Part shown: positions 1-64,000 of the stretch, in pieces
Layout of the letters: every line of letters begins with the position of its first letter
Position numbering within the stretch: position 1 is the first letter of the stretch
Assembly (NCBI GenBank): GCA_020853975.1
Contig: JADYXW010000015.1
Coordinates: 124,001 to 188,000, forward strand
Source of the DNA: Phycisphaerales bacterium
GTDB lineage: Bacteria > Planctomycetota > Phycisphaerae > Phycisphaerales > UBA1924
Direction: 5' to 3'
DNA length: 64,000 nucleotides
Notes under the pieces: generated by a model
The model's database searches: none
The model's input: the letters and a program-made list of their open reading frames with translations, nothing else
Told to the model about the DNA's origin: nothing
Program-made: the position numbers and the translations under genes

Positions 1-205
1 TGCGCTCGACTGGCGTCTGGACCTCGACGGGCATCACGGGCAGCTCCCGCGTGACCTCGAAGACCATGAGGCCGGCGATCTGGTAGAGGAGCGCGCGGAA
101 CGGCCGGTGGCTGGTCGCCCTGTCGCGGAGGTAGGTGAGCTTGTGCTGGATGAGGGGGTGATCGAAGACGACCACGTTGGGGAAGGTCTGGTGGGCGCGT
201 CCCAT
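1..205 (-). CDS. upp: Uracil phosphoribosyltransferase, N-terminal part (runs off the window)
   Basis: Reverse-strand reading frame, 68 codons long, beginning at the ATG at 205-203 and continuing past the left edge. The protein starts MGRAHQTFPNVVVFDHPLIQ and goes on with HKLTYLRDRAT and FRALLYQIAGLMVFEVTREL. This matches the N-terminus of uracil phosphoribosyltransferase, which has a 'v.v.dHPLv.hKLt.lRd..t....FR.l..eia.ll.yEat..L' pattern. The enzyme makes UMP from uracil and PRPP in pyrimidine salvage. The PRPP-binding site would lie outside the window. A yeast-type cytosine deaminase is divergent, 55 bp away, and would supply uracil. There is no Shine-Dalgarno sequence; a TATCCT element lies 6 nt upstream of the ATG, suggesting a leaderless mRNA. 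Confidence 0.85.
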   Translation of the reverse strand, partial: MGRAHQTFPNVVVFDHPLIQHKLTYLRDRATSHRPFRALLYQIAGLMVFEVTRELPVMPVEVQTPVER

Positions 206-211
206 GCGGGC

Positions 212-217
212 AGGATA
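212..217 (-). promoter_or_regulatory. Putative -10 element of upp (leaderless start)
   Basis: On the reverse strand TATCCT lies 6 nt before the upp ATG, with no ribosome binding site between. The same hexamer lies 5 nt before the aminotransferase start at 2660 in an almost identical context (CGCTATCCTGC). The spacing puts the expected transcription start at or next to the A of the ATG. Inferred from sequence only. Confidence 0.45.
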
Positions 218-260
218 GCGGGGGCCGTGCCTCGCGCGGGAGAGCGGCCAACAATCGCGC

Positions 261-725
261 ATGGACCAGGACCGGCTGGACGCACTGGCGCTCGAGGCGG
301 CGTACGAGCAGGCGCTCAAGTCTTCCCGCGAGGGGGGCATCCCCATCGGCTCGGCGCTCATGAACAGGCGGGGTGTGATCGTGGCGCTGGGCCACAACCT
401 GCGGGTGCAGAGCGGCGACCCCACGGCCCACGCCGAGACCGTGTGCATCCGCAACGCCGGGCGCAGGCGAGACTGGCACACCCTGACGCTCGCGAGCACG
501 CTCTCGCCCTGCGCGATGTGCACGGGCACGACCATCCTGCACCGAATTCCGCGGGTGGTGGTGGGGGAGAACCAGACCTTTGTCGGGCGAGAGGACTGGA
601 TGAGGCAGGAGGGCGTGGCGCTGCGGCTGATGAACGACCCGCTGTGCACCTCGCTGATGCAGCAGTTCGTTGCGGCCCATCCCGAGTTGTGGGACGAGGA
701 CGTGGGCGTGCCCGGGGCGGACTAA
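261..725 (+). CDS. Cytosine deaminase, yeast Fcy1-type (CMP/dCMP deaminase fold)
   Basis: 154 residues, the size of yeast Fcy1. Zinc ligands are visible: His57-Ala-Glu59 (general acid/base Glu59) and Pro83-Cys84-Ala-Met-Cys87. The order of conserved stretches follows Fcy1 rather than tRNA adenosine deaminase or guanine deaminase: EGGIPIGSALMN, LGHNLRVQ, TLSPCAMCTGTTILHRIPRV, VVGENQTF, and the C-terminal PELWDEDVG. Expected reaction: cytosine to uracil plus ammonia. Bacteria more often use the unrelated amidohydrolase CodA. The divergent upp would convert the uracil to UMP, which supports the assignment. The start ATG is preceded by AACAAT 5 nt upstream rather than a ribosome site. The stop overlaps the Hsp70 stop by 4 nt, convergently. 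A related nucleoside deaminase specificity cannot be excluded. Confidence 0.8.
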   Translation: MDQDRLDALALEAAYEQALKSSREGGIPIGSALMNRRGVIVALGHNLRVQSGDPTAHAETVCIRNAGRRRDWHTLTLASTLSPCAMCTGTTILHRIPRVVVGENQTFVGREDWMRQEGVALRLMNDPLCTSLMQQFVAAHPELWDEDVGVPGAD

Positions 726-2605
726 CCCGGGCGTGCGGTGCTGCCGCGGAGCGACGCGGCGATCGAGATCTCCTGCAGTCGGACACTGGCGCGGTCGAGG
801 GATTCCTTGGCCTGGTGCAGTTCGTCGGGAGCGACGCCCTTCCAGTCGGCGGTTGCGCGGGCGACCAGGCCCCGCAGCCGGGTCATGCAGGCGGAGAGCG
901 AGTCGCGCTCCGGCGGAGGGAGTTCGCCCGAGAAGCGGTCAAACCGCTCGCCGATCCACTTCAGGTCGAGGTTGCTGTTGGCGATGAGGTCCACGATGCG
1001 GTGGCGGGTCATGTCCTCGCGCGCGTGGGTGACGCTCTCCTGCTCGATCCGGTCGACCTCTTCGGGCGTCAGGCCGTGGTTGGGGATGACCTGCATGGAG
1101 GCGCGCCTGCCGCTGCGGCGTTCGAGCGCCGAGACGCCCAGCACGCCGTTGGCGTCGACAAGGAATGTGATTTCAAGCTGCGGGATGCCCGCGGGCATGG
1201 GGGGCAGCCCCCGCAGGTGGAACTCGCCGAGCCTGCGGCAGTCTGCGGCCATCTCACGCTCGCCCTGAAAGACCGTGAGGCGGAACGCGGTCTGGTTGTC
1301 GACGCTGGTGGAGAACATCTCGGTCGCCCGGGCCGGCACGGGCGTGTTGCGCATGATGACCTTGGCGACGGCGCCGCCCACGGTCTCGACGCCCAGCGAG
1401 AGCGGGATGACGTCCAGCAGCAGCGTGCCGCGGCGGTCGCCCGAGAGCACGGCGGCCTGCACCGAGGCGCCCAGCGCGACGACCTGGTCGGGGTCGAGCG
1501 CGGTGTAAGGCTCGAGGTTGAAGCACTCGCCGACACGACGGCGCACCAGCGGGATGCGCGTGCTGCCCCCGACCAGCACCGCCGCGTCGAGGGGCTTGCC
1601 GGCCAGCTCGGTCTCCGCGGAGGCGAGCGCGATGCGGCAGCGATCGATCGTGCGGTCCACCAGCGGCGTGATCAGCGACTCGAACTCCGCCCGCGTGAGC
1701 GTGCGCTCGTACACACCCGCGGGCCCAAGGTCGATGCGCACGGGCGCGGTCTCGTGCTCGGACAGCCGGATCTTCACCTGCTCCGCGAGCGAGATCAGTC
1801 CCTGGGTGGACTCGGGCGCGGGCGCCGCTCCGGTGCGGGCCAGTATCTCCCGGCGGAAGAGGTCCGCGACCAGGTGGTCCGCGTCGTCGCCCCCGAGTCG
1901 CGTATCGCCCCCGACAGCGAGCACCTGGAAGAAGAACGGGTCTTCTCCCTCGGCGGGGGTGAGGCGGAGGATGGAGATGTCGAAGGTCCCGCCCCCGAGG
2001 TCGTAGACCGCGACGTGCCGGGGAGTGCGATCGGCGCTCGACAGTCCGAGCCCGTATGCGAGCGCCGCCGCGGTCGGCTCCGGCACGAGGCGCACCGCTT
2101 CGAGGCCGGCCAGTCGGGCCGCGGTGCGCGTCGCCTGACGCTGCGCGTCGTCGAAGTACGCGGGCACGGTGATGACCGCCTTGCGGACCTCTCGGCCCAG
2201 GTGGCTCTCCGCGAGCAGCTTGAGGTGGCGCAAGACGGCCGCGGAGACTTCCTCCGGGCTCAGAACGAGGTCCGCGGCGCCCGGATCGCCGGGGAGGCGC
2301 ACGCGGCACGTGCCCCGGGGGCCCGCTTCGACGGCGTAGGAGAGAAAGGGCAGGTCGGCGCCAACTTCGGCGAGCGAGCGGCCCATGAGGCGTTTGACGG
2401 AGAGCACCGTGTGCCGGGGGTGGGCGGTCGCGTCGCGCCGGGCGTCGGCGCCCACCACTGTCGTGCCCTGCGCGTAGCGCACCGCGCTGGGGACCAGCGG
2501 GCTCCCGGAGCGGTCGGGGATGGTGCGCGGCCCCTGCGCGTCGCAGATGGCGACGAGGCTGTTGGTCGTGCCCAGATCGATGCCGATGATCGGTTCGTGG
2601 CTCAC
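722..2605 (-). CDS. Hsp70-family chaperone (DnaK/HscA-like)
   Basis: 627 residues. The nucleotide-binding domain shows phosphate loop 1 (GIDLGTTNSLVAI, residues 7-19), the EPTAAALAYG segment, phosphate loop 2 (YDLGGGTFDISIL) and the adenosine loop (VLVGGSTRIPLVRRRV). A beta-sandwich substrate domain follows (IPLSLGVETVGGAVAKVI, then NQTAFRLTVFQGERE). The helical lid is short and there is no EEVD-like tail, so the length is nearer HscA than DnaK. It is probably a second Hsp70 rather than the main DnaK: no dnaJ, grpE or iron-sulfur genes are adjacent. The start is a GTG at 2605; TACCCT lies 7 nt upstream and no ribosome site is seen. The role is ATP-driven binding and release of unfolded or specific client proteins in the cytosol. 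Confidence 0.88.
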   Translation of the reverse strand: MSHEPIIGIDLGTTNSLVAICDAQGPRTIPDRSGSPLVPSAVRYAQGTTVVGADARRDATAHPRHTVLSVKRLMGRSLAEVGADLPFLSYAVEAGPRGTCRVRLPGDPGAADLVLSPEEVSAAVLRHLKLLAESHLGREVRKAVITVPAYFDDAQRQATRTAARLAGLEAVRLVPEPTAAALAYGLGLSSADRTPRHVAVYDLGGGTFDISILRLTPAEGEDPFFFQVLAVGGDTRLGGDDADHLVADLFRREILARTGAAPAPESTQGLISLAEQVKIRLSEHETAPVRIDLGPAGVYERTLTRAEFESLITPLVDRTIDRCRIALASAETELAGKPLDAAVLVGGSTRIPLVRRRVGECFNLEPYTALDPDQVVALGASVQAAVLSGDRRGTLLLDVIPLSLGVETVGGAVAKVIMRNTPVPARATEMFSTSVDNQTAFRLTVFQGEREMAADCRRLGEFHLRGLPPMPAGIPQLEITFLVDANGVLGVSALERRSGRRASMQVIPNHGLTPEEVDRIEQESVTHAREDMTRHRIVDLIANSNLDLKWIGERFDRFSGELPPPERDSLSACMTRLRGLVARATADWKGVAPDELHQAKESLDRASVRLQEISIAASLRGSTARPG

Positions 2606-2648
2606 GCCGGGGAGGGTAGCGCCGGGGCAGGGCCCGACCGCTCCGCGC

Positions 2649-2654
2649 TATCCT
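2649..2654 (+). promoter_or_regulatory. Putative -10 element (TATCCT) of the aminotransferase gene
   Basis: TATCCT followed by 5 nt and then the ATG at 2660, within only 54 bp between two divergent starts. No ribosome binding site is present. The context CGCTATCCTGC is shared with the upp start. It suggests transcription begins at the start codon. Confidence 0.45.
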
Positions 2655-2659
2655 GCGGC

Positions 2660-3619
2660 ATGGTGAGCGTGTACTTGAATGGCGCGATGGTTTCGGCGGC
2701 GGACGCGAGGGTTTCGGCGTTTGACGCGGCGCTGCAGCACGGCGTAGGGCTCTTTGAGACCATGCTCGCGGTGCGCGAGGCCGCGGGGCCCGCGCGGGTG
2801 CTGCACCTGCACGAGCACCTGGCGAGGTTGCGTGGTTCCGCGCTCGGGCTCGGGCTGGCGCAGACGCTGCACCTGGGCCCGCTGGGGGAGGCGGTGCAGC
2901 GGACCGTGGCGCACGCGGCGGGCCAGTCACCCGACCAGAAGCGCTGGCGCGTGAGGCTGACGCTCACGGGCGGGGATCTCAATCTGCTGGCGAGGCCGGG
3001 CGGTGCGCACCAGCCGACCCTGCTCATCGTGGCGCAGCCCGCGACGGAGTATCCGGCGGCGATGTTCGAGCGCGGGGCGCTCGTGCTGCTCGCCGACCTG
3101 CGCGTAAGCCCGCTGGACCCGATGCAGGGGCACAAGACCCCGGCGTACTGGGGCAGGCTGCGCGAGCTGCAGGCGGCGGCGGCGAAGAAGGCCGACGAGG
3201 CGCTCGTGTTCTCGATCACGAACCATCTTTGCGGCGGGTGCGTGAGCAACGCCTTCGTAGTGAAGGATGGCGTGCTGATGACCCCCATCGCGAGGGGCGA
3301 AGAGGAGGAGGTGGCGGCGGGCGACGACGGTCCGACGGATGCGCCGCTGCCACGCGGGCCCGCGGGCGCGGTGCTGCCCAGCCCCGTGCTGCCCGGGGTT
3401 GTCAGGCGGTGGGTGCTGGACTGGGCGCTGTCGGAGGGTGTTCCCTGCCGACGAAGGATGCTGACTCTTGACGACCTGCTGGCCGCGGACGAGGTGTTCC
3501 TGACGAACTCATCGTGGGGGGTGCTGCCCGTGGCCGGGCTTGAGGCGCACCGAGTGGGGCAGGGCGTCGGGGAGGTCGGACGGTCGCTTGTGGAGGCGTG
3601 GGGTGAGCTGGCGACGTAG
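2660..3619 (+). CDS. PLP-dependent class IV aminotransferase (PabC/IlvE/Dat family)
   Basis: 319 residues from the ATG at 2660; the frame is open far upstream, but that part is antisense to the Hsp70 gene. Family landmarks are the N-terminal VYLNGAMV, AFDAALQHGVGLFETM, the Schiff-base lysine in GHKTPAYW (Lys159), and the C-terminal ADEVFLTNSSWGVLPV with its cofactor-binding Glu and the Ser/Gly loop. It could be aminodeoxychorismate lyase (folate), a branched-chain or a D-amino-acid aminotransferase; the sequence alone does not decide. An acidic and Pro/Ala/Gly-rich insertion of about 25-30 residues near residues 214-241 (ARGEEEEVAAGDD and following) separates the strand after the active site from LPGVVRRWVLDWA. 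It looks like a surface loop. Confidence 0.8.
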   Translation: MVSVYLNGAMVSAADARVSAFDAALQHGVGLFETMLAVREAAGPARVLHLHEHLARLRGSALGLGLAQTLHLGPLGEAVQRTVAHAAGQSPDQKRWRVRLTLTGGDLNLLARPGGAHQPTLLIVAQPATEYPAAMFERGALVLLADLRVSPLDPMQGHKTPAYWGRLRELQAAAAKKADEALVFSITNHLCGGCVSNAFVVKDGVLMTPIARGEEEEVAAGDDGPTDAPLPRGPAGAVLPSPVLPGVVRRWVLDWALSEGVPCRRRMLTLDDLLAADEVFLTNSSWGVLPVAGLEAHRVGQGVGEVGRSLVEAWGELAT

Positions 3620-3624
3620 CCGGA

Positions 3625-4761
3625 TCAGGTGGAGCCGACGAGGGCTGCGTTGGTTGGGAACCGCTTGAGGGCGGCGAGGAGCTGCTCGACCTGCTGGTGA
3701 GGGTGCATCTCGAGGAGGCGCCGTCGCAGGGCGGACATGGTCTTGAGCTCGGGCTCGGAGAGGAGCAGGTCCTCTTTTCGGGTGCCGGAGGCGGCGAGGT
3801 TGATGGCGGGGAAGAGCCGGCGTTCGCTGATCTTGCGGTCGAGGATCAGCTCCATGTTGCCGCTGCCCTTGAACTCCTCGAAGATGACCTGGTCGGCCTG
3901 GCTGCCGGTGTCGACGAGGCAGCTTGCGATGATGGTGAGGCTGCCGGACTCCTGGGTGTTTCGCGCGCTGCCGAAGAGCTGGCGGGGCACCTCCAGGGCC
4001 TTGTTGTCCAGACCGCCGCTGAGCGTGCGGCCGCCCGTGGCGTGGCGGCGGCTCTGGTTGAAGGCCCGCCCGAGTCTCGTGAGGGAGTCGAGCAGCACGA
4101 CGATGTGCTTGCCGGCCTCGACCATGCGCTTGCAGCGATCGATGGTGCTGATGGCAAGCTCGACGTGGCGGTCGACGGTGTGGTCGTTGCTGGAGGCGAT
4201 GACCCGCACGCGCGAGGGCGTCGGGGGCGCCGGGGCCGGCTCGTCCCCGCCCTCGCGAAAGGCGGCCTCGCCCCGGGCGAGCATCTCACGCCCCATCGCG
4301 TCGCTCCGCACGCTGACGAACGTGCGACGGAAGTCGGTGACCTCCTCCGGTCGCTCGTCGATGAGCAGCACGACGACCTCGATGTCCGCGTGGTTACGGA
4401 GCACGGCGGAGGCGATGTCCTTGAGAAGCGTGGTCTTGCCGGCCTTGGGGGGAGAGACGATGAGGCCGCGCTGGCCTCGCCCGATGGGGCAGAAGAGGTC
4501 GATGAGGCGGCAGGACGACGGGCAGCCGGGGTACTCGAGCGTGAGGCGTGGCTGGGGGTCGATGGACGTGAGCTCTTCGAAGCGGCGGGCGCCCGGGGGG
4601 AGCGTCAGTGGCTTGCCGTCAACGTCGAGAATCGCGCCCGGCTGCTGGGGGCGGTTCTGCGTGACTGTGGGGGCGTGCTGGGCGTGGGGTCCGCCGCCAC
4701 CACCTCCCCGGCGCCTGCGTCGACGGCGTCTCCCGCCGTCACCATGTCCGAAGTTGTGCAC
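3625..4761 (-). CDS. rho: Transcription termination factor Rho, variant lacking the N-terminal RNA-binding domain
   Basis: 378 residues against about 419 in E. coli. The ATPase core is complete: Walker A SPPKAGKTT (103-111), LIDERPEEVTD, Walker B VVLLDSLTRLGRAFN, the Q-loop segment LSGGLDNKAL, the R-loop region EEFKGSGNMEL and the arginine-finger region. Two things are odd. The N-terminal helical plus OB-fold primary RNA-binding module is missing, replaced by an Arg8 run, a glycine run and a short linker. A 35-40 residue insertion (about 147-185) follows RPEEVTDF, before the segment matching ASTFDEPASRH, which here reads ASSNDHTVDRH. The GTG start at 4761 is fixed by an in-frame TGA immediately upstream. 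It may be a paralogue of a full-length Rho elsewhere. It unwinds or translocates on RNA to release RNA polymerase. Confidence 0.9.
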   Translation of the reverse strand: MHNFGHGDGGRRRRRRRRGGGGGGPHAQHAPTVTQNRPQQPGAILDVDGKPLTLPPGARRFEELTSIDPQPRLTLEYPGCPSSCRLIDLFCPIGRGQRGLIVSPPKAGKTTLLKDIASAVLRNHADIEVVVLLIDERPEEVTDFRRTFVSVRSDAMGREMLARGEAAFREGGDEPAPAPPTPSRVRVIASSNDHTVDRHVELAISTIDRCKRMVEAGKHIVVLLDSLTRLGRAFNQSRRHATGGRTLSGGLDNKALEVPRQLFGSARNTQESGSLTIIASCLVDTGSQADQVIFEEFKGSGNMELILDRKISERRLFPAINLAASGTRKEDLLLSEPELKTMSALRRRLLEMHPHQQVEQLLAALKRFPTNAALVGST

Positions 4762-4850
4762 TCACGAACTCCCGCGGGATCGATGCGTAGGACGCATGCG
4801 CCGGAGGCGAGGCGCCATCCGGACGACACTTTGAACCGGTTCACTCGCCG

Positions 4851-4867
4851 GGCCTGATGGTCAGGCC
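4851..4867. promoter_or_regulatory. Hairpin in the rho leader
   Basis: GGCCTGA-TGG-TCAGGCC is a perfect 7-bp stem with a 3-nt loop. If the promoter at 4961-4989 is real, this hairpin lies inside the roughly 190-nt 5' leader of rho. Rho genes in other bacteria are often autoregulated by premature termination in their leader, so a regulatory role is plausible. There is no U-tract, so it is not a classic intrinsic terminator. Confidence 0.35.
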
Positions 4868-4960
4868 GGGGCCGGCCTCGAGGGGCTGGCCGAGAATGGA
4901 CCCTTACGGCGCGACCCGGGCCCGAACAAAGAAGCGGCCCAATCGCGACCTTCTGCTCGT

Positions 4961-4989
4961 ATGAGAACGAGAATGGGACGATAAGTCAA
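4961..4989 (-). promoter_or_regulatory. Putative sigma-70-type promoter of rho
   Basis: Reverse strand: TTGACT (-35, at 4989-4984), a 17-bp spacer, then TCTCAT (-10, at 4966-4961; 4 of 6 matches). The same -35 hexamer with the same spacer length occurs upstream of nrfH. The expected start near 4954 gives a leader of about 190 nt. Confidence 0.4.
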
Positions 4990-5002
4990 GCGACGGGGGA
5001 AG

Positions 5003-5020
5003 TTGGCACTTAGAATGCCA
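5003..5020 (+). promoter_or_regulatory. Putative ptsI promoter: sigma-54-like -24/-12, overlapping a TAGAAT -10
   Basis: TTGGCAC followed by GC, with exactly 10 nt between the GG and the GC, which is the invariant spacing of sigma-54 promoters. The -24 half is perfect; the -12 half is weak (ATGC). The same stretch contains TAGAAT (5011-5016), a good sigma-70 -10, but no convincing -35 was seen. TGGCA/TGCCA is also a 5-bp inverted repeat. Which reading is correct cannot be decided here. Confidence 0.35.
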
Positions 5021-5085
5021 TGACGAGTCCCCGCCCGCCGTAGGGCCGGGCACGCGTCTTTCTCCCTCTCTATCGCCGTGGGTCC

Positions 5086-6855
5086 GTGGTATTTAACACG
5101 CTTCACATCAAGGGTTTGCCGGTTTCTCCGGGCATTGTTATCGGGCGGGTACTCGTGGTGGACGACGACCTGCGCCGGGTTTCTCGCAGGCAGGTATCCG
5201 AGAGCGGCGTGGCGGGGGAACTCTCCCGTCTGGAGGGGGCCGCCAAGGCATCGATCGCCGAGATCCGGCAGGTGTACGAGCAGGCCGAGCGTCAGATGGG
5301 CGCGGAGGCCGCGAAGATCTTCCTGTTCCACATCGGCATGCTCTCCGACCCGGCGTTCATGGCGCAGGTGCGGGCGATGATCGAGCAGGAGCGGGTGACC
5401 GCGGACTACGCGGTGTCGCACGTGCTGGCAGCGTTGGCGGACCGGTTCCGGGCAACGGGGGACTCGGTCTTCGCGACGAAGGTGAATGACATCGAGGACC
5501 TGGGCGAGCGGATGCTCAAGCACCTGGTTGGCGTGCGGGCCAGCCGCATCGCGGAGGCGGACGAGGGGACAATCGTGCTGGCGCGGGACCTCACACCCTC
5601 GCAGACCGCGCTCTTTGACCGCACGCGGATCCTGGGGTTCGCGACGGACCTGGGCGGGCAGACGAGCCACACAGCGATCATCGCCAAGGCGTTGGACATT
5701 CCCGCGGTGGTGGGGTGTAAGACGCTGCTGAAGCACGCGAAGGACGGGATGCGCGTGATCCTGGACGGCGACAAGGGCGCCGTGATCCTCGACCCGGACG
5801 ACGAGCAGGTCACCGAGTACACGAGGTACATCGAGCAGGCGAGGATGTTCCGGGTCTCGGCGGATGAGATCGCGAGCCTGGAGCCCGTCACAAGCGACGG
5901 GCACCACATCACGGTCCTGGGCAACATCGAGCTGCCGGAGGAAGTGACGAAGGTCCTCAGGCAGGGGGGCGAGGGCGTCGGGCTGTACCGGACCGAGTAC
6001 CTGTACCTGACCGGGACGACCGAGCCCACCGAGGGCGATCACTTCCGGGCGTACGCACGGTGCGTGGAGTTGAGCGGCGGGCGGGAGCTGGTGATCCGGA
6101 CGATGGACCTGGGCGCGGACAAGTACACGCAGGCGCAGGAGGAGATCCCCGAGCGGAATCCCTTCCTGGGCTGCCGCAGCATCCGCTATTGCCTGAAGAA
6201 CACGGCGATGTTCCGGAGGCAGATCCGGGCGATCCTGCGGGCGAGCGCGGACGGACCGATCAAGATCATGTTCCCGCTGGTGACGACTCTCTCCGAGCTG
6301 CGTCAGGCGAAGTTCCTGGTGCGGGAGGTGATGGAGGATCTGGAGGAAGAGGGCATCGCCTTCGACGCGGGGATCAAGATGGGGATGATGGTGGAGGTGC
6401 CGGCGGCGGCGATCCAGGCGGAGGCGTTCGCGCGGGAGGCGGATTTCTTCTCGATCGGCACCAACGACCTGGTGCAGTACACGCTGGCGGTGGACCGGAC
6501 CAACGAGCGGGTGGCGTCGCTGTACACGCCCGCGCACCCGGCGGTGATCCGGCTGATCCGGGATGTCAGCCGCACGGCGCGGCGGCACAACGTGCCGCTG
6601 TCGTGCTGCGGGGAGTCGGCGGCGGACCTTGAGTTTGCGATGCTGCTGATCGGGCTCGGGGTGCGTACACTTTCCGCGTCGGCGGGGGCTCTGCCCAATC
6701 TCAAACGCTTCATCCGGAGTGTGAGTGTCGATCAATGCGAACGCGTGGCGCGACAGGCGCTGGCGCTCGATTCCGATGACCAGGTCGCGCGATTGCTCCG
6801 CGACCGGGCTCGAACGTTTGTACCCCAGGCCTTTGACGGACGTTCCGTCGACTGA
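5086..6855 (+). CDS. ptsI: Phosphoenolpyruvate-protein phosphotransferase (PTS enzyme I)
   Basis: 589 residues, normal for enzyme I, with no N-terminal GAF domain, so it is not PtsP. The N-terminal half carries the swivelling phosphohistidine loop GGQTSHTAIIAKALDIPAVVG, with the phospho-accepting His195. The C-terminal PEP-binding barrel shows GVGLYRTEYLYL, MGMMVEVPAAA, FSIGTNDLVQYTLAVDR, the YTPAHPAVIRLI segment and the catalytic-acid cysteine in SCCGESA. It transfers phosphate from PEP to HPr or an NPr-like carrier. No HPr, EIIA or HPr kinase gene is adjacent; the next gene is rne. The start is a GTG at 5086, giving MVFNTLHIKGLPVSPGIVIG, the usual start of the family; no strong ribosome site is present. 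Confidence 0.92.
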   Translation: MVFNTLHIKGLPVSPGIVIGRVLVVDDDLRRVSRRQVSESGVAGELSRLEGAAKASIAEIRQVYEQAERQMGAEAAKIFLFHIGMLSDPAFMAQVRAMIEQERVTADYAVSHVLAALADRFRATGDSVFATKVNDIEDLGERMLKHLVGVRASRIAEADEGTIVLARDLTPSQTALFDRTRILGFATDLGGQTSHTAIIAKALDIPAVVGCKTLLKHAKDGMRVILDGDKGAVILDPDDEQVTEYTRYIEQARMFRVSADEIASLEPVTSDGHHITVLGNIELPEEVTKVLRQGGEGVGLYRTEYLYLTGTTEPTEGDHFRAYARCVELSGGRELVIRTMDLGADKYTQAQEEIPERNPFLGCRSIRYCLKNTAMFRRQIRAILRASADGPIKIMFPLVTTLSELRQAKFLVREVMEDLEEEGIAFDAGIKMGMMVEVPAAAIQAEAFAREADFFSIGTNDLVQYTLAVDRTNERVASLYTPAHPAVIRLIRDVSRTARRHNVPLSCCGESAADLEFAMLLIGLGVRTLSASAGALPNLKRFIRSVSVDQCERVARQALALDSDDQVARLLRDRARTFVPQAFDGRSVD

Positions 6856-7161
6856 CCGGGGGTGAGTGGAACATCGGCCTGCTGCGCGGTATCGCGTCGG
6901 GCCGGACAAGCCAGCCGCTTCTCCCCGGGCGCACCGCGCGCGGGTGATCGGAAGCGGGGTCGCCCGCCCCGTGTGCAGCGCTGATGGCGCCCGCGGGGCA
7001 GAGGCGACGGACCCGGCGCCAGCCCCCAGGGGCGCGCCGGGTGCGGGAGGGCCGAAGAGGGCCCCCGGTCTGAAGCTTGTTCGCGCACGCGAGCCCTCGG
7101 GCATGGCCGATCCCGGCGAAGAACGCCGGGTGTGCGCGGTCTTTTCGCGCGGAAAGCAGTC
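6856..7161. other. 306-bp gap upstream of rne with a probable structured leader
   Basis: No supported gene; an open frame at 6866-7180 has no recognisable product. A perfect hairpin, CCCGGCG-AAGAA-CGCCGGG, lies at 7112-7130. A second weak stem (GCGCG/CGCGC around a T-rich loop) follows immediately and ends next to the ribosome site. RNase E genes in other bacteria are autoregulated through structured 5' leaders, so this is a candidate for the same. Confidence 0.4.
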
Positions 7162-9699
7162 ATGTCCGAATCGAGAATGATCATTAACTATGTCCCGGGC
7201 GAAGAGTGCCGGGTCGCCATCGTCGAGGACGGCAAGCTCGAGGAGCTCTACGCCGAGCGCTTCGCCCAAGCCTCGCGGGTGGGCAACATCTTTGTGGGCA
7301 AGGTCGTGAACGTGGAGCCCGCGATCCAGGCGGCGTTCGTCGACTTTGGCGTGGGTGACAACGGGTTCCTGCACGTCACCGACCTTCACCCCCGGTACTT
7401 TCCGGGCGAGGAGGAGACCGCCACCGAGAGCGTGGGCTTCAAGACCCCGCGGCGCGAGAGGCCACCGATCCAGGCGGCGCTCCGCCGGGGCGACGAGGTC
7501 ATCGTGCAGGTTCTCAAGGAGGGTGTGGGCACCAAGGGCCCGACGGTCACGAGCTATCTCTCCATCCCCGGCCGGTTCCTGGTGATGATGCCCTACATGG
7601 ACCGTGTGGGCGTGTCGCGCAAGGTCGAGGACGAGGATCAGCGCCGCAAGATGCGCGAGATTCTCGACCAGCTCGACCTGCCCGAGGGCTTCGGCTTCAT
7701 CCTGCGCACCGCGGGCTTCGAGGCCACCAAGACCGAGCTGAAGCGCGACCTCGCGTACCTGCAGAGGCTGTGGAAGGACATGGACCGGCGCCTCAAAGTG
7801 GGCGGCAAGCCCCGGCTTCTCTACAGCGAGAGCGATCTGCTCGTCAGGTCGCTCCGCGACATGATGACCGCCGACACCACCGAGGTCGTCATCGATCACG
7901 AGATCGCGCTGCGGCGCGCCGCGAAGTTCATGAAGATCGTCTCCCCACGAGGGGCGGCGAAGCTGATGCACTACCCGGCCAAGACGCCCATCTTCCACGC
8001 CTTCGGGGTGGAGCGGCAGATCGCGTTCATCCATGCGAGAGAGGTGCCCCTGCCCAGCGGCGGGCGGCTGGTCATCGACCAGACCGAGGCGCTGGTCGCC
8101 ATCGACGTGAACTCCGGCAAGAGCCGCGAGAGCCGCAACAGCGAGGACAACGCCTATCAAACCAACATCGAGGCGGTGGACGAGATCTGCCGCCAGCTCC
8201 GTCTTCGCGACATGGGCGGCATCGTCATCAACGACCTGATCGACATGCGGCATGCGAGCCACCGCAAGGACATCGAGAACCGGTTCAAGGAGCGGCTCAA
8301 GCGCGACCGGGCCAAGTCGAGCATCACGGGGATCTCCGAGTTCGGCATCCTCGAGATGACCCGTCAGCGCATGAGGCCCAGCCACGAGAGCGTGCACTTC
8401 ACCGACTGCCCGATCTGCCGGGGTCGGGGCGTGCTCCAGAAGCCCGACTCGCTGGCCTCCGATGCGCTGCGCGACCTGGCGGCGGTGCTGGACGTGGACC
8501 GGGTGCACCGCGTGGAGATGGTGGTGGCCCCGCGCATCGCGGGAGAGCTGCTGTCGTCCAAGCGGGCGCTGCTCAGCCGCATCGAACGCTCGCACGGCAA
8601 GCACGTGGACGTGCGTGTGAGCGAGACGGTCTCTGTGGACCGCGTGACGTTCTATGCGTACGACGAGCAGGGCCAGGACATCGACACGCAGAACCTGCCC
8701 CAGCCCAAGAAGCCCCGCGACCTCGTGCCATTCGTCGACCCGACGGAGGTGGGCTCGGAGTGGGCGATCGACGAGGCGGAGGAAACCGCCGCCGCGACCC
8801 CAGAGCCGGAGCCCGAGGTCGAGCCGGACGTGCACCCCATCGAGCTGGATGAGTTGCCCCCCGAGCCTGATGGAGAGGGTGCGGGGGGGGGCGAACCGGG
8901 CGAGGGAGGCGGGCGTCGTCGTCGGCGTCGTCGCCGGCGCGGGCGGGGACGTGGGGGCGAGGGGTCCGGCGAGCGAGCCCCGGGAGAGCAGACGCCGCAG
9001 GCATCTCCCGCGGCGGACTCGGACACCGAGGCTCCGCGCGGAGACGACGCGGGAGAGAACCAGTCGGGTGGCGGATCAACGCAGGCCGGGGAGGGCGCGC
9101 CCGGCGAGGGAGGCGGGCGGCGTCGGCGCCGCCGCCGTCGTCGTGGTCGCGGGGGCGGCGGGGCAGGTGGTGAAGGCGATGGCGGGCAGGGCCAGGACCG
9201 GGCGCCAATGACGCAGCGGGCCGCCCCCCAGCCGCGGCCCGCGACCCCGGAGACCGGGGGCGATTGGGGCGATGACGGCGGCGGGCCCAAGGACGCGCCG
9301 CAGGCGGCGGAAGCAGCCTCGATGTCGCAGCCGCACGCAGATGAACCCGAATCCGAAGGAGAAGGCTCGGACGACGCCGAGGGCGCCGCGCCCGGTTCTG
9401 ATGGCGGCGAGGGGCAGGCTGGCGGAGGCGAGCAATCGCAGGGCGAGGGAGGCGAGCGTCGTCGTCGTCGGCGGCGGCGGCGGGGCCGGGGCGGCAGTGG
9501 CGGCGAGGGTCGGGGTGACGGCGGGAGCGGGCGTGGACAGACGCCCCGTCAGGACTCCCGTCCCGAGCCGCGTGAGCGCCCGCCTGCGGCCAGAAAGCCG
9601 GAGCCGGCGAGCGAGCCCCAGCGACCCCGGTCTCTGTACGGCTCCAGCCGACGCAAGCTGAACCCCAGCGAACTGAACAAGAGGCCAAAGCCGGAGTGA
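7162..9699 (+). CDS. rne: Ribonuclease E/G with Arg-Gly block C-terminal tail
   Basis: 845 residues from the ATG at 7162, which has GGAAAG just upstream; an earlier in-frame ATG at 7132 is less likely. The S1 RNA-binding domain (GNIFVGKVVNVEPAIQAAFV, then NGFLHVTDL) is interrupted by an acidic/basic insertion. The catalytic core has Asp315 in IDVNSGKS and the Asp pair in NDLIDM (358/361). The zinc-link Cys416-Pro-Ile-Cys419 is followed by RGRG. Beyond about residue 560 the protein is a low-complexity acidic tail carrying three blocks of nine arginines followed by RGRG/RGGG. It is the main endonuclease of mRNA decay and rRNA processing; tails of this kind in other RNase E proteins scaffold degradosome partners and bind RNA. 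The frame contains no stop in the low-complexity part, so the repeats are translated. Confidence 0.92.
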   Translation: MSESRMIINYVPGEECRVAIVEDGKLEELYAERFAQASRVGNIFVGKVVNVEPAIQAAFVDFGVGDNGFLHVTDLHPRYFPGEEETATESVGFKTPRRERPPIQAALRRGDEVIVQVLKEGVGTKGPTVTSYLSIPGRFLVMMPYMDRVGVSRKVEDEDQRRKMREILDQLDLPEGFGFILRTAGFEATKTELKRDLAYLQRLWKDMDRRLKVGGKPRLLYSESDLLVRSLRDMMTADTTEVVIDHEIALRRAAKFMKIVSPRGAAKLMHYPAKTPIFHAFGVERQIAFIHAREVPLPSGGRLVIDQTEALVAIDVNSGKSRESRNSEDNAYQTNIEAVDEICRQLRLRDMGGIVINDLIDMRHASHRKDIENRFKERLKRDRAKSSITGISEFGILEMTRQRMRPSHESVHFTDCPICRGRGVLQKPDSLASDALRDLAAVLDVDRVHRVEMVVAPRIAGELLSSKRALLSRIERSHGKHVDVRVSETVSVDRVTFYAYDEQGQDIDTQNLPQPKKPRDLVPFVDPTEVGSEWAIDEAEETAAATPEPEPEVEPDVHPIELDELPPEPDGEGAGGGEPGEGGGRRRRRRRRRGRGRGGEGSGERAPGEQTPQASPAADSDTEAPRGDDAGENQSGGGSTQAGEGAPGEGGGRRRRRRRRRGRGGGGAGGEGDGGQGQDRAPMTQRAAPQPRPATPETGGDWGDDGGGPKDAPQAAEAASMSQPHADEPESEGEGSDDAEGAAPGSDGGEGQAGGGEQSQGEGGERRRRRRRRRGRGGSGGEGRGDGGSGRGQTPRQDSRPEPRERPPAARKPEPASEPQRPRSLYGSSRRKLNPSELNKRPKPE
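8890..9510 (+). repeat. Three in-gene repeats encoding Arg9-Gly blocks in the RNase E tail
   Basis: Near-identical DNA blocks at about 8893-8960, 9100-9160 and 9438-9500, each encoding GEGG(G/E), nine arginines and then RGRGR/RGRGG. They are separated by acidic, Pro/Ala/Gly-rich spacers of about 45-95 codons. Synonymous codons (cgt, cgg, cgc) differ between copies, so the amino-acid pattern rather than the DNA appears to be conserved. Confidence 0.85.
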
Positions 9700-9752
9700 G
9701 CGTGCGGGCTTGACGCGACGTGTATCCTGCCGGGAGAACCGGAGGCCCTGTC

Positions 9753-11789
9753 ATGCTCATGCTCTCGCTGCCACTGCTCGCGTCGATGCTGGCCCTGCAC
9801 CCCGAGCCGCCCGCGAGGGTGGACATCGTCGGGCTGCGCGCGGCGCTGGAAGCGGCGCCCGAGGCCGGCGAGGGCGTTCTTGTGTGGCTGCCCACGGCCC
9901 ACGCGGGCGACGAGCCCTTCGAGGCGTGGAGTTCGCCGGTCATGGCGCCGGAGCTCGGCGCGAAGCACCCGCAGATACGCACGTACGCCGCCCGGGGCCT
10001 GCGCGAACCGGGCGTGACGGCGCGGATCGATCTGTCGCAGAACGGGCTGCACGCGATCGTGCTCCGGGGTGGGCGGGGCGAACTGCTCTCGGCGGTCCCC
10101 GGAGACCCCGGCCTGGTGACGCGCGGGCTCGTGGGCCGGGGGTACGAGGGATGGGAGTGTCTGGTGCCCGCGGGCATGGGAGCGGGGGCCCCGGTGTGGT
10201 CGGAGCGAGGGCCGCTGACGCTGCGCAGGCTTCGGGCGGCGGTCGCATGCACGGGCGAGTTCACCACGGACGCTTCGGCGGCCCAGGGCCGGGCGCCGAA
10301 CCTGGCCGACGGGCTCGCCGCGGTTGTGACCATGGTGAACCGCGCCAATGCGCTCCTCGAGCGGGATGTCGCGGTGAGGCTCGAGCTCGTGCCCAACAAC
10401 GACCTGCTGATCTTCCTGAACCCGGCGACGGATCCGTACAGTGGTACGAACAGCGGGGCCAACCTGTCTGCAAACATCTCGACGTGCTCATCCCGGATCG
10501 GGAACACGAACTTCGATATTGGCCACGTGCTCACGCGCATCCCCGGGGGTGTCGCGTACCTGCAGGCGCCGTGCACGAACAACCGCGCGGGGGGCGTCTC
10601 GGGGCTGCCCCGCACCGACACGGGCGACCCTTTTGACCCCCAGGTCCTCATGCACGAGCTGGGCCACCAGCTCGGGGCCAACCACACGTTCAACGGCAGC
10701 ATCGATAGGTGCCTCAACAACCGCAACGGGTCCACTGCGTGGGAGCCGGGCTCGGGCACAACCATCCTGTCGTACGCGGGCGGATGCCCGGTCGGGAACG
10801 TGCCGCCGGGCGACAACATCGTGATCAACCGAGACGTGATGTACCACTCGGGGAGCCTGCTGGAGATGCGGGCCTGGCTGGCGGGCGGCGGGGCCACGTG
10901 CGGGTCGCAACTGGCGGTCGCCAACCAGGCGCCCCTGCTCGACAGCATGCCCCCCGCGACGGGTCTGGCGATTCCCACCGGAACGCCCTTCGAGCTCTCT
11001 GCGGCGGTGAGCGATCCGAATGGTGACGGGGTGACGAACTCGTGGGAGCAGTTTGACCTGGGGCCACAGCAGCCGCTGACGGGCGCGGACAACGGTTTGT
11101 CGCCCCTGTTCCGGTGCTTTGCGCCGCGGGCCGAGGCGGCACGGGTGTTCCCGCAGTGGAGCGATATCTTGGGAGGCGTGGCAACCCCCGGGGAGCGATT
11201 GCCCCAGTTTACCCCCGCGACGCGCAAGTTCCGCCTGGTGGCGCGCGACAACTTCCCCGGCGCGGGCGGAGTCACGATCTCGCACAACATCGAGGTGCAG
11301 GTGGTTCAGGGCACGGGGCCGTTTGTTGTGACGGCACCCGCGACGGGGCAGGTCAGGACAGGCAGAGGCACAGTCCGCTGGGATGTCGCGGGCACAAGCC
11401 TTGCCCCGCTGAGCGTCACGCAGGTGAGGATTGATCTCTCGCTTGATGGCGGCGCCACGTTCGGGACCGTGCTCAGCGAGAGCGAGCCGAACGACGGCGA
11501 GGCTTCGGTGGACTTCCCCGCGGCGGACGCGGCGGCGGCGAGAGTCCGCGTGCGGGCCATCGGCGGCATCTTCTTCGCGGTCTCGGGCGAGTTCACGTTG
11601 CTCGCGTGCGAGCCGGACTACAGCGGTGACGGCACCGTGGACCAGGACGACGTTTCAAGGCTCATCTCGATCGTCGCGGGCGGGCCGAACGACCAGGGCC
11701 TGGACCCGGACTTTAACCGCGATGGCGCTGTGGATCAGGATGACGTCACCTCGCTTGTGCACACGGTCGCGGGCGGCGGCTGCCCTTGA
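9753..11789 (+). CDS. Secreted metzincin metalloprotease (reprolysin-like) with C-terminal dockerin
   Basis: 678 residues from the ATG at 9753, chosen because GGAGG lies 7 nt upstream. A hydrophobic N-terminus (MLMLSLPLLASMLAL) suggests export. The zinc site is HELGHQLGANH (His301, Glu302, His305, His311), the extended metzincin motif. The expected Met-turn position reads TTILSYAGGC, with Leu where a Met is normal. Next come Ig/FN-like beta segments. The end is a dockerin with two calcium-loop repeats, starting DYSGDGTVDQDDVSRL and DFNRDGAVDQDDVTSL, and finishing GGGCP. This matches the GC-type dockerins widespread in Phycisphaerae; the binding partner is unknown. It probably acts at or outside the cell surface. 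It is the only gene here with a strong ribosome site just downstream of a TATCCT element. Confidence 0.85.
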   Translation: MLMLSLPLLASMLALHPEPPARVDIVGLRAALEAAPEAGEGVLVWLPTAHAGDEPFEAWSSPVMAPELGAKHPQIRTYAARGLREPGVTARIDLSQNGLHAIVLRGGRGELLSAVPGDPGLVTRGLVGRGYEGWECLVPAGMGAGAPVWSERGPLTLRRLRAAVACTGEFTTDASAAQGRAPNLADGLAAVVTMVNRANALLERDVAVRLELVPNNDLLIFLNPATDPYSGTNSGANLSANISTCSSRIGNTNFDIGHVLTRIPGGVAYLQAPCTNNRAGGVSGLPRTDTGDPFDPQVLMHELGHQLGANHTFNGSIDRCLNNRNGSTAWEPGSGTTILSYAGGCPVGNVPPGDNIVINRDVMYHSGSLLEMRAWLAGGGATCGSQLAVANQAPLLDSMPPATGLAIPTGTPFELSAAVSDPNGDGVTNSWEQFDLGPQQPLTGADNGLSPLFRCFAPRAEAARVFPQWSDILGGVATPGERLPQFTPATRKFRLVARDNFPGAGGVTISHNIEVQVVQGTGPFVVTAPATGQVRTGRGTVRWDVAGTSLAPLSVTQVRIDLSLDGGATFGTVLSESEPNDGEASVDFPAADAAAARVRVRAIGGIFFAVSGEFTLLACEPDYSGDGTVDQDDVSRLISIVAGGPNDQGLDPDFNRDGAVDQDDVTSLVHTVAGGGCP

Positions 11790-11837
11790 GACGAGCAGCC
11801 GCAGGCAATCAAGGCTGAACGCGCTCGGGCGATTGTC

Positions 11838-11849
11838 GCACAATTATGT
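11838..11849. promoter_or_regulatory. AT-rich near-palindrome upstream of the LuxR-type gene
   Basis: CACA-ATTA-TGTG, in the 204-bp gap between the metalloprotease and the LuxR-type regulator. The gap has AT-rich islands (11831-11850 and 11880-11900) unlike the flanking DNA and is probably the regulator's promoter zone. No convincing -35/-10 pair was found. Confidence 0.25.
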
Positions 11850-11993
11850 GTGTCGAGCGGGTGATGCCCCGCGTGAGGGACAATACCCAATATCGCTCGT
11901 GGTGCGCGCGGGGCGTGCCCGCGATGCCCCTGTTGTGTCGATAGTCCGCGTGACGACGCGTTCCGCAGCGGAGCGGGGGCCGAGTCGCCGGGG

Positions 11994-12737
11994 ATGTCAT
12001 TGGTGAGCGATTTCGAACCGGAAAAGAGCCTTGCCGCCGCATTGGGCAGGATCGTCAGCGCCTGTGGACGCGTGCTCAAGCTGCCCGGGGCTCCTACACC
12101 GGACTGGTGCGAGCGTGCGGCGGGGGCGCTGGTCGTGCTCGTGCCGGATGGCGGGGTGGTGGTTGCACTCGCGAGGCTCGGGGTGAACGGGCGCGTCGTG
12201 GAGGTGGTGAGCGCGGGGGCCGCGACCGGCGCGGCGGTGCTCGCCGCGCCCGGCGCGCTGGCGCTGCGGGCGGAAGTGGGGCATATCTGCAACATGCAGT
12301 GGGCTCCGGACGCGTTGCGACCCGTGTGGGACTGGCTTCCCTCGGCCCGTGTTGTGTGCGGGGCCGCGACGCTGGAGGGGGGCAGGGCCGCGGTGCTCGC
12401 CTCGGTGGCGAGCCCGACAGCAGGGGAGCTGCTGCACGCGGTGCTTTCCGAGTTGATGGGACCGCTCGCGGAGGCGTCGAGGCGGACGTTCGGCGACGGG
12501 GTGCTGAGGCACTCAGACTGGCTGAGCCCGCGCGAGCAGGAGGTTCTTTCGGCTCTCCTGCTGGGCAAGTCCATCCGCGAGATCGCGATTGAGAGCGGGC
12601 GGAGCGCGCACACCGTGCACGACCACGTGAAGAACCTGCACCGCAAGCTGCACGCGAACTCCCGGGGCGAGCTCGTGGCGCGAGCCCTGGGCTACATCGA
12701 GCCCTCTCCCGGGCCCGAGACGGCCGCCCCGGGATGA
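11994..12737 (+). CDS. LuxR-family DNA-binding transcriptional regulator
   Basis: 247 residues. The C-terminal 65 residues form a LuxR/FixJ HTH: WLSPREQEVLSALLLGKSIR, then EIAIESGRSAHTVHDHVKNLHRKL and RGELVARAL. The N-terminal 170 residues have no response-regulator aspartate pocket that I can see. They are Ala/Val/Gly-rich, of the length of a GAF or PAS-like sensing domain, but I cannot name a family. The gene stands alone, convergent with a small lipoprotein gene that ends 4 nt away, so its target is not obvious. The ligand is unknown. Confidence 0.8.
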   Translation: MSLVSDFEPEKSLAAALGRIVSACGRVLKLPGAPTPDWCERAAGALVVLVPDGGVVVALARLGVNGRVVEVVSAGAATGAAVLAAPGALALRAEVGHICNMQWAPDALRPVWDWLPSARVVCGAATLEGGRAAVLASVASPTAGELLHAVLSELMGPLAEASRRTFGDGVLRHSDWLSPREQEVLSALLLGKSIREIAIESGRSAHTVHDHVKNLHRKLHANSRGELVARALGYIEPSPGPETAAPG

Positions 12738-12741
12738 GGGG

Positions 12742-13275
12742 CTACTTCGGGTGTGCCAGCGCGGACTCGACCTTGCGTGCCAACCTCGCCTCGAGGTTGG
12801 TGTCACGGGTGACGGCGACCGCGTAGCCGAGCCACACGCCCCGGTCGGAGAGCGCGGGGTCGCGCGAGATGGTGGTGAGCTGGATGGATCGCGGGTTTGG
12901 ACGAACGCCGGGCGACTGAACACGAGAGACAGTGACCGTCACCTTGGCGCTCACGGGCTCACCCTCCGCGGGAGAGGGCTCGAAGGCCACGCGGACCTCG
13001 CGGCGCTGGCGGTTGAACAGGTCGGAGGTCTCCTGCGCGGGCGAGGACTGCTCGGTGTCCCAGGGCGTGGCCCAGCCCGCGGAGGGCTTGGGCAGCGTGG
13101 TGATGACCCCGGCGCGGGCGTCGACGCGCTCGATGTCAAAGCCCGAGTCGCGGAGCACGGAGCGGGTCGCGACGAAGGCGTCGTCGTAGCGGCCCGCGGG
13201 GACGGCGAACTCGCCCGTGCCGCGGGCGGCGCACCCGACCATCCATGCCGTGGGCAGGAGCAGGAGGAGTCTCAT
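12742..13275 (-). CDS. Small predicted lipoprotein, family unknown
   Basis: 177 residues from the ATG at 13275. The signal sequence MRLLLLLPTAWMVGC ends in a lipobox-like MVGC with Cys15. The mature part (FAVPAGRYDDAFVATRSVLR, later VRVAFEPSPAEGEPVSAKVT) looks like a small alpha/beta domain that is presumably membrane-anchored. No family recognised. The frame is open much further upstream, but that part is antisense to the HMA and thiL genes. It is divergent from the HMA-fusion gene across only 42 bp. TACGCT lies 6 nt before its ATG. Confidence 0.7.
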   Translation of the reverse strand: MRLLLLLPTAWMVGCAARGTGEFAVPAGRYDDAFVATRSVLRDSGFDIERVDARAGVITTLPKPSAGWATPWDTEQSSPAQETSDLFNRQRREVRVAFEPSPAEGEPVSAKVTVTVSRVQSPGVRPNPRSIQLTTISRDPALSDRGVWLGYAVAVTRDTNLEARLARKVESALAHPK

Positions 13276-13281
13276 GGGGTC

Positions 13282-13312
13282 AGCGTAGTCGGGGTAGCGC
13301 GGGCGATACGAT
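13282..13312. promoter_or_regulatory. Back-to-back -10-like elements in a 42-bp divergent gap
   Basis: The reverse strand has TACGCT (13287-13282), 6 nt before the lipoprotein ATG. The forward strand has TACGAT (13307-13312), 5 nt before the HMA-fusion ATG. The gap is too short for two promoters with leaders, which supports leaderless starts in both directions. Confidence 0.4.
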
Positions 13313-13317
13313 CCGCC

Positions 13318-14445
13318 ATGCGCCACCTCATGCTCATGTTCGTCGCCCTGGTCGAGGGCCTCGGCCTTGCGGCGCCCGCGTTCGCGCAGGAGGCCCTGCT
13401 CACGCTCAAAGTCCCCACGCTGTCCTGCGAGGGGTGCCGCTCGTCGGTGGAGGCGGCGCTGCAGCCGGTGAAGGGCGTGCGGGCCGTGGACGTGAACCTG
13501 ACCACGAAGGTGGTGCGCGTGTACATGGACGAGGGGGGGCGGGGCGCGATGCGCCGGGTGGTTGATGCACTCGCGGTGCACGACAAGAAGGTGACCGAGC
13601 GAACGGAGGCGGCGTTTGACGGGGTGCGGGGCGTGCCGAGGCAGCGGCTGGCGATGCTCTCTCGCGGGGTGACGCTCGGCGCAGAACCGACGCCCGCGGC
13701 GGACCTCTCGGCGCTCCGGGGGGCCGGCATTTTGCACGTGCGGCTCGCCTTTGAACCGGCGAAAGTGTGGGGCGCGGAGTCGCGCGGGCTGCGGACGGGC
13801 GAGGTGGCGGCGTTGAAGAGTGCCACGGCCGCCGCGCTCGACGCGGGGCTCGGAGTGGTGCTGGTGGCGGCGGCCGCCGACGCACCCTGGGCCCGGCCCG
13901 ACGATCAGGGCTTTGTGATCGAGGTCGAGCGGATGTGGGCCGAACTGGCGCGGGAGATGGCGAGCCTGGACCCGGCGAGGCTGATGTTCGAGGTGGCCGG
14001 TATCGGGGCGGCGGCGCCTGAGGAGGAGCATCGCGCAGCGGCGCAGCGGGCGCTCGTGCTTGGGGTGCGTGAGGCGGCGCCGGAGCACACGGTCGTGCTG
14101 TGGGCGCCCGCGGACCGGCGGGGCGGGGCGGGTGTGCTCGCGAACGTGGTCTACGCCTTCGAGTGGGAGTTTGGCAAGACGGCAGGGGACGGCGCGGCGA
14201 AGGTCGCGGCGTGGGGCAAGGAGCAGAGGGCGCCGCTGTACTGCCGCGCACTTGGGACGCTGGCCCCGTGGGATCAGGCCGGGGGCTGGACGATCGAGAA
14301 GGCTGTGAAGGATCTGCAGACCCGGGGCATCGGCTGGGCGACTCCGGGCTTGGACACGCCCCTGGGCCCGGCCAGCGGCGGGGCTGGGGCGCGCCGGGTC
14401 GAGCCGGCCCAGCGGGCCATGCTGGGCCTGACGCCCGCTCCCTAG
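13318..14445 (+). CDS. Exported HMA domain fused to a degenerate GH5-like barrel
   Basis: 375 residues from the ATG at 13318. A signal peptide (about 1-23, cleaving after AFA) is followed by a heavy-metal-associated domain with the metal motif Cys37-Glu-Gly-Cys40 in LSCEGCRSSVEAAL. From about residue 125 the pattern follows glycoside hydrolase family 5: GILHVRLAFEP, a long helix then GLGVVLVAAA, VERMWAELAREM, LMFEVAGIG, NVVYAFEWEFG, APLYCRALG and a closing TRGIGWATPG. The catalytic positions appear lost: the usual Asn-Glu-Pro is Val-Ala-Gly, and the nucleophile motif Gly-Glu-Phe-Gly is Arg-Ala-Leu-Gly (310-313). The function is not known; perhaps metal-dependent carbohydrate or protein binding in the periplasm. 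thiL starts 9 nt downstream. Confidence 0.65.
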   Translation: MRHLMLMFVALVEGLGLAAPAFAQEALLTLKVPTLSCEGCRSSVEAALQPVKGVRAVDVNLTTKVVRVYMDEGGRGAMRRVVDALAVHDKKVTERTEAAFDGVRGVPRQRLAMLSRGVTLGAEPTPAADLSALRGAGILHVRLAFEPAKVWGAESRGLRTGEVAALKSATAAALDAGLGVVLVAAAADAPWARPDDQGFVIEVERMWAELAREMASLDPARLMFEVAGIGAAAPEEEHRAAAQRALVLGVREAAPEHTVVLWAPADRRGGAGVLANVVYAFEWEFGKTAGDGAAKVAAWGKEQRAPLYCRALGTLAPWDQAGGWTIEKAVKDLQTRGIGWATPGLDTPLGPASGGAGARRVEPAQRAMLGLTPAP

Positions 14446-14454
14446 GGGCACCCC

Positions 14455-15363
14455 ATGCGCGAAGATGACTTGCTGGCACACGTCTATCGGCGGTCTTCCG
14501 ACCTGGAGCGGGCCTTTGCGTGGGTCGAGGCAGGGCCGGGCGACGACTGCGCGGTGGTGCGCGTGGGCCAGCCCCGCGTGCTGCTCAAGACAGACCAGAT
14601 CGTTGAAGGGAGGCACTTCGTTGCGGGCACGCCCACCGCGATGCTCGCACGAAAGGCAATCGCTCGGCCTCTCTCGGACCTTGCGGCGGCGGCGGGACGG
14701 CCTCTGGCGGCGCTCGCGGCGGCTGTGCTGACCCCGGCCTGGCGCGGGGAGCGGGCCAACGAGCTGTTCGACGCGCTCGCGGGCGTGGCCCGGGGCTTTG
14801 CCTGTCCGCTCGTGGGTGGAGACATCGCGATGGCGGAGAGTGGGCCATTGGTGCTGACCATCAGCATCGTGGGAGAGCCGCACGCGGCTCGGGGGCCTGT
14901 GACCCGGCGCGGGGCGCTCCCGGGTGACTGGCTCTATGTGACGGGGCGCGTGGGGGGCTCCTTTGGAGAGGGCGGGCTGGGCCGGCACCTGACCTTCGAG
15001 CCCCGACTGGCGGAGGCGAGGGCCCTGGCGGACACGCTGGGTGAGCGGCTGCACGCGATGATGGACCTGTCCGACGGGCTGGGCATCGACGCCGGGCGGC
15101 TGGCGCGCGCGTCCGGGGTGCGGATGGAGATCGACGCCGGCGCCATCCCGCTCGGGCCGGGGGTGGAGGGAGTCGAGCGCGCGATCCGGGATGGCGAGGA
15201 CTACGAGCTGCTGTTCGCGGCGGCGGGCGAGGTGCCGGGAGTGGTCGCGGGCACGCCGGTCACGCGCGTCGGCCGCGTGGTCGCGGGTTCCGGTGCCGTG
15301 CTCGTGAGCGCGCGCGGCGCTGTGGAGGTGTCGGGGCAGGGCTGGGACCACGGCGCGAGATAG
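14455..15363 (+). CDS. thiL: Thiamine-monophosphate kinase
   Basis: 302 residues, normal for ThiL. Family motifs are the N-terminal GPGDDCAVV, LLKTDQIVEGRHF, the RPLSDLAAAAGRP segment, CPLVGGDIA, the glycine-rich VTGRVGGSFGEG and MMDLSDGLGIDAGRLA. It phosphorylates TMP to thiamine diphosphate, the last step of the pathway, binding ATP and Mg through the conserved Asp residues. It lies 9 nt after the HMA-fusion gene and is probably co-transcribed. No other thiamine gene is in the window. Confidence 0.93.
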   Translation: MREDDLLAHVYRRSSDLERAFAWVEAGPGDDCAVVRVGQPRVLLKTDQIVEGRHFVAGTPTAMLARKAIARPLSDLAAAAGRPLAALAAAVLTPAWRGERANELFDALAGVARGFACPLVGGDIAMAESGPLVLTISIVGEPHAARGPVTRRGALPGDWLYVTGRVGGSFGEGGLGRHLTFEPRLAEARALADTLGERLHAMMDLSDGLGIDAGRLARASGVRMEIDAGAIPLGPGVEGVERAIRDGEDYELLFAAAGEVPGVVAGTPVTRVGRVVAGSGAVLVSARGAVEVSGQGWDHGAR

Positions 15364-15385
15364 GCGCATCTACCATGCGGTCCTC

Positions 15386-16636
15386 ATGAGCGGCAAGGTC
15401 ATCGTGGTTGGGGGCGGGATCGTGGGGGCGTCGTGCGCGTACGAGCTTGCGCTGCGGGGCTGGCGGGTTGTGCTGCTGGACGCGTCGCGGGTGGGGGGCG
15501 GGTGCAGCCAGGGCAACTGCGGCTATGTGTGCCCCAGCCACGTCTATCCGCTGGCGAGGCCGGGCACGATCGCATCGACACTGCCCCTGGTGTTCAGGCG
15601 GAACAGCCCGTTCGCGGTGCGTGCGAGGCTCGACCTGCCGTTGCTCGCGTGGTTCAACGCCTTCCGCTGCTGCTGCACCGAGGCGCAGGTGGACGCGACG
15701 ATGGGCGCGCTGCACGACCTGCTGGCGGTTGGGAAGGCGCGGTACGAGGAGGTGGTCCGCGCGGAAGGGATCGACGCGGAGTATGAGCAGAAGGGGTGCC
15801 TGTTCATCTCAAAGGACGAGGCGCACCTCGAGCACTTCGAGGCGGACAACCGCCGCATGACCGAACGGTTCGGGTACGGCGCCCGACGGGTCGACGGGCG
15901 TGCTCTGGCGGCGCTCGAACCAACGCTGCGCGAGGGGTTGGGTGGTGCGTGGATGTTCGACTGTGATGCGCACCTGAGGCCCGACCGCTACATGGCCGGG
16001 CTGCGGGTGGCGCTGCTCCGCCGGGGCGTGGTGGTGTGCGAGGGCACGCGGGCGATCGGCATCGATGGCGGGCGCGGGGTCGCCACCGGCGTGGTGACCG
16101 AGGGCGGCATCCTGGAGACGGACGCGGTCGTGATCGCGACAGGAGCGTGGACGCCCGGGCTCGCCCGGAGCATCGGGGCACGCCTGCCCATCGTGCCGGG
16201 CAAGGGTTATAGCGTGACGCTGGCGGGCGCCGAGAGCCTGGCGAAGCACCCGATGGTCTTTGAGCAGCACCGGGTCGCGGTCACGCCCTTCCGCGGGGCC
16301 GTGCGCATCGGGAGCACGATGGAGTTCGCGGGGTTCGACGCGTCGATCCGCGACGAGCGGCTGAGGCTGCTCACGGACAGCGCGTCGCTCTACTTCAAAG
16401 AGCCGGTGCGGGCGACGCGCGAGGGCGCGTGGTTCGGTTGGAGGCCCATGGTGCCGGACGGCAAGCCGTTCATCGATCGCGCTCCGAAGTACCGGAACGT
16501 GATGGTCGCGGCGGGCCACAGCATGATCGGCATGAGCACGGGCCCCGGCACGGGCCAGGTCGTGGCGCAGATGCTGAGCGGGGAGCCCCCCGCGTTTGAT
16601 CCCGGGCCGTTCCGCATCGGCCGGCGGATGGGTTAG
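15386..16636 (+). CDS. FAD-dependent D-amino-acid dehydrogenase-like oxidoreductase (DAO family)
   Basis: 416 residues. The N-terminal Rossmann dinucleotide motif is VIVVGGGIVGASCAYELALR, with the acidic end of the second strand in VVLLDAS. The segment GGCSQGNCGYVCPSHVYPLA aligns with the 'Asn-x-Gly ... Pro' stretch of DadA. The C-terminal FAD contacts are in AAGHSMIGMSTGPGTGQ. It probably oxidises a D-amino acid or a secondary amine such as proline-type substrates; the substrate cannot be read from sequence. A TACCAT element lies 9 nt before the ATG. It overlaps the convergent lipoprotein gene by 4 nt. Confidence 0.85.
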   Translation: MSGKVIVVGGGIVGASCAYELALRGWRVVLLDASRVGGGCSQGNCGYVCPSHVYPLARPGTIASTLPLVFRRNSPFAVRARLDLPLLAWFNAFRCCCTEAQVDATMGALHDLLAVGKARYEEVVRAEGIDAEYEQKGCLFISKDEAHLEHFEADNRRMTERFGYGARRVDGRALAALEPTLREGLGGAWMFDCDAHLRPDRYMAGLRVALLRRGVVVCEGTRAIGIDGGRGVATGVVTEGGILETDAVVIATGAWTPGLARSIGARLPIVPGKGYSVTLAGAESLAKHPMVFEQHRVAVTPFRGAVRIGSTMEFAGFDASIRDERLRLLTDSASLYFKEPVRATREGAWFGWRPMVPDGKPFIDRAPKYRNVMVAAGHSMIGMSTGPGTGQVVAQMLSGEPPAFDPGPFRIGRRMG

Positions 16637-17301
16637 TACGAGCCGCGGTCCGGTGGGTTGATGTCGTCCTGCTCCTGCTGCCAAGTGTACTGGTCGACGC
16701 GCTCGACCTCTGGCATGAAGTAGGGCGAGGGGAGCGAGGTCTGCTGGGAAGTGTGTGCGCGGGCGTGGACGACATGCCAGGGCTCGGTGCCGCCCTCGAG
16801 GCGCACGGTGACGAGCTGGTAGAGCATCTTGCCTTCCGGGTCGGCGCCGAGTTCGGGCATGGGACGCAGCACGTCGACGATGGCGGTGTTGAAGCGCATC
16901 CACACGCGGGTCACGTAGAACGTGGGCTCGCCGGTGTGCGCGACGTCGGGCGTCATGGGGCGGCACTCGGGGCCGATTTCCGCCGCGATGCGCTCGTAGT
17001 AGCTGCGGCGCAGGCCGCGGGGAAGGTTGACGACGCAGGCGTAGGGGACGATGGTGCTCGCCTGGTCCTTGGCGCTGGCGGCCTCGAAGTTCAGCGAGCC
17101 GGGCGGGTAGCGGTTCGCGACGTACTGGATGCTGCGCACCATGGCGGTGGCGGCGGCCGGCTGGTTGGGGCTCTCGGGGATGCCGCGGGAGGTCGGGATG
17201 CCGGGTGAGGAGACGTACTGCTGGCAGGCGGCGGTGGTGAGGCCGGCGCAGAGCATGGCCGCGAGGCCGAGAACGCGGGTTGTGTGCGGGGCGTTGTTCA
17301 T
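16633..17301 (-). CDS. Predicted lipoprotein, family unknown
   Basis: 222 residues from the ATG at 17301. A signal peptide (VLGLAAMLCAGLTTAAC) ends in a lipobox-like TAAC. The mature part has the sequence runs MVRSIQYVANRYPPGSLNFE and PRGLRRSYYERIAAEIGPEC, followed by YVTRVWMRFNTAIVDVLRP and YQLVTVRLEGG, which suggests a mixed alpha/beta domain. I do not recognise a family. It ends in a Gln/Asp-rich tail. Divergent from ubiX with 63 bp between. TACAGT lies 8 nt upstream of the start. Confidence 0.65.
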   Translation of the reverse strand: MNNAPHTTRVLGLAAMLCAGLTTAACQQYVSSPGIPTSRGIPESPNQPAAATAMVRSIQYVANRYPPGSLNFEAASAKDQASTIVPYACVVNLPRGLRRSYYERIAAEIGPECRPMTPDVAHTGEPTFYVTRVWMRFNTAIVDVLRPMPELGADPEGKMLYQLVTVRLEGGTEPWHVVHARAHTSQQTSLPSPYFMPEVERVDQYTWQQEQDDINPPDRGSY

Positions 17302-17353
17302 GGCGCGAGACTGTAGCCGAGGGGCTGAAAGAGGCCATCCCCGGCGCGGGCGA

Positions 17354-17359
17354 TACGAT
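17354..17359 (+). promoter_or_regulatory. Putative -10 element (TACGAT) of ubiX
   Basis: TACGAT, 5 nt and then ATG. The context GCGATACGATGCGCCATG is nearly the same as at the HMA-fusion gene (GCGATACGATCCGCCATG, 13303-13320). Two unrelated genes sharing this start arrangement support a promoter function. Confidence 0.45.
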
Positions 17360-17364
17360 GCGCC

Positions 17365-17988
17365 ATGGAAGACGGCCAGAAGCGGTTTGTTCTTGGGGTA
17401 TCGGGGGCGTCGGGGGCGTGCTACGCGTTGAGGCTGCTGGGGTTGCTGCTCTCGGGCGGGCACGAGGTGCACCTGGTGGTCACGGAGTACGGGAGGCGGC
17501 TGCTCGCGGAAGAGGCGGGGATTGACGCGCTGAGCTGCGAGAGGCTGTGTCCGGGCGTGGCGGCATGCGACGGCGTTCTAGTGGTGCATTCGAACAAGGA
17601 CGTTGGGGCCGTGATCGCCAGCGGGAGCTTTCTCCACTCGGGGATGATCGTGCTGCCGTGCTCGTCGGCGTCGCTGGGCGCGATGGCGACCGGGAGCGGG
17701 AGCAACCTCCTGTGCCGCGCCGCGGCCGTGACGCTGAAGGAGCGCCGGCCCCTGATCGTCTGCCACCGGGAGATGCCTCTGAGCCTGATCGACATCCGAA
17801 ACATGGAGACGCTGGCGCTGGCGGGTGCAACGCTGTGCTCGCCCAACCCGGGGTTCTATCTCGGGCCGGCGCGCGTCGAGGACCTCGTGGACTTTGTGGT
17901 TGGAAAGGTGCTGGACCTTCTGCACGTGCCGCACGAGCTCGCGACGCGCTGGGATGGCTCGAGCGGACTGTCCATGCGGCGGACCTAA
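17365..17988 (+). CDS. ubiX: Flavin prenyltransferase UbiX
   Basis: 207 residues. UbiX hallmarks are the N-terminal flavin-phosphate loop VLGVSGASGACYALRLL, SGSFLHSGMIVLPCSSASLG, and the active-site run NLLCRAAAVTLKERRPLIVC followed by HREMPLSLI. The enzyme attaches dimethylallyl to FMN to make prenylated FMN, the cofactor of UbiD-type decarboxylases. No ubiD lies in the window. It is a single gene, convergent with ppk2 with a 4-nt overlap at the stops. Confidence 0.92.
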   Translation: MEDGQKRFVLGVSGASGACYALRLLGLLLSGGHEVHLVVTEYGRRLLAEEAGIDALSCERLCPGVAACDGVLVVHSNKDVGAVIASGSFLHSGMIVLPCSSASLGAMATGSGSNLLCRAAAVTLKERRPLIVCHREMPLSLIDIRNMETLALAGATLCSPNPGFYLGPARVEDLVDFVVGKVLDLLHVPHELATRWDGSSGLSMRRT

Positions 17989-18794
17989 TCCGGGACCTGA
18001 ACGGACGCGGGGTCGAAGTGGGGTGGGGGCAGGCGGAGGTCGAGCGATTCCAGTTCGCGGATGATGGCCTGCGCCACGACCAGGTTCCGGTACCACTTCT
18101 TGTCCGCGGGAACGACGTACCACGGCGCGTGGCGCGTGGAGCAGCGGGAGATGGCTTCGGAGTAGGCCTTCATGTAGGCGGGCCAATGGGCGCGCTCCTC
18201 GATGTCGCCCAGTTCCATCTTCCAGGCCTTGAAAGGGTCGTGGATGCGCTCGAGCAGGCGCTCTTTCTGTTCCGCCCTGGAGATGTGCAGGAAGAACTTG
18301 AGGATGCGCGTGCCGGAGGCGTGCAGCAGCCTCTCGAAGTCGTTGATCTGATCGAAGCGCGCCGACCAGGTCTTCTTTGGGACCAGGTCGTGTACGCGAA
18401 CGATGCCGACGTCCTCGTAGTGCGAGCGGTTGAAGACTACGGACTCGCCCCGGCGCGGGCAGCAGGCGTGCACGCGCCACAGGAAGTCGTGGCCCAGTTC
18501 CTCGGGTGTGGGGCGCTTGAAGGAGAACACGCGGCAGCCCAGCGGGTTGACGCCGGCGAAGACCTTGCGAACCGTGCCGTCCTTGCCCGAAGCGTCCATG
18601 CCCTGGAGGATCACCAGCAGCGCGTATCGCTGGTCGGCCCAGAGCTGCTGGACCAGCGAGCCAAGGCGGGCGCTGAGTTCCGGAAGCGCCTGTTCGCCCT
18701 CGTCCCTCGACGCGCCCGGGGTTGTCCCCGGGTCGACATCGTCCAGGTTGACTTCGGATCCTGGTCCGACCCTGTGGCGAGAGAAGAGGTCCAT
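17985..18794 (-). CDS. ppk2: Polyphosphate kinase 2 family protein
   Basis: 269 residues from the ATG at 18794; a GTG two codons upstream is the alternative. The ATG is preferred because TAGGCT ends 6 nt before it, as in other starts here. The P-loop is LQGMDASGKDGTVRKVFAGV, the conserved VFNRSHYEDVGIVRV follows, and the lid-region arginines lie in the HISRAEQKERLLERI helix. The usual PPK2 ending with a Trp-Tyr-Arg-Asn segment is present (KKWYRNLVVAQAIIREL). Single-domain PPK2 enzymes use polyphosphate to phosphorylate AMP, ADP or GDP. Which nucleotide class this enzyme belongs to is not decided. Confidence 0.9.
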   Translation of the reverse strand: MDLFSRHRVGPGSEVNLDDVDPGTTPGASRDEGEQALPELSARLGSLVQQLWADQRYALLVILQGMDASGKDGTVRKVFAGVNPLGCRVFSFKRPTPEELGHDFLWRVHACCPRRGESVVFNRSHYEDVGIVRVHDLVPKKTWSARFDQINDFERLLHASGTRILKFFLHISRAEQKERLLERIHDPFKAWKMELGDIEERAHWPAYMKAYSEAISRCSTRHAPWYVVPADKKWYRNLVVAQAIIRELESLDLRLPPPHFDPASVQVPD

Positions 18795-18898
18795 GCGCAC
18801 AGCCTACCAGGGGGCTGGTGCGGGTAACGCCTACGGGCGACGGGCGTAGGTAGACTGCGGGCACGGGACGGGGCCGAAACAGCGAGATTGGGGGTCCG

Positions 18899-19960
18899 GT
18901 GCGAGCGTTGCGAGCGGGCATGGCGACTGTTGGGGCTGTCTTGGTGACGTGCGCGCCGGGAGCGCGCCATGCGGCGTGGGCGGGCCCCCTGGACCGCGCG
19001 TGCGTGGATCGCTCGGCGCACTGGGTGGTGCACGTCAACACCGAAGCGTTGGCGGCGTCGGAGGTGGGCCGGGTGCTCCTCGCGGACCGTGAGGGGCCGG
19101 TGGCCCGAGCCTCCGCGAGGATCGAGGCGCTCTTTGGGCTGAGGGTCGATCGCGATGTGCTGGGGATGACTTCCTATGGGGTGGGGTCGGGCGGCACAGT
19201 GACCGTGCTCGAAACTACCTCCAAGGCCGGCGACCTGGGCGAGCATCTGACGCACGCGGGCGTGCTCGACCTGAAGGCCGCGACCGAGGGTGGCGTTGCG
19301 TTTCTTTCCTGGGTGCTTCGGGGGGAGATGACGTACGCGGCAGTCAGGCCTGGCCAGGAGCGAGGCCGCAACCGCGTGGTGCTCTGCGAGTCAAAGGAGG
19401 CCCTCCTCCGTGCCTGCGCAGTGATGGACGCATCCCTGGGCGAGGCGGCGTGGCCTCAGCCACTGAACGCGGAGCCCCGAGCCGCGTCGTTCGTCTTTGC
19501 CGCCGTCGGACGCGCGGCGGGGACGGAGAACGAGATTGCGAAGGGCCGGTTGGGTCTGGCGGCCGGCGCGACGCCCGTTGCGGGCTCACCGTTCGCCACC
19601 GAGGCGATGGTCTTTCGGGCGGCGGAGGAGCTCGTTCTGGACGTGGGCCAGGCGGACCTCGGGCACCCGGAAGATTCGGGCGATCTCTATTTGAGCCTCA
19701 ATCTGCGGGCAGAGAACGAGGAAACCGCGCAGGACTGCGAGGCCGTGATTAGGGGTATGTTTGCATCTATGGCTCTTCAGGCGAGGGAGAAGCCGGAGCT
19801 TGCGCCGGCCGCGACCCTCGCGCGCAGCGTGCGGGTGGGGCGTGAGGGACCGCGTCTTTGGCTGAAGACGGAACCAAGAGTCGAGGTTGTCGTACAGTTT
19901 CTGAACGGGTTGCGAACGCGGCAGGAGGCGGTAGCATCTGAAGTGGGTGAAGGGAGCTGA
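18899..19960 (+). CDS. Predicted exported protein of an ECF-sigma triad, function unknown
   Basis: 353 residues starting at a GTG. The N-terminal MRALRAGMATVGAVLVTCAP reads as a signal sequence, followed by CVDRSAHWVVHVNTEALAAS. The protein is Ala/Val-rich with several beta-type stretches (FVFAAVGRAAGT, GDLYLSLNLRAENEETA) and no transmembrane helix after the signal. I do not recognise a family. Its stop TGA abuts the GTG of the sigma factor (TGAGTG), so the two are translationally linked and it is probably part of the same regulatory unit. A TAGACT element at 18851-18856 may be its promoter. Confidence 0.65.
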   Translation: MRALRAGMATVGAVLVTCAPGARHAAWAGPLDRACVDRSAHWVVHVNTEALAASEVGRVLLADREGPVARASARIEALFGLRVDRDVLGMTSYGVGSGGTVTVLETTSKAGDLGEHLTHAGVLDLKAATEGGVAFLSWVLRGEMTYAAVRPGQERGRNRVVLCESKEALLRACAVMDASLGEAAWPQPLNAEPRAASFVFAAVGRAAGTENEIAKGRLGLAAGATPVAGSPFATEAMVFRAAEELVLDVGQADLGHPEDSGDLYLSLNLRAENEETAQDCEAVIRGMFASMALQAREKPELAPAATLARSVRVGREGPRLWLKTEPRVEVVVQFLNGLRTRQEAVASEVGEGS

Positions 19961-20596
19961 GTGGCGGCAGCAGCACGACAGACCACGGGGACGCCGGAGC
20001 TGACCGAAGTGTCGGGGGCGACGTCGGAGCAGCTCGCGGTGCGGGCGGCTTCCGGGGACGTGATGGCGCGGCGCTGCTTCGGGGAGCTGGTGGAGCGGTA
20101 CCACGCCAGGCTGTTCAACTTCCTGCTCCGCCGGGTTCGTTCGAGGCACGACGCGGAGGACCTGACGCAGGAGACCTTTGTCCGGGCGTGGAACCGCATC
20201 CGCTCGTACAACCCGACGTGGCGGTTCTCGACGTGGCTGTTCACGATCGGCTCGCGGCTTGCGATCACCCACCATCGGCGCAGCCGTGACCCGGTGGGCG
20301 GGAACGTGGTGGAGGGGCTGAGCGAGCGGGCGCCCTCGGAGCGGCGTGCTCGTGGGGGTATCTGGGCGCTGGCGGCGGCGTGCCTGACTCCCGAACAGCA
20401 CGAGGCGATCTGGCTTCGGTACGTGGAAGAGCTCGCGATCGCGGAGATCGCGATGGTGATGAACAAATCTCAGGTGGCGGTGCGGGTGTGTCTGTTCCGC
20501 GCCAGGCAGGCGCTGGCCGAGCGACTGCCCGCGCCAGATCAGCAGGACGTGGATGCAGCGCCGCGGGTCGCCGCGGCCCTCGCTGGGGGCATGTGA
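19961..20596 (+). CDS. ECF-family RNA polymerase sigma factor
   Basis: 211 residues. Region 2 is FGELVERYHARLFNFLLRRV, then SRHDAEDLTQETFVRAW (the DAEDLTQE core-binding signature) and WRFSTWLFTIGSRLA for -10 recognition. Region 4 (LTPEQHEAIWLRYVEELAIA, then EIAMVMNKSQVAVRVCLFRAR) has the HTH for -35 recognition. The start is a GTG with GGGAG upstream, coupled to the preceding gene's stop. The following membrane protein overlaps by one base and is the likely partner or anti-sigma. The signal is unknown. Confidence 0.92.
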   Translation: MAAAARQTTGTPELTEVSGATSEQLAVRAASGDVMARRCFGELVERYHARLFNFLLRRVRSRHDAEDLTQETFVRAWNRIRSYNPTWRFSTWLFTIGSRLAITHHRRSRDPVGGNVVEGLSERAPSERRARGGIWALAAACLTPEQHEAIWLRYVEELAIAEIAMVMNKSQVAVRVCLFRARQALAERLPAPDQQDVDAAPRVAAALAGGM

Positions 20597-21087
20597 TGGG
20601 CAGGCAGCACAGAGGTTCGCGTTCTCGGAGCCGGCACGCGGAGGTGGAGAGGTTGCTCTCACGGACCCCGCCTCCATGGGTCGACCCGTCCCCAGACGCG
20701 GCGGCGTCCATCGAGAGATCCATCGACGAGGCGACGCAGACGCCCATTCCGATCGAACTTCCCTGGCTGCGCCAGACACGTTGGGGCGGGCTGGTCGCGG
20801 CGGCGGTGGCGGTCGCGGCGGTCGGCGCGTTTACCTACGTCATCGGGCATATGTCGCCGGTGCCGACCTCGGCGCCGATCGCCCTCTCTCTGGCGCCGGA
20901 GCGGCCCCTGGTCGTCTTTCCCGCGGAGAGCGTGGTGACGCCCGGGGCTCAGGCCGAAGCGCGCGCCGCCTCCGTCGCCTCGCGAGTCGGACGCCCGCTG
21001 GAGAGCGAGATGGAGCTTGTGCGGCGTGACACCCAGCGCGCGGTCGGCCAGGTCTTCTCGAGGCTGCCGATCTTCGAGCCCCGCTGA
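20596..21087 (+). CDS. Single-pass membrane protein, probable anti-sigma or signalling partner
   Basis: 163 residues. The ATG overlaps the last base of the sigma-factor stop (TGATG), so the two are translationally coupled. An N-terminal basic cytosolic part of about 60 residues precedes one transmembrane helix (WGGLVAAAVAVAAVGAFTYV) and a roughly 80-residue outer domain. There is no zinc-binding HxxxCxxC motif of a ZAS anti-sigma. The position and topology are typical of the third gene of ECF operons, hence the call; sequence similarity does not prove it. Confidence 0.6.
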   Translation: MGRQHRGSRSRSRHAEVERLLSRTPPPWVDPSPDAAASIERSIDEATQTPIPIELPWLRQTRWGGLVAAAVAVAAVGAFTYVIGHMSPVPTSAPIALSLAPERPLVVFPAESVVTPGAQAEARAASVASRVGRPLESEMELVRRDTQRAVGQVFSRLPIFEPR

Positions 21088-21092
21088 TCCGC

Positions 21093-22271
21093 TCAGAAGA
21101 AGTCGCTCATGGACGGCGCGGGGCCGGCGAAGATGGCCCCGGCTTGCGCGAGCGTCTCGTCGCTTCCCTGGGCGAGCCCGGCGAGCCGCGCCTGCGCGGG
21201 TGACAGGAATGACGTGTAGATCGCCGCGAGCCCGCGGATGTCCAGGCTCAGCACCGGCCCCGAGCCGCCCCGGGTGACCCTTGCGGCCCCGCCCTCGACT
21301 GAGAGGGTCCAGAGCCCGGCGTTGGAGGCAGCGGTCTCGTCACGGACGTCGACGACGAGTGTCGCCGAGAGACCGGCCGGGTAGCCTCGTTCCTGCAGGG
21401 CGGCGGGCACGTTGCAGACGCGGAGCATCCAGGGCTCGTGGAGCGTGACGGCGCCGTGGTGGTGGGGCATCAGCAGCGCCAGCGGGTGCGAGGCCCCGGC
21501 GTACAGCACCACGTCGTCCGCCATGGTTGCGAAGCCCGCGAGGAACGTGGAGAGAGCGGAAGCCGCGGCGGGTGTGGTTGCGACAAAGTCGTTCAGGATC
21601 AGGTCGTGGTGGCCGTTCTCGGGCTTGGGCTGCTGGCGGAGCGCGAGGTAGCCATCCAGCGACCCATCGGGGCCCCGCACGCCAAAGCCACGGAAGACAT
21701 CGCCCTGGTTTTTCCAGATGCGCGACCAGCAATACTCGGTCCGAACGAGCGAGCCCTGCTGGGCCGGGGAGGCTCGCTCGTAGCAGGTCCGCGCGGCGGG
21801 CATGTCCGCCTCGGTGAGTGGCGAGACCGGGGGGGAGCCGCGAACTCTCGCGAGGTTGGCCACCGAGATCCGGTGCGAGAAGCGGCAGCCGGCGGACTCG
21901 TAGCCCACCTGCCGGTACAGAGGGCGGGTGGAGGCGTAGAGCGTGGAGAGCGCCACGCCTTCCGACGCGAGCTCGGCGACGACGCGGGACATCATGTCCC
22001 GCGCAAGTCCCGCGCCGCGGTGCACGGGGGTGACAGCGACGCCCGCGATCCCGACCATGCTCACCGCCCGGCCGCCGAAGTGCTGGGCCATCGGGATTCG
22101 GAGGGCGCAAGCTACGGGCCGCTCCGACTCGCGCAGCACACGGATGTTGGAGGGTGAGTGGGTCCGGAGCCACGCCTCCGAGGCGTCCGCCGTGCCCGCG
22201 AACGCATCGATGATCAGCGAAACCAACGCCGGAACGTCTTGATCTTGGCTGGGAGAATACTCGCGGGTCAT
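21093..22271 (-). CDS. GNAT N-acetyltransferase, Eis-like
   Basis: 392 residues, Eis-sized. The first GNAT domain carries the acetyl-CoA loop VTPVHRGAGLARDMM and VALSTLYASTRPLYRQVGYE; the Tyr in STLYAS sits where Eis has its general acid. A second degenerate GNAT and a sterol-carrier-like C-terminal domain follow. The protein ends SMSDFF, matching the conserved aromatic C-terminus whose carboxylate acts as the base in Eis. It likely acetylates amines (aminoglycosides, polyamines or lysines). It is the last gene of a three-gene reverse-strand unit, 15 nt after the DUF1569 gene, with GGAG at the ribosome site position. Confidence 0.85.
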   Translation of the reverse strand: MTREYSPSQDQDVPALVSLIIDAFAGTADASEAWLRTHSPSNIRVLRESERPVACALRIPMAQHFGGRAVSMVGIAGVAVTPVHRGAGLARDMMSRVVAELASEGVALSTLYASTRPLYRQVGYESAGCRFSHRISVANLARVRGSPPVSPLTEADMPAARTCYERASPAQQGSLVRTEYCWSRIWKNQGDVFRGFGVRGPDGSLDGYLALRQQPKPENGHHDLILNDFVATTPAAASALSTFLAGFATMADDVVLYAGASHPLALLMPHHHGAVTLHEPWMLRVCNVPAALQERGYPAGLSATLVVDVRDETAASNAGLWTLSVEGGAARVTRGGSGPVLSLDIRGLAAIYTSFLSPAQARLAGLAQGSDETLAQAGAIFAGPAPSMSDFF

Positions 22272-22286
22272 GGTGGTGACTCCGGG

Positions 22287-22784
22287 TCAGGAGGGGTGGA
22301 CGAACCCGAGGTGCAGCTCGGCGTGGCGGAGGTGGAGCGCAATCCACTCTTCGTGCGTCAGGGGGCCAAAGACGGGGTTGGGCGCCGTCGGTGCCGACCG
22401 TTCCAGCCGGTCGAGGGCGGTGCGGAGGCGGGCCAGGGCGGAGTGCGCGGGCGCGTCGTCGGCGCCCACGGTGCCGCCCTTGATGCCGGGAATCTTGACG
22501 CCGGCTGGCAGGCCGCCCCTGAGCATGGACCGCTTGCGCAGGCGCAGGAAGGCCTTGATGAACCAGGGCGGGTTGCTGAGCTCTGGCGGGTAGCCGTCGT
22601 AGGCGAACTCCATGAACGCCGCGAGGTGGGAGAAGTTCTGGCCCGCGGTCCAGTTGCCGCTGGTGCGGAGCGAGCCTGCCGCGGTTTCGAGCGTTACCAG
22701 ATCGGCGCGAAGATCGGCGAGCGTTGCGAAGTGAAGGCGGCGGCGGTCGGCGACCTTGGCGGTGTCCCTTGCGGCGTGCGTCAT
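22287..22784 (-). CDS. DUF1569 / DinB-like protein
   Basis: 165 residues. The pattern RRLHFATLADLRADLVTLE, GNWTAGQNFSHLAAFMEFAYDGYP, then HEEWIALHLRHAELHLGFV near the end fits the DUF1569 group of DinB-like four-helix bundles. Its three candidate metal histidines are the His of SHLAAF and those of the HEEW..LHLRHAE helix. The function of the family is not established; related enzymes are thiol-dependent transferases. The ATG overlaps the glycosyltransferase stop (ATGA), so the pair is translationally coupled. Confidence 0.75.
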   Translation of the reverse strand: MTHAARDTAKVADRRRLHFATLADLRADLVTLETAAGSLRTSGNWTAGQNFSHLAAFMEFAYDGYPPELSNPPWFIKAFLRLRKRSMLRGGLPAGVKIPGIKGGTVGADDAPAHSALARLRTALDRLERSAPTAPNPVFGPLTHEEWIALHLRHAELHLGFVHPS

Positions 22785-23929
22785 GTGGTCACCAGGTTGC
22801 CGGCCTGCAGCAGTTGTTCGGCGGCGTGACGCCAGGTCCAGCCCTTCGCAACGAAGGCGGGGCCGGCGGCCCGGGCCTTTGTACGGAATGTCTCGTCTTT
22901 CACGATGCGCCGGATGTGCGATACGTAGTTCTCGAAGTTCGGCCGCAGCACCATGCCGCCGGATTCGCGGTGGACCTGTGTGCGGCTGGCGACTTTGAGC
23001 GCGAACTCGCCGGTCATGAAGTCATCGGACGAGCCGCCCGAGGTGCAGATGACGGGCACGCCGCACGCCGCGGCCTCGAGCGCGGGCATGTTGAACCCCT
23101 CGGCGAGGTAGGGGCAGACGTAGGCGTCGGAGGCCTGGTACAGCTCCGCGACCTGAGCCATGCCGAGGGAGGCGCCGATGTACTGCACGCGGGAGAGCAG
23201 CCTTTCACGGAGATCGGGCGGCAGGCCGCCGCACACGCGCTCCACGACCTGCGAGGACGTGTAGAGCGCGTCCATGCCCTTGATGGCGAGCGTGAGTGGT
23301 GGGATCTCGTCGGCGAGGACGAGCATGGCCTCGAGCATCGCCTCGACGTTCTTGTTCCAGCCCAGGGAGCTGTTGTGGAAGAGCACGAAGCGGTCTGTCC
23401 AGCCCAGGCGTGCGCGGATGGAGGCGCGGGCGTCGGGCGCCGCGGGTGAAAAGACGCCCGGGTCCACGGCGCAGATGACCATCGCCATCTGCTTCGCCTT
23501 TACCCCGCTCCTCAGAAAGCCCTGCTGCGACCACCTGGTGCAAGTGACGGCGGTGTGGCCCGAGTCCGCGACTGCTTTGGAGATGGGCAAGGCGCCCTTG
23601 ACGAAGTTGTTCGGGACGATGCCGTACTCGGCGGTGCCGAAGACGAGCGTGCGGGCCGCGGGGCTCGGAGAGTAGTCGTAGGGGAAGGCGATTCGGGCTA
23701 GGAGGTCCGGCTTCAGGTCCGGGGGCGGCGCGGGGATGGAAGCGATGCGGGCGACCTGGGCCTCCGGCAGGATGGTGCGATCGGGCGTCCATCGGGCCTC
23801 GGGCCGGGGCGCATCGAGGAAGTAGACGTCGATCCCGGGGCGATGGCTGAGTTCGAGGGCGAGGTACATCGCCCACAGGGAGTAGGAGTGGGGGAGGAAT
23901 CGCCAGCCTTCGATGACGACGGAGGGCAT
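22781..23929 (-). CDS. Glycosyltransferase, family 4-like (GT-B fold)
   Basis: 382 residues. The C-terminal half has the GT4 nucleotide-sugar-binding pattern: VLFHNSSLGWNKNVEAMLEA, VQYIGASLGMAQVAELYQAS, YVCPYLAEGFNMPALEAAAC (the E-x7-E motif) and GVPVICTSGGSSDDF. The N-terminal half has VVIEGWRFLPHSYSLWAMYLALEL. It probably transfers a sugar to a lipid or surface glycan. The start is supported by TACCAT 8 nt upstream. The next two genes on the strand follow with a 4-nt overlap and a 15-nt gap, making a three-gene operon with no other glycan gene nearby. Confidence 0.85.
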   Translation of the reverse strand: MPSVVIEGWRFLPHSYSLWAMYLALELSHRPGIDVYFLDAPRPEARWTPDRTILPEAQVARIASIPAPPPDLKPDLLARIAFPYDYSPSPAARTLVFGTAEYGIVPNNFVKGALPISKAVADSGHTAVTCTRWSQQGFLRSGVKAKQMAMVICAVDPGVFSPAAPDARASIRARLGWTDRFVLFHNSSLGWNKNVEAMLEAMLVLADEIPPLTLAIKGMDALYTSSQVVERVCGGLPPDLRERLLSRVQYIGASLGMAQVAELYQASDAYVCPYLAEGFNMPALEAAACGVPVICTSGGSSDDFMTGEFALKVASRTQVHRESGGMVLRPNFENYVSHIRRIVKDETFRTKARAAGPAFVAKGWTWRHAAEQLLQAGNLVTT

Positions 23930-24016
23930 GAGCGGGGATGGTACCGGGGCCGGCGCAGCCGCACGCCCGGGGCGTCATTTTGAGGGCATGTCGGACGCCG
24001 GGGGCGTGACGGGCCG

Positions 24017-25498
24017 ATGATTGTGGCCATGCCGAACGCGCCAACCGAGTATCGACGCGAGGAGCCGCGGACCCCGGACCCCGGCTCGCGGACCATGGCG
24101 GTGGTTGCGTGGGTGGTTCTGATCGTGCTGGTGCTTGGCACGGTCCTGGTGAACCAGTCGGAGCTCTTCGCGCCCGCCCCGCCCGCGGAGACGGTGCGTG
24201 AGATCGTCGCGCCGGGTTCCGAAGAGTTCACGCTGGTGGCCAAGGCGATGGTCAAGGTCGCCTACGTGCCGGGCGTCGGGAGCGCCGAGACCCGGACGGC
24301 CTACCTGGGCAACGTGCGGGACGCGGCGAAGAAGCCCGTGGACCAGCTCCGCGCCGCGATCGTCGCCTGGGATCTCGCGGGCGAGAAGGAGGCCCAACGG
24401 CTGCTCGACAAGCTCCAGAAGCAGGAGGCCAAGGTCAAGGAACCCTCGGAGGTGGTGCTCGCGGAGATCGAGCTTGTGAGGCGGATGGTGACCGAGGGGA
24501 CTGCGGCGCTGAGCGAAGAGGAGAAGGCGGGCCTCAAGGCTCGGCACGGCTGGTTCGCGGACCTGGCCATGACCCGCGGGCTGAAGGAGAGTGACCCGGC
24601 GCGGGCGGCGGTGCTCAGGGGAGGGGTAGGGATCGTCGTGACGGTGCTCGCGGGGATGTCCCTCGCGGGCATCGCGTTCGTTACAGGGTGCGTGATCTGC
24701 GTTCTGGCCATCGTCGGGCTCTCGAAGCGGCGGTTCAGGCCCGCGTTCGTGCCCCCGGCGCCCGGGGGGAGCGTGTTCGTCGAGACGGTCGCGGTCTTCG
24801 TGATGCTGTTCCTGCTGGTGATGAAGATCGGGTTTACGGCGGTGGTCGCGGCGATGCCCGAGCCCCCGGAATGGATCGACGCCGCCGGGCTGCTCGCGCA
24901 GTGGGCGCTGGTGGTGGTGCCGCTCTGGCCCCTGCTGAGGCGGGTGTCGTTCGCGGACCTGCGGGCGCGGATAGGCTGGCACAGCGGCAAGGGCGTGATG
25001 CAGGAGATCGGCGCGGGGATGTACGCGTACCTCGCGGGCCTTCCGCTGCTGGCGTTCTCGATGGCGGTCTCGGTCGTGCTGATGCTGGTGTATCAGCTCA
25101 TCATGTCCGGCCTGTTCAACCGGCCGGAGGCCGGGCCGCCCCCCAACCGGGTCGCGGAGATGATCTCGTCTGTCTCGGGCTGGAAGCTGGTGCTGCTCTT
25201 CTCGCTGGCGACGATCTGGGCGCCGCTGGTGGAGGAGTCGCTCTTCCGTGGCGCGTTGTACCGTGCGCTACGGACGGGCATGGGGGTCGTGTGGGCGGGG
25301 CTCTTTTCCGCGGTCGTGTTCGGTGTCATGCACGGCTACGCGTTCTTCCTGCTGATGCCCGTCATCACGCTCGGGTTCATCTTTGCGCTCACCCGGGAGT
25401 GGCGTGGCAGCCTCATTGGCCCCATGGTGGCGCACGGGTTGCACAACGCCTCGGTGCTGACGCTGGCCATCATCGTGCTGCGGGCCATCGAGCAGTAG
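24017..25498 (+). CDS. CPBP-family intramembrane protease (CAAX protease/bacteriocin-processing type)
   Basis: 493 residues, about twice the usual core length because of an N-terminal extension: one transmembrane helix (VVAWVVLIVLVLGTVLV), a roughly 150-residue soluble, charged region, and then the multi-helix membrane core. Catalytic motifs of the Abi/CPBP family are present: EESLFRGALYR (Glu-Glu-x3-Arg) and the His motifs FGVMHGYAF and HGLHN. Substrates of bacterial members are mostly unknown. An in-frame ATG at 24029 is an alternative start. Monocistronic, with ubiA-family gene downstream. Confidence 0.85.
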   Translation: MIVAMPNAPTEYRREEPRTPDPGSRTMAVVAWVVLIVLVLGTVLVNQSELFAPAPPAETVREIVAPGSEEFTLVAKAMVKVAYVPGVGSAETRTAYLGNVRDAAKKPVDQLRAAIVAWDLAGEKEAQRLLDKLQKQEAKVKEPSEVVLAEIELVRRMVTEGTAALSEEEKAGLKARHGWFADLAMTRGLKESDPARAAVLRGGVGIVVTVLAGMSLAGIAFVTGCVICVLAIVGLSKRRFRPAFVPPAPGGSVFVETVAVFVMLFLLVMKIGFTAVVAAMPEPPEWIDAAGLLAQWALVVVPLWPLLRRVSFADLRARIGWHSGKGVMQEIGAGMYAYLAGLPLLAFSMAVSVVLMLVYQLIMSGLFNRPEAGPPPNRVAEMISSVSGWKLVLLFSLATIWAPLVEESLFRGALYRALRTGMGVVWAGLFSAVVFGVMHGYAFFLLMPVITLGFIFALTREWRGSLIGPMVAHGLHNASVLTLAIIVLRAIEQ

Positions 25499-25616
25499 AG
25501 TTGGGTGATTCTCGGACCCTTCTGTGGCCCGCCCCCCGGCTCTTGGCCGATGGATGCCGGCGGAACGCTCTACGAACCGGGGGCGGCCCGCGGGACGTAG
25601 GAGTCTTCCGGTCCGC

Positions 25617-26579
25617 ATGAGCCAGGAACCCACAACCCAGGACCCGCCCCGCAGGCCGCTGGCCCTGGCGCTGGTCAAGCTCGCGCGCCCGCACCAGTGG
25701 GCCAAGAGCGTCTTTGTGCTGCTGGGGCCGCTGTACGGCCTGCGGGAGTACCGGGGTGAGTGGAGGGACCTGGCGATCGATGCGATGCTCGCCTCGGCCT
25801 CGTTCGCGCTCGCGTCGTCGGCGTGCTATGTGCTGAACGATCTCGCCGATGCGCCGCTGGATCGTCACCACCCCCGCAAGAGACTGAGGCCGATCGCGCG
25901 GGGCGAAGTCACGACGGGTCAGGCGGCGGTGTTCGCGGCGGTCCTGGCGGTGGGTGCCGCGGGGCTCGCGCTTGCGTCGGGCGGGTGGGTGCTGGGCGTG
26001 CTGGTCGCGGCCTATGTGGCGAACGTCGTCGCGTATTCACTGCGGCTGAAGCACGTGGTGATCGTGGACGTGATGAGCCTGTCGCTGGGGTTCGTGCTGC
26101 GGGTCGTGGGCGGGTGTGCCGCGGCGGGGATCGCCCCCAGCACGTGGCTGCTCAACGTGACGCTGTTCTTCTCGATGTTCCTGGCGCTGGGAAAGAGGCT
26201 GGGAGAGCGGCGGAGCCTGGGGGAGGGCGCCGGGGCGGCACGCCTTGTTCAGAGGTCGTACACGGACGAGCTGCTGCGGATGCTCGTGGTGGTGACCGGG
26301 GTCGCGACGCTCGTGACGTACGCCGCGTACATCGTGGGTCGGGCGGATGCGGGGGCGGTCGTGAGGCTCTGGTCGCCCGGGGGCGACGTGAACGTGCTGT
26401 GGGTGACGCTGCTCCCGGCGACGTACGCGCTGCTCCGCTGCATCGTGCTTCTGGAGCGAGGGGAGTACGACGACCCGACGGAGCTGGCGACGCGGGACTG
26501 GCCCACGCAGGGCGCTGGGGTGCTGTTCGTGGTGGCGTCGGTCGGCGCCGCGTTGTGGCACCGCCTCGCGGACGTCTAG
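25617..26579 (+). CDS. UbiA-family prenyltransferase, decaprenyl-phosphate phosphoribosyltransferase-like
   Basis: 320 residues from the ATG at 25617. It begins KLARPHQWAKSVFVLLGPLY and contains the Asp-rich motif NDLADAPLDRHHPRKRLRPI (NDxxDxxxD), with a second acidic motif in the YTDELLRMLVVVTG region, and 8-9 predicted membrane helices. The RPHQWAKN-like start and the HPxKRxRPI run are shared with DPPR synthase, which links phosphoribosyl to a polyprenyl phosphate, rather than with quinone UbiA enzymes. The lipid substrate is therefore likely a polyprenyl phosphate. The stop overlaps the nrfA stop convergently. Confidence 0.8.
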   Translation: MSQEPTTQDPPRRPLALALVKLARPHQWAKSVFVLLGPLYGLREYRGEWRDLAIDAMLASASFALASSACYVLNDLADAPLDRHHPRKRLRPIARGEVTTGQAAVFAAVLAVGAAGLALASGGWVLGVLVAAYVANVVAYSLRLKHVVIVDVMSLSLGFVLRVVGGCAAAGIAPSTWLLNVTLFFSMFLALGKRLGERRSLGEGAGAARLVQRSYTDELLRMLVVVTGVATLVTYAAYIVGRADAGAVVRLWSPGGDVNVLWVTLLPATYALLRCIVLLERGEYDDPTELATRDWPTQGAGVLFVVASVGAALWHRLADV

Positions 26580-28015
26580 CGCTTCGCGATTGCCTTGAGG
26601 AGCTCGATCTCACCCTGCCTGGCGAAGTCAACGGCTTCCGCGAGGATACGGGCGGACTCCTGCGGGGCGTGGAAGCCCATGGAGTTCTCGGCGGAGATGA
26701 AGTCAAGCCTCCACTGCGCCTTGCGCTGCAGGGCCCGCGCGGGGGCGAGTTGCTCGTCGGTGGCGCCGTTCGTCCTGGCCTCGGCGATGGAGTTGATGAG
26801 CGCGAAGACCGCCTGCTCGCCCCGGTCCAGGAGGCCTTTGGTGCGGTCCTGGATGGCCTCGACGCGGCTCTTGATCTCCGTCTCTGTGTAGTTGTGGCAG
26901 GTCTGGCAGGCGTGAGCCACGTTCAGCATCGGGCTGCGGACGTGGTGGTCGCTGATCTTGATCGCCCCGTCGCGCTTGTAGGGCATATGGCAGTCCGCGC
27001 ACGAAACGCCCGAGCGGGCGTGGATGCCCTGGCTCCAGAGCTCAAACTCCGGGTGCTGGGCCTTGAGCGCGGCGGCGCCGCTGTCGGCGTGCTTGAAGTC
27101 CGTCCATTTCACCTCGTCGTAGTACGCCTCGATCTGCTCGACCTTCAGGCCCTTGTGCCAGGGGAAGGTCACGAGCTTCTTTTCGCCCGCGAAGTAGTAC
27201 TCTACGTGGCACTGGGCGCAGGCCATGCTGCGCATCTCCTGGCGGCTGGCGTCCAGGTTGGGGTCGTACGGGCGGCTCCTTGGGCCGGTGCGCCATCGTT
27301 CCACGCTCGGGAGGTGCGGCACGGGCTCGGCGGAGGAGGCGAGGGCGCGGATGCCGTTCATGAACCCGGGCCGGGTGACCCGCAGCGCCATGGTGGATGG
27401 GTCGTGGCAATCCAGGCACGTGACGGGGTGCTCGACGAGCTTGCTGGCCTCGGCGTAGGGCAGGCCGCAGACCTGCTCGAAGCCTTTCTGAATCTGCTCC
27501 ATGCCGGCGGCGCTGGTGGCGGAATCATCCAGGGTGCCGGGTGCGCCGGCCTTGATGCCCTGCTCGCGGTAGGCCACGACGTTGCTGGCGTGGCAGTGGA
27601 GGCAGGCCCCGGGCTGGGGCTTCTGCTTCACGCGCTCGGTGTCGCGCTGGTCGCTGAGCATGTAGGCGTGCCCACGCTCCTCGCGGTAGTCGATGGCGAA
27701 GGCGTAGCCCCTGAAGATGGCGCGCCAGACAGGGTCTTCGTCGAGGTGCTGGAAGGCCTCGCTCCCGCCGTGCTTGGTGCGCTGGGTGTCGACGGTGCGG
27801 AGGTAGCTGTCGTACTGCCTGGGGAAGTTCTTGCCCCACTCCTTGGCGTCGACAGTGGTTTCCTTGAGTTCGGTGAGGGCAAAGGTCGTTTGTTTGGCCT
27901 CACGCTTGCGCTGGGCGATGTTCTCACGCATCAGCATGACGCCGACGGTCGCGCCGGCGACGACGATCATCGTGAACCAGTACAGGCCCCAGGAACGTTT
28001 GGCTGGTGTAGTCAT
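26576..28015 (-). CDS. nrfA: Ammonia-forming cytochrome c nitrite reductase, catalytic subunit
   Basis: 479 residues, with an N-terminal signal-anchor helix (WGLYWFTMIVVAGATVGVM) and five haem motifs: CLHCH (138-142), CLDCH, CAQCH, CADCH and CQTCH. The active-site haem 1, which is CxxCK in E. coli NrfA, is here a CxxCH, as in a known NrfA subgroup. The calcium-site and substrate region around CAQCHVEYYF and the WTDFKHADSG stretch are conserved. It reduces nitrite to ammonium with six electrons in the periplasm, fed by NrfH. Directly downstream of nrfH (9-nt gap), with one likely promoter for both. Confidence 0.93.
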   Translation of the reverse strand: MTTPAKRSWGLYWFTMIVVAGATVGVMLMRENIAQRKREAKQTTFALTELKETTVDAKEWGKNFPRQYDSYLRTVDTQRTKHGGSEAFQHLDEDPVWRAIFRGYAFAIDYREERGHAYMLSDQRDTERVKQKPQPGACLHCHASNVVAYREQGIKAGAPGTLDDSATSAAGMEQIQKGFEQVCGLPYAEASKLVEHPVTCLDCHDPSTMALRVTRPGFMNGIRALASSAEPVPHLPSVERWRTGPRSRPYDPNLDASRQEMRSMACAQCHVEYYFAGEKKLVTFPWHKGLKVEQIEAYYDEVKWTDFKHADSGAAALKAQHPEFELWSQGIHARSGVSCADCHMPYKRDGAIKISDHHVRSPMLNVAHACQTCHNYTETEIKSRVEAIQDRTKGLLDRGEQAVFALINSIAEARTNGATDEQLAPARALQRKAQWRLDFISAENSMGFHAPQESARILAEAVDFARQGEIELLKAIAKR

Positions 28016-28024
28016 GGGACGGGT

Positions 28025-28519
28025 CTACTTCCTCGGGCCGTGCCCGACGTCTGAATGGCAGTGAACGCAGTTGGCGGGCTCTCCGCGAGAGAGGCTGTGT
28101 GCCGTGATCTGCGCGACCATGGGCTCGTGGCAGCGGACGCAGTTGTTCTGGACGACCTTGAGGCTTCCCGGGGTGATGCGGATCGGCTCGTGGAAGTCCT
28201 GGAGCGTGAAGCCCTTGCTGTGCCTGAAGCCGTGCTCGGCCTTGACGAAGTACTTGCCGACCGGATCGGGGGGCACGTGGCAGTCGTTGCAGGTCGCCCG
28301 CGCGTGGTGGCTTCCCTTCTGCCAGCCGTCGTACTGATCACGCATGATGTGGCAGTTCACGCACGCCTTGGGGTCGTTGGAGAGATAGCTGGTGCCCTCG
28401 GCGTAGTCAAATGTGCTGACGGACAGGCCGAGAAAGAGCCCGGCGAACACGGCAAGCGAGAGCCCGGCGAGGCTCAGCCCCGGCCAACCGGCCGTCGACG
28501 CTGTTCGGGTCCCGGTCAT
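28025..28519 (-). CDS. nrfH: NrfH-type tetrahaem quinol dehydrogenase
   Basis: 164 residues from the ATG at 28519; an upstream in-frame TTG at 28552 falls inside the -35 element and is rejected. One N-terminal membrane helix (GLSLAGLSLAVFAGLFLGLS) anchors four c-type haems: CVNCH, CNDCH, CVRCH and CVHCH. It takes electrons from menaquinol to NrfA at the outer face of the cytoplasmic membrane. No nrfBCD or maturation genes are adjacent, so this is the two-component NrfHA type used for respiratory ammonification. Confidence 0.92.
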   Translation of the reverse strand: MTGTRTASTAGWPGLSLAGLSLAVFAGLFLGLSVSTFDYAEGTSYLSNDPKACVNCHIMRDQYDGWQKGSHHARATCNDCHVPPDPVGKYFVKAEHGFRHSKGFTLQDFHEPIRITPGSLKVVQNNCVRCHEPMVAQITAHSLSRGEPANCVHCHSDVGHGPRK

Positions 28520-28523
28520 AAAA

Positions 28524-28552
28524 CAGATATCTGCGTCCACAACTAGAGTCAA
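28524..28552 (-). promoter_or_regulatory. Sigma-70-type promoter of nrfHA, leaderless
   Basis: Reverse strand: TTGACT (28552-28547), a 17-bp spacer, then TATCTG (28529-28524). The ATG of nrfH is only 4 nt beyond the -10, so the mRNA would start at or next to the ATG. The -10 sits in a perfect 10-bp palindrome, CAGATATCTG (28524-28533), a possible operator half. This is the clearest promoter in the window, and it stands out as AT-rich. Confidence 0.6.
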
Positions 28553-28565
28553 AGTTGTGCGTTGG

Positions 28566-29969
28566 CTAGACGAGCACTCCCGTCAGAATGAGAATCGCCA
28601 TCCCAAGGTATATCAACGTGCCGCTGGCGTCCATGAGCGTGGCGACCATGGGGCTGCTCGCGGTGGCGGGGTCGATGCCGACCCTCCGCATGACGAGAGG
28701 GAGGGTTGATCCCAGCAAGATGCCCCAGAGGACGACGCTGAAAATCGAACCGGCGACGCTGATCGCAAGCCACTGGGCCCACTGAGGATGGCGTGCGTCT
28801 TCGGCGCGGGCATGCCCAATGAGCGTGAAGAACTCCACGCACAGCCAGCCCAGCAGCGCGAGTGTACCTCCGAGCAGGAGGCCGGAAACCAGCTCCTTGC
28901 GGACGATGCGCCACCAGTCGCGCGGGGTGACCTCGCCCAGCCCGAGAGCGCGGGTGACGAGGGTGGCGGCCTGGGAGCCGGAGTTGCCGCCGCAGGAAAT
29001 GACCAGTGGCAGGAACATGACAAGGACGGCGGCCTTGTCGAGCTGCTTCTGGAACCCGCCGAGCACGATGATGGTGATGGTCTGTCCGATGAAGAGGGCC
29101 GCGAGCCAGACCCCTCTCTTTTTGAACATCTCCAGGTGCCCGGCCTGCATGTACGGCTCGCTGAGGGCCGCGACGCCGCCGAGCTTCTGGATGTCCTCGG
29201 TTGCTTCTTCCTGCGCGACGTCCGCCACGTCGTCGGACGTGACGATGCCGATGAGCGCACCGCGGCTGTCGACGACGGGGAGGGCGTTGCGGTCGTAGCG
29301 GGCCATGAGCGAGACCGCGTCCTGCTGGGGCTGGTCGCCCCGGAGCGTGACGAAGCTGCGGTTCATGAGGTCCTCGATGCGGGCCCCGGGGGGCGCCAGC
29401 AGCAGGGATCGCAGGCGCATGTCGTCGATGAGGCGGCCCTCGTTGTCGATGACGTAGACGACGTTGATGGTCTCTGCGTCCCGGCCGTACCGGCGGATGT
29501 GGTCCAGCGCTTCCGCGACAGACCAGTCGGGCCGGAGGCGGACGTAGTCGGGAGTCATGAGGCGGCCGACGCTGCGGGGCGGGTATCCGAGGATGGCCTG
29601 GGTGACCTTGCGCGACTCCGGGCTGAGCGAGGCGACGAGGCGCTGGCAGACGTCCTCGGGCACTTCGTCGAGGAGGTGGACCCGGTCGTCGGGGGTCATG
29701 GCCTCGATGACGCGGGAGGCTTCCTCGTTTCCAAGTTGTGTGATGAGGTGTTCCTGCGCCTCCGGAGACAGGTAGGAGAAAACTGCGGCGGCGTCGTCGC
29801 GCTGCAGGAATCGGAAGCAGACGGCGGCGTCGCGGGGCTCGAGGCCGGTCACGACGTCCGCGACATCGGCGGGGTGCACGGCGTGCAGGGCCTCGCGGAG
29901 CTCGCCGAACCGCTGAGAGCGGACGAGTTCCTCGACCTCCGGGATGAGCAGTTCAGCGGTAGGAGTCAC
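28566..29969 (-). CDS. mgtE: Magnesium transporter MgtE
   Basis: 467 residues from the GTG at 29969, chosen because TAGGCT lies 5 nt upstream and the length then matches MgtE (about 450). The frame is open much further upstream, but that is antisense to the liv genes. Domains in order: N domain of helical repeats (GELREALHAVHPADVADVVT, then AEAFxx-like repeats), two CBS domains (MTPDYVRLRPDWSVAEALDH and MNRSFVTLRGDQPQQDAVSL) and five membrane helices with CGGNSGSQAATLVTRALGLG in the pore region. It is a Mg2+-gated magnesium channel/transporter. Tandem with nrfH but apparently transcribed separately. Confidence 0.92.
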   Translation of the reverse strand: MTPTAELLIPEVEELVRSQRFGELREALHAVHPADVADVVTGLEPRDAAVCFRFLQRDDAAAVFSYLSPEAQEHLITQLGNEEASRVIEAMTPDDRVHLLDEVPEDVCQRLVASLSPESRKVTQAILGYPPRSVGRLMTPDYVRLRPDWSVAEALDHIRRYGRDAETINVVYVIDNEGRLIDDMRLRSLLLAPPGARIEDLMNRSFVTLRGDQPQQDAVSLMARYDRNALPVVDSRGALIGIVTSDDVADVAQEEATEDIQKLGGVAALSEPYMQAGHLEMFKKRGVWLAALFIGQTITIIVLGGFQKQLDKAAVLVMFLPLVISCGGNSGSQAATLVTRALGLGEVTPRDWWRIVRKELVSGLLLGGTLALLGWLCVEFFTLIGHARAEDARHPQWAQWLAISVAGSIFSVVLWGILLGSTLPLVMRRVGIDPATASSPMVATLMDASGTLIYLGMAILILTGVLV

Positions 29970-30050
29970 GGGCAAGCCTACCCCGGAGGCGTTGGGTGAG
30001 GCGAGGCGGGGTGCAAGTTCGTGGCGGAAGGCATGGAACGCGGGGGCTCG

Positions 30051-30070
30051 GGTGTGGTAATCTTCACACC
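30051..30070. promoter_or_regulatory. Inverted repeat upstream of the liv operon
   Basis: GGTGTG-GTAATCTT-CACACC, a perfect 6-bp inverted repeat with an 8-bp AT-rich centre, 80 bp before livJ in the divergent 180-bp gap with mgtE. It overlaps a TG-G-TAATCT extended-type -10 and is a candidate operator or promoter. Confidence 0.35.
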
Positions 30071-30149
30071 TCACCCCGGAGGGGGGCCGCCCGGAGTCCG
30101 CTCCGGGGGATTTCGGACTGGACCGCACCTTCGCGCAAGGAACAAAGCC

Positions 30150-31352
30150 ATGACTGGGACCATCCGCCTGTGGTCGGCGATTTCGGTGTTCGGAGCGATG
30201 GCGCTGCTGGGCGCCTGCGAGAAGAAGTCGCCCGCGCCCGCGCCGGGGGGGGGCGGTGGCACCCCCGCGGCGTCGACGCCCGGGGAGATCACCATCGGGC
30301 ACTATGGCTCGCTGACGGGCGCCCAGGCGACGTTCGGGAAGAGCACGGACAACGGCATCAAGCTGGCGGTGAAGGAAGTGAACGCCGCGGGCGGAGTGAC
30401 GGTCGCGGGCAAGAAGTACACCGTCCGGCTTGTGAGCGAGGACACCGAGGGCAAGCCCGAGAAGGCGGGCACCGTGGTGACCAAGCTCATCACCAAGGAC
30501 AAGGTGGTGTGCGTGCTGGGCGAGGTCGCGTCCAGCGTCTCGCTGCAGGGTGCGCCGGTGTGCCAGGAGTACGGGGTGCCGATGATCACTCCGAGTTCGA
30601 CGAACCCGGACGTGACGAAGGTCGGCGACATGATCTTCCGCGTGTGCTTCATCGACCCCTTCCAGGGCGAGGCGTGCGCGAAGTTCGCCAGGGGCGAGCT
30701 GAAGGCGGCGAAGGTGGCGGTGCTCTTCGACCAGGCGTCCGCCTATTCGGTGGGCCTGAAGGACGAGTTCAACAAGGCCTTCAAGGCGGCGGGCGGCGAG
30801 ATTGTCAGCGAGCAGGCGTACACGCAGGGCGCGAGCGACTTCAACGCGCAGCTCACGCGCATCCGCGAGAGCTCGCCCGACGCGATCTTCATCCCCGGCT
30901 ACTACAGCGACGTGACGAACATCGCGCTGCAGAGCCGCAAGCTCGGCATGAAGATGCCCCTCCTGGGCGGCGACGGCTGGGACAGCGAAGAGCTGGGCAA
31001 GAACGCGGGCGAGTCGATCGAGGGGTGCTTCTACTCCAACCACTACGCCCCCGACCAGCCCACCGAGGAGATCCGGGCCTTCGTGAGCACGTACAAGGCC
31101 GACTTTGGCGGCGTGCCCGACGGTCTCGCGGCCCTGGGCTACGACGGCGCCCGGCTGCTGTTCGAGGCCATGGGCAGGGCCAAGAGCCTCTCCGGCACCG
31201 ACCTGCGTGACGCCATCGGCCAGGCCAGGGGATTCAAGGGCGTCACCGGGGCCATCACCCTCAACGACCACCGCGACGCGGTGAAGAACGTCGTGATGGT
31301 GGAGCGTCGCGGCGGGCAGTGGGTTTTCCGCGCGTCCATCGAGCCCAAGTAA
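30150..31352 (+). CDS. livJ: Branched-chain amino-acid ABC transporter, substrate-binding lipoprotein
   Basis: 400 residues from the ATG at 30150 (AAGGA upstream). Lipoprotein signal ending LLGAC (Cys about 23), then a Gly/Pro linker and a type I periplasmic binding fold: ITIGHYGSLTGAQATFGKST, KLAVKEVNAAGGV, VVCVLGEVASSVSLQGAPVC and GVPMITPSSTNPDVT. In a lipid-anchored binding protein the Cys tethers it to the membrane. First gene of a complete five-gene liv operon. Actual ligand could be leucine-type or another amino acid or amide. Confidence 0.9.
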   Translation: MTGTIRLWSAISVFGAMALLGACEKKSPAPAPGGGGGTPAASTPGEITIGHYGSLTGAQATFGKSTDNGIKLAVKEVNAAGGVTVAGKKYTVRLVSEDTEGKPEKAGTVVTKLITKDKVVCVLGEVASSVSLQGAPVCQEYGVPMITPSSTNPDVTKVGDMIFRVCFIDPFQGEACAKFARGELKAAKVAVLFDQASAYSVGLKDEFNKAFKAAGGEIVSEQAYTQGASDFNAQLTRIRESSPDAIFIPGYYSDVTNIALQSRKLGMKMPLLGGDGWDSEELGKNAGESIEGCFYSNHYAPDQPTEEIRAFVSTYKADFGGVPDGLAALGYDGARLLFEAMGRAKSLSGTDLRDAIGQARGFKGVTGAITLNDHRDAVKNVVMVERRGGQWVFRASIEPK

Positions 31353-31373
31353 GTCATCCCTCACGCGGCGCGC

Positions 31374-32300
31374 ATGGACCAACTGCTCCAGACGTTGAAG
31401 GACGGCATCGCCATCGGCAGCCTGTACGCGCTCATCGCGCTGGGCTACACGATGGTGTACGGCATCCTCAAGTTCATCAACTTCGCGCACAGCGACGTGG
31501 TGGTCCTGGGGGCGTGGCTCTCGCTGCTCTTCGCGAGGAAGCTCGAGGCCGTCACGGGCTGGGGGGCCCCGCCGTGGTGGGCCGGCGCGCTCGTGCTCAT
31601 CCTGGCCATGGCGGCATGTGCGCTGGCGGGCTTTTGCATCGAGCGGCTGGCGTACAAGCCCATCCGCGGGGCGCCCAGGCTCAACGTGCTGATCACGGCG
31701 ATCGGCGTTTCTCTCTTCCTGCAGAACATGGGCCAGCAGGAATGGATGTTCGGGACGCGGCCCGCCAACATCCCCGCCCTGGTGAACGACGCGACGCTCT
31801 TTACAGTCGGGCGGGTGAACTTCACGCTGCTCGACGCCGCGGGCGTGGGAACGGCGCTCGCGCTGATGGTGGGCCTCGAATGGCTGGTGTTCCACACGAA
31901 GATCGGGCGTGGCATGCGGGCGGTCAGTCACAGCACCGCCACCGCTTCGCTCATGGGAGTTCCCGTCAACCGCGTCATCAGCACGACGTTCGTCATCGGG
32001 TCCGCCCTGGCGGCGGCGGGCGGGTTCCTGTGGGCGCTCAAGTACAGCCAGATCAAGCAGACCGCCGACACGAGCTGGACGCTGCTGGGGTTGAAGGCGT
32101 TTGTCGCGGCGGTCGTGGGGGGCATCGGCAATGTGCGCGGCGCGATGCTGGGCGGGCTCGCCATCGGCATGCTCGAGATGTTCGGGGCCGCGTATCTCTG
32201 GTCGAGCATGACAGACGTGTACGTGTTCGGTCTGCTCATCGCGGTATTGCTGCTGAGGCCGGGCGGGATCCTGGGCAAGGCGGTTGTGGAAAAGGTCTAG
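31374..32300 (+). CDS. livH: Branched-chain amino-acid ABC transporter permease LivH
   Basis: 308 residues, multi-spanning. Family motifs: GIAIGSLYALIALGYTMVYG near the start, LKFINFAHSDVVVLGAW, and the permease loop LKAFVAAVVGGIGNVRGAML. It forms the membrane channel with LivM. It starts 21 nt after livJ. Confidence 0.92.
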   Translation: MDQLLQTLKDGIAIGSLYALIALGYTMVYGILKFINFAHSDVVVLGAWLSLLFARKLEAVTGWGAPPWWAGALVLILAMAACALAGFCIERLAYKPIRGAPRLNVLITAIGVSLFLQNMGQQEWMFGTRPANIPALVNDATLFTVGRVNFTLLDAAGVGTALALMVGLEWLVFHTKIGRGMRAVSHSTATASLMGVPVNRVISTTFVIGSALAAAGGFLWALKYSQIKQTADTSWTLLGLKAFVAAVVGGIGNVRGAMLGGLAIGMLEMFGAAYLWSSMTDVYVFGLLIAVLLLRPGGILGKAVVEKV

Positions 32301-32301
32301 C

Positions 32302-33507
32302 GTGAACACTTCCGCGGCACAACTCCGGGAGCGGTCGCGGGCGCTGGCGCCCGGCGTGGGCCTCTCGCTCGCGCGGGGTGTGGCGCCCCTGGTCGCCTGC
32401 CTCGTGCTCGCGGTCGCGCTGCAGATCGCGGTCCGGCCACTCATGGGCGACTACGCGGCGAAGCTCGTGCTCGACATCGGCGTCGCGGTGATCCTTGCGG
32501 TGTCACTGACGATCGTGAACGGGTTTACGGGGCAGTTCTCGATGGGCCACGCTGGGTTCCTCGCCGTGGGCGGGTATGCCTCCGGCGCCGTCACGTACTA
32601 CGGATCGCTCAAAGTCTGGGGGTCCGCGGCGACGCACGGCGGGCTGCTCTCGGGACGGCCCATGAGCGTGGACCCCTCCACCCTTCCCCTCATCGGGAGC
32701 GGGGACCTGCTCTTCGTCGGGGCGCTGCTTGTCGGCGGGCTCACGGCGGCGGCGCTGGGCCTGATCGTCGGCCTCCCCAGCCTGAGGTTGAGGGGGGACT
32801 ACCTCGCCATCGTCACCCTCGGCTTCGGGGAGATCGTCCGCGTGTGCATCCAGCAGACCGGGCCGGTGATCCGCACCGCGGCGGAGGCGGCCCAGGTGCC
32901 CGCGTGGAAGCTCGCAACCTCCGTGGGCGGGGCGCTCGGGTTTACCGGCATCCCGAAGTACACCAGCCTGTTCTGGGTGTGGCTCATCGCAGGGATCACG
33001 ATCATGGTCGCGTACCGGCTGAAGCGGAGCACGTACGGGCGCGCGTTCCTCTCGATCAGGGAGGACGAGATCGCCTCGGAGGCGATGGGCGTCAACACCA
33101 CGAGGTATAAGGTGTGGGCGTTCGTCATCTCCGCGTTCTTCGCGGGGATCGCGGGCGGGCTATTCGCCCACACGCTGGGTGTGGGGCTCTCGGCGGAGGC
33201 GGCGGGGTTCCTCAAGAGCTTCGACATCATCATCATGGTCGTGCTTGGGGGCCTGGGCTCGGTCAGCGGCGCGGCGCTCGCGGCGATGGTCGTCACGCTG
33301 CTCCCCGAGTGGCTGCGGGGCAAGCACGTGGGCCCGGTGGACCTGTCGCAGTACCGGCTCGTGATCTACGCCCTCGCGCTCATCCTCATGATGATCTTCC
33401 GGCCCAAGGGCCTGCTGGGAGTCGCCGAACTGTGGGACCGGTCGCTCTGGACGTCGCTCGCGGCGAGGCTGAAGCGCCTCGCGGGCGGGAAGGGCGGTTC
33501 GCGGTGA
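32302..33507 (+). CDS. livM: Branched-chain amino-acid ABC transporter permease LivM
   Basis: 401 residues from the GTG at 32302, favoured by AAAGG 6 nt upstream; a start at 32284 would overlap livH by 17 nt. Motifs include IVNGFTGQFSMGHAGFLAVG, RLRGDYLAIVTLGFGEIVRV, GRAFLSIREDEIASEAMGVN and VVLGGLGSVSGAALAAMVVT. Its last bases overlap the livG GTG (GTGA), so translation is coupled. Confidence 0.92.
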   Translation: MNTSAAQLRERSRALAPGVGLSLARGVAPLVACLVLAVALQIAVRPLMGDYAAKLVLDIGVAVILAVSLTIVNGFTGQFSMGHAGFLAVGGYASGAVTYYGSLKVWGSAATHGGLLSGRPMSVDPSTLPLIGSGDLLFVGALLVGGLTAAALGLIVGLPSLRLRGDYLAIVTLGFGEIVRVCIQQTGPVIRTAAEAAQVPAWKLATSVGGALGFTGIPKYTSLFWVWLIAGITIMVAYRLKRSTYGRAFLSIREDEIASEAMGVNTTRYKVWAFVISAFFAGIAGGLFAHTLGVGLSAEAAGFLKSFDIIIMVVLGGLGSVSGAALAAMVVTLLPEWLRGKHVGPVDLSQYRLVIYALALILMMIFRPKGLLGVAELWDRSLWTSLAARLKRLAGGKGGSR

Positions 33508-34298
33508 GCGGATCGGATGTCATCCTCGATGTCCGAGGCGTTTCCAAGTCCTTCGGCGGGCTGAAGGCGGTGCAGGACTTCTCCCTCTCGCTCTCGCAGG
33601 GGGGCCTGAAGGGTCTGATCGGGCCGAACGGGGCCGGGAAGACGACCGTCTTCAACCTGCTGACCGGCGTCTACAGGCCGGACGCGGGCACGGTGCGCCT
33701 GGGCGGCGCGAACCTTGTCGGGCTGCGGCCCTGCGCCATCGCCGAGGCCGGCATGGCCCGCACATTCCAGAACATCCGGCTCTTCGGGCAGCTCTCCGTT
33801 CTGGACAACGTGAGGCTTGCCTGCCACCTGCGATCCAGCGGCACGATGACCGGGGCGGTGCTCGGGTCCGTGTTTGCGAGGGGGCAGGAGCGGGCCATGA
33901 CTGAGCGGGCCCGCGAACTGCTGAGGCTGTTTGACCTCGCCGATCGCGAGGATGAGGAGGCCCGCAACCTGCCCTACGGCGATCAAAGGCGGCTGGAGAT
34001 CGCGCGGGCGCTCGCGACCGGGCCGGCGGTGCTGCTGCTGGACGAGCCCGCCGCGGGAATGAACCCTCAGGAGAAGGTGGAGCTGAGGCAGCTCATCCGG
34101 CGCGTGAGGCAGGAGTTCAAGGTCACGATTCTGCTCATCGAGCACGACATGGGGCTGGTGATGGACGTGTGCGAGCGGATCGCCGTCCTGGACTACGGGC
34201 AGGTGATCGCCGAGGGCACGCCCGCGGAGGTGCAGAGCAACCCGCGAGTCGTCGAGGCGTACCTGGGCGAGGCCCCGGCGGAGGCGGGCCATGCTTGA
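33504..34298 (+). CDS. livG: Branched-chain amino-acid ABC transporter ATPase LivG
   Basis: 264 residues from the GTG overlapping the livM stop. Walker A GPNGAGKTT, the LivG-specific signature LPYGDQRRLEIARAL in place of LSGGQ, Walker B LLLDEPAAGMN and the switch His in LIEHDMGLVMDVC. Hydrolyses ATP for transport, paired with LivF. Confidence 0.93.
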   Translation: MSGSDVILDVRGVSKSFGGLKAVQDFSLSLSQGGLKGLIGPNGAGKTTVFNLLTGVYRPDAGTVRLGGANLVGLRPCAIAEAGMARTFQNIRLFGQLSVLDNVRLACHLRSSGTMTGAVLGSVFARGQERAMTERARELLRLFDLADREDEEARNLPYGDQRRLEIARALATGPAVLLLDEPAAGMNPQEKVELRQLIRRVRQEFKVTILLIEHDMGLVMDVCERIAVLDYGQVIAEGTPAEVQSNPRVVEAYLGEAPAEAGHA

Positions 34299-35004
34299 GG
34301 TCCGGGACATCTCGGTGGCGTACGGGGCGATCAAGGCCCTGCACGGCGTCAGCCTCAGCGTGGCCAAAGGCGAGATCGTGACGCTCATCGGATGCAACGG
34401 CGCGGGCAAGTCCACGACGCTCCGCGCCATCTCCGGGCTGGTGAGGCCTGGCTCGGGCGACATCCTGTACGAGGGGCGCACCCTGCGGGGGGTGGCCCCG
34501 CACGAGATCGTCAGGCTCGGGCTGGCGCATTCGCCCGAGGGCCGGGGCGTCTTCCCGAACATGACGGTCTCGGAGAACCTGGACCTGGGCGCCTATGCCC
34601 GGAAGCGCTCCGAGCACGCGCAGATCAGGGAGGACCGCGAGAAGGCCCTGGACCTGTTCCCCCGGCTGCGCGAGAGGCTGAAGCAGAGTGCGGGAACGCT
34701 ATCGGGGGGCGAGCAGCAGATGCTTGCCATGGCTCGGGCGCTGCTGGCCAGGCCTCGGCTGCTGCTGTTGGACGAACCAAGCCTGGGCCTGGCACCCCAG
34801 ATTGTGCAACTCATCTTCAGGATCATCCGGGAGATCAACGCCGCGGGCACGACGATTCTGCTGGTCGAGCAGAACGCGCACATGGCGCTCCAGGTGGCAA
34901 ACCGTGCCTACGTGCTTGAGGTCGGGCGGGTTGTGATGTCTGGGGACGCGAAGGAGCTGGCCCGCACCGACGAGGTCAGGAAGGCGTATCTGGGCCACGG
35001 GTAG
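34291..35004 (+). CDS. livF: Branched-chain amino-acid ABC transporter ATPase LivF
   Basis: 237 residues; the start overlaps livG by 8 nt. Walker A IGCNGAGKST, signature LSGGEQQMLAMARALL, Walker B LLLDEPSLGLAP and the switch His replaced by Gln in VEQNAHMAL, as usual in LivF. Completes the liv operon; the next gene belongs to a different locus. Confidence 0.93.
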   Translation: MLEVRDISVAYGAIKALHGVSLSVAKGEIVTLIGCNGAGKSTTLRAISGLVRPGSGDILYEGRTLRGVAPHEIVRLGLAHSPEGRGVFPNMTVSENLDLGAYARKRSEHAQIREDREKALDLFPRLRERLKQSAGTLSGGEQQMLAMARALLARPRLLLLDEPSLGLAPQIVQLIFRIIREINAAGTTILLVEQNAHMALQVANRAYVLEVGRVVMSGDAKELARTDEVRKAYLGHG

Positions 35005-35035
35005 GTTGTGTTCGCGTGCGCAGCGTGGTGAGAAC

Positions 35036-35044
35036 TGCTAGACT
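35036..35044 (+). promoter_or_regulatory. Extended -10 promoter candidate at the head of the T6SS-like locus
   Basis: TG-C-TAGACT, an extended -10 (TGnTAnnnT) about 47 bp before the GTG at 35091. No matching -35. TAGACT also occurs before the exported protein gene at 18899. If functional, it places the 35016 start upstream of the mRNA and supports 35091. Confidence 0.35.
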
Positions 35045-35090
35045 GACCCTTCGCGGATCGCGGGTCGCCGAAGCTGGGGAGCGTGGGGAC

Positions 35091-37031
35091 GTGAGCACAG
35101 GACTGAGCAACTCGTTCGTCTTTTCCCCCCTTCCGAGGGAGATGCCCGCCGGGCTGGGTGCGGCGCCGCTCTTCCCCCACGAGACAGGCACGCTCCGGCT
35201 GAGCGTGGTCGTGAGGTTGGAGCCCCGTGGCGGGGAAGGCCGGTTCATCGTGCTCCGGGAGACGCTGGACGCGCGGGTATATCTCGGCTGCACCGCGGAC
35301 CGTGCGGGGCGCGTGCGGGAGTGGCTCGAGCTCTGGGTGCAGGACGTCTCCGGGCTCGCCCAGGCAACGGTTTCCTACCGCGAGGCCCTGAGCAACACGC
35401 TGCTGGATGCCAGGTGGGCGAAGCGGTGCGAGCTGCTGGCGAAGTCGGGCGGGCTGGTCGCCACCGGGTTTGAGAACGCGCACCCGGCGCCCGTGCTCAT
35501 CGACGTCAAGGCCCTTGCCCCCGTCGCGGCACGGGACGCTCAGGGGGCGACCTGGGCGCTGTGCACCGACGATGGGCTGCTCTCCCGGAAGCAGACGCCG
35601 GCCTACGGCTCGACGCTTGGTCGGCACCTCTTCCAGCCTGCGCTCGGGGACGAGACGCCCCTGCTTCCCGCGGACCTTGCCGATGCCAGGGCGCTGGGCG
35701 CCCCCGCGGGGTGCGAAGCTCTGAACGCCGGCGGCGGACTGATGATGGCCCAGCCCTTTGCGCCATTCGGGTATGAGCAGGTTGTCGATGCCCTCTCGGG
35801 CGTCGATGGCGAGGCCGGCCCGGCGGACAACGTCCTGCAGGTTGCGGCGGCAGCCGCGAGAGGGGTTTCGGGCAGCCTCAACCCCGCCGGGGGGTGGCTC
35901 ATGCTCTCCGCGGCGGGGGCCCCCGCCAGGCTCGTCGAGTCCCTCCACGTCAGGCTGGCGCTCTTTGCGCAGGCGGCCGCGGCCGTGCGGGCCCATGTGA
36001 GCGAGACCGCGGCTCCGATGCTGAATGTGACCGGACGGAGCTTCCGCGTGTCGTTCTCCGACGGCGCCGGCGCTGTCCCCCTGTGGTGGACCACGCGCGT
36101 CTCGCTCGTGGAACCGGGCGAGGGTGTCGAACTCGCCATTCCCTCCACCGCGGCACGGTACTTTGTCGCCGGCAAGGGCTCCGGCCTGTCCATCTATTCG
36201 CCCGCGGCGGTCTCGGTCGCCGGCACGGGCCGGGGTTGGCTGAGGCTGAGAAACGTCGTCGCAGGCGACGCCGGCGGCGTGATCCTGGAGGGAACGCTCT
36301 CGACGCAGGACCGTGTGATTCCGGGCAGGAACGACCTTGTGTGGCTGCGATGCTCCGTGGGCTCCTCTCGCGTCGATCTCTACGCGACCGTGGACGCCAA
36401 GGGCTCGATGGTGCCGGGCGAGGTACGCCTGAGGACGATCCCGCAGCAGTTCTCGGAGGACATGCAGCATCGGCTCAGGCAGGCGCTGGGCGTGCCGATC
36501 CCGGACGTCACGTTCGAGATCGTGCCGTTGCTCTCCTCGCCCTGCGACCTGTATGCGCTGGGCGTGCTGGGCGTGAGGACACTGCTCTCGGGTCCCGGGA
36601 CCCCGCTCCCGGTGGCGCTGGACGAGCTCTTGAGTCTGGCCGGCGCCGCCGCGAAGGCCGCGGACAGCGGCGAGACGCTCGAAGCCCGGATTGGAAGGCT
36701 GTTTGCGACCGAGAAGCGCTGGGCCGAGTCCCTCGGGCCTCAGGTGCTCCTGCCGGGCGTGGCAGCAGCGGACGCGGCAGACGTGATCCCGCCCGCGCTC
36801 TGGCACGGCGTTCTGGCGGCGGTTGTTCGGTGTTTCACCGGCCTGGGGCCGGACAGTCGGTGCAAGGACTTCGGCGACGCCCCGCAGGGCGGGCTGCACA
36901 GGGTCTTTGACGGAGTGATCGACGACCTGTACGCTCTCCTGACCGCCTGCCGCACGCTCATCGTGAGCGACTACGGATTGAATGCGGAGGTGCGGGGCGT
37001 GGTCCAGGCGTGTCTTCAGTCGAACAGGTAG
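35091..37031 (+). CDS. Unknown protein at the head of the T6SS-like locus
   Basis: 646 residues from the GTG at 35091 (GGGGAG upstream); a GTG at 35016 is possible but sits before the likely promoter. I do not recognise a family. There is no signal peptide and no clear membrane helix, so it is probably cytosolic. Visible features: beta-rich segments (LRLSVVVRLEPR, VREWLELWVQDVS), and in the C-terminal third a stretch SSPCDLYALGVLGVRTLLSG that resembles kinase subdomain IX (the Asp-x-Tyr-x-Leu-Gly helix), but no catalytic loop or lysine motif was found. Same strand as and 84 nt before the TssJ-like lipoprotein, so most likely part of that locus. Confidence 0.6.
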   Translation: MSTGLSNSFVFSPLPREMPAGLGAAPLFPHETGTLRLSVVVRLEPRGGEGRFIVLRETLDARVYLGCTADRAGRVREWLELWVQDVSGLAQATVSYREALSNTLLDARWAKRCELLAKSGGLVATGFENAHPAPVLIDVKALAPVAARDAQGATWALCTDDGLLSRKQTPAYGSTLGRHLFQPALGDETPLLPADLADARALGAPAGCEALNAGGGLMMAQPFAPFGYEQVVDALSGVDGEAGPADNVLQVAAAAARGVSGSLNPAGGWLMLSAAGAPARLVESLHVRLALFAQAAAAVRAHVSETAAPMLNVTGRSFRVSFSDGAGAVPLWWTTRVSLVEPGEGVELAIPSTAARYFVAGKGSGLSIYSPAAVSVAGTGRGWLRLRNVVAGDAGGVILEGTLSTQDRVIPGRNDLVWLRCSVGSSRVDLYATVDAKGSMVPGEVRLRTIPQQFSEDMQHRLRQALGVPIPDVTFEIVPLLSSPCDLYALGVLGVRTLLSGPGTPLPVALDELLSLAGAAAKAADSGETLEARIGRLFATEKRWAESLGPQVLLPGVAAADAADVIPPALWHGVLAAVVRCFTGLGPDSRCKDFGDAPQGGLHRVFDGVIDDLYALLTACRTLIVSDYGLNAEVRGVVQACLQSNR

Positions 37032-37115
37032 AGATCGTGGTCTGACAGGGTCCGAAGCAAGACAATCCACGCTGCCGGAGGTCGGGGCGTGCGACTCACC
37101 AGGAAGGGGTTCTCA

Positions 37116-37646
37116 ATGAACATGCTGACTCGCGTAGCGATGGTGGTGGTGGCGGTGGCGACGGTGGTCCTGGCGACCGGGTGCCAGCAGAGCGTGCGCG
37201 GTTGGAAGGGTGACCTGGTCATCACGCCCGACGCCAGCCTCCGGGACTCCTCGGGCAAGATGCCCCCCGTCGAGGTGGACGTCGTGGCCATCAATGAAAC
37301 CGATGAGATGGTTCGCGGCTACCCGGTGGACAACTGGTTCTCCGGCGAGGACAAGCAGCGTGCCTCCTGCGCCCCGTACACCAAGTCCCTCGCCTTTGGC
37401 CCCGGCGCCGAGAGCGCGATCGTGATCTCCAAGAGCGATCCCATCTGGAAGAAGTGGGAGGAGCGCGGCTACAAGGACCTGGTGGTCTTTGCCACCGCCC
37501 GCAGCATGCGGGCCTCCCCCGGCGGGTTCGACGGGCGCCGGAAGGTCATCCCTCTCACGAACGACAAGTGGGACGTGGGGCAGATCAACTTCGAGGTCAA
37601 GTCCAGCGGCGTGGAGTGCCCCACGCCCATGAAGATCCAGAAGTAA
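37116..37646 (+). CDS. Lipoprotein in the TssJ position of the T6SS-like locus
   Basis: 176 residues from the ATG at 37116, chosen for AGGAAGGGG just upstream; a GTG at 37089 is a weaker start. Signal peptide MNMLTRVAMVVVAVATVVLATGC with a lipobox-like ATGC (Cys23). The mature 150 residues alternate hydrophobic beta stretches (VEVDVVAINETDE, YKDLVVFATARSM, VGQINFEV), fitting a small beta-sandwich such as TssJ, the outer-membrane lipoprotein that holds TssM. The match to TssJ is by size, topology and neighbourhood rather than strong motif identity. Confidence 0.55.
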   Translation: MNMLTRVAMVVVAVATVVLATGCQQSVRGWKGDLVITPDASLRDSSGKMPPVEVDVVAINETDEMVRGYPVDNWFSGEDKQRASCAPYTKSLAFGPGAESAIVISKSDPIWKKWEERGYKDLVVFATARSMRASPGGFDGRRKVIPLTNDKWDVGQINFEVKSSGVECPTPMKIQK

Positions 37647-37680
37647 CCCACGCCAAGAGCGGGCGATTCCGCGGGACAAC

Positions 37681-40600
37681 ATGCCGAACTTCGGACGATT
37701 TGAGGCCTACGACGAGTTTGGCTCGAGCGGGCCCTACGCGGTATGGCGCGCCCGCCCTGCGGGCACCGAAGGCCCGGGCCCCGCGGTCGTCAAAGCCTGC
37801 CTCACGCAGGACATGCTCGCTGATGAGCAGGTCGTGGAGAGGCGCGCGGCGAGGTTCCTGGCTTCGGCGGAGTTCCAGCGCGGGCTCGCGGGCGACGGCT
37901 GGGCCCCGATCAGCGACGTGGGGCGGCTGCCCACCCACGCCTACTACATCACCGAGTGGTACCCGAGCACGCTGGAGCGGGTGATCGAGGCCCGCAGCAT
38001 CGCGGGCCTCGCGGAAGAGGACCCGGTCTCCGGCGCCAAGGCGGTTGTACACCTGATCTCAGGGATCACCCAGGGGCTGGAGCGGGTGCAGGCCGCGTCG
38101 GGCCGCGGGCACGGCAACCTCAAGGCTACCAACGTGCTCCTGAGGCTCGGTGACGATGGCGACCTGGCCGGGGCGGGAGTGGCGCTCGCCGACCCTGCGC
38201 CGCCTGAGACCATCGGGTCAGATTCGGTGCGCGACGACGCGAGGGCGATCGCCTCGCTCATCCACAGGCTTGTGACCGGGCGCCCCGCGCCCGGGGCCGG
38301 CGCCGTGCAGGTGGGGCCGGAGTGGTCCAGGCTCGGCTCGCCCGGCCCGGGCGAGGAGCTGAGGCGAGTCTGCGAGGCGCTGCTGAACGTGCAGGCCGGT
38401 GCCGCGCCGCCAACGCCCGCGCAGGTGAGGGAACAGCTCGCGGCGTGCCTCCGCGCCAAGATGGTGCGGAAGAAGAGCCCGGTGCCGCTCGTCGCGTCCG
38501 TGGTGGGCGTGCTGCTGGTGGGCGGGGGCGTGGCGGGGTACTTCCTGACGCGGCCCGATGAGCCCAAGCGCAGGCCCGGCGCCGATCCGCGAGAGCCGAC
38601 GCCCCAGGCGTGGCAGGCCACCACGACCAAATTGCTGCAGGACGCGGAGAGCACAATGCTCACTGTCCGGCCCTGCATGACGGACGACCAACTCGCGCGA
38701 TCGGACGAGCTCGGGCGGCGCCTGGCCAAGGCCATGGAGGGGCTGCCACTTCTGGCCTCGGCGGCATGGCCCCAGGGAGAGGGTGAGGCCGTCCTCGCGG
38801 GCCGTGCGGCGATGACGAAGCAGATCGAGGAGGCGGAGGCGGAGATCGGCGCGGTCAAGGCCGCCGCCCTGGGTCTCAAGACCGAGGTCGGCGACTGCAG
38901 CGAGGAAGTCGACCCGAGGCGTCCGGATCGCCAGCAGTGGCTGACGGAGCGTGAGGCGAGGCTCAAGGCGCAGATCGCGGCAATGACGACGGAACTTGCG
39001 GCGGAACTCTCGGCAGCGCCGGACGAGGCGCTGCGGGGGGCGGTCACGGGCCTGACAGACCAGGCGACGGCGATGGTGCAGAAACTGGACGCGGTGCGTG
39101 CGCAAGAGTGGCCCACGGTCTCGGCGGGTGGCGACTCGGAGGCGATCAAGGCCGCGCGCGAGTCCCGCGCGAGGATCCGCTCCGATGTGCAGAGTCTGGC
39201 GAACGAAGTGGGGCAGGTGACGCAGGCGGCGGAGAAGACGCTCCGGGACAGCCGCGATCGGGTGAAGGGGTATCTGGACGCCCGTTCGCGCGACCGGGAC
39301 AAAGTGTCATCGTCGGACAGGCTCCGCGAGGCGTACGCGGTGGCGATCTCGGCGGTGAAGCGCACGGACCCGACGTGGGCGGAAGCCAAGGCGAAGGCCG
39401 ATGCAATTCAGGCATGGATCGGCGCAGTCGACCGCGAGCTGGCGATCGACCTCCAGGTGGCGATGCCCCCGGGATCGCAGGTGCGTCCGGACCCTGCGGG
39501 CCGATTCTTCAGCCAGGCGAGAGAGCGTGCGATCGAGGCGGCGGTGAGGCCGGTCGAGGACCGCGGCGGCATCCCGAACTCCGAGGCGGACCTGGCGCTC
39601 GCAACCAAGGAAAAGGCGGCGCTAGTCGCGCTCGCGGAGGAGATCCGCACGCTCCTGGGCCAGGCCGGGCGCATCGAGCAGCTCCTCGCGCGAGCGAGCG
39701 GTTACGACGAACCAACGGACGGCGCGAGCGTGAAGTCCCTGCTGGAAGCGATCGAGGGCTCGCCCCGGCTCGCGGATCTTGAGGCCTCGGTCGAGGTGGT
39801 GGTCGAGCGCGCCAGGCGACTGCGGACCGCGGCCGGCACTTCGGGCGTCGTGCCCGCGTCGGCGGGGCTGAAGGACACGGGTGGGGACCCCGCCCGCGCG
39901 TCAGAGGCCATCACGTTCTGGCGCGCGCTCCGTTCCGCCGGGTATCCGGCCGATGCAGCCCAGATCGCCGAGGCCCCGGCCCTGGTGAACCAGCAGCTCC
40001 TGCCCGCGCTCCGCGGCATGGGCGACAAGGCGCGGGGTGAGCAGCTCGCGAGCGAGGCCGTCGACGCGATGCGCGGCGCCTGGTTCGCATTCGTGCACGA
40101 GAAGGCGGGCGGCGACGCGGCCTCCGTGGACGCGGCGTTCAAGGCCTCCGAGGCCTATGGCCTCAGCGAGCAGGACCTCAGCGCAAGGCTCGAACCTTTC
40201 GCCAAGTTCAACCGCGAGCGATGGAAGCTGCTTGCGACCCTCGACAGCGTGGCGTCCATACCCGACCGCAACCAGCAGATCTCCCGGCTCCAGCAGCTCG
40301 CGGCGGGGCTGCAGGGAGCGGCGCAGACACTGGGCGTGGGCGGCCGGGCCGACGTGCAGGACCTCTTCACGAACAAGCGCAAACTTGCCCCGTATCTCGC
40401 GGGCAAGTTCTCCAACTTCGAGGAGGTCGGTCCCGCGACGCCGGGCGCCGCTGCCCGCTGGAAGATGGAGGAGCAGGACGAGGACAACGGCCTGTGGGCC
40501 GTGTACAGCCTGGGGGGCCACCGCCTGCGGTTCCAGCGTGTGGGCGAGAGCGAGGAGCCCGCGAGCTTTGTCTGCACGACAGAGGTCAGCGTCGGCCTGT

Positions 40601-41553
40601 TCCAGAGCGTGATGCAGACCGGCAGTGCCTGGCAGGACGTGCGGGGCAAGCTGACGATGCTCCCAAAGAACGATCAGCGCAAGGGGCCACGGGCGTGGGT
40701 CTGGGACGACGCGGGCCTGGCGATGGGCGTGAGCCAGCCGACGAGCGGTGCGGACCTCAACGGCCGGGGCTGGTTCCGCGTGCTCCCGGGGGACATCAAC
40801 GCCGCGAATGGCCCGCAGGTGGCGCTCTATCCGCAGGGGAGAGAGCCCCCGCCGCCTTCCGCCGCGAGCCCGGTGAACTACGTGTCGACAGACGGCGCGC
40901 TGTTCATGGCGGCACTGATGGGCTGTCGCGTGCCGACGGTCGATGAGTGGACCCAAGCCGGCGGGGCCGGTGGGGGCGCGGCGAACCGTCGAGACAGCGT
41001 GTGGCAGGGGCAGCACGCCCACTTGCGTGCGCAGCTCGATGCGGCGCCCGAAAAGGACCGGATGAGCCTGCAGAACAACCTGCCCTGGCCCGGCGCGGAC
41101 ATCTTCACGCCCCCGGAGGCGGCGCCCGCGCCCGCGGCCGCGGACGGCGACCCCGCGGTTGCCCAGTCAGACTCGACGCTGTGGTTCCAGCCCGTGACCG
41201 AGGGAACAACCGCGTTTGAGAATCTCGAGGGCAACGTGGCGGAAATCGTGCTGGCCAACGAAGCCGCGTATGTCCGGGCTTCCGTGCCCCCGAAGGAGGG
41301 CCTGCTCGGAGCGATCAAGTCGGCGGTCAAGTCGGCGGACGTCCGTGTGGTGGGCGCCTCGGCGCTCTCTCCCGCGGGTGTGTCACCATCGACGCCCTAC
41401 GGTGTGAAGAGTGTGAGCGCGTACTGGTCCGATGTCGGGTTCCGCCTCGCGTTCTCAGCAAGCGCGGGCGGCGGTGGGGGTGGACGCCTGGCGGAAAAGC
41501 TGCGACGAATCCTCACCATCGACACGCCGTTCCTCACCCGCACCGGCGGGTGA
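37681..41553 (+). CDS. Pseudokinase - membrane helix - coil - FGE-like fusion (PpkA/TagR-type)
   Basis: 1290 residues. Residues about 1-255 read as a Ser/Thr kinase fold: a degenerate glycine loop (EFGSSGPYAVW), the ATP lysine in AVVKACL (Lys38), the catalytic loop HGNLKATNVLL (144-154), in which HRD is His-Gly-Asn so the catalytic Asp is lost while Asn151 is kept, a remnant DFG (ADP) and the late helix DDARAIASLIHRLVTGRP. One membrane helix follows at about 266-287 (PLVASVVGVLLVGGGVAGYF), then some 650 residues of helical, charged coil. Residues about 955-1275 match the FGE/sulfatase-modifying-factor fold: CRVPTVDEWTQAGG, LEGNVAEIV and YWSDVGFRLAF, without the catalytic cysteines. In Pseudomonas type VI systems PpkA kinase is controlled by the FGE-like TagR; here both are one chain. 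Likely a signalling receptor of the locus. Confidence 0.75.
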   Translation: MPNFGRFEAYDEFGSSGPYAVWRARPAGTEGPGPAVVKACLTQDMLADEQVVERRAARFLASAEFQRGLAGDGWAPISDVGRLPTHAYYITEWYPSTLERVIEARSIAGLAEEDPVSGAKAVVHLISGITQGLERVQAASGRGHGNLKATNVLLRLGDDGDLAGAGVALADPAPPETIGSDSVRDDARAIASLIHRLVTGRPAPGAGAVQVGPEWSRLGSPGPGEELRRVCEALLNVQAGAAPPTPAQVREQLAACLRAKMVRKKSPVPLVASVVGVLLVGGGVAGYFLTRPDEPKRRPGADPREPTPQAWQATTTKLLQDAESTMLTVRPCMTDDQLARSDELGRRLAKAMEGLPLLASAAWPQGEGEAVLAGRAAMTKQIEEAEAEIGAVKAAALGLKTEVGDCSEEVDPRRPDRQQWLTEREARLKAQIAAMTTELAAELSAAPDEALRGAVTGLTDQATAMVQKLDAVRAQEWPTVSAGGDSEAIKAARESRARIRSDVQSLANEVGQVTQAAEKTLRDSRDRVKGYLDARSRDRDKVSSSDRLREAYAVAISAVKRTDPTWAEAKAKADAIQAWIGAVDRELAIDLQVAMPPGSQVRPDPAGRFFSQARERAIEAAVRPVEDRGGIPNSEADLALATKEKAALVALAEEIRTLLGQAGRIEQLLARASGYDEPTDGASVKSLLEAIEGSPRLADLEASVEVVVERARRLRTAAGTSGVVPASAGLKDTGGDPARASEAITFWRALRSAGYPADAAQIAEAPALVNQQLLPALRGMGDKARGEQLASEAVDAMRGAWFAFVHEKAGGDAASVDAAFKASEAYGLSEQDLSARLEPFAKFNRERWKLLATLDSVASIPDRNQQISRLQQLAAGLQGAAQTLGVGGRADVQDLFTNKRKLAPYLAGKFSNFEEVGPATPGAAARWKMEEQDEDNGLWAVYSLGGHRLRFQRVGESEEPASFVCTTEVSVGLFQSVMQTGSAWQDVRGKLTMLPKNDQRKGPRAWVWDDAGLAMGVSQPTSGADLNGRGWFRVLPGDINAANGPQVALYPQGREPPPPSAASPVNYVSTDGALFMAALMGCRVPTVDEWTQAGGAGGGAANRRDSVWQGQHAHLRAQLDAAPEKDRMSLQNNLPWPGADIFTPPEAAPAPAAADGDPAVAQSDSTLWFQPVTEGTTAFENLEGNVAEIVLANEAAYVRASVPPKEGLLGAIKSAVKSADVRVVGASALSPAGVSPSTPYGVKSVSAYWSDVGFRLAFSASAGGGGGGRLAEKLRRILTIDTPFLTRTGG

Positions 41554-41558
41554 GCGCA

Positions 41559-41810
41559 TCAGCGGTCGGAGTTGGAGGGGACGGAGGCGGTGGCCGTCGA
41601 AGCGTCTTTCTTCCGCGCCGCGACGGTCCGCGTGGTCTGAGTCTGTGAAGCCAAGGCGGCGCCGAGGCCGTCGCTCGCGGCGATGTTCCCACCCTCGCGG
41701 TGCCCGAACGTGAAGATGCCAAACCCCGAACCACGGGAACAGCCGGTTCCCGTGAGGCAGACGAGCGCAAGGCCTGCCCCGAGGGTGAACATGCGGGCGC
41801 GATGGATCAT
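41559..41810 (-). CDS. Small predicted lipoprotein, opposite strand
   Basis: 83 residues. The reverse-strand ATG at 41810 has AGGAGG 8 nt upstream, the strongest ribosome site of the locus. Signal MIHRARMFTLGAGLALVCLTGTGC ends in a lipobox-like GTGC with Cys24. The mature tail of about 59 residues is Ala/Ser/Thr/Asn-rich and unstructured. It ends 5 nt after the convergent pseudokinase stop. No family recognised; its size and place suggest a small envelope peptide associated with the locus. Confidence 0.6.
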   Translation of the reverse strand: MIHRARMFTLGAGLALVCLTGTGCSRGSGFGIFTFGHREGGNIAASDGLGAALASQTQTTRTVAARKKDASTATASVPSNSDR

Positions 41811-41965
41811 TGGGAGTCCTCCTCGTGAAATGGACTCATCGACGGTCCGCCGGGGAGGCCGGAGGGGCTTCGAGGAGGCTCGCCGCGGAGGGGGTTGACG
41901 GTACCGCCCGTCGCGGTTGTGCGGAGCGGTTGTCGGACTGGGCGGACGAACGGGAAGGAGATGTG

Positions 41966-42010
41966 TTGCTGGGCGGGGTGCCCGTCCGGTAAGATGGGTA
42001 CGCTGTACCC
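41966..42010 (+). promoter_or_regulatory. Promoter with overlapping operator-like palindrome before the tssK unit
   Basis: TTGCTG (41966-41971), an 18-bp spacer, TAAGAT (41990-41995), directly followed by GGGTAC-GCT-GTACCC (41996-42010), a perfect 6-bp inverted repeat with a 3-bp centre spanning the expected start site near 42002. A repressor site at the start point is the simplest reading. It would control the gene at 42068 and probably tssKLM. Inference. Confidence 0.45.
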
Positions 42011-42067
42011 AATGGCGTCCCGTCGGGGGCGGGGTTGTGGCGTGGCACTTGCGTGGGAGGAGGCGGG

Positions 42068-43036
42068 TTGATCGAGCCAACGAGCGAGACGGGCCGCAAG
42101 GCGATGACGCTTGCCAATCGGCTGCGCGTGCTCTACGCGGAGCTGTCGGACCAGACCGGAGACATGCGGGGCGAGCAACTGCGGGACGAGGTTCAGCGGG
42201 CGCTTTCTTCCCTGCAGCCCAGCGCGCGGGAGCCCTTTCTTCAGGAACTTGTCCGCCAGTTTCCGTTGTGGTCTGCGAGCGATCGCGACCCCGCGCCGGC
42301 GCCGCCGCGTCCGGCACCGGTTTCCGCCTCGGTGCCCGCGGTCTCGGAGCCCCGGGACCCCAAGTCCGTCGCGGAGAAACTGATCGAAGTGACCAAGGGT
42401 CTGGGCGAGGCCGAGAAGCAGCAGATCGCGGCGAGGCTCAGCGTTGCCGGGCTGCTGCCCAGGCCGACGGCCTCTGCGGCTGCCCCGGCGGCGGCCGGCC
42501 CCAGCGGCGCCGTGAGCGCCTCGGGGGCGGCGGACCTTCGGAAGCACCTGGGCATGCCCGCCGATGCGCCCATCGACGCCGGCAAGGCCGTGGAGCTGGC
42601 GGCGGTGCTCGCGGAGTTCGTCCTCAAGCTCGAGCCCTACGCGTGCATGTTCTGGAAGGACATCGCACCGGACGCCAAGAACCAGGTCTACCAGACGCTC
42701 AACCGGGACCTGGGCAAGTTCATGTCCGGGGATGAGAAGGTCACCAAGGAGGCGGTCTCCAAGGGCGTGTTCAACCTCCGCAGCCTGGTGTCACTCCTGC
42801 TCAAGGGCGTCTCCGACGCGGGCAAGCAGTTCTCGCGCGATCACATCTCCCGATTCTCGGTCGACGAGATCACAAAGGCGGCGGGCCCGGGGACCCTGAT
42901 GACCAGCAAGGACGTGCTCTGCTGGAAGCAGTATGTCAGGCAGATGGAAGGAGTGGACGCGGCGTCGTTGGAGAAGAGGCTCAAGTCGGTCATCGCCAAG
43001 GACGTCGATGCCGGTCTCAGTCAGGTCATCAAGTGA
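42068..43036 (+). CDS. T6SS-like-locus protein of unknown family
   Basis: 322 residues from a TTG at 42068, chosen because GGAGGAGG precedes it; an ATG at 42104 would have a poorly placed site. N-terminal about 90 residues: helical (LRVLYAELSDQTGDMRGEQL), then a Pro/Ala-rich linker, then a C-terminal all-helical domain of about 150 residues (KAVELAAVLAEFVLKLEPYA, DLGKFMSGDEKVTKEAVSKG). Position directly before tssK and the shape of the helical domain are reminiscent of the C-terminal domain of Fha/TagH proteins, but there is no FHA domain and I see no firm motif. No signal or membrane helix; probably a cytosolic partner of TssK/TssL. Confidence 0.55.
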   Translation: MIEPTSETGRKAMTLANRLRVLYAELSDQTGDMRGEQLRDEVQRALSSLQPSAREPFLQELVRQFPLWSASDRDPAPAPPRPAPVSASVPAVSEPRDPKSVAEKLIEVTKGLGEAEKQQIAARLSVAGLLPRPTASAAAPAAAGPSGAVSASGAADLRKHLGMPADAPIDAGKAVELAAVLAEFVLKLEPYACMFWKDIAPDAKNQVYQTLNRDLGKFMSGDEKVTKEAVSKGVFNLRSLVSLLLKGVSDAGKQFSRDHISRFSVDEITKAAGPGTLMTSKDVLCWKQYVRQMEGVDAASLEKRLKSVIAKDVDAGLSQVIK

Positions 43037-43118
43037 GTCGGGCGTGAACCACGCCTGATTTGCGCCCGAGTCATACCCGTCGGACGGCCCGAGCGGCGAC
43101 GACTAGAAGGACTTTCCC

Positions 43119-44540
43119 ATGTCAAGCATCGGACATGTTCACTGGCACGAAGGGCTCTTCCTGCAGCCCCACCACCTCCAGACCATGCACCGCGACCTCC
43201 TCGAGGGCTCGTGGCGAGAGCGGAGGCTGTCGTGGGCGTTTCCCTACGGCGTGACCGAGTTGCGCATCTCTACCGACGCGCTGGAGAACATGCTCATCCG
43301 GGTTGACCGCCTCCGGGCGGTCATGCCCAGCGGGCTGGAGATCGACGTCCCCGGCAACGCCGACCTCCCCGCCCTGGACATCAAGAGGGTCTTCCAGGCT
43401 TCGTCCGGGTCGTTCCTCGTGGGCCTGGCTGTGCCGGTGTGGCAGTCCACCCGGGCGAACACGGTCGACTCCGGTGGTGGCGGGCTCGGCGCACCGGGAG
43501 GGGCGGCCCGCCGCGCCCTGCAGGACGAGGCGAAGGTGAAGAGGCTCTACCGCGTCGCGGAGATCCAGAGGCCCGACGAGAACACGGGCGAGAACGCCCA
43601 GGCCATGATGGTCCGGCGGCTCAACGCCCGGCTGGTCGTGGAGGGCGAGGACCTCAGTGATCTCGAGGTGCTGCCTCTCATGCGCATCATGCACTCGGCG
43701 GAGGAGCAGACGCTTCCGCGGCCTGATCCCTCGTTCATCCCTCCGTGCATGGTGCTGGGCGGCAACCCGACGCTGCGGAACATCGTCCGCGACCTTGCGA
43801 ACGCGGTGGACGCCAGCCGCAAGGAACTGGTCAACCAGATGACCCGCGGCGGGTGGGTTCCCGAGAACATCAAGGGCCCGCAACTGCTGATGGTGATGAG
43901 GCTCCGCACGCTCAACCGGTTCGCGGCGACGCTGGCCCCGCTGGTGAGCGGCGGGGTGGGTGTCGCCGGGACGATGAGCCCCTTCGACGCGTACCTTGCG
44001 CTGCGGGAGCTCCAGGCGGAACTCGCGGCCCTCACGCCCGATCGCGACCCCTTCGAGGGGCCCAAGTACGACCACGATAACCCGGGCGCCGTGTTCATGG
44101 AGATGGACAAGCGCATCCGGCCCCTGCTCCGGGGTGACGTGCAGAAGCGGTTCCTCTCCCTGCCTTTCACCAAGGACGGCGCCGCCATCTCGTGCGCGCT
44201 CACCGAGGAGCACCTCACGCAGCCCAACGCGTACTTCCTCGGCATCAAGACCAAGGCGGATGCGGCGGTGCTCGCGAAGCTCGTCGAGGACCAGGACAAG
44301 TTCAAGCTCATGCCCAAGAGCATGGTGAAACTGAACATCTATGGCATGAAGCTGGTCGAGGACCGGCACCCGCCCCTGGAGCTGCCCAGCGCGAACGACC
44401 TGCACTACTTCCGAGTGGAGATGGCGCAGAGCCAGAAGATGTGGGAGCGGGCGGCGGGCGAAAAGGCGCTCGCGATCCGCTGGCCCGAGCTGGAGCCCTT
44501 GGATTACCAGGACATCAGCCTCTACATGACCGTGCCCTGA
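43119..44540 (+). CDS. tssK: Type VI secretion baseplate-membrane connector TssK
   Basis: 473 residues, normal for TssK. The diagnostic N-terminus is VHWHEGLFLQPHHLQTMHRD (7-26), followed by GVTELRISTDALENMLIRVD and, later, LTEEHLTQPNAYFLGIKTKA. AGAAGGA lies upstream of the ATG. In known systems trimeric TssK binds the baseplate TssF/TssG and the cytosolic domains of TssL/TssM, docking the needle onto the membrane complex. Its genes TssF/TssG are absent from the window. Confidence 0.93.
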   Translation: MSSIGHVHWHEGLFLQPHHLQTMHRDLLEGSWRERRLSWAFPYGVTELRISTDALENMLIRVDRLRAVMPSGLEIDVPGNADLPALDIKRVFQASSGSFLVGLAVPVWQSTRANTVDSGGGGLGAPGGAARRALQDEAKVKRLYRVAEIQRPDENTGENAQAMMVRRLNARLVVEGEDLSDLEVLPLMRIMHSAEEQTLPRPDPSFIPPCMVLGGNPTLRNIVRDLANAVDASRKELVNQMTRGGWVPENIKGPQLLMVMRLRTLNRFAATLAPLVSGGVGVAGTMSPFDAYLALRELQAELAALTPDRDPFEGPKYDHDNPGAVFMEMDKRIRPLLRGDVQKRFLSLPFTKDGAAISCALTEEHLTQPNAYFLGIKTKADAAVLAKLVEDQDKFKLMPKSMVKLNIYGMKLVEDRHPPLELPSANDLHYFRVEMAQSQKMWERAAGEKALAIRWPELEPLDYQDISLYMTVP

Positions 44541-44593
44541 TGAAATCGCCGCAGTGACGCAAGGCGGGCCCGGTTGCCGGGCCGGAGGAACGC

Positions 44594-45277
44594 ATGAACC
44601 TGGTCGAGATCTGTGAGCCGCTGTTTCAATACGTCTGCCGTCTGAACCGCGTCGGCCGCAAGGGCGGCCGGGTGGACTACGGCACCGTGCGCGCGGAGTT
44701 GAAGGCGATCTTCGTGGACATGAAGTCGAAGGCGGACGGGGCCGGCCCACTCTCAGGCGCGTACGCGGAGGTGGAGCAGGTGCTCGTCTTCTTCGCGGAT
44801 TCGATGATCCTCAATAGCAAGCTCCCCCCCGGGTGGAAGCCCCTGAGCCACGAGCGGGGCGAGCTGGGGTTTGAGGAGAAGTTCTGGGACCTGCTCGAGG
44901 ACACGCTCAAGGACCCCTCCGACAGCGCCACGCAGCGGCTGGGGGTGTTCTATGTGTGCATCGGGCTCGGGTTTACGGGGTTGTACACGGGCCAGCCGGA
45001 CTACATCCGGCGCAAGATGCTCGAGATCTCCGCGAGGCTGCGCGGCATGATCGACGCGGACCAGGCCGGGCGGATGTGCCCCGACGCGTACGACAACGTG
45101 GACACGCGCAACCTCACGCAGCCCCCCAACCGGAGCATCGTGGGGATGCTGATCGTGCTGGTGGTGATGGTGGGCGTGCTGCTGGTGTCGTACGTGAAGC
45201 TGTTCCAGGACTCGAGCAGTCGGCTGACAACGTCGCTGGAGCACGTGCAGAAGGCGGGAGAGCAGACGGGCGGGTGA
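44594..45277 (+). CDS. tssL: Type VI secretion membrane protein TssL (DotU/IcmH family)
   Basis: 227 residues. The cytosolic helical DotU domain fills residues 1-175 (EPLFQYVCRLNRV, the LGFTGLY turn at 125-131). One membrane helix follows (about 181-203, SIVGMLIVLVVMVGVLLVSY) and a short outer tail of about 24 residues, with no OmpA or peptidoglycan-binding domain. GGAGGAA at the ribosome site. TssL sits in the inner membrane, binding TssM and TssK. Confidence 0.92.
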   Translation: MNLVEICEPLFQYVCRLNRVGRKGGRVDYGTVRAELKAIFVDMKSKADGAGPLSGAYAEVEQVLVFFADSMILNSKLPPGWKPLSHERGELGFEEKFWDLLEDTLKDPSDSATQRLGVFYVCIGLGFTGLYTGQPDYIRRKMLEISARLRGMIDADQAGRMCPDAYDNVDTRNLTQPPNRSIVGMLIVLVVMVGVLLVSYVKLFQDSSSRLTTSLEHVQKAGEQTGG

Positions 45278-45331
45278 ACGGGGCGAGGCCGGGCGCCTCC
45301 GGGCGGGCTCGGATAGAGAAGGAGTGTTCGG

Positions 45332-48300
45332 ATGCTGGGCAGCTTTGCCAACCTCCCAAGGCCGGTGCAGGCCGTGGTGATGCTCGCGTCGGGCGCGAGC
45401 CTGACGTCGTTCGTGCTCGCCGCGGTTCCGGGGCCGTACCAGAGCTTTTTCATGTACGTCACGATCGGCATCGTGGCGGTGGTGGTGCTGCTGGCGCTCT
45501 TCAAGCTTGTGCTGATGCTGCGCGACAAGGCCAAGAGCGGCCCGTTCGCGAGCATGCTGAGCAAGGGCGCCAGGGGGGCCGCGGACCCCGCGCTGAAGGC
45601 CCGCATGGATGATCTGCGCCGGAAGTTCGAGGAGGGCGTCACCACGTTCAAGCAGGCGGGCAAGGACCTGTACAGCCTGCCCTGGTACCTGCTCGTGGGC
45701 CCGCCGGGCTCGGGCAAGACGGAGGCGCTGCGGCACTCCAACGTGGGCTTCCCGCCGGGGCTGCAGGACCCGCTGCAGGGCTCGGGCGGCACGCTGAACA
45801 TGCACTGGTGGTTCACGAACCACGCGGTGGTCATCGACACCGCGGGGCGCATGTTCATGGAGGGCGCCGACGAGGGAGGCGGGTCCGAGTGGCGAGAGTT
45901 CCTGAAGCTGCTGAAGAGCGCGAGGCCGAACTGCCCGGTCAACGGGCTGCTGCTGGTGATCTCCAGCGAGAGCCTGCTGAAGGACGGCGCGGAGAAGATC
46001 GAGCAGACCGCCGGGGCGATCGCCCGGCAGCTCGATGTCGTGCAGCGCACGCTCGACGTGAGGTTCCCCGTCACGGTGGTGGTGACGAAGTGCGACAAGA
46101 TCATCGGGTTCCGCGAGTTCTTCGAGCACATCGGCGACCCGAACCTGCAGCACCAGATCCTTGGATGGAGCAACCCCTCGCCCCTGGACGAGGCCTTCAA
46201 GCCCGATCAGGTGGACAAGCACCTGGAGTCCGTGCGTCAGAAGCTGATGAAGCGCCGCATGGGCCTGATCCAGAACCCCGTGCACACGACCGACGCGAAC
46301 GCCCGGCGCACGGACCAGATCGACGAGATGTTCGAGCTGCCCGACAACCTGGTGCGGATCGCGCCGAGGCTGCGCCGGTACCTGGAGATGATCTTTGTCG
46401 CGGGCGAGTGGAGCCCCAAGCCCCTGTTCCTGCGTGGCATCTACTTCACGAGTTCCATGCGCGAGGGCCAGGCGCTGGACGTGTCGCTCGCGCAGGCGCT
46501 CGGCGTCGACGTGGAGTCCATCCCCGGCAGCCGCGACTGGGACCGCGAGAAGTCGTACTTCCTCCGCGACCTGTTCATGTCGAAGGTGTTCAAGGAGAAG
46601 GGGCTGGTCACCCGCGCGACCAACGTCAGCAAGGCGCTGGCGAAGCAGCGCGCCCTGCTCGTGGGCGGCGCGATCGCGACGGCGGTGGTGCTGGGCGGGC
46701 TGACCGTGCTCGGCTACTTCCAGTTCAACGCCTCGCTGGGGCCGCCCAGCAAGACCTGGTCCGCGGTGCGGGGCGCGATGGTGGGAGACCCCGGGCGCGA
46801 CATCACCCCTCTTGACCCCAAGGAGACGAGCCTGATCGCGCGGTCCACCGACGCGGGCGGCACGGGCTGGGTCTACCAGGGCCGCAAGGACTTCACCAAC
46901 CTCGATGTGCTGGGCTCCGACATCGTGAACCCGCTGGAGCTGATCGTCGAGACCGGGTCGTACAAGGCCATCGACCCACCCCTGATCGCGCGCCCCGCGG
47001 CCCCGATGCTGGGATTCCGCAACTCCTTCCTGGACTCGCAGGAGGCGGCGCACCGCAGGGTGATCGAGCACACCACGCTCAGCCCGCTGCTCGAAGCGGC
47101 CCGCAGCCGCCTGGAGCAGGAGAAGGACTGGGGCCCCGACGCGGTCGCGGCGCTGGCGCAGCTCATCCGGGTGCAGACGTACTCCTACAAGTCCAAGCCG
47201 GCGTTCGACGAGGGGCCGAGCCTCGCCGATCTGAAGGACGCGGCGAAGGACGTCCGCCTGCCCACGGACCGGGGCGAGATCCCCGCGATCGACGTGGACG
47301 CGCTCTTCCGGTACGTGCTCGGGCCCGCCGCGGACGAGGCCAAGGGCTATGCGGGCGACCGGAGCAAGGTTCGTGAGGCGGTCAAGCGGGCCTATCCGAA
47401 CGGTCTGGGCGCGATCGAAGTCTCAGCGCTGCTGGGCGGGAAGGACGAGACGAACCGGCGCGTGAATGAGCGTGCCGCGGCCAACCTCGCGGAGCGCATG
47501 CGCACGGGCGGTTCGCCTACGGGCGACATGGGCGCGCTGCTCATGCTCCAATCCGGGCTTGCGGAGTTTGCCGCTGCCGAGGCGCAGCTCCGCGCCCACC
47601 CGATGCTGCGCGCCGGCGCGACCGGGGCCGCGGGCCTGCCCCGCACCGTGGAGCAGTACGACACGTTCGCCAAGGAAGCGGGTGCGCAGTTCAAGCGCCT
47701 TGCCGACGCAAAGGCGAAGGTCGATCAGGCTGTGACGAGGCTGGGCTCGAAGGCGGACAACCCGCTGGACGCGCTGACAGCCGCGGGCGAGCAGTGGGAG
47801 CGCGAGGCGGGCTCGTTCTTTGACCAGCTCATCCAGCAGCTCCCCAAGGGCCTGGACACAGGCCTGGAGGGCAAGGCGGCGGAGCTCGCGGAGAAGGCGT
47901 TCAACGAGCGGACGCCCGAGGAGCTGAGGTCGCTGCTCACCAAACTGGTGGAGCACCGCAGGACTGTGGTGGCGGCGGTCAAGGCCTCGCTGGAAGCCGT
48001 GCGGGCCGACGTGCAGCGTTCGGCGCCCCTCGCGGTGCCGGGGCGCACCTCGGCGCAGGTCGACGCGCGGGCCTACGCCGCCCGGTACGCGCTCTACGAG
48101 CTGGGCTCGGGAGAGCTGACGGCGGCGGCGCAGCCCGTGGGGGCGGTGACCTCCGTGACAGCGAAGATCGACCAGATCGACGCCGGGCCCCGGCGCGTGG
48201 GCGAGCAGGCGCAGCCGTGGCTCTCCTGGACACCCGCCCAGGCCGGCCTCAAGGGGCTCGCGCCCGACCAGGTGACCTCGCTCACGACCGATCGCGACGA

Positions 48301-49894
48301 GGCCGAGCGGCTGGCCCGTCGCGTTTCGGAGATCGCGGGTGCGCGCCGCGTGTACGAAGCCATCCGCCAGGCGATCGCCGACTGGCCCAAGGACGTTCCC
48401 GCCCTCCGCGAGCGGGTGAAGGCTCTGGCAGATGCGAAGATCGAGGGCGGCGCGCGGCGGGCGGAAAGGCCTCGGCTGCTGCTCACGGAGATGAAGGACG
48501 GCGGCGAGTTCGACCGCGTGTACTTCGTCGAGGCCGGGCGCGAGGTGATGGGCGACTGGGCCCGCGTGAGGACGCTCATCGAGCCCGCGTCGGGGGCCGA
48601 GCGCCAGGTGATGGACGCGGAAGCGCTCAGGGGCGGTGGCTACCTCGCGGCGGGTCGCGTGACCGAGGACTACGTCGTGGAGTATGCCCGCTACTGGCGT
48701 CGCCAGGCGACGGACGCCACGCAGGTGAGCGTGAACACCTGGGCGGATTTCGCCGGGCAGATCGACGACATGATCCCGGACAACATCGTCGATCTGAAGC
48801 AGCTTCAGGACGTGACGACGGCGGCGCTGGACTCCATCCCGAGCGTGCTCATGGCGCCCGCGGCTCTCTCGGATCACAAGACCGACGTGGCCAAGGCGTT
48901 CGGCGGGCTCGCGACCGAAGCCTTCAGCCGCGAGGGCGCGATCCGCGATTCGCTGCGCAACTGGCGGCGGCTCGCGGGCGTGCAGGGCGGTCCCGAGGGC
49001 GCCGTCGGGCTGCTGCGGGCGTCGTACAACGCGGGCGATGCCCAGGCGGAGTACTTCGCGCAGTACGGCAAGGGCGTCGCGTACTGGGATGGCGTGGTCC
49101 TTCGGGGCGTGGAGTTGCTCACCGAGGCGACCCAGGGCGACATCGCCCGCGCTCAGAACCTGCTCATGTCCTCGAACAAGGCGCCGCTGTGCTTCGGGCC
49201 GGCTTCCATGGGCGACCTGAGCCCGGATGAGCTCCGTGCCGTTGCCGCCGCGGCCTCGAAGGTGGCCAGCGGGAGCGGGGGCACCGGCACCACCGTCAAG
49301 CCCTCCGCGGGCATGGACCCTCGTGTGAACGACCTGCTCTCAAGGCTGTTCGGGGCGAACTTCATCAAGGCGACGGCGGAGCGGCAGACGTGGTTCACCC
49401 GCCTGCAGCGGGTTCTGGATTCGGTCGCGGGCAAGGACCCCGTCCGGCTGAGCCTCAACCTGCTCTCCGATGCGCCGCCCCAGGGCGCCGCGGGCAAGAC
49501 GCTGGCCGCGGACAGCGGCTACAAGTTCGCGGCCCTCTACGTGAACGACAAGAAGGTGGGCGAGGCGTTCAACATCTTCAGCGCCTCGACGATCCCCGCG
49601 GACAAGGCCAAGGACCTGGTTGTGACTCTCCCGGCGCAGTCCAGCTTCATCGGGCTCTACCGCGAGGACCCGGGCCGGACGGATCGGGCGCCCGACGAGC
49701 GCATCGCGCTCCCCGAGCACTGGAGTCTGCTGGGGGCGATGCTCAAGCAGGAGCAGAGCGATCGCGTTGGGCCCGGCGTGTGGCGAGTCATGGCCTCCAA
49801 CAACACCATGTACCTGTGGCTGACCATCAAGATCGAGCCGGACGTGCCGGCACGGGCCGACTGGCCCAGCGTCAGCACGTGGCCCGGGCAGTGA
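45332..49894 (+). CDS. tssM: Type VI secretion membrane protein TssM (IcmF family), enlarged
   Basis: 1520 residues, longer than the 1100-1300 usual in proteobacterial TssM. Two N-terminal membrane helices (about 13-55), a cytosolic GTPase-like domain with Walker A GPPGSGKT (123-130), Walker B VVIDTAGR and NKxD-like VTKCDK. A third helix (about 446-470, LLVGGAIATAVVLGGLTVLG) leads to a roughly 1000-residue outer part, mostly helical, ending in a beta-rich domain (SLNLLSDAPPQGAAGKTL, MYLWLTIKIEPD) like the TssJ-binding end of TssM. AGAAGGAG precedes the ATG. It spans the envelope and links TssL/TssK to the outer-membrane lipoprotein. Confidence 0.92.
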   Translation: MLGSFANLPRPVQAVVMLASGASLTSFVLAAVPGPYQSFFMYVTIGIVAVVVLLALFKLVLMLRDKAKSGPFASMLSKGARGAADPALKARMDDLRRKFEEGVTTFKQAGKDLYSLPWYLLVGPPGSGKTEALRHSNVGFPPGLQDPLQGSGGTLNMHWWFTNHAVVIDTAGRMFMEGADEGGGSEWREFLKLLKSARPNCPVNGLLLVISSESLLKDGAEKIEQTAGAIARQLDVVQRTLDVRFPVTVVVTKCDKIIGFREFFEHIGDPNLQHQILGWSNPSPLDEAFKPDQVDKHLESVRQKLMKRRMGLIQNPVHTTDANARRTDQIDEMFELPDNLVRIAPRLRRYLEMIFVAGEWSPKPLFLRGIYFTSSMREGQALDVSLAQALGVDVESIPGSRDWDREKSYFLRDLFMSKVFKEKGLVTRATNVSKALAKQRALLVGGAIATAVVLGGLTVLGYFQFNASLGPPSKTWSAVRGAMVGDPGRDITPLDPKETSLIARSTDAGGTGWVYQGRKDFTNLDVLGSDIVNPLELIVETGSYKAIDPPLIARPAAPMLGFRNSFLDSQEAAHRRVIEHTTLSPLLEAARSRLEQEKDWGPDAVAALAQLIRVQTYSYKSKPAFDEGPSLADLKDAAKDVRLPTDRGEIPAIDVDALFRYVLGPAADEAKGYAGDRSKVREAVKRAYPNGLGAIEVSALLGGKDETNRRVNERAAANLAERMRTGGSPTGDMGALLMLQSGLAEFAAAEAQLRAHPMLRAGATGAAGLPRTVEQYDTFAKEAGAQFKRLADAKAKVDQAVTRLGSKADNPLDALTAAGEQWEREAGSFFDQLIQQLPKGLDTGLEGKAAELAEKAFNERTPEELRSLLTKLVEHRRTVVAAVKASLEAVRADVQRSAPLAVPGRTSAQVDARAYAARYALYELGSGELTAAAQPVGAVTSVTAKIDQIDAGPRRVGEQAQPWLSWTPAQAGLKGLAPDQVTSLTTDRDEAERLARRVSEIAGARRVYEAIRQAIADWPKDVPALRERVKALADAKIEGGARRAERPRLLLTEMKDGGEFDRVYFVEAGREVMGDWARVRTLIEPASGAERQVMDAEALRGGGYLAAGRVTEDYVVEYARYWRRQATDATQVSVNTWADFAGQIDDMIPDNIVDLKQLQDVTTAALDSIPSVLMAPAALSDHKTDVAKAFGGLATEAFSREGAIRDSLRNWRRLAGVQGGPEGAVGLLRASYNAGDAQAEYFAQYGKGVAYWDGVVLRGVELLTEATQGDIARAQNLLMSSNKAPLCFGPASMGDLSPDELRAVAAAASKVASGSGGTGTTVKPSAGMDPRVNDLLSRLFGANFIKATAERQTWFTRLQRVLDSVAGKDPVRLSLNLLSDAPPQGAAGKTLAADSGYKFAALYVNDKKVGEAFNIFSASTIPADKAKDLVVTLPAQSSFIGLYREDPGRTDRAPDERIALPEHWSLLGAMLKQEQSDRVGPGVWRVMASNNTMYLWLTIKIEPDVPARADWPSVSTWPGQ

Positions 49895-49918
49895 GCGGGG
49901 ATAGAAAGGACTATCGGA

Positions 49919-52900
49919 GTGGGCAAGGAAGGGCCTGTTCGGAACGCGCGCGTGCACCTGGCCGCCTTCGGGAAGCACCCGGGCTGGGATGATCACATCG
50001 AGGAGATCGGGCTGGATCACGAGGATCTGGTCCGGATCAAGCGGGAGCTCTACGCCGAGGGGCTGGCGGGCAACATCGACTCCGGAGCGTGGGAGAAGCT
50101 CCCGGACGAGCAACGCCTGCCCGCGTTCAAGCACCTGTTCTACTGGCGGCGTTCCGCGGGCCTGGTGATCGGGCGGATGTGGTCCAGCCGCGACGGCAAG
50201 GGGCGCACCAAGTACCCGATGGTTGTCTGCGCCATGGTCGAGGGCGTTCCCGACGCGTGGGCCATCCAGCACGTGCTGCCCCGCCTGGAGCAGGTGGAGG
50301 CCAAGTGCGTGCAGACCGGGTCCGCGGAGCTTGTCAGGCTTGCGATCGGCGAAGCGCGGCGCGGGCTCGAAGACCAAGCGGCCCTGCTCGCCACCTCCGC
50401 CGCCAGCCAGTCGGGCGATGACGCAGGGCTCATCCGGGCGCTCGTGACGAGCCCGGCCCTGAACATCCCCGAAGAGACCGGGGGCGGGCTGACCCGGGTG
50501 CTCTACGAGATCGACCGCGAGATGGGCGAGTTCAAGGGCGGCGCCGGCGCCAAGCGCACCGCCTCAAAGATCGTGGGTGAGGCCGGCGCCCAGCACATCC
50601 GCGTTCCCAGGTGCCTGCAGCCCGGGGGCGACGCCGCACGGGCCTGGATGCTCCTGCTCGCCCAGGACATCGCGGACGCGACATCTATCTTGGTCATCGA
50701 GCCCATGGACGCGGCGTTCGTGGACATCATCGTCGGCAACCCGCGCCCACAGCAGTTCTTCTGCGTCAGGGCCGGGGACAAGGGCCTCGCGCTGACTTCC
50801 GAGGTGCCCTACACGATCGATCCAGCCTTCAAGGCCTCGGCGTCCGAGCGTGTGAAGGCCTGGAGCGCCGGCAACATCAGGCTTGCGGGCCGGCGCGGGT
50901 CCGCGGTGGGAAGCGCGCCCGCCGAGGTGGCCGGTGATCGCAAGGGTTTCCCCCGAGGAGTGCTGCTTGCGGCGGGCGGGGTCATCGCGGCGATTGTCCT
51001 CGGTGTCGGGCTCTGGGCCGCGCTCTCGGGCGGACCGGGCGAGCCGGATCCGGCGCCGGCTCCGGAGGGACCCGGTCAGCAGGGCAACAGCACGCCGGTT
51101 CCGATTCAGCCCGCGAACATCGAGAAGCCCACTCCCCCCAAGCCCGCGCCCAGCTACGGGGCGGACGATCCGCGATCGGGCTGGGACATCGACGATCAGG
51201 TCACCCGCGCCCGCGCGCTCCTGGCGGCGCTGGAGGTAGAACTCGCCGCGGAGGGTCTGAAGCCCGATCCGGCGGTCAAGACCCGCATCGACCGCGCCGT
51301 CGACCGCGCCGACAACTTCGTGCGGAGCCGGGCGCTGTCCGCGGCGTCGCGCGATGCCATCGTGAGCGACATGACATCCGTTGATGGCGAGGTTCGTGCG
51401 GTGATGACGCAGCTCAAGAGCGATATCGACCGCAGCCACGAGCGGGTGCGGGCCTTCCTGGACGAAGAGGCGTCCCAGGCCCAGGTGAAGAGCGAGGCCC
51501 TGAAGGCGGCTTGGAGCACCGGGCTGCGGGCCATCGACCACACGAAGGGTTGGGAACATGCGCGCGCGCGACATGCTGCCGTCGTTGCGGCGCTGAAGGA
51601 GGCCGAAGGGCTGCTTGCTTCTTCGGGCGAGTTCAAGGCCCCGACGCTGGCGGAGGTGCAGACCCCCGCGCTTACGGCGGTCATCGACGCTCGGCGCGAG
51701 AAGGCCATGCGGGAAGTCGCGGCCGCCGCGGGCACGGGCGACTCGGCCCGTTCGGGTGACGCTGCGCGTGAGCTCGCGACCTGGACGGAGGAGGCCCGCG
51801 CGTTGTTTGCAAAGGCCGGGAAGATTAGCCAGCTCCTGGGCGGGGGTTACGCCTGGGCCGAAGCCGCCCCCGGCGGTGATTCCATCAAGGGACTTCACGA
51901 GCAACTCTCCGGGATGGCGGGGTGGGACGACTTCTCCGCGGCGCTCGCCGGGCTGAACGCCCGCTGCTCCGCGCTCAAGGACATCGCGGCGGGCGAAGAC
52001 CCCAACGCGCTGGTCGGGACGATCCGCAAGTCTCGGGCGGACCTCGCGAAACTCGGCCTCTCCGAGGCGAGCACCGCGTGGGGGAGGCTCGCCGAAGTTC
52101 CGGGTTGGCCCGCGAAGGCGGACGACGCGCGCGAAGCCGCCAAGGTGCTCAAGGACGACATGCTACCCCTCATCGGGCGCGAGCCCGGCGCGGAGCGGCG
52201 CCGGGAGCTCGAGGCAGGCGCGAAGCAGGCCGGGGCGCGGGTGTGGGGCCGGTTCGCGGGGACCGCCGCCTTGGACGCCCAGGGGGTCGACGCGGCGTTG
52301 GAGACCCGTGGGGCGCTGGGCGCGGACGACCTGGTCGAGCAGGGCGTGCCGGACTGGGCCCGGTTCAATCTGGCACGTGGACGGCTCGCAAGGGCCGTGG
52401 ACGCGGCGGACGCCCTGCCCGGGCGTGCGCGGGTGGACGCCATCCGGGCCGCCATGGAAGGCTTCGTGGCTCTTTCGTCCGCACTTCCGGTCGCGGCCAC
52501 GGGCGAGGCCAAGCAGTTGGTCGGTGCGATGAAGGAACTGCTCGACTCGCCCGGGGAGATTGACCTGGCAAAGCTCGGTCCTGGCGGGGCGGGCTTCGAG
52601 CTCGTGTCGTCGGACGCGGAGTCGGTGGTGTACCGACTAGGGAGCACTCCGGTCGAGTTCCGCCGTCTGGAGCCGACGGGCGAGGGAGTGTCTTTCGTCT
52701 CCACCACCGAAATGTCGGTGGGCGCGTTCATTGACCTCGTCGGGGGCCGGGCAGAGGAGTTCCGGACCATCATGCCAAAGTCGGACGCGGGGGGGATCGA
52801 CCCTCGCGTGGGTCCGCGCGTGTGGGGATGGCAGGGATCCTCTCTCGCGGTGAGTTCGCCCGCGGGCCCGGGCGACCTGGGCCAGGGCTGGGTCCGGATC

Positions 52901-53605
52901 AAGACGCAGATGGCGGGGCGCGAGTACTACCCGGCCGGGATGAAAGTCGATCCCCCGAGCAGGGATCACCCGATGCAGTACCTCTCGCCGCACGCCGCCG
53001 TGCTGGCGGCTCGCCTCGCCGGGTGCCGCCTGCCGACGGTGGACGAGTGGACGGCGGCAGGAGGAGCGGTGGGAGCAACGAACCTGCGAGACGCGTCGTG
53101 GAAGAAGGTGCACGATCACCTTCGCCAGTTTGCGTCTTCGGGGCCGGAGTTCCCGGGGGCGGGGCTGTTCTGGCCCACCGGGGTCACCCGCAAGAGCCCT
53201 CTCGACGACGATCAGCCGGCTGTAAGCAACGATGACAACCTGGTTTGGTTCGCACCCGTCACGGCTGGGGAAGGCAAGTTCAAGCACCTGGCCGGCAACG
53301 TGGCGGAGTATGTGACCCATGAGGCAGTGGATTGGGAGAGCGTGGTAGCGACCCGAGAGGCCGTGGACGGCGCTGTTGGAAAGGGCGAAAAGGTGCGGAT
53401 CGTGGGAGGTTCGGCCCTGTCCCCCGCGGATGTGAAGCTCGATCAGGCCTACCCGCTGACCCCCCAATCGCGAGAGGGGTACTCCGATGTCGGGTTCCGT
53501 CTCGCGTTTGGCGCCCCGAGGGCGGCCGCGGCGGCAAGCACGGCCGAGCGGGTCCGGAAGGCGTTGACCGCATCGGGCTACCTTACTGGGGAGCAGCGCA
53601 AGTAG
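49919..53605 (+). CDS. TagF (ImpM) - membrane helix - coil - FGE-like fusion
   Basis: 1228 residues from a GTG with AGAAAGGA upstream. The first 300 residues are TagF-like: FGKHPGWDDHIEEIGLDHED, the LFYWRRSAGLVIGRMW core and GRTKYPMVVCAMVEG. One membrane helix (about 348-368, VLLAAGGVIAAIVLGVGLWA) is followed by a 500-residue, Ala/Glu-rich helical coil and then an FGE/SUMF fold from about 920 to 1210: GCRLPTVDEWTAAGGA, LAGNVAEYV and YSDVGFRLAFG, again without catalytic cysteines. The tail closely parallels that of the pseudokinase fusion, implying a duplicated module. TagF is a soluble repressor of type VI firing in Pseudomonas; the fused, membrane-anchored form with its own sensor-like domain is unusual. 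Last gene of the locus. Confidence 0.8.
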   Translation: MGKEGPVRNARVHLAAFGKHPGWDDHIEEIGLDHEDLVRIKRELYAEGLAGNIDSGAWEKLPDEQRLPAFKHLFYWRRSAGLVIGRMWSSRDGKGRTKYPMVVCAMVEGVPDAWAIQHVLPRLEQVEAKCVQTGSAELVRLAIGEARRGLEDQAALLATSAASQSGDDAGLIRALVTSPALNIPEETGGGLTRVLYEIDREMGEFKGGAGAKRTASKIVGEAGAQHIRVPRCLQPGGDAARAWMLLLAQDIADATSILVIEPMDAAFVDIIVGNPRPQQFFCVRAGDKGLALTSEVPYTIDPAFKASASERVKAWSAGNIRLAGRRGSAVGSAPAEVAGDRKGFPRGVLLAAGGVIAAIVLGVGLWAALSGGPGEPDPAPAPEGPGQQGNSTPVPIQPANIEKPTPPKPAPSYGADDPRSGWDIDDQVTRARALLAALEVELAAEGLKPDPAVKTRIDRAVDRADNFVRSRALSAASRDAIVSDMTSVDGEVRAVMTQLKSDIDRSHERVRAFLDEEASQAQVKSEALKAAWSTGLRAIDHTKGWEHARARHAAVVAALKEAEGLLASSGEFKAPTLAEVQTPALTAVIDARREKAMREVAAAAGTGDSARSGDAARELATWTEEARALFAKAGKISQLLGGGYAWAEAAPGGDSIKGLHEQLSGMAGWDDFSAALAGLNARCSALKDIAAGEDPNALVGTIRKSRADLAKLGLSEASTAWGRLAEVPGWPAKADDAREAAKVLKDDMLPLIGREPGAERRRELEAGAKQAGARVWGRFAGTAALDAQGVDAALETRGALGADDLVEQGVPDWARFNLARGRLARAVDAADALPGRARVDAIRAAMEGFVALSSALPVAATGEAKQLVGAMKELLDSPGEIDLAKLGPGGAGFELVSSDAESVVYRLGSTPVEFRRLEPTGEGVSFVSTTEMSVGAFIDLVGGRAEEFRTIMPKSDAGGIDPRVGPRVWGWQGSSLAVSSPAGPGDLGQGWVRIKTQMAGREYYPAGMKVDPPSRDHPMQYLSPHAAVLAARLAGCRLPTVDEWTAAGGAVGATNLRDASWKKVHDHLRQFASSGPEFPGAGLFWPTGVTRKSPLDDDQPAVSNDDNLVWFAPVTAGEGKFKHLAGNVAEYVTHEAVDWESVVATREAVDGAVGKGEKVRIVGGSALSPADVKLDQAYPLTPQSREGYSDVGFRLAFGAPRAAAAASTAERVRKALTASGYLTGEQRK

Positions 53606-53636
53606 TGCGCGGCATCGAAGAGAATACCCGCTCCGC

Positions 53637-53773
53637 TTGACGGTGGAGCGGCCGTGATCTAGGTTGGGTGGAGTTATTCAGCGCCCTGAGGGGGTGCGAT
53701 CGACGTTCGGGAGGGGTTGGCCCGGCTCGACCTCTCGGTGATCGCACCGCCTTGGCTGTCGCATGGGTGCGAT
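53637..53773. promoter_or_regulatory. Promoter and repeated GGTGCGAT element upstream of the TPS pair
   Basis: TTGACG (53637-53642), a 17-bp spacer and TAGGTT (53660-53665) form a promoter candidate. GGTGCGATC occurs at 53693-53701, as an inverted copy GATCGCACC at 53740-53748, and again directly (GGTGCGAT) at 53766-53773. The first two can pair as a 9-bp stem around a 38-nt loop. Position in the leader suggests a regulatory structure or a multi-site operator. Confidence 0.4.
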
Positions 53774-53795
53774 GTCAGAGAAAGAAGGTACTGGG

Positions 53796-55880
53796 ATGAA
53801 CAATGAGCGAATGGTGGGTTCGTCGGTCCTCGGGCGGAGCGTCGTCGCGAGGCTGCGGAACCGCTGGTGGTTGACGGCGGTGGGGGCTCTGTGCGTGGCC
53901 GGCCCGGCGGTGGCGCAGCCCAAGGAAAACCCCCCGCCGCTGGACGTGAACGCGATTCAGCCTGCCGAGAAGCCCAAGGCGCCCGATGCACCCGAGGCAA
54001 AGGCGGACGCCACCGCCCCCGCTGCGGCTCAGGCCCCGGCGGGCCCGGACGTCGATCCTCAGTACGACGGCGAGCGGTACCCCGTGAGCCGGTTCGTGCT
54101 GGAATACCGCAGCGAGCACCCGGAGCACATCCCGCTTGAGGATCTCGCGAACGAGGTCGTTACGCTGGGCGTAACCGCCGGCGGGTACGCCGAGCCGCGC
54201 GAGGGCATGCCCTCCGTGGACATGCGGATCGGAGACGTCGTGGAGGGTGCGGGCGGCTCGTTCTATCGAAGCGGGCTGAACTCCGTTGCCAAGGCTCTGG
54301 CCCGGGGCCTCACGAAGCGGGGCTTCATCGGCCACTTCGTGGAGTTCCATCCGGAGGACATCGACCCCGCGACCGCCGCGGACAAGCGGGGCGGCGCCCG
54401 CGGCGAGCTGCGTCTGCGCCTGTGGACTGGCAAGGCGGCCGAGGTCCGCTCGATATCGTCCGGCGACCGTCTGAAGGCATACACCGGGGGCGACCCGGCG
54501 CTCCGCATCAACAGCGACGACCCTGTTCAGGCCCGCATCCGCGCGACCTCGCCGGTGCAGGCGGGCGAGCTGCTCCGCAAGGACTACCTCGATGAGTACG
54601 TCTTCCGTCTGAATCGGCACCCGGGCCGGCGCGTCGATATCGCCCTCTCGCCGGGCGAAGAGGACGAGGCGGTCGTTGTGGACTACCTCGTGCAGGAGAG
54701 CAAGCCCTGGTCGATCTACGCCCAGATCAGCAACACGGGCACCAAGACCACCAACCAGTGGCGCGAGCGATTCGGCTTTGTGCACAATCAGCTCACCGGG
54801 CACGACGACATCCTCAGGCTGGACTACACCACGGCGGGCTTCGACGCCTCTCACGCCGTCGTCGCCAGCTACGAGTTCCCGCTCCTGTCCGACCGTCTGC
54901 GGCTGCGGCCCTACGCGTCGTACACCGAGTTCGACGCCTCCGAGGTCGGTCAATCCGGGCTGGACTTCAGCGGCCGGACGACCACCGCGGGTGTGGAGGC
55001 CACAGGGATCCTCTTCCAGAGCCGTGAGTGGTTCCTTGACGGCACCGCGGGCATCCGCGGAAAGAACGAAGTGGTGGAGAACCCCTTCGGCGGCGAGGGG
55101 GACGAGGTGTTCTGGATTCCCTACGCCGGCGTTGAGCTGACGCGTGACACCGAGTCCGCGTACACCTCTGCGGGCCTGGTCTTCGAGTACCACCCGTCCA
55201 ACTGGGGTAACCCCGACCCGGTTCAGATCGACCTGCTGGGCCGCCCGTCGGTCGACCGCGAGTGGCACGTGCTGAAGTTCCACGCGGACCAGTCGTTCTT
55301 CATCGAGCCGCTCATCAACCCCAAGGGCTTCAAGGGCGACGCAGCGGCCAAGGGCCCCAAGTCGCTGGCGCACGAGATCGTGCTGTCGGTGCGGGGCCAG
55401 TACGGGTTCGACAACCGCCTGCTCGCGAGCGAGGAAGAAATCGCGGGCGGCATGTTCAGCGTTCGTGGCTATCCCGAATCGGTCATCGCGGGAGACAGCG
55501 TCATCATCGCGAGCGCCGAGTACCGCTTCCACGTGCCCAGGGCGTTTGGCACGCAGGAGCCCGGCTACCTGATGGGCAAGAAGAACGACATCTTCGGCCC
55601 GGACTTCCGCTGGCAACCCCAGTCGGACTTCGGACGGGGCGATTGGGACTGGGTGCTCAAGGCCTTCTTCGACGTTGCCCAGAGCAGGGTGAACGACAAG
55701 CTCGCGGGTGAAGAGGACTACACGCTGGTCGGCGCCGGCATCGGCACCGAGCTGCAGTGGAAGCGGAACTTCACGATGAGGCTGGAGTGGGGCTTTGCTC
55801 TCGAGGACGTGGACGATCCGGCGAACGAGGTCGACGCCGGGGACAACGAGATTCACTTCCTGATCACGGTGCTCTACTAG
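53796..55880 (+). CDS. Two-partner-secretion outer-membrane transporter (TpsB, FhaC/ShlB type)
   Basis: 694 residues from the ATG at 53796, favoured by AGAAGG 7 nt upstream over two earlier in-frame ATGs. Signal peptide to about residue 40 (LTAVGALCVAGPAVA), a Pro/Ala-rich linker (41-87), POTRA-like repeats, then a beta-barrel of about 380 residues. The barrel contains the L6 hallmark FSVRGYPESV (Val556-Arg-Gly-Tyr559), which inserts into the pore in FhaC and BamA. The last residues (EIHFLITVLY) end in an aromatic, as an assembly signal for barrel insertion. It would export the adhesin encoded 115 nt downstream. Confidence 0.88.
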   Translation: MNNERMVGSSVLGRSVVARLRNRWWLTAVGALCVAGPAVAQPKENPPPLDVNAIQPAEKPKAPDAPEAKADATAPAAAQAPAGPDVDPQYDGERYPVSRFVLEYRSEHPEHIPLEDLANEVVTLGVTAGGYAEPREGMPSVDMRIGDVVEGAGGSFYRSGLNSVAKALARGLTKRGFIGHFVEFHPEDIDPATAADKRGGARGELRLRLWTGKAAEVRSISSGDRLKAYTGGDPALRINSDDPVQARIRATSPVQAGELLRKDYLDEYVFRLNRHPGRRVDIALSPGEEDEAVVVDYLVQESKPWSIYAQISNTGTKTTNQWRERFGFVHNQLTGHDDILRLDYTTAGFDASHAVVASYEFPLLSDRLRLRPYASYTEFDASEVGQSGLDFSGRTTTAGVEATGILFQSREWFLDGTAGIRGKNEVVENPFGGEGDEVFWIPYAGVELTRDTESAYTSAGLVFEYHPSNWGNPDPVQIDLLGRPSVDREWHVLKFHADQSFFIEPLINPKGFKGDAAAKGPKSLAHEIVLSVRGQYGFDNRLLASEEEIAGGMFSVRGYPESVIAGDSVIIASAEYRFHVPRAFGTQEPGYLMGKKNDIFGPDFRWQPQSDFGRGDWDWVLKAFFDVAQSRVNDKLAGEEDYTLVGAGIGTELQWKRNFTMRLEWGFALEDVDDPANEVDAGDNEIHFLITVLY

Positions 55881-55995
55881 CAATCTGTCCGGGTGTGGCG
55901 CTCCGCGGCGGCGCGGGGCGGGTACGAGAACGAAACCGAACGCTCCCCCGCGGCGCACATACAGGGCCCGGTGGAGGGTGGAAAAGAGGTCTGAG

Positions 55996-58900
55996 ATGGG
56001 CAGCAACACGATGTCGGCCAGGACGGGCAACGCCGCGAACCTCGCGCTCCGCGCGCAGTCGTTCACGCAGGGATGGTTCGCGGGCGTGGGCCGCGGGATG
56101 GGCTGGTCCGCGGCACTGGCGGGCGCCCTGATCGGCTCCGTGTGCGCCGAGGCGATCGCCGGCCCCGAGGGGGCGCAGGTTGTCCGCGGGCAGGTGAACA
56201 TCACCCGCAACGGGGCGGACACGCTGATCCGCGCCGGCAACAACAGCATCATCAACTACCGCAGCTTCGACATCGCCCGTGGCGAGTCGGTGCGGTTCAT
56301 CCAGCCCAACGCGAACTCCCGAGTCCTCAACCGCATCAACAGCGCCGCGCCCACCCGCATCGACGGCTCTCTGATCGCCAACGGCCGGGTGTACATGGTG
56401 AACCCCGCGGGCGTGATCTTCGGCCAGAGCGCCGTGGTCAACGTGGGCGGGCTCTACGCCGCCGCCGGCAAGCTCTCCAACGCGGACTTCCTCCGCGGCA
56501 TCGACCGCTTCACCGATCTCTCGGGCCAGGTGTCGAACTACGGCACGCTGACCGCGGACTTCGTGACCCTCGCGGGCTCGGGTGTGGCAAACGCGGGCCA
56601 GATCATCTCTCCCCAGGGCACCGTCGTCATGGCCTCTGGCGAGGACGTGATGGTGGGCGAGCGCTCGGGCAACCTGTTCGTCAAGATCCAGGGCTCGGCG
56701 GCTCCGCAGGCGAGCGCCGGGGCGGCGGTCGAGAACACGGGCAGCATCGCCGCCGCGCGCGTCCGCATGGGCGCGGGCGACATGTACTCGATCGCGGTCC
56801 GAAACGCCGGGCGCATCAAGGCCAAGGACGTCCGGATCGAGGGCCAGGGCACCGGCGAAGTGCGCGTCTCGGGCGAGATCGACGCGTCCTCACCCACGGG
56901 CAAGGGCGGGCAGGTGCGCATCCTGGGCGAGAAGGTCGGCGTGACCGACGCGACCATCAACGCCTCCGGCGCCACCGGCGGCGGTACGGTGCTGATCGGC
57001 GGCAACTTCCAGGGCCGGGGCGTCGAGCAGAACGCGGAGCGCACCTTCGTTGGGTCCACCACGCGCATCGACGTGAGCGCCACCGACAAGGGCAACGCGG
57101 GCACCGCCATCGTCTGGGCCGATGACATCACGCGGTTCCATGGCGAGGTCAAGGCCACGGGCGGCGCCCGGGGCGGCGACGGCGGGTTCGTCGAGGTCAG
57201 CGGCAAGCACAACCTTGCCTTTACGGGCAAGGTCGACACCCGCGCCCCCGATGGCCGCACGGGCACGCTCCTGCTCGATCCGGACAACATCACGATCCAG
57301 ACCGCCGCAGGCGCCGACGACAGCCAGATGAACGTGAACGTCCCCTCGGGTGACGCGGCGGACGTCATCAACTTCGACGACGGCGGCGCCACAGACTTTG
57401 TGATCGGTCGCGGCACCATCCAGGACGCCACCACCAACGTCATCCTTCAGGCCAACGTTGACATCACGCTCAACACCGACATCACGATGAGCAACGACGG
57501 CGTCGGCATCATCATGCAGGCCGGCGACGACATCATCCTCAACAATGCCATCACGACCCGGGGCGGCGAGATCACTCTCATCGCCAACGACAACACCAAC
57601 AGCACCGCCACGGGCGATGGCCGCATCCAGATCAGCGGCGCGCTGGACACCAGCGGGAACAACCAGAGCGGCGGGAATGTCAGCCTCACCGTCAGCGGCG
57701 GGACGGGTGCCATCACCCTTGCGAACAACATTCTCACGCGCGGCGGGACCGTCACCCTCGCCGGGCCGGTCACGCTCTCGGGTGCGACCCGAACCATCGA
57801 TTCCACGGACGGCGGGGCGGCGGCGGCGGGCGCCGCGGTCGCGTTCAACTCCACCGTCGATGGCGGAAGCAACCTCACCGTCGACGCGGGCACCGGCGGC
57901 AACATCACTTTCTCCGGGGCCGTGGGTGGAACCACCGCGACCGACAATCTCACCCTCACGGGCAACGGCATCTCTCTCGGCGCGGTCACGACGGATACCA
58001 ACGGCGACGTGAGCGTGACCAACGGCGGGGCGCTCACCGTGGGCGGCGCCATGAACCTCGGCGGCACCTTCACCCAGGGCGGCGGCGGCACCGTCAACCT
58101 CGGCGGAGACATCACCACCTCGAACGACGACGTGACGATCGCGGACAACGTGACCGTCACCGCCGCCTCCGTGACGATCAACTCCGGCACCGCCACCACA
58201 TCCGTCGGAGTGGTGGACGTCGCCGCCAACGCGCTCACGATCCGTGCGGACAACATGACGTTCACGGGCGGCAACGAGAGTATCTCGGGCGCGGGCTCCG
58301 TCACGCTGGACGTCTTCACCGCGGCCCGCGTCATCAATATCGAGAACGGTGCGACCGGGCTGGACATCTCCGCCGCGTCGCTGCTGGTCTTCGACGCCGC
58401 GCTCGGCTCGCTCACCATCGGCTCCACGAACGCGGGCGACCTGACCGTGGGCGGGGCGACGACCTTCAACGGCAACACGACGCTCATCACGGGCGACGAC
58501 TTTGACAACACCGGCGCCATCACCGCCACGCAGCTCGCCGTGCAGGCGGCTGATTCCCTTACCGTCACATCGAACATCACGGCGTCGGCGTCGCTGTCCC
58601 TGCACTCGGGCACCGACGGCTCGGGCAATACGACGTTCAACAACATCGTGATCGACTCGCCCTCCATCAGTCTTCGCGCCGGAAGTGGTGCCGGTTCGAC
58701 CGCCTTTGTGGACGCGGGCACGAACACGCCCACGTTCCAGAACGGCGGCGTGACCAACCCGACATCATTCTCCTTCCGGCAGGACGCCACGGTCTTCGAG
58801 TCTCAGCTCCCCGGCACGCTGCAGTGGGGCGCGGGCGACGCGACGGGCATCGCGATCACGGTGCAGTCCGACGGCGGCAACGTCGACCTCAGCCTGGGCG

Positions 58901-61900
58901 CCGACCCGACCCAGCTCGACAACTCCGCCCTCACGCTGATCACGGCCGGCGCCAACCGATCCCGCATCCTCTCCGACCTTGCGCTCGCTTCCCTCAGCGT
59001 CACGGGCAACGCCACGGTCTCCGCCAACGTCACAACGCCAGGAGGCACCGTGTCCTTCGGCGGGCCGGTCCTGCTCGGCGCGAACGCGACCATCGATACG
59101 ACCAACGGCGGCGCCGTCGCCGCTGGTAACGACATCTCCTTCGGCTCGACCGTCGACGGCACTACGGCCTCGTCGCAGGGCCTCACGGTCCGCGCGGGCA
59201 CGGGCGGCAACGTCACGCACACGGGCGATGTGGGCGGCACCGCGCAGCTCGCCGCCTACAGCATCACCAGCGCCAACGACTTCACCGCCGCCGCCATCAC
59301 CACCACCAGCTTTACACAGGTCGCGGGCGGCGGCACGACGACGATCACGGGCCGCCTCACCGCGAACGGCGCGGGCGGCGTGAGCCTCACCGGCACCAGC
59401 TTCGCCCTCTCCGGGGGCGTCGATACCGCGACCGGCGGCGCATTCACGATCGACAACTCGGGCACCGCGACATTCAGCGGCGGGGCCTCGGGCCGCCTCC
59501 TCCTCGACGGCGCGTTCAGCAAGAATGGCGCGGGCGGGGCCAGCGTGGGTGTTGACATCAGCACCACCGACGACAACATCTCGTTCAACACCGGCACGTT
59601 GACGATGACCGCCGGCGCAACCTTCGGCGCGGATACCGCGACCGTCACGCTCAATACCACGAACCTTGCCGGTCAGAACCTGACCTTGGTGGGGAATGGC
59701 ATCGACTTCGCCGCGGGCGCGGATTCCATCACCGGCACCGGCGCGGGCGCACTCACCCTGCAGGGCGCCACGGACGGCACGAGCATCGGCGTCGCGGGCG
59801 GCGCCGGCACGCTGGACATCAGCACCACCGACCTCGCGGCCCTTGCCGACGAAGCGGTGGGTTCTCTGGTCATCGGGGCCGCCTCCGGCACGGGCACCGT
59901 CACGGTCGCGGGGGGCACGTTCCGCGATGCCGTCACCTTCCGCTCGCCCACGTCGGGCACCGTCGCGGTGACCGGGCTTGTTACGGGCAGCACCGGCGAC
60001 GCATCCATCACCTTCTCGGCTCCCACGATCACGCTCGGCGCGAACGTGGTCACCGCGGGCGCGGCGATCAACGTCGGCACCGCCGCGGGCCACGCCGCCA
60101 GGCTCGACGCGACCATTCTGCTGGATACGACCGACGGCGGGAACGTCAGCACCGGCGCGAGCGTCGCCTTCGCGGGCACGCTCAACGCGCTCGCCGCGGG
60201 CACGCAGGGCCTGACCATCGACGCCGGCACCGGGGGCAATGTGACCCACACGGGGGCTGTGGGCGGCGCCACGGCGCTGGGGGCCTACACCCTGACCAAC
60301 GCCGACGACTTCACCGCCACGGGCGCTGTCACGGTCGCGACCTTCACCCAGACCGCCGGCCAGGGCACCAGCACGTTCAACGGCCTGCTCACCGCCAACG
60401 GCTCGCCCGGCGACGTCAACCTGGCCGGCAACGCCGTCACCTTCAACGCCGGCGTCACCACGCTCAACGGCGGCATCCTGAGCGTCACAAGCTCCGGCGC
60501 TCTGACCATCGCGAACACCGGGCTCTCCCTCGATGGCGCGTTCACGAAGCTCGGCGCGGGCAACACCGTCCTGGGCGCCAACATCACCACCACCAACGAC
60601 GACATCACCTTCGGCGGGGCTGGCGCGGTCAGCCTGACCGCGGCGTCCACGCTCTCCGCAGGCACCGGCACGATTTCCATCGGCGCGGCAGACCTCGACG
60701 GAAACAACTTCACCCTCGCCGCCGACGAGATCGACTTCACGGGCGCTGCCGACACCGTCGTGGGCAACGGCTCGGGCACCCTGACACTCCGCGGTGGGTC
60801 GGCGGGCACGACGATCGGCGTGCTCGACGCCGTCTCCACGCTCGAACTCTCCGCGTCCGACCTTGCGGCCCTCTCGGACGAGGTCGCGGCGTCGATTGTC
60901 GTCGGCGGTGCGGGCGTCAGCGGCAACATCACGATCGCCTCCGCTGTGGCCTTCCGCGACGCGGTCACGTTCCAGACCACGGGCGGCATCTCGGTCGGTG
61001 GGTTGATCACCGGCTCCAACGCCGACTCGGGCGTGACGATCGATGGCGGCACAGTGGACCTCGCCGCGGGCATTGCCACGCAGGGCGCGGCGGTCTCCAT
61101 CACCGGTGCCACCACGCTCTCCGCGGATTCGACGATCGACACGACCAACGCGGGCAGCGCCGCGACCGGTGCGAACATCGCGCTCAACTCCGCGATCGAC
61201 TCGGCCTCCGCGGGCTCGAACACGCTGTCGCTGGAGTCCGGCAGCGCCGGCGACATCACGCTCGCCGCGGTCGGCGCCACCACCAGGCTGGGCGGCTTTG
61301 AGATCCTCGGCGCGAACGACGTGACCGCCCAGGGCATCCGCGCCACTGTCATCAACAACACCGTCGCAGGCACCGCCACCTACGCCGGCGCTCTGGATAC
61401 CACCTCGCTCGCGGGAATCACGCTCTCGGGTGCGGGCGGGCACGACCTCGCGGGCGGGGCAACGACGACCGGCGGCGGCGTCTTCATCGCCGATGCTTCC
61501 GGCACCCTGACCGTCGGCGCCCCGGGCCTCTCGCTTGACGGCTCTTTCACCCGCTCCAACGGCACCACCTCGCTCGCCGGGAACATCACGACCTCCAACG
61601 ACGACATCAACTTCAGCGACGCGGCGTCCACCGTGTCGCTCGCGGGCGACTCGGTTCTCACCGCGGGCACGGGCACCATCAGCCTTCGCGGCGTCGTGAT
61701 GAGCTCCCAGAGTCTCACGCTCGCCGCGGACGCCATCGATCTGCTGGGCGGCAACGACTCGGTGACCGGCGATGGCACCGGCACCCTCACGCTCCGCGGC
61801 GGGTCCGACGCCACGACCATCGGCCTCGCGGGTGGCGCGGGCACGCTGCAGCTCTCCCAGGCCGACCTCGACGCCGTGACCTCCGGCGCGATCTTCGAGA

Positions 61901-64000
61901 TGCTCATCGGTTCCGCGACGGGAACCGGAGACATCACGGTTCCTGTGGGCGGGGTCTCGTTCAACAACGACGTCCGCTTCCTGGGCGACACCGCGACGCT
62001 CGTGCTCAACGGCCCGATCACCTTCGCGAACCCCACGGGCTGCCTGACGTTCGACCTCGCGGTCGATCTCGGGACGGACCTCACCGCCTCCTGCATCGTG
62101 TTCAACGATGCGCTCACCATCACCGCCGCGGGCATCGACCTCGCCGTCGGCACCGGCAACATCGACTTCAACAGCACGGTGGACGTGGGCGCGTTCGGGT
62201 TTGACGCCACGGGCGACGACATCAACTTCGCAGGCGGGGCGGACAGTGTGACGGGAACAGGAGCCGGCACGGTCAGGCTCACCGCGGGCACGGTCGGCAA
62301 CATCCGCGTCGGCGCAGCGGGCAGCGGGCTGGTCATCACCACGACCGATCTCGCCGCCTTCGCGGACGGGTTTGGGTCGCTGGTCATCGGCAACACCGCC
62401 GACGCCAACACCATCACGCTGGGGGCCGCGACCTATCGCGACCCGGTGCGGTTCGAGACCACAGGCGCGGGTTCCATCAACGTCACCGGGGCGCTCACCG
62501 GCACCGGAGATGCGTCCTTCGCGTTCGGCGGGGCCACGAGTCTCGGGGCGGACGTCTCCACAGCCGGGGGCGACATCGACCTCGAGGGCACGACGCTCCT
62601 CAACGCCGATGCCGCGCTCAGCGCGGGCGCCGGAACCGTGACCGCCAGCGCCGGCCTTGGGCTCGACGGCAACGACCTCACGATTTCCGCGGACGCCATC
62701 GACTTCGCGGGCGGGGCGGACTCTGTCGGCGGTGACGGCTCGGGCACCCTCACGCTGCTCGGCGGCACCGCCGCCACCAGCATCGGGGTGGGTGGCGACA
62801 CCGGCACGCTGCAGATCGACGACACCGATCTCGCGGCCCTCGCGGACGGCGTGGCGGGCCAGATCATCATCGGTCAGAGCAGCGGCACCGCGGACATCAC
62901 CGTCGGCACTTCGACGTTCCGCGACGCCGTCGTCTTCCGGACCGGTTCGCTCAACTCCGTCGTGTTCAGCGGCCTGTTCACGGGTGCGACCGGCGATGCG
63001 AGCGTGACGGCGGAGGCCGGGGCCGCTGTTCTCTTCGCCAACATCGTCACCCTGGGTGGGACCGTCAACCTCGACGTCGCGACGACGCGCCTCGGCGCGT
63101 CCGCCACGATCGACACCACCTCCGCCGGTGGGGCGCTCGCGGGCGCGGACATCACCTTCGGCGGCGCCCTCCGCTCCACGGACGGCTCGCAGGGCATCGT
63201 GCTCAACGCCGGCACCGATGGGGACATCGGCATCACGGGCGCGGCCGGCTCGACCCGGCTTGCGGGCTTCACCGTGCTCGGAGCTGGGACGCTCTCCACC
63301 CAGGGCGTCCGTTCCACCTTCATCGACGTTTCGGTCGGCAGCACGGCCACGTACGCCGGGCTGCTCGACACCGACAGCGCGGGCGGCATCGGCCTCCACG
63401 GCGCGGGCACGCACACGCTCTCGGGCGGCGCAACCACCACCGGCACAGGTGGCTTCACCGCCGACGGCGCCGGCCTGCTCAACATCAACACCGCCGCCCT
63501 GTCGCTCGACGGCGCCTTCAACCGCACGGGCGGTGCGACCAGCCTGGGCGCCGGTATCAGCACCACGGGCGACGCTGTGTCCTTCGGTGGCGACGTCACG
63601 GTGACCTCCGATCTGGCCATCAGCACGGTTGCTGGCGGCAATGTGACGGGAGCCACGGTGACCTTCGCGGGCGCGACCGACGCCGACGCCGCGGGGCGTG
63701 ACCTGTCCATCGACGCCGGCACGGGCGGAACGGTGACCTTCGGCGGCGATGTGGGCGCAACCCAGGCCCTGGGCTCGCTCACGGCGATCGCGGACACGTC
63801 CACCACCTCCATCTTCCTGCAGAACGTCATCACCACCGGAGGCCAGAGCTACACAGGCTCGCTCCGCCTCGCGGGTGACCTCACCAACACCGGCACGGGC
63901 GACATGCTCCTCGCTGGGCCGGTCGAGCTCATCTCCGATGTCTCCATCATCAACTCCGGCACCGCGGGCGACGACATCTCCATCACCGGCGCTGTGACCT
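55996..64000 (+). CDS. Giant filamentous-haemagglutinin-type exoprotein (TpsA), 3' end outside the window
   Basis: Open from the ATG at 55996 to the window end, 2668 codons with no stop; the frame was spot-checked at several points. A long signal peptide (about 1-55, cleaving after AEAIA) has an extended N-region of the kind used by large TPS proteins. The TPS secretion domain follows, with RAGNNSIINYRSFDIARGES, IQPNANSRVLNRI and NPAGVIFG (136-143) in place of the NPNG motif. After about residue 450 come repeats rich in Gly, Ala, Thr and Asp, typical of a right-handed beta-helix. AGAGG precedes the ATG. The exoprotein is probably a surface adhesin or predation factor. The C-terminus, where any toxin domain would be, is not seen. 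Confidence 0.9.
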   Translation, partial: MGSNTMSARTGNAANLALRAQSFTQGWFAGVGRGMGWSAALAGALIGSVCAEAIAGPEGAQVVRGQVNITRNGADTLIRAGNNSIINYRSFDIARGESVRFIQPNANSRVLNRINSAAPTRIDGSLIANGRVYMVNPAGVIFGQSAVVNVGGLYAAAGKLSNADFLRGIDRFTDLSGQVSNYGTLTADFVTLAGSGVANAGQIISPQGTVVMASGEDVMVGERSGNLFVKIQGSAAPQASAGAAVENTGSIAAARVRMGAGDMYSIAVRNAGRIKAKDVRIEGQGTGEVRVSGEIDASSPTGKGGQVRILGEKVGVTDATINASGATGGGTVLIGGNFQGRGVEQNAERTFVGSTTRIDVSATDKGNAGTAIVWADDITRFHGEVKATGGARGGDGGFVEVSGKHNLAFTGKVDTRAPDGRTGTLLLDPDNITIQTAAGADDSQMNVNVPSGDAADVINFDDGGATDFVIGRGTIQDATTNVILQANVDITLNTDITMSNDGVGIIMQAGDDIILNNAITTRGGEITLIANDNTNSTATGDGRIQISGALDTSGNNQSGGNVSLTVSGGTGAITLANNILTRGGTVTLAGPVTLSGATRTIDSTDGGAAAAGAAVAFNSTVDGGSNLTVDAGTGGNITFSGAVGGTTATDNLTLTGNGISLGAVTTDTNGDVSVTNGGALTVGGAMNLGGTFTQGGGGTVNLGGDITTSNDDVTIADNVTVTAASVTINSGTATTSVGVVDVAANALTIRADNMTFTGGNESISGAGSVTLDVFTAARVINIENGATGLDISAASLLVFDAALGSLTIGSTNAGDLTVGGATTFNGNTTLITGDDFDNTGAITATQLAVQAADSLTVTSNITASASLSLHSGTDGSGNTTFNNIVIDSPSISLRAGSGAGSTAFVDAGTNTPTFQNGGVTNPTSFSFRQDATVFESQLPGTLQWGAGDATGIAITVQSDGGNVDLSLGADPTQLDNSALTLITAGANRSRILSDLALASLSVTGNATVSANVTTPGGTVSFGGPVLLGANATIDTTNGGAVAAGNDISFGSTVDGTTASSQGLTVRAGTGGNVTHTGDVGGTAQLAAYSITSANDFTAAAITTTSFTQVAGGGTTTITGRLTANGAGGVSLTGTSFALSGGVDTATGGAFTIDNSGTATFSGGASGRLLLDGAFSKNGAGGASVGVDISTTDDNISFNTGTLTMTAGATFGADTATVTLNTTNLAGQNLTLVGNGIDFAAGADSITGTGAGALTLQGATDGTSIGVAGGAGTLDISTTDLAALADEAVGSLVIGAASGTGTVTVAGGTFRDAVTFRSPTSGTVAVTGLVTGSTGDASITFSAPTITLGANVVTAGAAINVGTAAGHAARLDATILLDTTDGGNVSTGASVAFAGTLNALAAGTQGLTIDAGTGGNVTHTGAVGGATALGAYTLTNADDFTATGAVTVATFTQTAGQGTSTFNGLLTANGSPGDVNLAGNAVTFNAGVTTLNGGILSVTSSGALTIANTGLSLDGAFTKLGAGNTVLGANITTTNDDITFGGAGAVSLTAASTLSAGTGTISIGAADLDGNNFTLAADEIDFTGAADTVVGNGSGTLTLRGGSAGTTIGVLDAVSTLELSASDLAALSDEVAASIVVGGAGVSGNITIASAVAFRDAVTFQTTGGISVGGLITGSNADSGVTIDGGTVDLAAGIATQGAAVSITGATTLSADSTIDTTNAGSAATGANIALNSAIDSASAGSNTLSLESGSAGDITLAAVGATTRLGGFEILGANDVTAQGIRATVINNTVAGTATYAGALDTTSLAGITLSGAGGHDLAGGATTTGGGVFIADASGTLTVGAPGLSLDGSFTRSNGTTSLAGNITTSNDDINFSDAASTVSLAGDSVLTAGTGTISLRGVVMSSQSLTLAADAIDLLGGNDSVTGDGTGTLTLRGGSDATTIGLAGGAGTLQLSQADLDAVTSGAIFEMLIGSATGTGDITVPVGGVSFNNDVRFLGDTATLVLNGPITFANPTGCLTFDLAVDLGTDLTASCIVFNDALTITAAGIDLAVGTGNIDFNSTVDVGAFGFDATGDDINFAGGADSVTGTGAGTVRLTAGTVGNIRVGAAGSGLVITTTDLAAFADGFGSLVIGNTADANTITLGAATYRDPVRFETTGAGSINVTGALTGTGDASFAFGGATSLGADVSTAGGDIDLEGTTLLNADAALSAGAGTVTASAGLGLDGNDLTISADAIDFAGGADSVGGDGSGTLTLLGGTAATSIGVGGDTGTLQIDDTDLAALADGVAGQIIIGQSSGTADITVGTSTFRDAVVFRTGSLNSVVFSGLFTGATGDASVTAEAGAAVLFANIVTLGGTVNLDVATTRLGASATIDTTSAGGALAGADITFGGALRSTDGSQGIVLNAGTDGDIGITGAAGSTRLAGFTVLGAGTLSTQGVRSTFIDVSVGSTATYAGLLDTDSAGGIGLHGAGTHTLSGGATTTGTGGFTADGAGLLNINTAALSLDGAFNRTGGATSLGAGISTTGDAVSFGGDVTVTSDLAISTVAGGNVTGATVTFAGATDADAAGRDLSIDAGTGGTVTFGGDVGATQALGSLTAIADTSTTSIFLQNVITTGGQSYTGSLRLAGDLTNTGTGDMLLAGPVELISDVSIINSGTAGDDISITGAVT
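58320..63010 (+). repeat. Diverged long-period repeats in the TpsA exoprotein
   Basis: A module ending in the pattern DLAALxDExxxSLVIG...FRDAVTF recurs at about 59830, 60863, 61862 (diverged), 62349 and 62830, so the period is about 1.0 kb in the first part and about 0.5 kb later. Within each module a SLDGAF(T/N)..(N/G)..T(S/T)LG(A/G)NI(T/S)T run and an IDFAGGADS.GTG(S/A)GTLTL run recur. Protein-level conservation is clear, DNA conservation lower, suggesting old duplications. Confidence 0.75.

What the first reader, a model, noticed from the sequence alone, without database searches (positions are those of the whole stretch)
35091..53605. Type VI-like locus with TssK-TssL-TssM but no sheath, tube, spike or ClpV
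tssK, tssL and tssM are consecutive and clear, with a lipoprotein upstream in the TssJ role. But the 18.5-kb locus, bounded by the liv operon and the TPS pair, has no TssB, TssC, Hcp, VgrG, TssE, TssF, TssG, TssA or ClpV. Instead it has giant signalling fusions and unknown proteins. TssK normally bridges baseplate and membrane complex, so its presence without TssF/TssG is striking. Either the rest of the machine is elsewhere in the genome, or this is a derived envelope complex that keeps the membrane part of a type VI system for another use.
Basis: partly seen in the sequence, partly recalled or inferred. Interest (0 to 1): 0.88.

Follow-up and report, generated by a model that had tools for sequence, protein, structure and literature searches.

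The report
T6SS half with embedded exoprotein-secretion genes
The locus is the first half of a complete bacterial type VI secretion 'crossbow' that runs past the window's end and has genes for a giant surface protein set into its middle; related bacteria have repeatedly lost the crossbow's tail and baseplate but kept its membrane anchor and the surface-protein genes.

Summary
The genes are as described, but 'no sheath, tube, spike or ClpV' is a window-edge effect. On the same contig and strand, tssA, tssB and tssC begin 3.3 kb past the window end, right after a giant TpsA exoprotein gene, and the contig ends inside tssC. Hcp, TagJ/ImpE, TssE, TssF, TssG and TssH lie on a second contig and VgrG on a third; a sister genome carries the whole set colinearly on one contig. 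The upstream lipoprotein is TssJ by predicted fold. Three unusual features remain. (1) A two-partner secretion (TPS) pair sits between tagF and tssA in 28 of 31 T6SS-bearing relatives. (2) The control genes look like a rewired threonine-phosphorylation module: a PpkA-like kinase lacking its catalytic Asp, a probable Fha C-domain without FHA, and TagF. (3) Ten relatives in ten genera have no TssB, TssC, TssF or TssK, yet keep TssL-TssM-TagF-TpsB-TpsA. This state needs at least five changes on the tree, and one locus stands at the same liv-operon site.

The parts
35016..37031 (+). Pseudokinase-like protein (671 aa) directly after livF; first gene of the cluster (exact start uncertain)
   Evidence: No Pfam or NCBIfam family. 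AlphaFold model pLDDT 80; all 50 top rows of VIA-align 2 are protein-kinase folds, Z up to 14.5, model 51-652; Foldseek alone finds nothing under E 0.02. Found in 18 T6SS loci.
37089..37646 (+). TssJ outer-membrane lipoprotein
   Evidence: LATGC lipobox. AlphaFold pLDDT 86; Foldseek top hit P. aeruginosa TssJ1 E 9.5e-7; VIA-align 2 Z 12.0 to SciN/TssJ over 129 residues.
37681..41553 (+). PpkA-like transmembrane pseudokinase with periplasmic helical region and FGE-sulfatase-like domain (1290 aa)
   Evidence: Kinase-domain profile matches StkP at E 4e-11. Catalytic HRD Asp replaced (HGN here); only 3 of 28 homologues keep Asp. PF03781 E 8e-4, below cut-off.
42035..43036 (+). Probable Fha C-terminal domain protein without an FHA domain (likely ATG start at 42104)
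   Evidence: 3 of 23 homologues hit PF20232 T6SS_FHA_C, best E 0.0033; none hits an FHA domain. Present beside tssK in nearly all T6SS loci whose upstream part was held.
43119..44540 (+). TssK
   Evidence: TIGR03353 E 1e-68, PF05936 E 3e-59.
44594..45277 (+). TssL (DotU)
   Evidence: PF09850 E 4e-15.
45332..49894 (+). TssM (IcmF), 1520 aa with Walker A GPPGSGKT
   Evidence: PF14331 E 2e-54, TIGR03348 E 4e-82.
49919..53605 (+). TagF fused to a membrane segment, helical periplasmic region and FGE-sulfatase-like domain (1228 aa)
   Evidence: 17 of 30 homologues hit TIGR03373 TagF, best E 9e-5; FGKHPGWDDH motif. FGE domain PF03781 E 7e-6, over cut-off. C-terminal half about 30% identical to that of the PpkA-like protein of the sister genome.
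53763..55880 (+). TpsB outer-membrane transporter of the two-partner secretion pair
   Evidence: PF03865 ShlB/FhaC E 2e-12.
55978..64000 (+). TpsA giant exoprotein (3757 aa; continues to window-equivalent 67251, beyond the window)
   Evidence: PF05860 TPS domain E 5e-27; single open frame C15:179978-191251.

Best explanation
This is the proximal half of one complete T6SS cluster of a Phycisphaerales-type bacterium. The order is: kinase-like protein, TssJ, PpkA-like pseudokinase, Fha-C, TssK, TssL, TssM, TagF, TpsB, TpsA, TssA, TssB, TssC, Hcp, TagJ, TssE, TssF, TssG, TssH, with VgrG next. SHOWN: the genes, their order, completeness and conservation. INFERRED mechanism: TssJLM forms the envelope channel; TssK docks the TssEFG-VgrG baseplate on it; TssA primes the TssBC sheath and Hcp tube; TssH recycles the sheath. 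Assembly is gated at the inner membrane by two receptors with paralogous periplasmic halves. One has a catalytically dead kinase head and the other a TagF head, and they compete for the FHA-less Fha scaffold, so signalling probably works by binding and not by Thr phosphorylation. The embedded TPS pair exports a giant surface protein, most likely a contact adhesin that holds the target cell for firing, as the lipoprotein TasL does in Vibrio. In relatives that lost the tail, the membrane part and the TPS pair persist, so they may have some use of their own.
For: Same-contig tssA, tssB, tssC after tpsA. hcp, tagJ, tssE, tssF, tssG, tssH on C27 and vgrG on C9. C15, C27 and C9 align in series to sister contig G002:C17 at 85-88% nt; C27 and C9 ends are 39 bp apart there. 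TssK, TssC and TssF occur in the same 31 of 121 genomes, all of which have VgrG. TPS inside the cluster in 28 of 31, with 2 undetermined and 1 without. TssJ fold. Pseudokinase motifs. TagF binding Fha independently of the phosphorylation pathway is published (PMC5995506), as is TasL-mediated contact for T6SS killing (PMC9040878).
Against: C27 carries its own diverged tpsA end, tssA (36% aa), tssB (87%) and tssC (78%) besides those on C15, so the C15-C27 join is not simple: tandem partial duplication or strain mixture. The adhesin role of TpsA is by analogy only. The Fha-C and TagF assignments rest on weak family scores. No expression or secretion data exist.
Confidence: 0.85

Rival explanations
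1. The window's locus itself is a derived, tail-less envelope complex built on TssJKLM, with no contractile machine.
For: Within the window alone no tail gene is seen. Tail-less TssL-TssM-TagF-TPS loci do exist in ten relatives.
Against: tssA, tssB, tssC on the same contig and the rest of the core in the same assembly, colinear with a sister genome. TssK is retained here and missing in every tail-less relative.
Confidence: 0.01
2. The TPS pair is a neutral passenger: an unrelated exoprotein operon that happened to insert into the T6SS cluster of an ancestor and stays by linkage.
For: TpsB/TpsA are common in the order also without T6SS. The TpsA C-terminal domain and core occur in unlinked TPS pairs too. 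Linked TpsBs do not form one clade (AU p 1e-4).
Against: 28 of 31 T6SS loci keep it over several families despite rearrangements: inverted in G118, cluster halves swapped in G016. It is kept when the tail is lost. It is also linked in another family of the class outside the order, G418.
Confidence: 0.3
3. The tail-less loci in relatives are decaying relics: T6SS loss is under way and only the TPS genes are selected.
For: Some loci have eroded further: TssM shortened to 885 and 758 aa in G030 and G053, tssJ or ppkA undetected in several, G070 keeps only tagF-tpsB-tpsA, G017 and G034 only TPS. TssL and TagF distances relative to TpsB are raised about 1.3-fold in tail-less pairs.
Against: The TssM N-terminal domain is as far from outgroups in tail-less (0.70) as in tail-bearing genomes (0.70). 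tssL and tssM stay intact or recognisable in ten genera with at least five changes of state on the tree. tssK was removed while its neighbours fhaC and tssL stayed in most.
Confidence: 0.4

Closest known systems
Canonical T6SS (T6SS core TssA-TssM, e.g. P. aeruginosa H1-T6SS)
   Same: All core components found in the assembly; TagF, TagJ/ImpE and a PpkA/Fha-like control module as in H1-T6SS.
   Different: TPS pair inside the cluster; kinase without catalytic Asp; Fha-like protein without FHA domain; FGE-like domain fused to both the kinase-like and the TagF protein; TssM, TssL and TssJ diverged.
Threonine phosphorylation pathway (PpkA-PppA-Fha-TagF; TagQRST)
   Same: A kinase-fold inner-membrane protein, a Fha-like protein and TagF encoded together.
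   Different: Phosphotransfer predicted absent (25 of 28 homologues lack the catalytic Asp); no FHA domain found in the Fha-like protein; PppA not looked for genome-wide.
TasL, the T6SS-encoded contact lipoprotein of Vibrio fischeri (PMC9040878)
   Same: A large surface protein encoded with a T6SS; the proposed role is the same.
   Different: TpsA is a two-partner exoprotein with its own outer-membrane transporter, not a lipoprotein; its role is untested.
IcmF-DotU of the Dot/Icm type IVB system (own knowledge)
   Same: Precedent for TssM/TssL relatives working without a contractile tail, relevant to the tail-less relatives.
   Different: The window's TssM fits the T6SS model far better than the IVB model (277 against 30 bits); the partner here is a TPS pair.

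Membership tests
Type VI secretion system | Membrane complex TssJ-TssL-TssM | tested here: met
   TssL and TssM by profile; TssJ by predicted fold, Z 12.0.
Type VI secretion system | Baseplate TssK, TssE, TssF, TssG and spike VgrG | tested here: met
   TssK in the window; TssE, TssF, TssG on C27; VgrG on C9.
Type VI secretion system | Sheath TssB-TssC, tube Hcp, cap TssA, ATPase TssH/ClpV | tested here: met
   tssA, tssB, tssC on C15 just past the window; hcp and the ClpB-type AAA+ ATPase at the tssH position on C27.
Type VI secretion system | Contraction-dependent secretion of Hcp and effectors | not testable with these tools
Threonine phosphorylation pathway (PpkA-Fha) | Catalytically competent Ser/Thr kinase | tested here: not met
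   HRD Asp replaced in the window (HGN) and in 25 of 28 homologues; predicted inactive, not assayed.
Threonine phosphorylation pathway (PpkA-Fha) | Fha protein with phosphothreonine-binding FHA domain | tested here: not met
   No FHA family hit in any of 23 homologues; only a weak hit to the T6SS_FHA_C domain. An FHA protein elsewhere in the genome was not searched for.
TagF | TagF domain (TIGR03373) over its cut-off | tested here: inconclusive
   17 of 30 members hit, best E 9e-5, the window's copy 17 bits against a cut-off of 41; GK motif invariant.
Two-partner secretion (type Vb) | TpsB transporter plus adjacent exoprotein with N-terminal TPS domain | tested here: met
   PF03865 E 2e-12 and PF05860 E 5e-27, adjacent and on the same strand.
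Type IVB secretion (Dot/Icm) IcmF-DotU | IVB-type IcmF (NF038226) | tested here: not met
   30 bits against a cut-off of 1000, while the T6SS TssM model gives 277.

The most novel reading that the evidence does not exclude
In this bacterial family the T6SS membrane complex is a module with a second job: together with Fha-C, TagF and a pseudokinase receptor it serves a two-partner secretion system (placing, gating or anchoring the giant TpsA exoprotein). It works both inside a full T6SS (the window) and alone, after several separate losses of the contractile tail and of TssK.
Probability: 0.35. Interest if true: 0.85.

Novelty: new variant of a known kind. Interest (0 to 1): 0.58.

Why it matters
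T6SS membrane parts are usually treated as useful only with a tail. Here the tail, the baseplate and the adaptor TssK were lost together several times, while TssL, TssM, TagF and an embedded exoprotein-secretion pair stayed. That makes testable whether the T6SS envelope complex has a tail-independent function, and whether a two-partner exoprotein is part of how some bacteria engage T6SS targets. The recurrent dead kinase and FHA-less Fha-like protein would show that the usual phosphorylation switch can be replaced by a binding switch.

Tried and rejected
(1) A sheathless system in the window: rejected. (2) The first gene (671 aa) as a diverged TssF, TssG or TssA: rejected; it is kinase-like by fold and real TssA, TssF and TssG exist elsewhere. 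Foldseek alone gave no match under E 0.02; the kinase call rests on VIA-align 2. (3) TPS linked to T6SS across the whole phylum: not seen. In the 392-genome sample TpsB (PF03865) lies near TssK only inside the window's class, although PF03865 is weak for these proteins. (4) T6SS-linked TpsB as one clade: rejected (AU p 1e-4). (5) A TpsA domain unique to T6SS-linked copies: the three stretches tested also occur in unlinked TpsA. (6) One origin of the tail-less state: rejected (AU p 5e-41). (7) A promoter or terminator separating the TPS pair from the tss genes: none found at the tagF-tpsB-tpsA and tpsA-tssA joints, by weak consensus scans. (8) PDB profile matches for TagF and Fha-C: none credible. 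(9) Profile searches of the TssJ alignment against Pfam found nothing beyond a lipid-attachment motif; only the fold showed it. (10) Literature on T6SS in Phycisphaerae, or on TPS pairs inside T6SS clusters: nothing to the point found in titles and abstracts of the open-access library; subscription papers are not held.
Full report
WHAT IS THERE. The window is bases 124001-188000 of contig C15 (194,267 bases) of a 3.12 Mb, 110-contig assembly, 95% complete with 2% contamination. TssK (43119-44540), TssL (44594-45277) and TssM (45332-49894) match their families strongly. No tail gene lies between 35091 and 53605.

WHY 'NO TAIL' IS A WINDOW EFFECT. TssC was sought in the whole assembly and found on the same contig and strand, 5.2 kb past the window end (C15:193240-194148); the contig ends inside that gene. 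Reading on from the window, the TpsA frame that starts at 55978 closes at 67251 (window numbering). It is followed by tssA (67337-68389, ImpA_N E 5e-28), tssB (68499-69002, VipA E 4e-59) and tssC (from 69048). Hcp, TagJ/ImpE, TssE (gp25 family), TssF, TssG and a ClpB-type AAA+ ATPase in the tssH position lie in this order on contig C27, and VgrG lies at the start of C9. In sister genome G002 one contig aligns with C15 (35.9 kb at 85% nt), then with C27 (10.2 kb at 88%), then with C9 (15.7 kb at 85%); the C27 and C9 alignments are 39 bases apart there. TssK, TssC and TssF occur in exactly the same 31 of 121 relatives, and VgrG occurs in all 31 plus two others.

ONE LOOSE END. C27 also carries the end of another TpsA (31% identical), another TssA (36%), TssB (87%) and TssC (78%), upstream of its hcp. 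No exact overlap longer than about 22 bases joins the ends. G000 may therefore have a tandem second tpsA-tssA-tssB-tssC cassette, or the assembly mixes two strains. Which of the two it is cannot be told here. It does not affect completeness.

THE UPSTREAM HALF. The lipoprotein at 37089-37646 has no informative family hit, but its AlphaFold model (pLDDT 86) matches TssJ/SciN: Foldseek E 9.5e-7, VIA-align 2 Z 12.0 over 129 residues at 3.2 A. The protein at 37681-41553 begins with a kinase-fold domain (profile against StkP, E 4e-11) in which the catalytic Asp is replaced: HGN in the window, and Asp kept in only 3 of 28 homologues. After a membrane segment it has a long helical region and an FGE-sulfatase-like domain (weak in this copy). 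The protein at 49919-53605 has a TagF-like head (17 of 30 homologues hit TIGR03373, best E 9e-5; GKH motif), a membrane segment and a periplasmic half about 30% identical to that of the pseudokinase protein (against the sister's copy), ending in an FGE-like domain over its cut-off. The membrane segments were read by eye from the sequence. The gene at 42035-43036 is probably the C-terminal domain of Fha without the FHA domain (3 of 23 homologues hit PF20232, best E 0.0033); this is a tentative call. The first gene (35016-37031) gives a model (pLDDT 80) whose best solved relatives are all protein kinases (VIA-align 2 Z 14.5, 236 residues, rmsd 4.5, model 51-652 with a large insertion). In published systems PpkA phosphorylates Fha or TssL, and TagF represses by binding Fha independently of phosphorylation (PMC3953482, PMC5995506). 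The layout here suggests a switch of the same parts that works by binding. That step is inference.

THE EMBEDDED TPS PAIR. TpsB (ShlB family E 2e-12) and TpsA (TPS domain E 5e-27) lie between tagF and tssA on the same strand, with gaps of 86-158 bp (coordinates) and no terminator-like site found at the joints. Comparing TpsB positions with TssK and TssC positions, the pair lies inside the cluster in 28 of 31 relatives. Two are too fragmented to tell (G004, G033). One has a divergent compact T6SS without it (G014). The linkage survives an inversion (G118) and a swap of the cluster halves (G016) and is seen in one genome of the class outside the window's order (G418). In the phylum sample it was not seen outside the class. 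By analogy with TasL, a T6SS-encoded surface lipoprotein that brings target cells into contact (PMC9040878), TpsA is most likely a contact adhesin. The passenger alternative is not excluded: stand-alone TPS pairs share the tested TpsA parts and linked TpsBs are not one clade.

THE TAIL-LESS RELATIVES. Ten genomes of the window's family, each of a different genus and 90-97% complete, have TssM but no TssK, TssC, TssF or TssB. Hcp is absent in nine; the tenth, G056, has one weak match 2.4 Mb from the locus. VgrG is absent in nine; the tenth, G030, has one on another contig with no tss gene around it. Their loci keep tssL, tssM, tagF, tpsB and tpsA, in most cases with fhaC and the pseudokinase-FGE protein, and in some with tssJ. 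In nine of ten, TpsB is on the TssM contig; in the tenth (G024) the contig breaks inside tssM. On a tree of TssL, TssM, TagF and TpsB, the tail-less state needs at least five changes, all forced by well-supported branches, and a single clade is rejected (AU p 5e-41). Counts of changes cannot by themselves tell gain from loss; loss is inferred from tail-bearing outgroups and from position. In G065 the locus follows livG-livF exactly as in the window, without the kinase-like first gene, tssK and everything after tpsA; in G070 only tagF-tpsB-tpsA remain after livF. So, at least here, the tail was lost in place. TssK lies between fhaC and tssL, so its absence with both neighbours kept needs its own deletion. 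The TssM N-terminal domain diverges from outgroups as much in tail-less as in tail-bearing genomes (0.70 and 0.70), while TssL and TagF are moderately faster relative to TpsB. G030 and G053 have shortened TssM. Both a tail-independent function and slow erosion remain possible. I give the function reading 0.35 in its strong form.

VERDICT. As stated, the finding is a split cluster: an ordinary, complete T6SS core cut by the window edge. What deserves attention is the variant form: an embedded TPS pair, dead-kinase control, and the recurrent tail-less derivatives in sister genera.

Noticed in passing
L148-L167, L117-L124 (G011, G024, G030, G035, G041, G043, G052, G053, G056, G065): Stand-alone tssL-tssM-tagF-tpsB-tpsA loci, mostly with fhaC and a pseudokinase-FGE gene, in genomes without TssB, TssC, TssF or TssK; at least five changes of state on the tree.
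   Followed up: yes
L048 (G000:C27) 8100-12236, against L047 4337-7267: A second, diverged tpsA-end/tssA/tssB/tssC set on C27 (TssA 36% identical) besides that on C15: tandem duplication of the cassette or strain mixture.
   Followed up: partly
L118 (G070:C64:1-7045), L117 (G017), L120 (G034): Further stages of reduction: tagF-tpsB-tpsA alone after livF in G070, and TPS pairs with no tss genes in G017 and G034.
   Followed up: partly
L153 (G030) and L162 (G053): TssM shortened to 885 and 758 aa in two sister tail-less genomes, with tagF following closely: the periplasmic half seems lost.
   Followed up: partly
L055, L058, L064, L065, L066 (also G026, G042, G050, G010, G060): About ten relatives carry a second, diverged TssC-like gene (E 1e-26 to 1e-48); in the two loci read closely (L058, L064) it has no obvious T6SS neighbours. 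A TssB-like match precedes it in G039.
   Followed up: partly
L078, L098 (G014:C41): A compact, divergent T6SS without detected TagF, PpkA-like or TPS genes; its genome's TPS pair is on another contig.
   Followed up: no
L059 (G118:C1:3653875-3654933): A second TssC-like gene lies directly after tssC in G118.
   Followed up: no
L114 (G000:C28:1855-7190): A second, stand-alone TPS pair (TpsA 1142 aa) in the window's genome; its TpsB groups with other unlinked copies.
   Followed up: partly
L090, L116 (G015:C19): Three hcp genes in a row in the G015 cluster.
   Followed up: no

Follow-up and report, generated by a model that had tools for sequence, protein, structure and literature searches.

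TagR, an FGE-like periplasmic protein, is a regulator that acts upstream of PpkA in the control of type VI secretion systems (T6SS). Known post-translational control through PpkA depends on kinase activity: PpkA needs its catalytic Asp in both P. aeruginosa and A. tumefaciens (PMC3953482), and the kinase, triggered by signals from the periplasm (TagQRST, RtkS), phosphorylates Fha or TssL (PMC3953482, PMC10482370). TagF represses T6SS by a separate route, via Fha in the same two species and possibly via TssM in S. marcescens, and a TagF-PppA fusion is known from A. tumefaciens (PMC10482370). In the type VIIb system, the transmembrane pseudokinase EssB/YukC plays a non-catalytic part (PMC12599244), and Chlamydia Pkn1, which has an N-terminal kinase and a C-terminal FGE domain, has been reported to phosphorylate IncG (PMC3581485). 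Neither planctomycetes nor FGE domains are mentioned in a review of bacterial pseudokinase families from 2025 (PMC12599244), and our literature searches found nothing linking T6SS with FGE or TagR with formylglycine.

In this study, we analysed a 64,000-nucleotide stretch of a Phycisphaerales bacterium genome (GCA_020853975.1 JADYXW010000015.1:124001-188000; hereafter the window), in which one gene, P0001, encodes a pseudokinase domain, a transmembrane (TM) helix, a stalk and an FGE-fold domain. P0001 resembles PpkA, as described, in joining a kinase-fold cytoplasmic domain to a TM segment and in lying next to the membrane-complex genes of a T6SS cluster, but differs in that the catalytic Asp is absent, no Fha or PppA is found nearby, and a stalk and an FGE-like domain are fused to it. 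With TagR, likewise compared by description, it shares an FGE-like periplasmic domain acting with a kinase-like T6SS protein; unlike TagR, this domain is fused in cis, and TagF carries a second copy. EssB/YukC is the nearest functional parallel, with a dead kinase domain and a TM helix in a secretion cluster, although this compares ways of working only, and P0001 differs in its type VI cluster, its phylum, its retained K/N/D residues and its FGE-fold ectodomain. The kinase-FGE fusion as such is a known architecture from Pkn1, which differs from P0001 with its TM helix and ~600-residue stalk, and for which PMC3581485 gives no T6SS link.

The reading that we favour, and hold to be reasonably probable, is that P0001 fills the PpkA slot as a T6SS switch or scaffold that acts by binding instead of catalysis, and that it works together with a TagF receptor and replaces the PpkA-Fha-PppA pathway. 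It builds on the computed folds and the catalytic residues that they lack, on synteny with T6SS genes, purifying selection, the architecture of a sister receptor and, in the genomes checked, the lack of a nearby FHA gene. P0001 would thus occupy without catalysis a slot in which known control requires it.

Architecture of P0001

The gene and its parts are located as follows.

37681..41553, + strand: P0001, pseudokinase-TM-stalk-FGE gene, ATG start, 1290 aa
37681..38460, + strand: kinase-fold domain, residues 1-260 (family profile, AF2 model, VIA comparison)
38482..38547, + strand: predicted single TM helix, residues 268-289
38578..40410, + strand: long, mostly helical stalk, predicted periplasmic, ~residues 300-910
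40462..41466, + strand: FGE-fold domain, ~residues 928-1262, without the FGE cysteine pair (profile, predicted fold)

The open reading frame at 37681-41553 (+) is real, with a dN/dS of 0.09. Coding homologues with conserved synteny were found in 16 of the 61 close relatives and in 86 of the 400 genomes from the order, and most of these homologues come from MAGs. A first-pass annotation had described a receptor-like protein with a single helix, a long coil and a fused FGE-like domain, and this layout holds: the helix is the predicted TM helix at residues 268-289, and the coil is the mostly helical stalk at about residues 300-910. We infer that the kinase domain is cytoplasmic and that the stalk and FGE domain are periplasmic. 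Separate kinase and FGE genes in one relative (L065/G140) were ruled out, as a single in-frame stop in this MAG explains the split. The stop itself, a TAA between TM helix and stalk in the homologue at L065:2559-8180, reflects either a sequencing error or a broken gene.

Type VI secretion cluster and selection

P0001 sits in a T6SS cluster, thus an earlier hint at PpkA and TagR, which had been made from the sequence of the window, fits. The neighbouring genes are listed below.

35016..37031, + strand: u35016, conserved cluster protein with no Pfam or PDB relative
37089..37646, + strand: lipoprotein, probable TssJ by position
42035..43036, + strand: u42035, conserved cluster protein of unknown fold, no significant solved relative
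43119..44540, + strand: tssK
44594..45277, + strand: tssL (DotU)
45332..49894, + strand: tssM (IcmF)
49919..53605, + strand: P0002, sister receptor with TagF-like domain, TM helix, stalk and FGE domain

The order u35016, TssJ-like lipoprotein, P0001, u42035, tssK, tssL, tssM, P0002 and a two-partner secretion pair, with tssA, tssB and tssC further on outside the window, is kept in close relatives and many Phycisphaerae, and versions of it occur in Verrucomicrobiota.

Measured against G002, the nearest relative of the window, dN/dS was 0.09 for the whole of P0001; its pseudokinase domain and stalk each gave 0.10 and its FGE domain 0.07. In the same comparison the TagF domain gave 0.10, tssK 0.02 and tssM 0.05. 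The pseudokinase domain is under purifying selection, and a pseudogene reading of P0001 is ruled out by these values.

It might be argued that P0001 is mainly structural, anchoring the T6SS membrane complex as EssB/YukC does in type VII and carrying no signal. EssB, a cytoplasmic pseudokinase with a TM segment, is indeed a non-catalytic scaffold in a secretion machine (PMC12599244), the position of P0001, after the TssJ-like gene and before tssK, is conserved, and one verrucomicrobial relative carries a TonB C-terminal domain rather than FGE. However, no pseudokinase gene was found within the fetched stretch of the related T6SS loci L067, L068 and L096, thus P0001 is not obligatory in such loci and a universal T6SS component is ruled out, and its dN/dS exceeds those of tssK and tssM, as expected of an accessory part. 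We therefore regard a purely anchoring role as unlikely.

Kinase fold and catalytic residues

Single-sequence Pfam found no kinase in P0001; the kinase was found by the family profile, which matched solved Ser/Thr kinases (hmmsearch, E 9.1e-11) with HGNLKASNVLL aligned to HRDVKPANIL. The AF2 model of residues 1-299 (pLDDT 88.1, pTM 0.83) matched Mnk1 (VIA Z 22.2, rmsd 2.6 A, 223 residues) and PknB (VIA Z 21.8, ~225 residues). Profile and fold together rule out a chance likeness, and the N-terminal part, as modelled, has a bilobal protein kinase fold with alignable motifs.

37792..37794, + strand: K38, beta3 lysine, kept (AVVKA)
38110..38118, + strand: H144-G145-N146 where HRD is expected; codon 146 is AAC (Asn)
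38131..38133, + strand: N151, magnesium Asn, kept
38191..38193, + strand: D171, DFG-type Asp, kept; motif DPA (ADPA)

The catalytic loop reads H144-G145-N146-L-K-A-T-N151. P0001 thus has the beta3 Lys, Mg Asn and DFG Asp of active Hanks-type kinases (K38, N151, D171), and has N146 where these carry the HRD catalytic Asp. In place of a proper glycine-rich loop it has SSGPYAVW, and this loop is degenerate throughout the family. K38, N151 and H144-Gly-N146 stand in the translation at the positions given to them by the first-pass annotation, and its proposal of a pseudokinase is supported by the replacement of the catalytic Asp with N146.

We aligned 88 homologues, built a tree and counted changes per site. 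At the HRD Asp, 39 have N, 15 A, 14 R, 5 E, 5 M, 4 D, 2 G, 2 Q, 1 V and 1 S. The full K38/D146/N151/D171 set, with HGDLKPxN intact, occurs only in G001 and G004, two congeners of the window genome that form one clade within a genus of HGN and HGA proteins on the tree. The Asp is absent from 84 of the 88 and these two sit within a group of HGN/HGA relatives, so members of the family have, as a rule, lost it; inspection of HRD in homologues thus bears out the pseudokinase proposal for the most part, and the intact motif of G001 and G004 speaks partly against it. The tree requires at least 28 changes at site 146, compared with 3 each at H144 and G145, thus the loop has been kept and the catalytic base left free to vary; D171 changed 9 times and D186 once, and both D186 and W215 are almost invariant. 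An ancestral Asp implies 17 losses when regain is disallowed and 3 changes when it is allowed, on a tree weakly resolved at depth, and because of this resolution the Asp in G001 and G004 is a likely reversal rather than an established one. The pair offers a natural comparison inside one genus.

K38, N151 and D171 are retained together in P0001 and in 56 of the 88 homologues, and the nucleotide-binding switch suggested earlier may hold for such proteins. This suggestion does not extend to every member, since a few lineages, G029, G169, G226 and G298 among them, have lost all three residues, and nucleotide binding therefore cannot be the function of the whole family.

The retained residues might also permit residual activity, either weak phosphorylation despite HGN or some other ATP-dependent reaction, and G001 and G004, judging from their intact motif, could be active. 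Against P0001 still being an enzyme stand the degenerate glycine-rich loop, found even in G001 and G004, the ten kinds of residue at site 146, the joint loss of K38, N151 and D171 in several lineages and the lack of a nearby FHA gene, and we consider such activity quite improbable. That P0001 is a decaying, functionless copy of a former PpkA, as the loss of catalytic residues in many lineages might suggest, is extremely improbable and largely refuted by purifying selection, given the dN/dS of 0.10 in the pseudokinase domain, the near invariance of D186 and W215, the conserved synteny and the long open frames in nearly all matches, with no internal stops among the matches listed.

FGE-fold domain

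By single-sequence Pfam the FGE domain scored under the cut-off (E 8e-4), and the FGE-domain profile matched human FGE at E 2.4e-7. The ectodomain model (pLDDT 87) aligned with T. curvata FGE over 196 residues (VIA Z 15.5), and its structural matches include binding users of the same fold, namely a T. denticola variable protein and PorK. In the profile alignment, S1230 of P0001 (motif GASALS) falls at the place of C336 of human FGE, and none of 34 family copies (motif GGSALSP) has Cys at the C336/C341 places; a control using the catalytic Cys of the genome's other FGE-family proteins yielded no usable motif. Profile and model thus confirm the fold that the first-pass annotation had named, and the absence of the catalytic cysteines is an addition to it. 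The FGE domain of P0001 is probably catalytically dead, and with catalytic residues missing from both kinase and FGE domains, both are probably pseudo-enzymes. In the verrucomicrobial relative L088:6082-8826, a TonB C-terminal domain (PF03544, E 3.5e-17) replaces FGE, and this agrees more readily with docking or sensing than with an enzymatic role.

Fha, phosphatase and kinase partners

FHA domains occur in all genomes checked. The window genome has none on its T6SS contigs (C15/C27), and in seven (near-)complete genomes (G068, G093, G099, G185, G188, G203, G303) none was found closer than 140 kb to the pseudokinase gene. In G099 and G203 an FHA gene adjoins a second, different TssC, thus Fha may go with another T6SS there. 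PP2C_2, the phosphatase family searched, was present in 2 of 13 genomes, in neither case near the pseudokinase gene, and none of the 13 PF00069 kinases of the window genome is on C15 or C27. Elsewhere in the genome there could still be a gene for Fha or a phosphatase, or these partners could come from other families.

Sister receptor and proposed mechanism

P0002, a sister receptor in the same cluster that the first reading of the window did not mention, is a putative TagF protein, judging from an N-terminal match (TIGR03373, E 0.022, under the cut-off), its place beside tssM and the conservation of the family. Like known TagF fusions it contains a TagF-like domain; unlike them, it joins this domain to TM-stalk-FGE, a fusion not found in the literature searched. 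From residue 486, the ectodomains of P0001 and P0002 are 34% identical. TagF stands alone in other lineages, thus the fusion arose within this group, and from the trees it probably did so more than once. Both in a stalk+FGE tree and in an FGE-only tree, TagF ectodomains interleave with pseudokinase ectodomains by lineage, and a single TagF clade was rejected (p-AU 0.0003 and 0.005), although long branches call for caution. The simplest reading of these trees is repeated copying or conversion of ectodomains between pseudokinase and TagF genes, which suggests a shared ligand or complex. Since the TagF repressor domain sits on a matching stalk-FGE ectodomain, P0001 and P0002 probably work as a pair, as positive and negative arms or in a complex, judging from architecture and from a tree shape with long branches, and the sister receptor is a concrete partner candidate.

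We propose that P0001 would be an inner-membrane T6SS accessory protein with its dead kinase domain turned toward the cytoplasm, and that the dead FGE-fold domain would reach the periplasm by way of a single TM helix and the long helical stalk, where it might sense or dock a periplasmic or envelope partner. The pseudokinase may then relay this by conformation or scaffolding to TssL/M/K (membrane complex or baseplate) and/or TagF, so that a binding switch would take the place of the PpkA-Fha-PppA phosphorylation pathway. The switch probably works by binding, because the kinase and FGE halves are both without catalytic residues; the direction of its effect on secretion is something that we infer. 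Loss of catalysis across most of the order together with purifying selection makes a non-catalytic T6SS switch a testable proposal. A bolder version, which we put forward only tentatively, is a phosphorylation-free T6SS switch in which interchangeable dead-FGE ectodomains, repeatedly copied or converted between both genes, would respond to one shared envelope cue with opposite outputs via dead kinase and TagF.

Additional observations on the cluster

Across Phycisphaerae and Verrucomicrobiota, u35016 shows a mean column identity of 49%. A kinase C-lobe, suggested by eye from DLYALGVLAVRxLL, was rejected for this protein (profile comparison probability 0.1, no Pfam/PDB support). In G185, a single contig, the pseudokinase gene (G185:C1:144479-145321) is present with no TssC match, possibly as a relic or in T6SS-independent use.

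The two-partner secretion pair within the T6SS cluster occupies 53763-55880 and 55978 to beyond 64000 of the window (L114:1978-13251). The first gene encodes a ShlB/FhaC-like outer-membrane protein, a transporter that comes after TagF in many related loci, and the second, a giant ORF, encodes 3757 aa that include a TPS secretion domain (E 1.4e-26). A second TssB/TssC copy lies on G000:C27 (L115) with Hcp, TssE, TssF, TssG and a ClpV-like protein, all names except TssC being assigned by eye. Together with the end of C15 (L114), this leaves room for either two T6SS clusters in the window genome or a single split one. The closest copy of the cluster is L057 (QWIH01000005.1), in which TssK is 99% identical; the record is titled Leptolyngbya sp. 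PLA1, a cyanobacterial name that looks wrong for this MAG.

What the first reader, a model, noticed from the sequence alone, without database searches (positions are those of the whole stretch)
49919..53605. TagF fused through a membrane helix and coil to an FGE-like domain
TagF is normally a stand-alone cytosolic repressor of type VI secretion. Here it is tethered to a transmembrane helix (about 348-368), with a long helical coil and an FGE/TagR-like domain on the far side. This topology would let an envelope sensor control TagF across the membrane in one polypeptide, replacing the multi-protein TagQRST/PpkA relay. I know of no described protein with this architecture.
Basis: partly seen in the sequence, partly recalled or inferred. 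Interest (0 to 1): 0.85.

Follow-up and report, generated by a model that had tools for sequence, protein, structure and literature searches.

The report
Membrane-anchored TagF with periplasmic sensor-like domain
In a planctomycete, the protein that normally floats in the cell and holds back the type VI secretion 'crossbow' is built into the membrane and carries, on the other side, the same sensor-like module that its kinase-like neighbour carries, which suggests that brake and accelerator read the cell envelope through matching antennae.

Summary
ORF 49919-53605 (1228 aa, directly after tssM) encodes TagF (residues ~7-316), a transmembrane helix (~347-369), a ~470-residue helical rod and a C-terminal FGE-like domain (~902-1226). 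Sequence profiles see TagF only sub-threshold (E=0.022), but an AlphaFold model (pLDDT 86.7) has TagF crystal structures as its top five matches. The C-terminal model matches formylglycine-generating enzymes, but the catalytic cysteine pair is absent. The fusion is no artefact: a relative with 92%-identical TagF has the same uninterrupted frame, and 23 of 75 TagF loci (Planctomycetota, one Verrucomicrobiota) carry TagF-TM-rod-FGE. Elsewhere TagF is soluble, TM-only or fused to other domains.

The new point is the partner. The same cluster encodes a kinase-like protein (37681-41553; HRD changed to HGN, DFG to DPA) with a homologous TM-rod-FGE module. So TagF did not replace the PpkA-type arm; it shares its module. 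FGE trees reject one origin for TagF-linked modules (AU p=3e-7). Best reading: paired negative and positive arms of T6SS membrane-complex assembly, both anchored in the inner membrane with matching periplasmic FGE-like domains. Signal, partners and repression are untested.

The parts
49919..53605 (+). TagF-TM-rod-FGE protein, 1228 aa, GTG start
   Evidence: intact in L051
49937..50866 (+). TagF domain (residues ~7-316), predicted cytosolic
   Evidence: HMM, AF2 model and Foldseek to TagF structures
50957..51025 (+). single transmembrane helix (residues ~347-369), predicted N-in
   Evidence: hydropathy and positive-inside count
51026..51187 (+). Pro/Gly-rich disordered linker
   Evidence: low pLDDT over residues 1-59 of the modelled piece
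51188..52591 (+). helical rod (residues ~424-891), predicted periplasmic
   Evidence: AF2 model
52622..53596 (+). FGE-like domain (residues ~902-1226) without catalytic Cys pair
   Evidence: Pfam, Foldseek, Cys check
37681..41553 (+). paralogous partner: kinase-like domain - TM - rod - FGE, 1290 aa (PK-FGE)
   Evidence: kinase profile; motif counts
37089..37646 (+). conserved lipoprotein gene beside PK-FGE (TssJ- or TagQ-like candidate, not shown)
42035..43036 (+). conserved T6SS-cluster protein upstream of tssK, no Pfam family
43119..44540 (+). TssK
   Evidence: Pfam PF05936 3.3e-59
44594..45277 (+). TssL/DotU
   Evidence: Pfam PF09850 3.8e-15
45332..49894 (+). TssM/IcmF
   Evidence: Pfam PF14331 2.4e-54

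Best explanation
An inner-membrane TagF. The N-terminal TagF domain lies in the cytosol beside TssL/TssM and, as in Serratia and Pseudomonas, holds back assembly of the T6SS membrane complex (inferred). A single TM helix and a long helical rod carry a non-catalytic FGE-like domain into the periplasm. Its neighbour PK-FGE, a kinase-like protein with PpkA-like layout, has a homologous module. I infer that the two FGE domains respond to a common envelope cue or partner, or to each other, so that the cue both engages the positive arm and relieves TagF repression where the machine is to be built. Shown here: domain identities, predicted topology, loss of FGE catalytic cysteines and of canonical kinase motifs, adjacency to tssM, recurrence, shared ancestry of the two modules. 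Inferred: repression, signal sensing, the pairing of the arms.
For: TagF fold. FGE fold without the Cys pair. One TM helix, positive-inside. tssM directly upstream of tagF in 61 of 66 loci that hold a tssM match. Module homologous between TagF and PK-FGE, 39% identity in the FGE part, in the same gene cluster; in G021 the TagF-linked and kinase-linked modules are sisters (100/99). All 30 genomes tested, most of them with fused TagF, have a P0002 match, and in most the kinase-like part was found. In Serratia TagF prevents membrane-complex assembly and tagF is tightly linked to tssM (PMC6082577). In Pseudomonas TagR, an FGE-sulfatase domain protein (PMC7253367), probably acts on the periplasmic domain of PpkA (PMC6082577), so an FGE-like domain already serves T6SS signalling there.
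Against: No function was tested. No ligand or partner is known. The kinase-like partner has HGN for HRD and DP for DFG, so phosphorylation of Fha by it is doubtful, and none of the six FHA-domain genes in the genome lies in the window or on contig C27. Rod lengths of the two arms correlate across genomes only before related genomes are merged (rho 0.57, p=0.009, n=20; merged p=0.08; without G021 p=0.24), so geometric pairing is not supported. Relatives with soluble TagF keep PK-FGE, so tethering is not essential.
Confidence: 0.5

Rival explanations
1. The module is a docking device and not a sensor: the rod and FGE-like domain bind a structural T6SS part (TssM periplasmic domain or the lipoprotein) and only keep TagF concentrated at the membrane complex, as a constant local brake or an assembly checkpoint.
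For: TagF is linked to tssM. Other relatives tether TagF by a bare TM helix (L071, L072, L074, L084) or by TPR-type regions (L092, L097, L101), so anchoring itself seems to be what recurs. In Acidovorax, TssW binds both TssM and PpkA, via their periplasmic domains in two-hybrid tests (PMC12607579).
Against: A long rod ending in the same FGE-like domain as the kinase-like arm is more than anchoring needs; FGE-like domains of a more typical sequence were joined to TagF in L063 and L116 too.
Confidence: 0.3
2. The TagF domain has lost repression and the protein is now a structural or positive component of the membrane complex.
For: Sequence is far from classical TagF (TIGR03373 E=0.022); the canonical targets (Fha in the cluster, active PpkA) are not evident.
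Against: The TagF fold is kept, the motifs GKHPGWDDH and DGKGRxxYP are conserved over the family, and soluble forms sit at the same place after tssM.
Confidence: 0.15
3. Active formylglycine-generating enzyme fused to TagF.
For: Pfam FGE-sulfatase over the cut-off and the FGE fold.
Against: No Cys pair between the GGS and GFR motifs in any of the 78 rows scored; nine rows have a single Cys there, the window has none.
Confidence: 0.02
4. Assembly or frameshift artefact that joins two genes.
For: Many relatives have a soluble TagF.
Against: Same frame, no indel, over 1236 codons in L051 and third-position-biased differences through the linker; the same architecture in 22 further named loci and in G021.
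Confidence: 0.01

Closest known systems
TagF (T6SS accessory repressor; P. aeruginosa PA0076, Serratia SMDB11_2256)
   Same: Fold, gene position after tssM, motif pattern
   Different: Here membrane-anchored with a ~850-residue extension predicted to be periplasmic; the studied TagF proteins are treated as soluble
TagF-PppA fusion of Agrobacterium tumefaciens (Atu4331)
   Same: TagF joined in one chain to another part of the regulatory pathway
   Different: PppA is a phosphatase-type domain; no TM or periplasmic part described
PpkA with TagR/TagQ in P. aeruginosa H1-T6SS
   Same: Kinase fold - TM - periplasmic part, with an FGE-like protein as periplasmic input and an outer-membrane lipoprotein in the pathway
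   Different: There FGE-like TagR is a separate protein; here FGE-like domains are covalently part of both the kinase-like protein and TagF, and the kinase motifs are degenerate
TssW-PpkA-Fha axis of Acidovorax citrulli (PMC12607579)
   Same: An envelope protein governs the kinase arm and positions the membrane complex; positioning of PpkA did not depend on its catalysis
   Different: TssW is a separate outer-membrane protein; TagF is not mentioned in the paper

Membership tests
TagF | TagF fold | tested here: met
   Top five PDB hits are TagF structures
TagF | Score above curated profile cut-off | tested here: not met
   TIGR03373 14.9 bits vs 41.2; no Pfam TagF_N hit. Filed as a divergent TagF by fold and context, not by profile
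TagF | Gene in a T6SS operon next to tssM | tested here: met
TagF | Post-translational repression of T6SS | not testable with these tools
   needs deletion and Hcp secretion assay
FGE-sulfatase domain | Pfam model above cut-off and FGE fold | tested here: met
   26.3 vs 23.3 bits; Foldseek
Catalytic FGE | Copper-binding Cys pair | tested here: not met
TagR | Sequence kinship to TagR rather than to other FGE-like proteins | not tested
   no TagR sequence was compared
PpkA (partner 37681-41553) | Protein-kinase fold | tested here: met
   Profile A2 hits StkP kinase 9.6e-8, by sequence profile only; the single sequence hits no Pfam kinase model
PpkA (partner 37681-41553) | Canonical HRD and DFG motifs | tested here: not met
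   HGN and DPA in the window; across 46 rows the HRD Asp is D in 4 and N in 31; the DFG Asp is kept in 31 of 46 but F and G are mostly not
TPP pathway | FHA protein encoded in the T6SS cluster | tested here: not met
   Six FHA genes, none in the window or on contig C27

The most novel reading that the evidence does not exclude
A T6SS regulatory design in which activator-type (pseudokinase) and repressor (TagF) are twin transmembrane receptors with homologous FGE-like ectodomains, working without threonine phosphorylation, and in which the ectodomain has been attached to or exchanged onto TagF more than once.
Probability: 0.3. Interest if true: 0.8.

Novelty: new variant of a known kind. Interest (0 to 1): 0.62.

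Why it matters
How envelope signals reach TagF is an open point: in the studied systems its repression is overcome through Fha and a separate kinase arm. A TagF that spans the membrane would make the link between envelope state and T6SS repression directly testable in one protein, and the shared module with a kinase-like partner gives a simple hypothesis for balanced control in Planctomycetota and Verrucomicrobiota, whose T6SSs appear little studied in the papers searched.

Tried and rejected
Pfam TagF_N search of the own genome rang nowhere, controls included: uninformative. Sequence profile of TagF against PDB gave only helical designs: superseded by the fold search. Viral contigs: no hits. 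Rod-length co-variation of the two arms: not significant after merging related genomes. One origin of fused TagF judged on TagF domains: not rejected (AU p=0.36), against clear rejection on FGE modules (p=3e-7), so repeated fusion and one fusion with later module exchange both remain open. Active FGE: rejected on the cysteines.

Full report
Observation. The ORF at 49919-53605 is 1228 codons long and starts 25 bases after the stop of tssM. It follows tssK, tssL and tssM. The rest of a T6SS is in the same genome: tssA, tssB and tssC further along the same contig, and tssH, tssG, tssF, tssE, an impE/tagJ-type gene, hcp and a second tssC on contig C27.

Domain identity. Pfam finds only the FGE domain (1013-1196, E=7e-6, above the cut-off). 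Fourteen homologues share the motifs GKHPGWDDH and DGKGRxxYP. The AlphaFold model built on that alignment is good (pLDDT 86.7) and its top five PDB hits are TagF from A. baylyi and P. aeruginosa. I take the TagF assignment as settled at the level of fold and gene context, not of function.

Membrane helix and topology. The best hydropathy window after the TagF domain is at residues 347-365 (where numbering runs from the stop-to-stop frame, +8). Five positive residues precede it and none follows within 25, which predicts the N-terminus inside.

Periplasmic part. The model of residues 348-1228 shows a disordered linker, a run of helices of about 470 residues and a C-terminal mixed domain; the model's significant PDB matches are all formylglycine-generating enzymes. 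The catalytic Cys pair is absent. The TM helix falls in a low-confidence stretch of that model, so it rests on hydropathy.

Not an artefact. L051, from another genome, has the same frame with no indel over 1236 codons; differences are concentrated at third positions, even in the fast linker (21 and 17 at first and second, 44 at third, over 90 codons).

How common. Of 75 loci found with the TagF profile in named genomes, 23 have TagF-TM-FGE in one frame and one (L055) has the FGE part behind a TAA; four more have TagF with a TM helix only, and five have a TM helix plus another long C-terminus, of which L063 and L116 hold FGE domains of a more typical sequence and L092, L097 and L101 have TPR-like repeats. 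G021, from the class search, is a further fused case. Most others are soluble. Fusion is thus recurrent in Phycisphaerae-type genomes, with one case titled Puniceicoccales (Verrucomicrobiota).

The partner. The window also has a 1290-residue protein at 37681-41553 with a kinase-like N-terminus, a TM helix, a rod and an FGE domain. The profile of its N-terminal family matches the StkP kinase (9.6e-8). The catalytic loop is HGNLKATN, not HRDxKxxN, and DFG reads DPA; across 46 relatives the HRD aspartate is kept in 4. It is therefore probably a pseudokinase, though activity was not tested. All 30 genomes searched with it as query have a match. A small lipoprotein is encoded beside it in many clusters.

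Origin. In an FGE-domain tree of 77 rows the TagF-linked modules do not group together; holding them as one clade is rejected (AU p=3e-7). In G021 the TagF-linked module is sister to that genome's own kinase-linked module. The TagF-domain tree does not reject one clade of fused TagF (p=0.36). Repeated fusion, or one fusion followed by exchange of the module with the kinase-linked paralogue, both fit.

Mechanism. In Serratia, TagF prevents assembly of the membrane complex and PpkA-phosphorylated Fha overcomes it (PMC6082577); in Pseudomonas and Agrobacterium TagF binds Fha (PMC10482370, PMC5995506). In Pseudomonas FGE-like TagR is a separate periplasmic activator of PpkA. The planctomycete design makes FGE-like domains part of both the kinase-like protein and TagF. 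The most economical reading is a pair of anchored arms with a common periplasmic input. A docking-only role is the main rival.

Limits. Function, ligand, partners and expression are unknown. The genomes are mostly metagenome-assembled, and record titles are unreliable for some (L051, L073 and L087 carry cyanobacterial or Variovorax names although their TagF proteins group with those of planctomycetes). The literature searched is open-access only, so absence of a description there is weak evidence of novelty.

Noticed in passing
53763-55880 and 55978-63999 (continuing to L184:15249): A ShlB/FhaC-type transporter followed by one 3757-codon open frame with a TPS secretion domain: a two-partner secretion pair lying between the TagF gene and tssA-tssB-tssC.
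   Followed up: partly
37089-37646: A conserved lipoprotein gene beside the kinase-like FGE gene in many planctomycete T6SS clusters; no informative Pfam family; could be a TssJ or TagQ counterpart.
   Followed up: partly
42035-43036: A conserved ~330-residue protein upstream of tssK in most of these clusters with no recognised family.
   Followed up: no
L037:7432-11307: A third kind of paralogue: TM-rod-FGE with neither kinase-like nor TagF domain, directly after the kinase-like FGE gene in G054.
   Followed up: no
L063:9929-12127 and L116:8211-10724: Verrucomicrobial TagF-TM proteins ending in a more typical FGE domain, which suggests a separate joining of TagF to an FGE-like domain.
   Followed up: partly
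L055:9956-13783: TagF-rod and FGE parts separated by a single TAA in an otherwise fused arrangement; a real split or a broken gene.
   Followed up: no
L051, L073, L087: Records titled Leptolyngbya, Cyanobacteria and Variovorax carry planctomycete-type T6SS TagF genes; probably misnamed or contaminated bins.
   Followed up: no
G000:C27 (L185): A second T6SS gene block with TssH, TssG, TssF, TssE, ImpE/TagJ-type, Hcp and a second TssC.
   Followed up: partly
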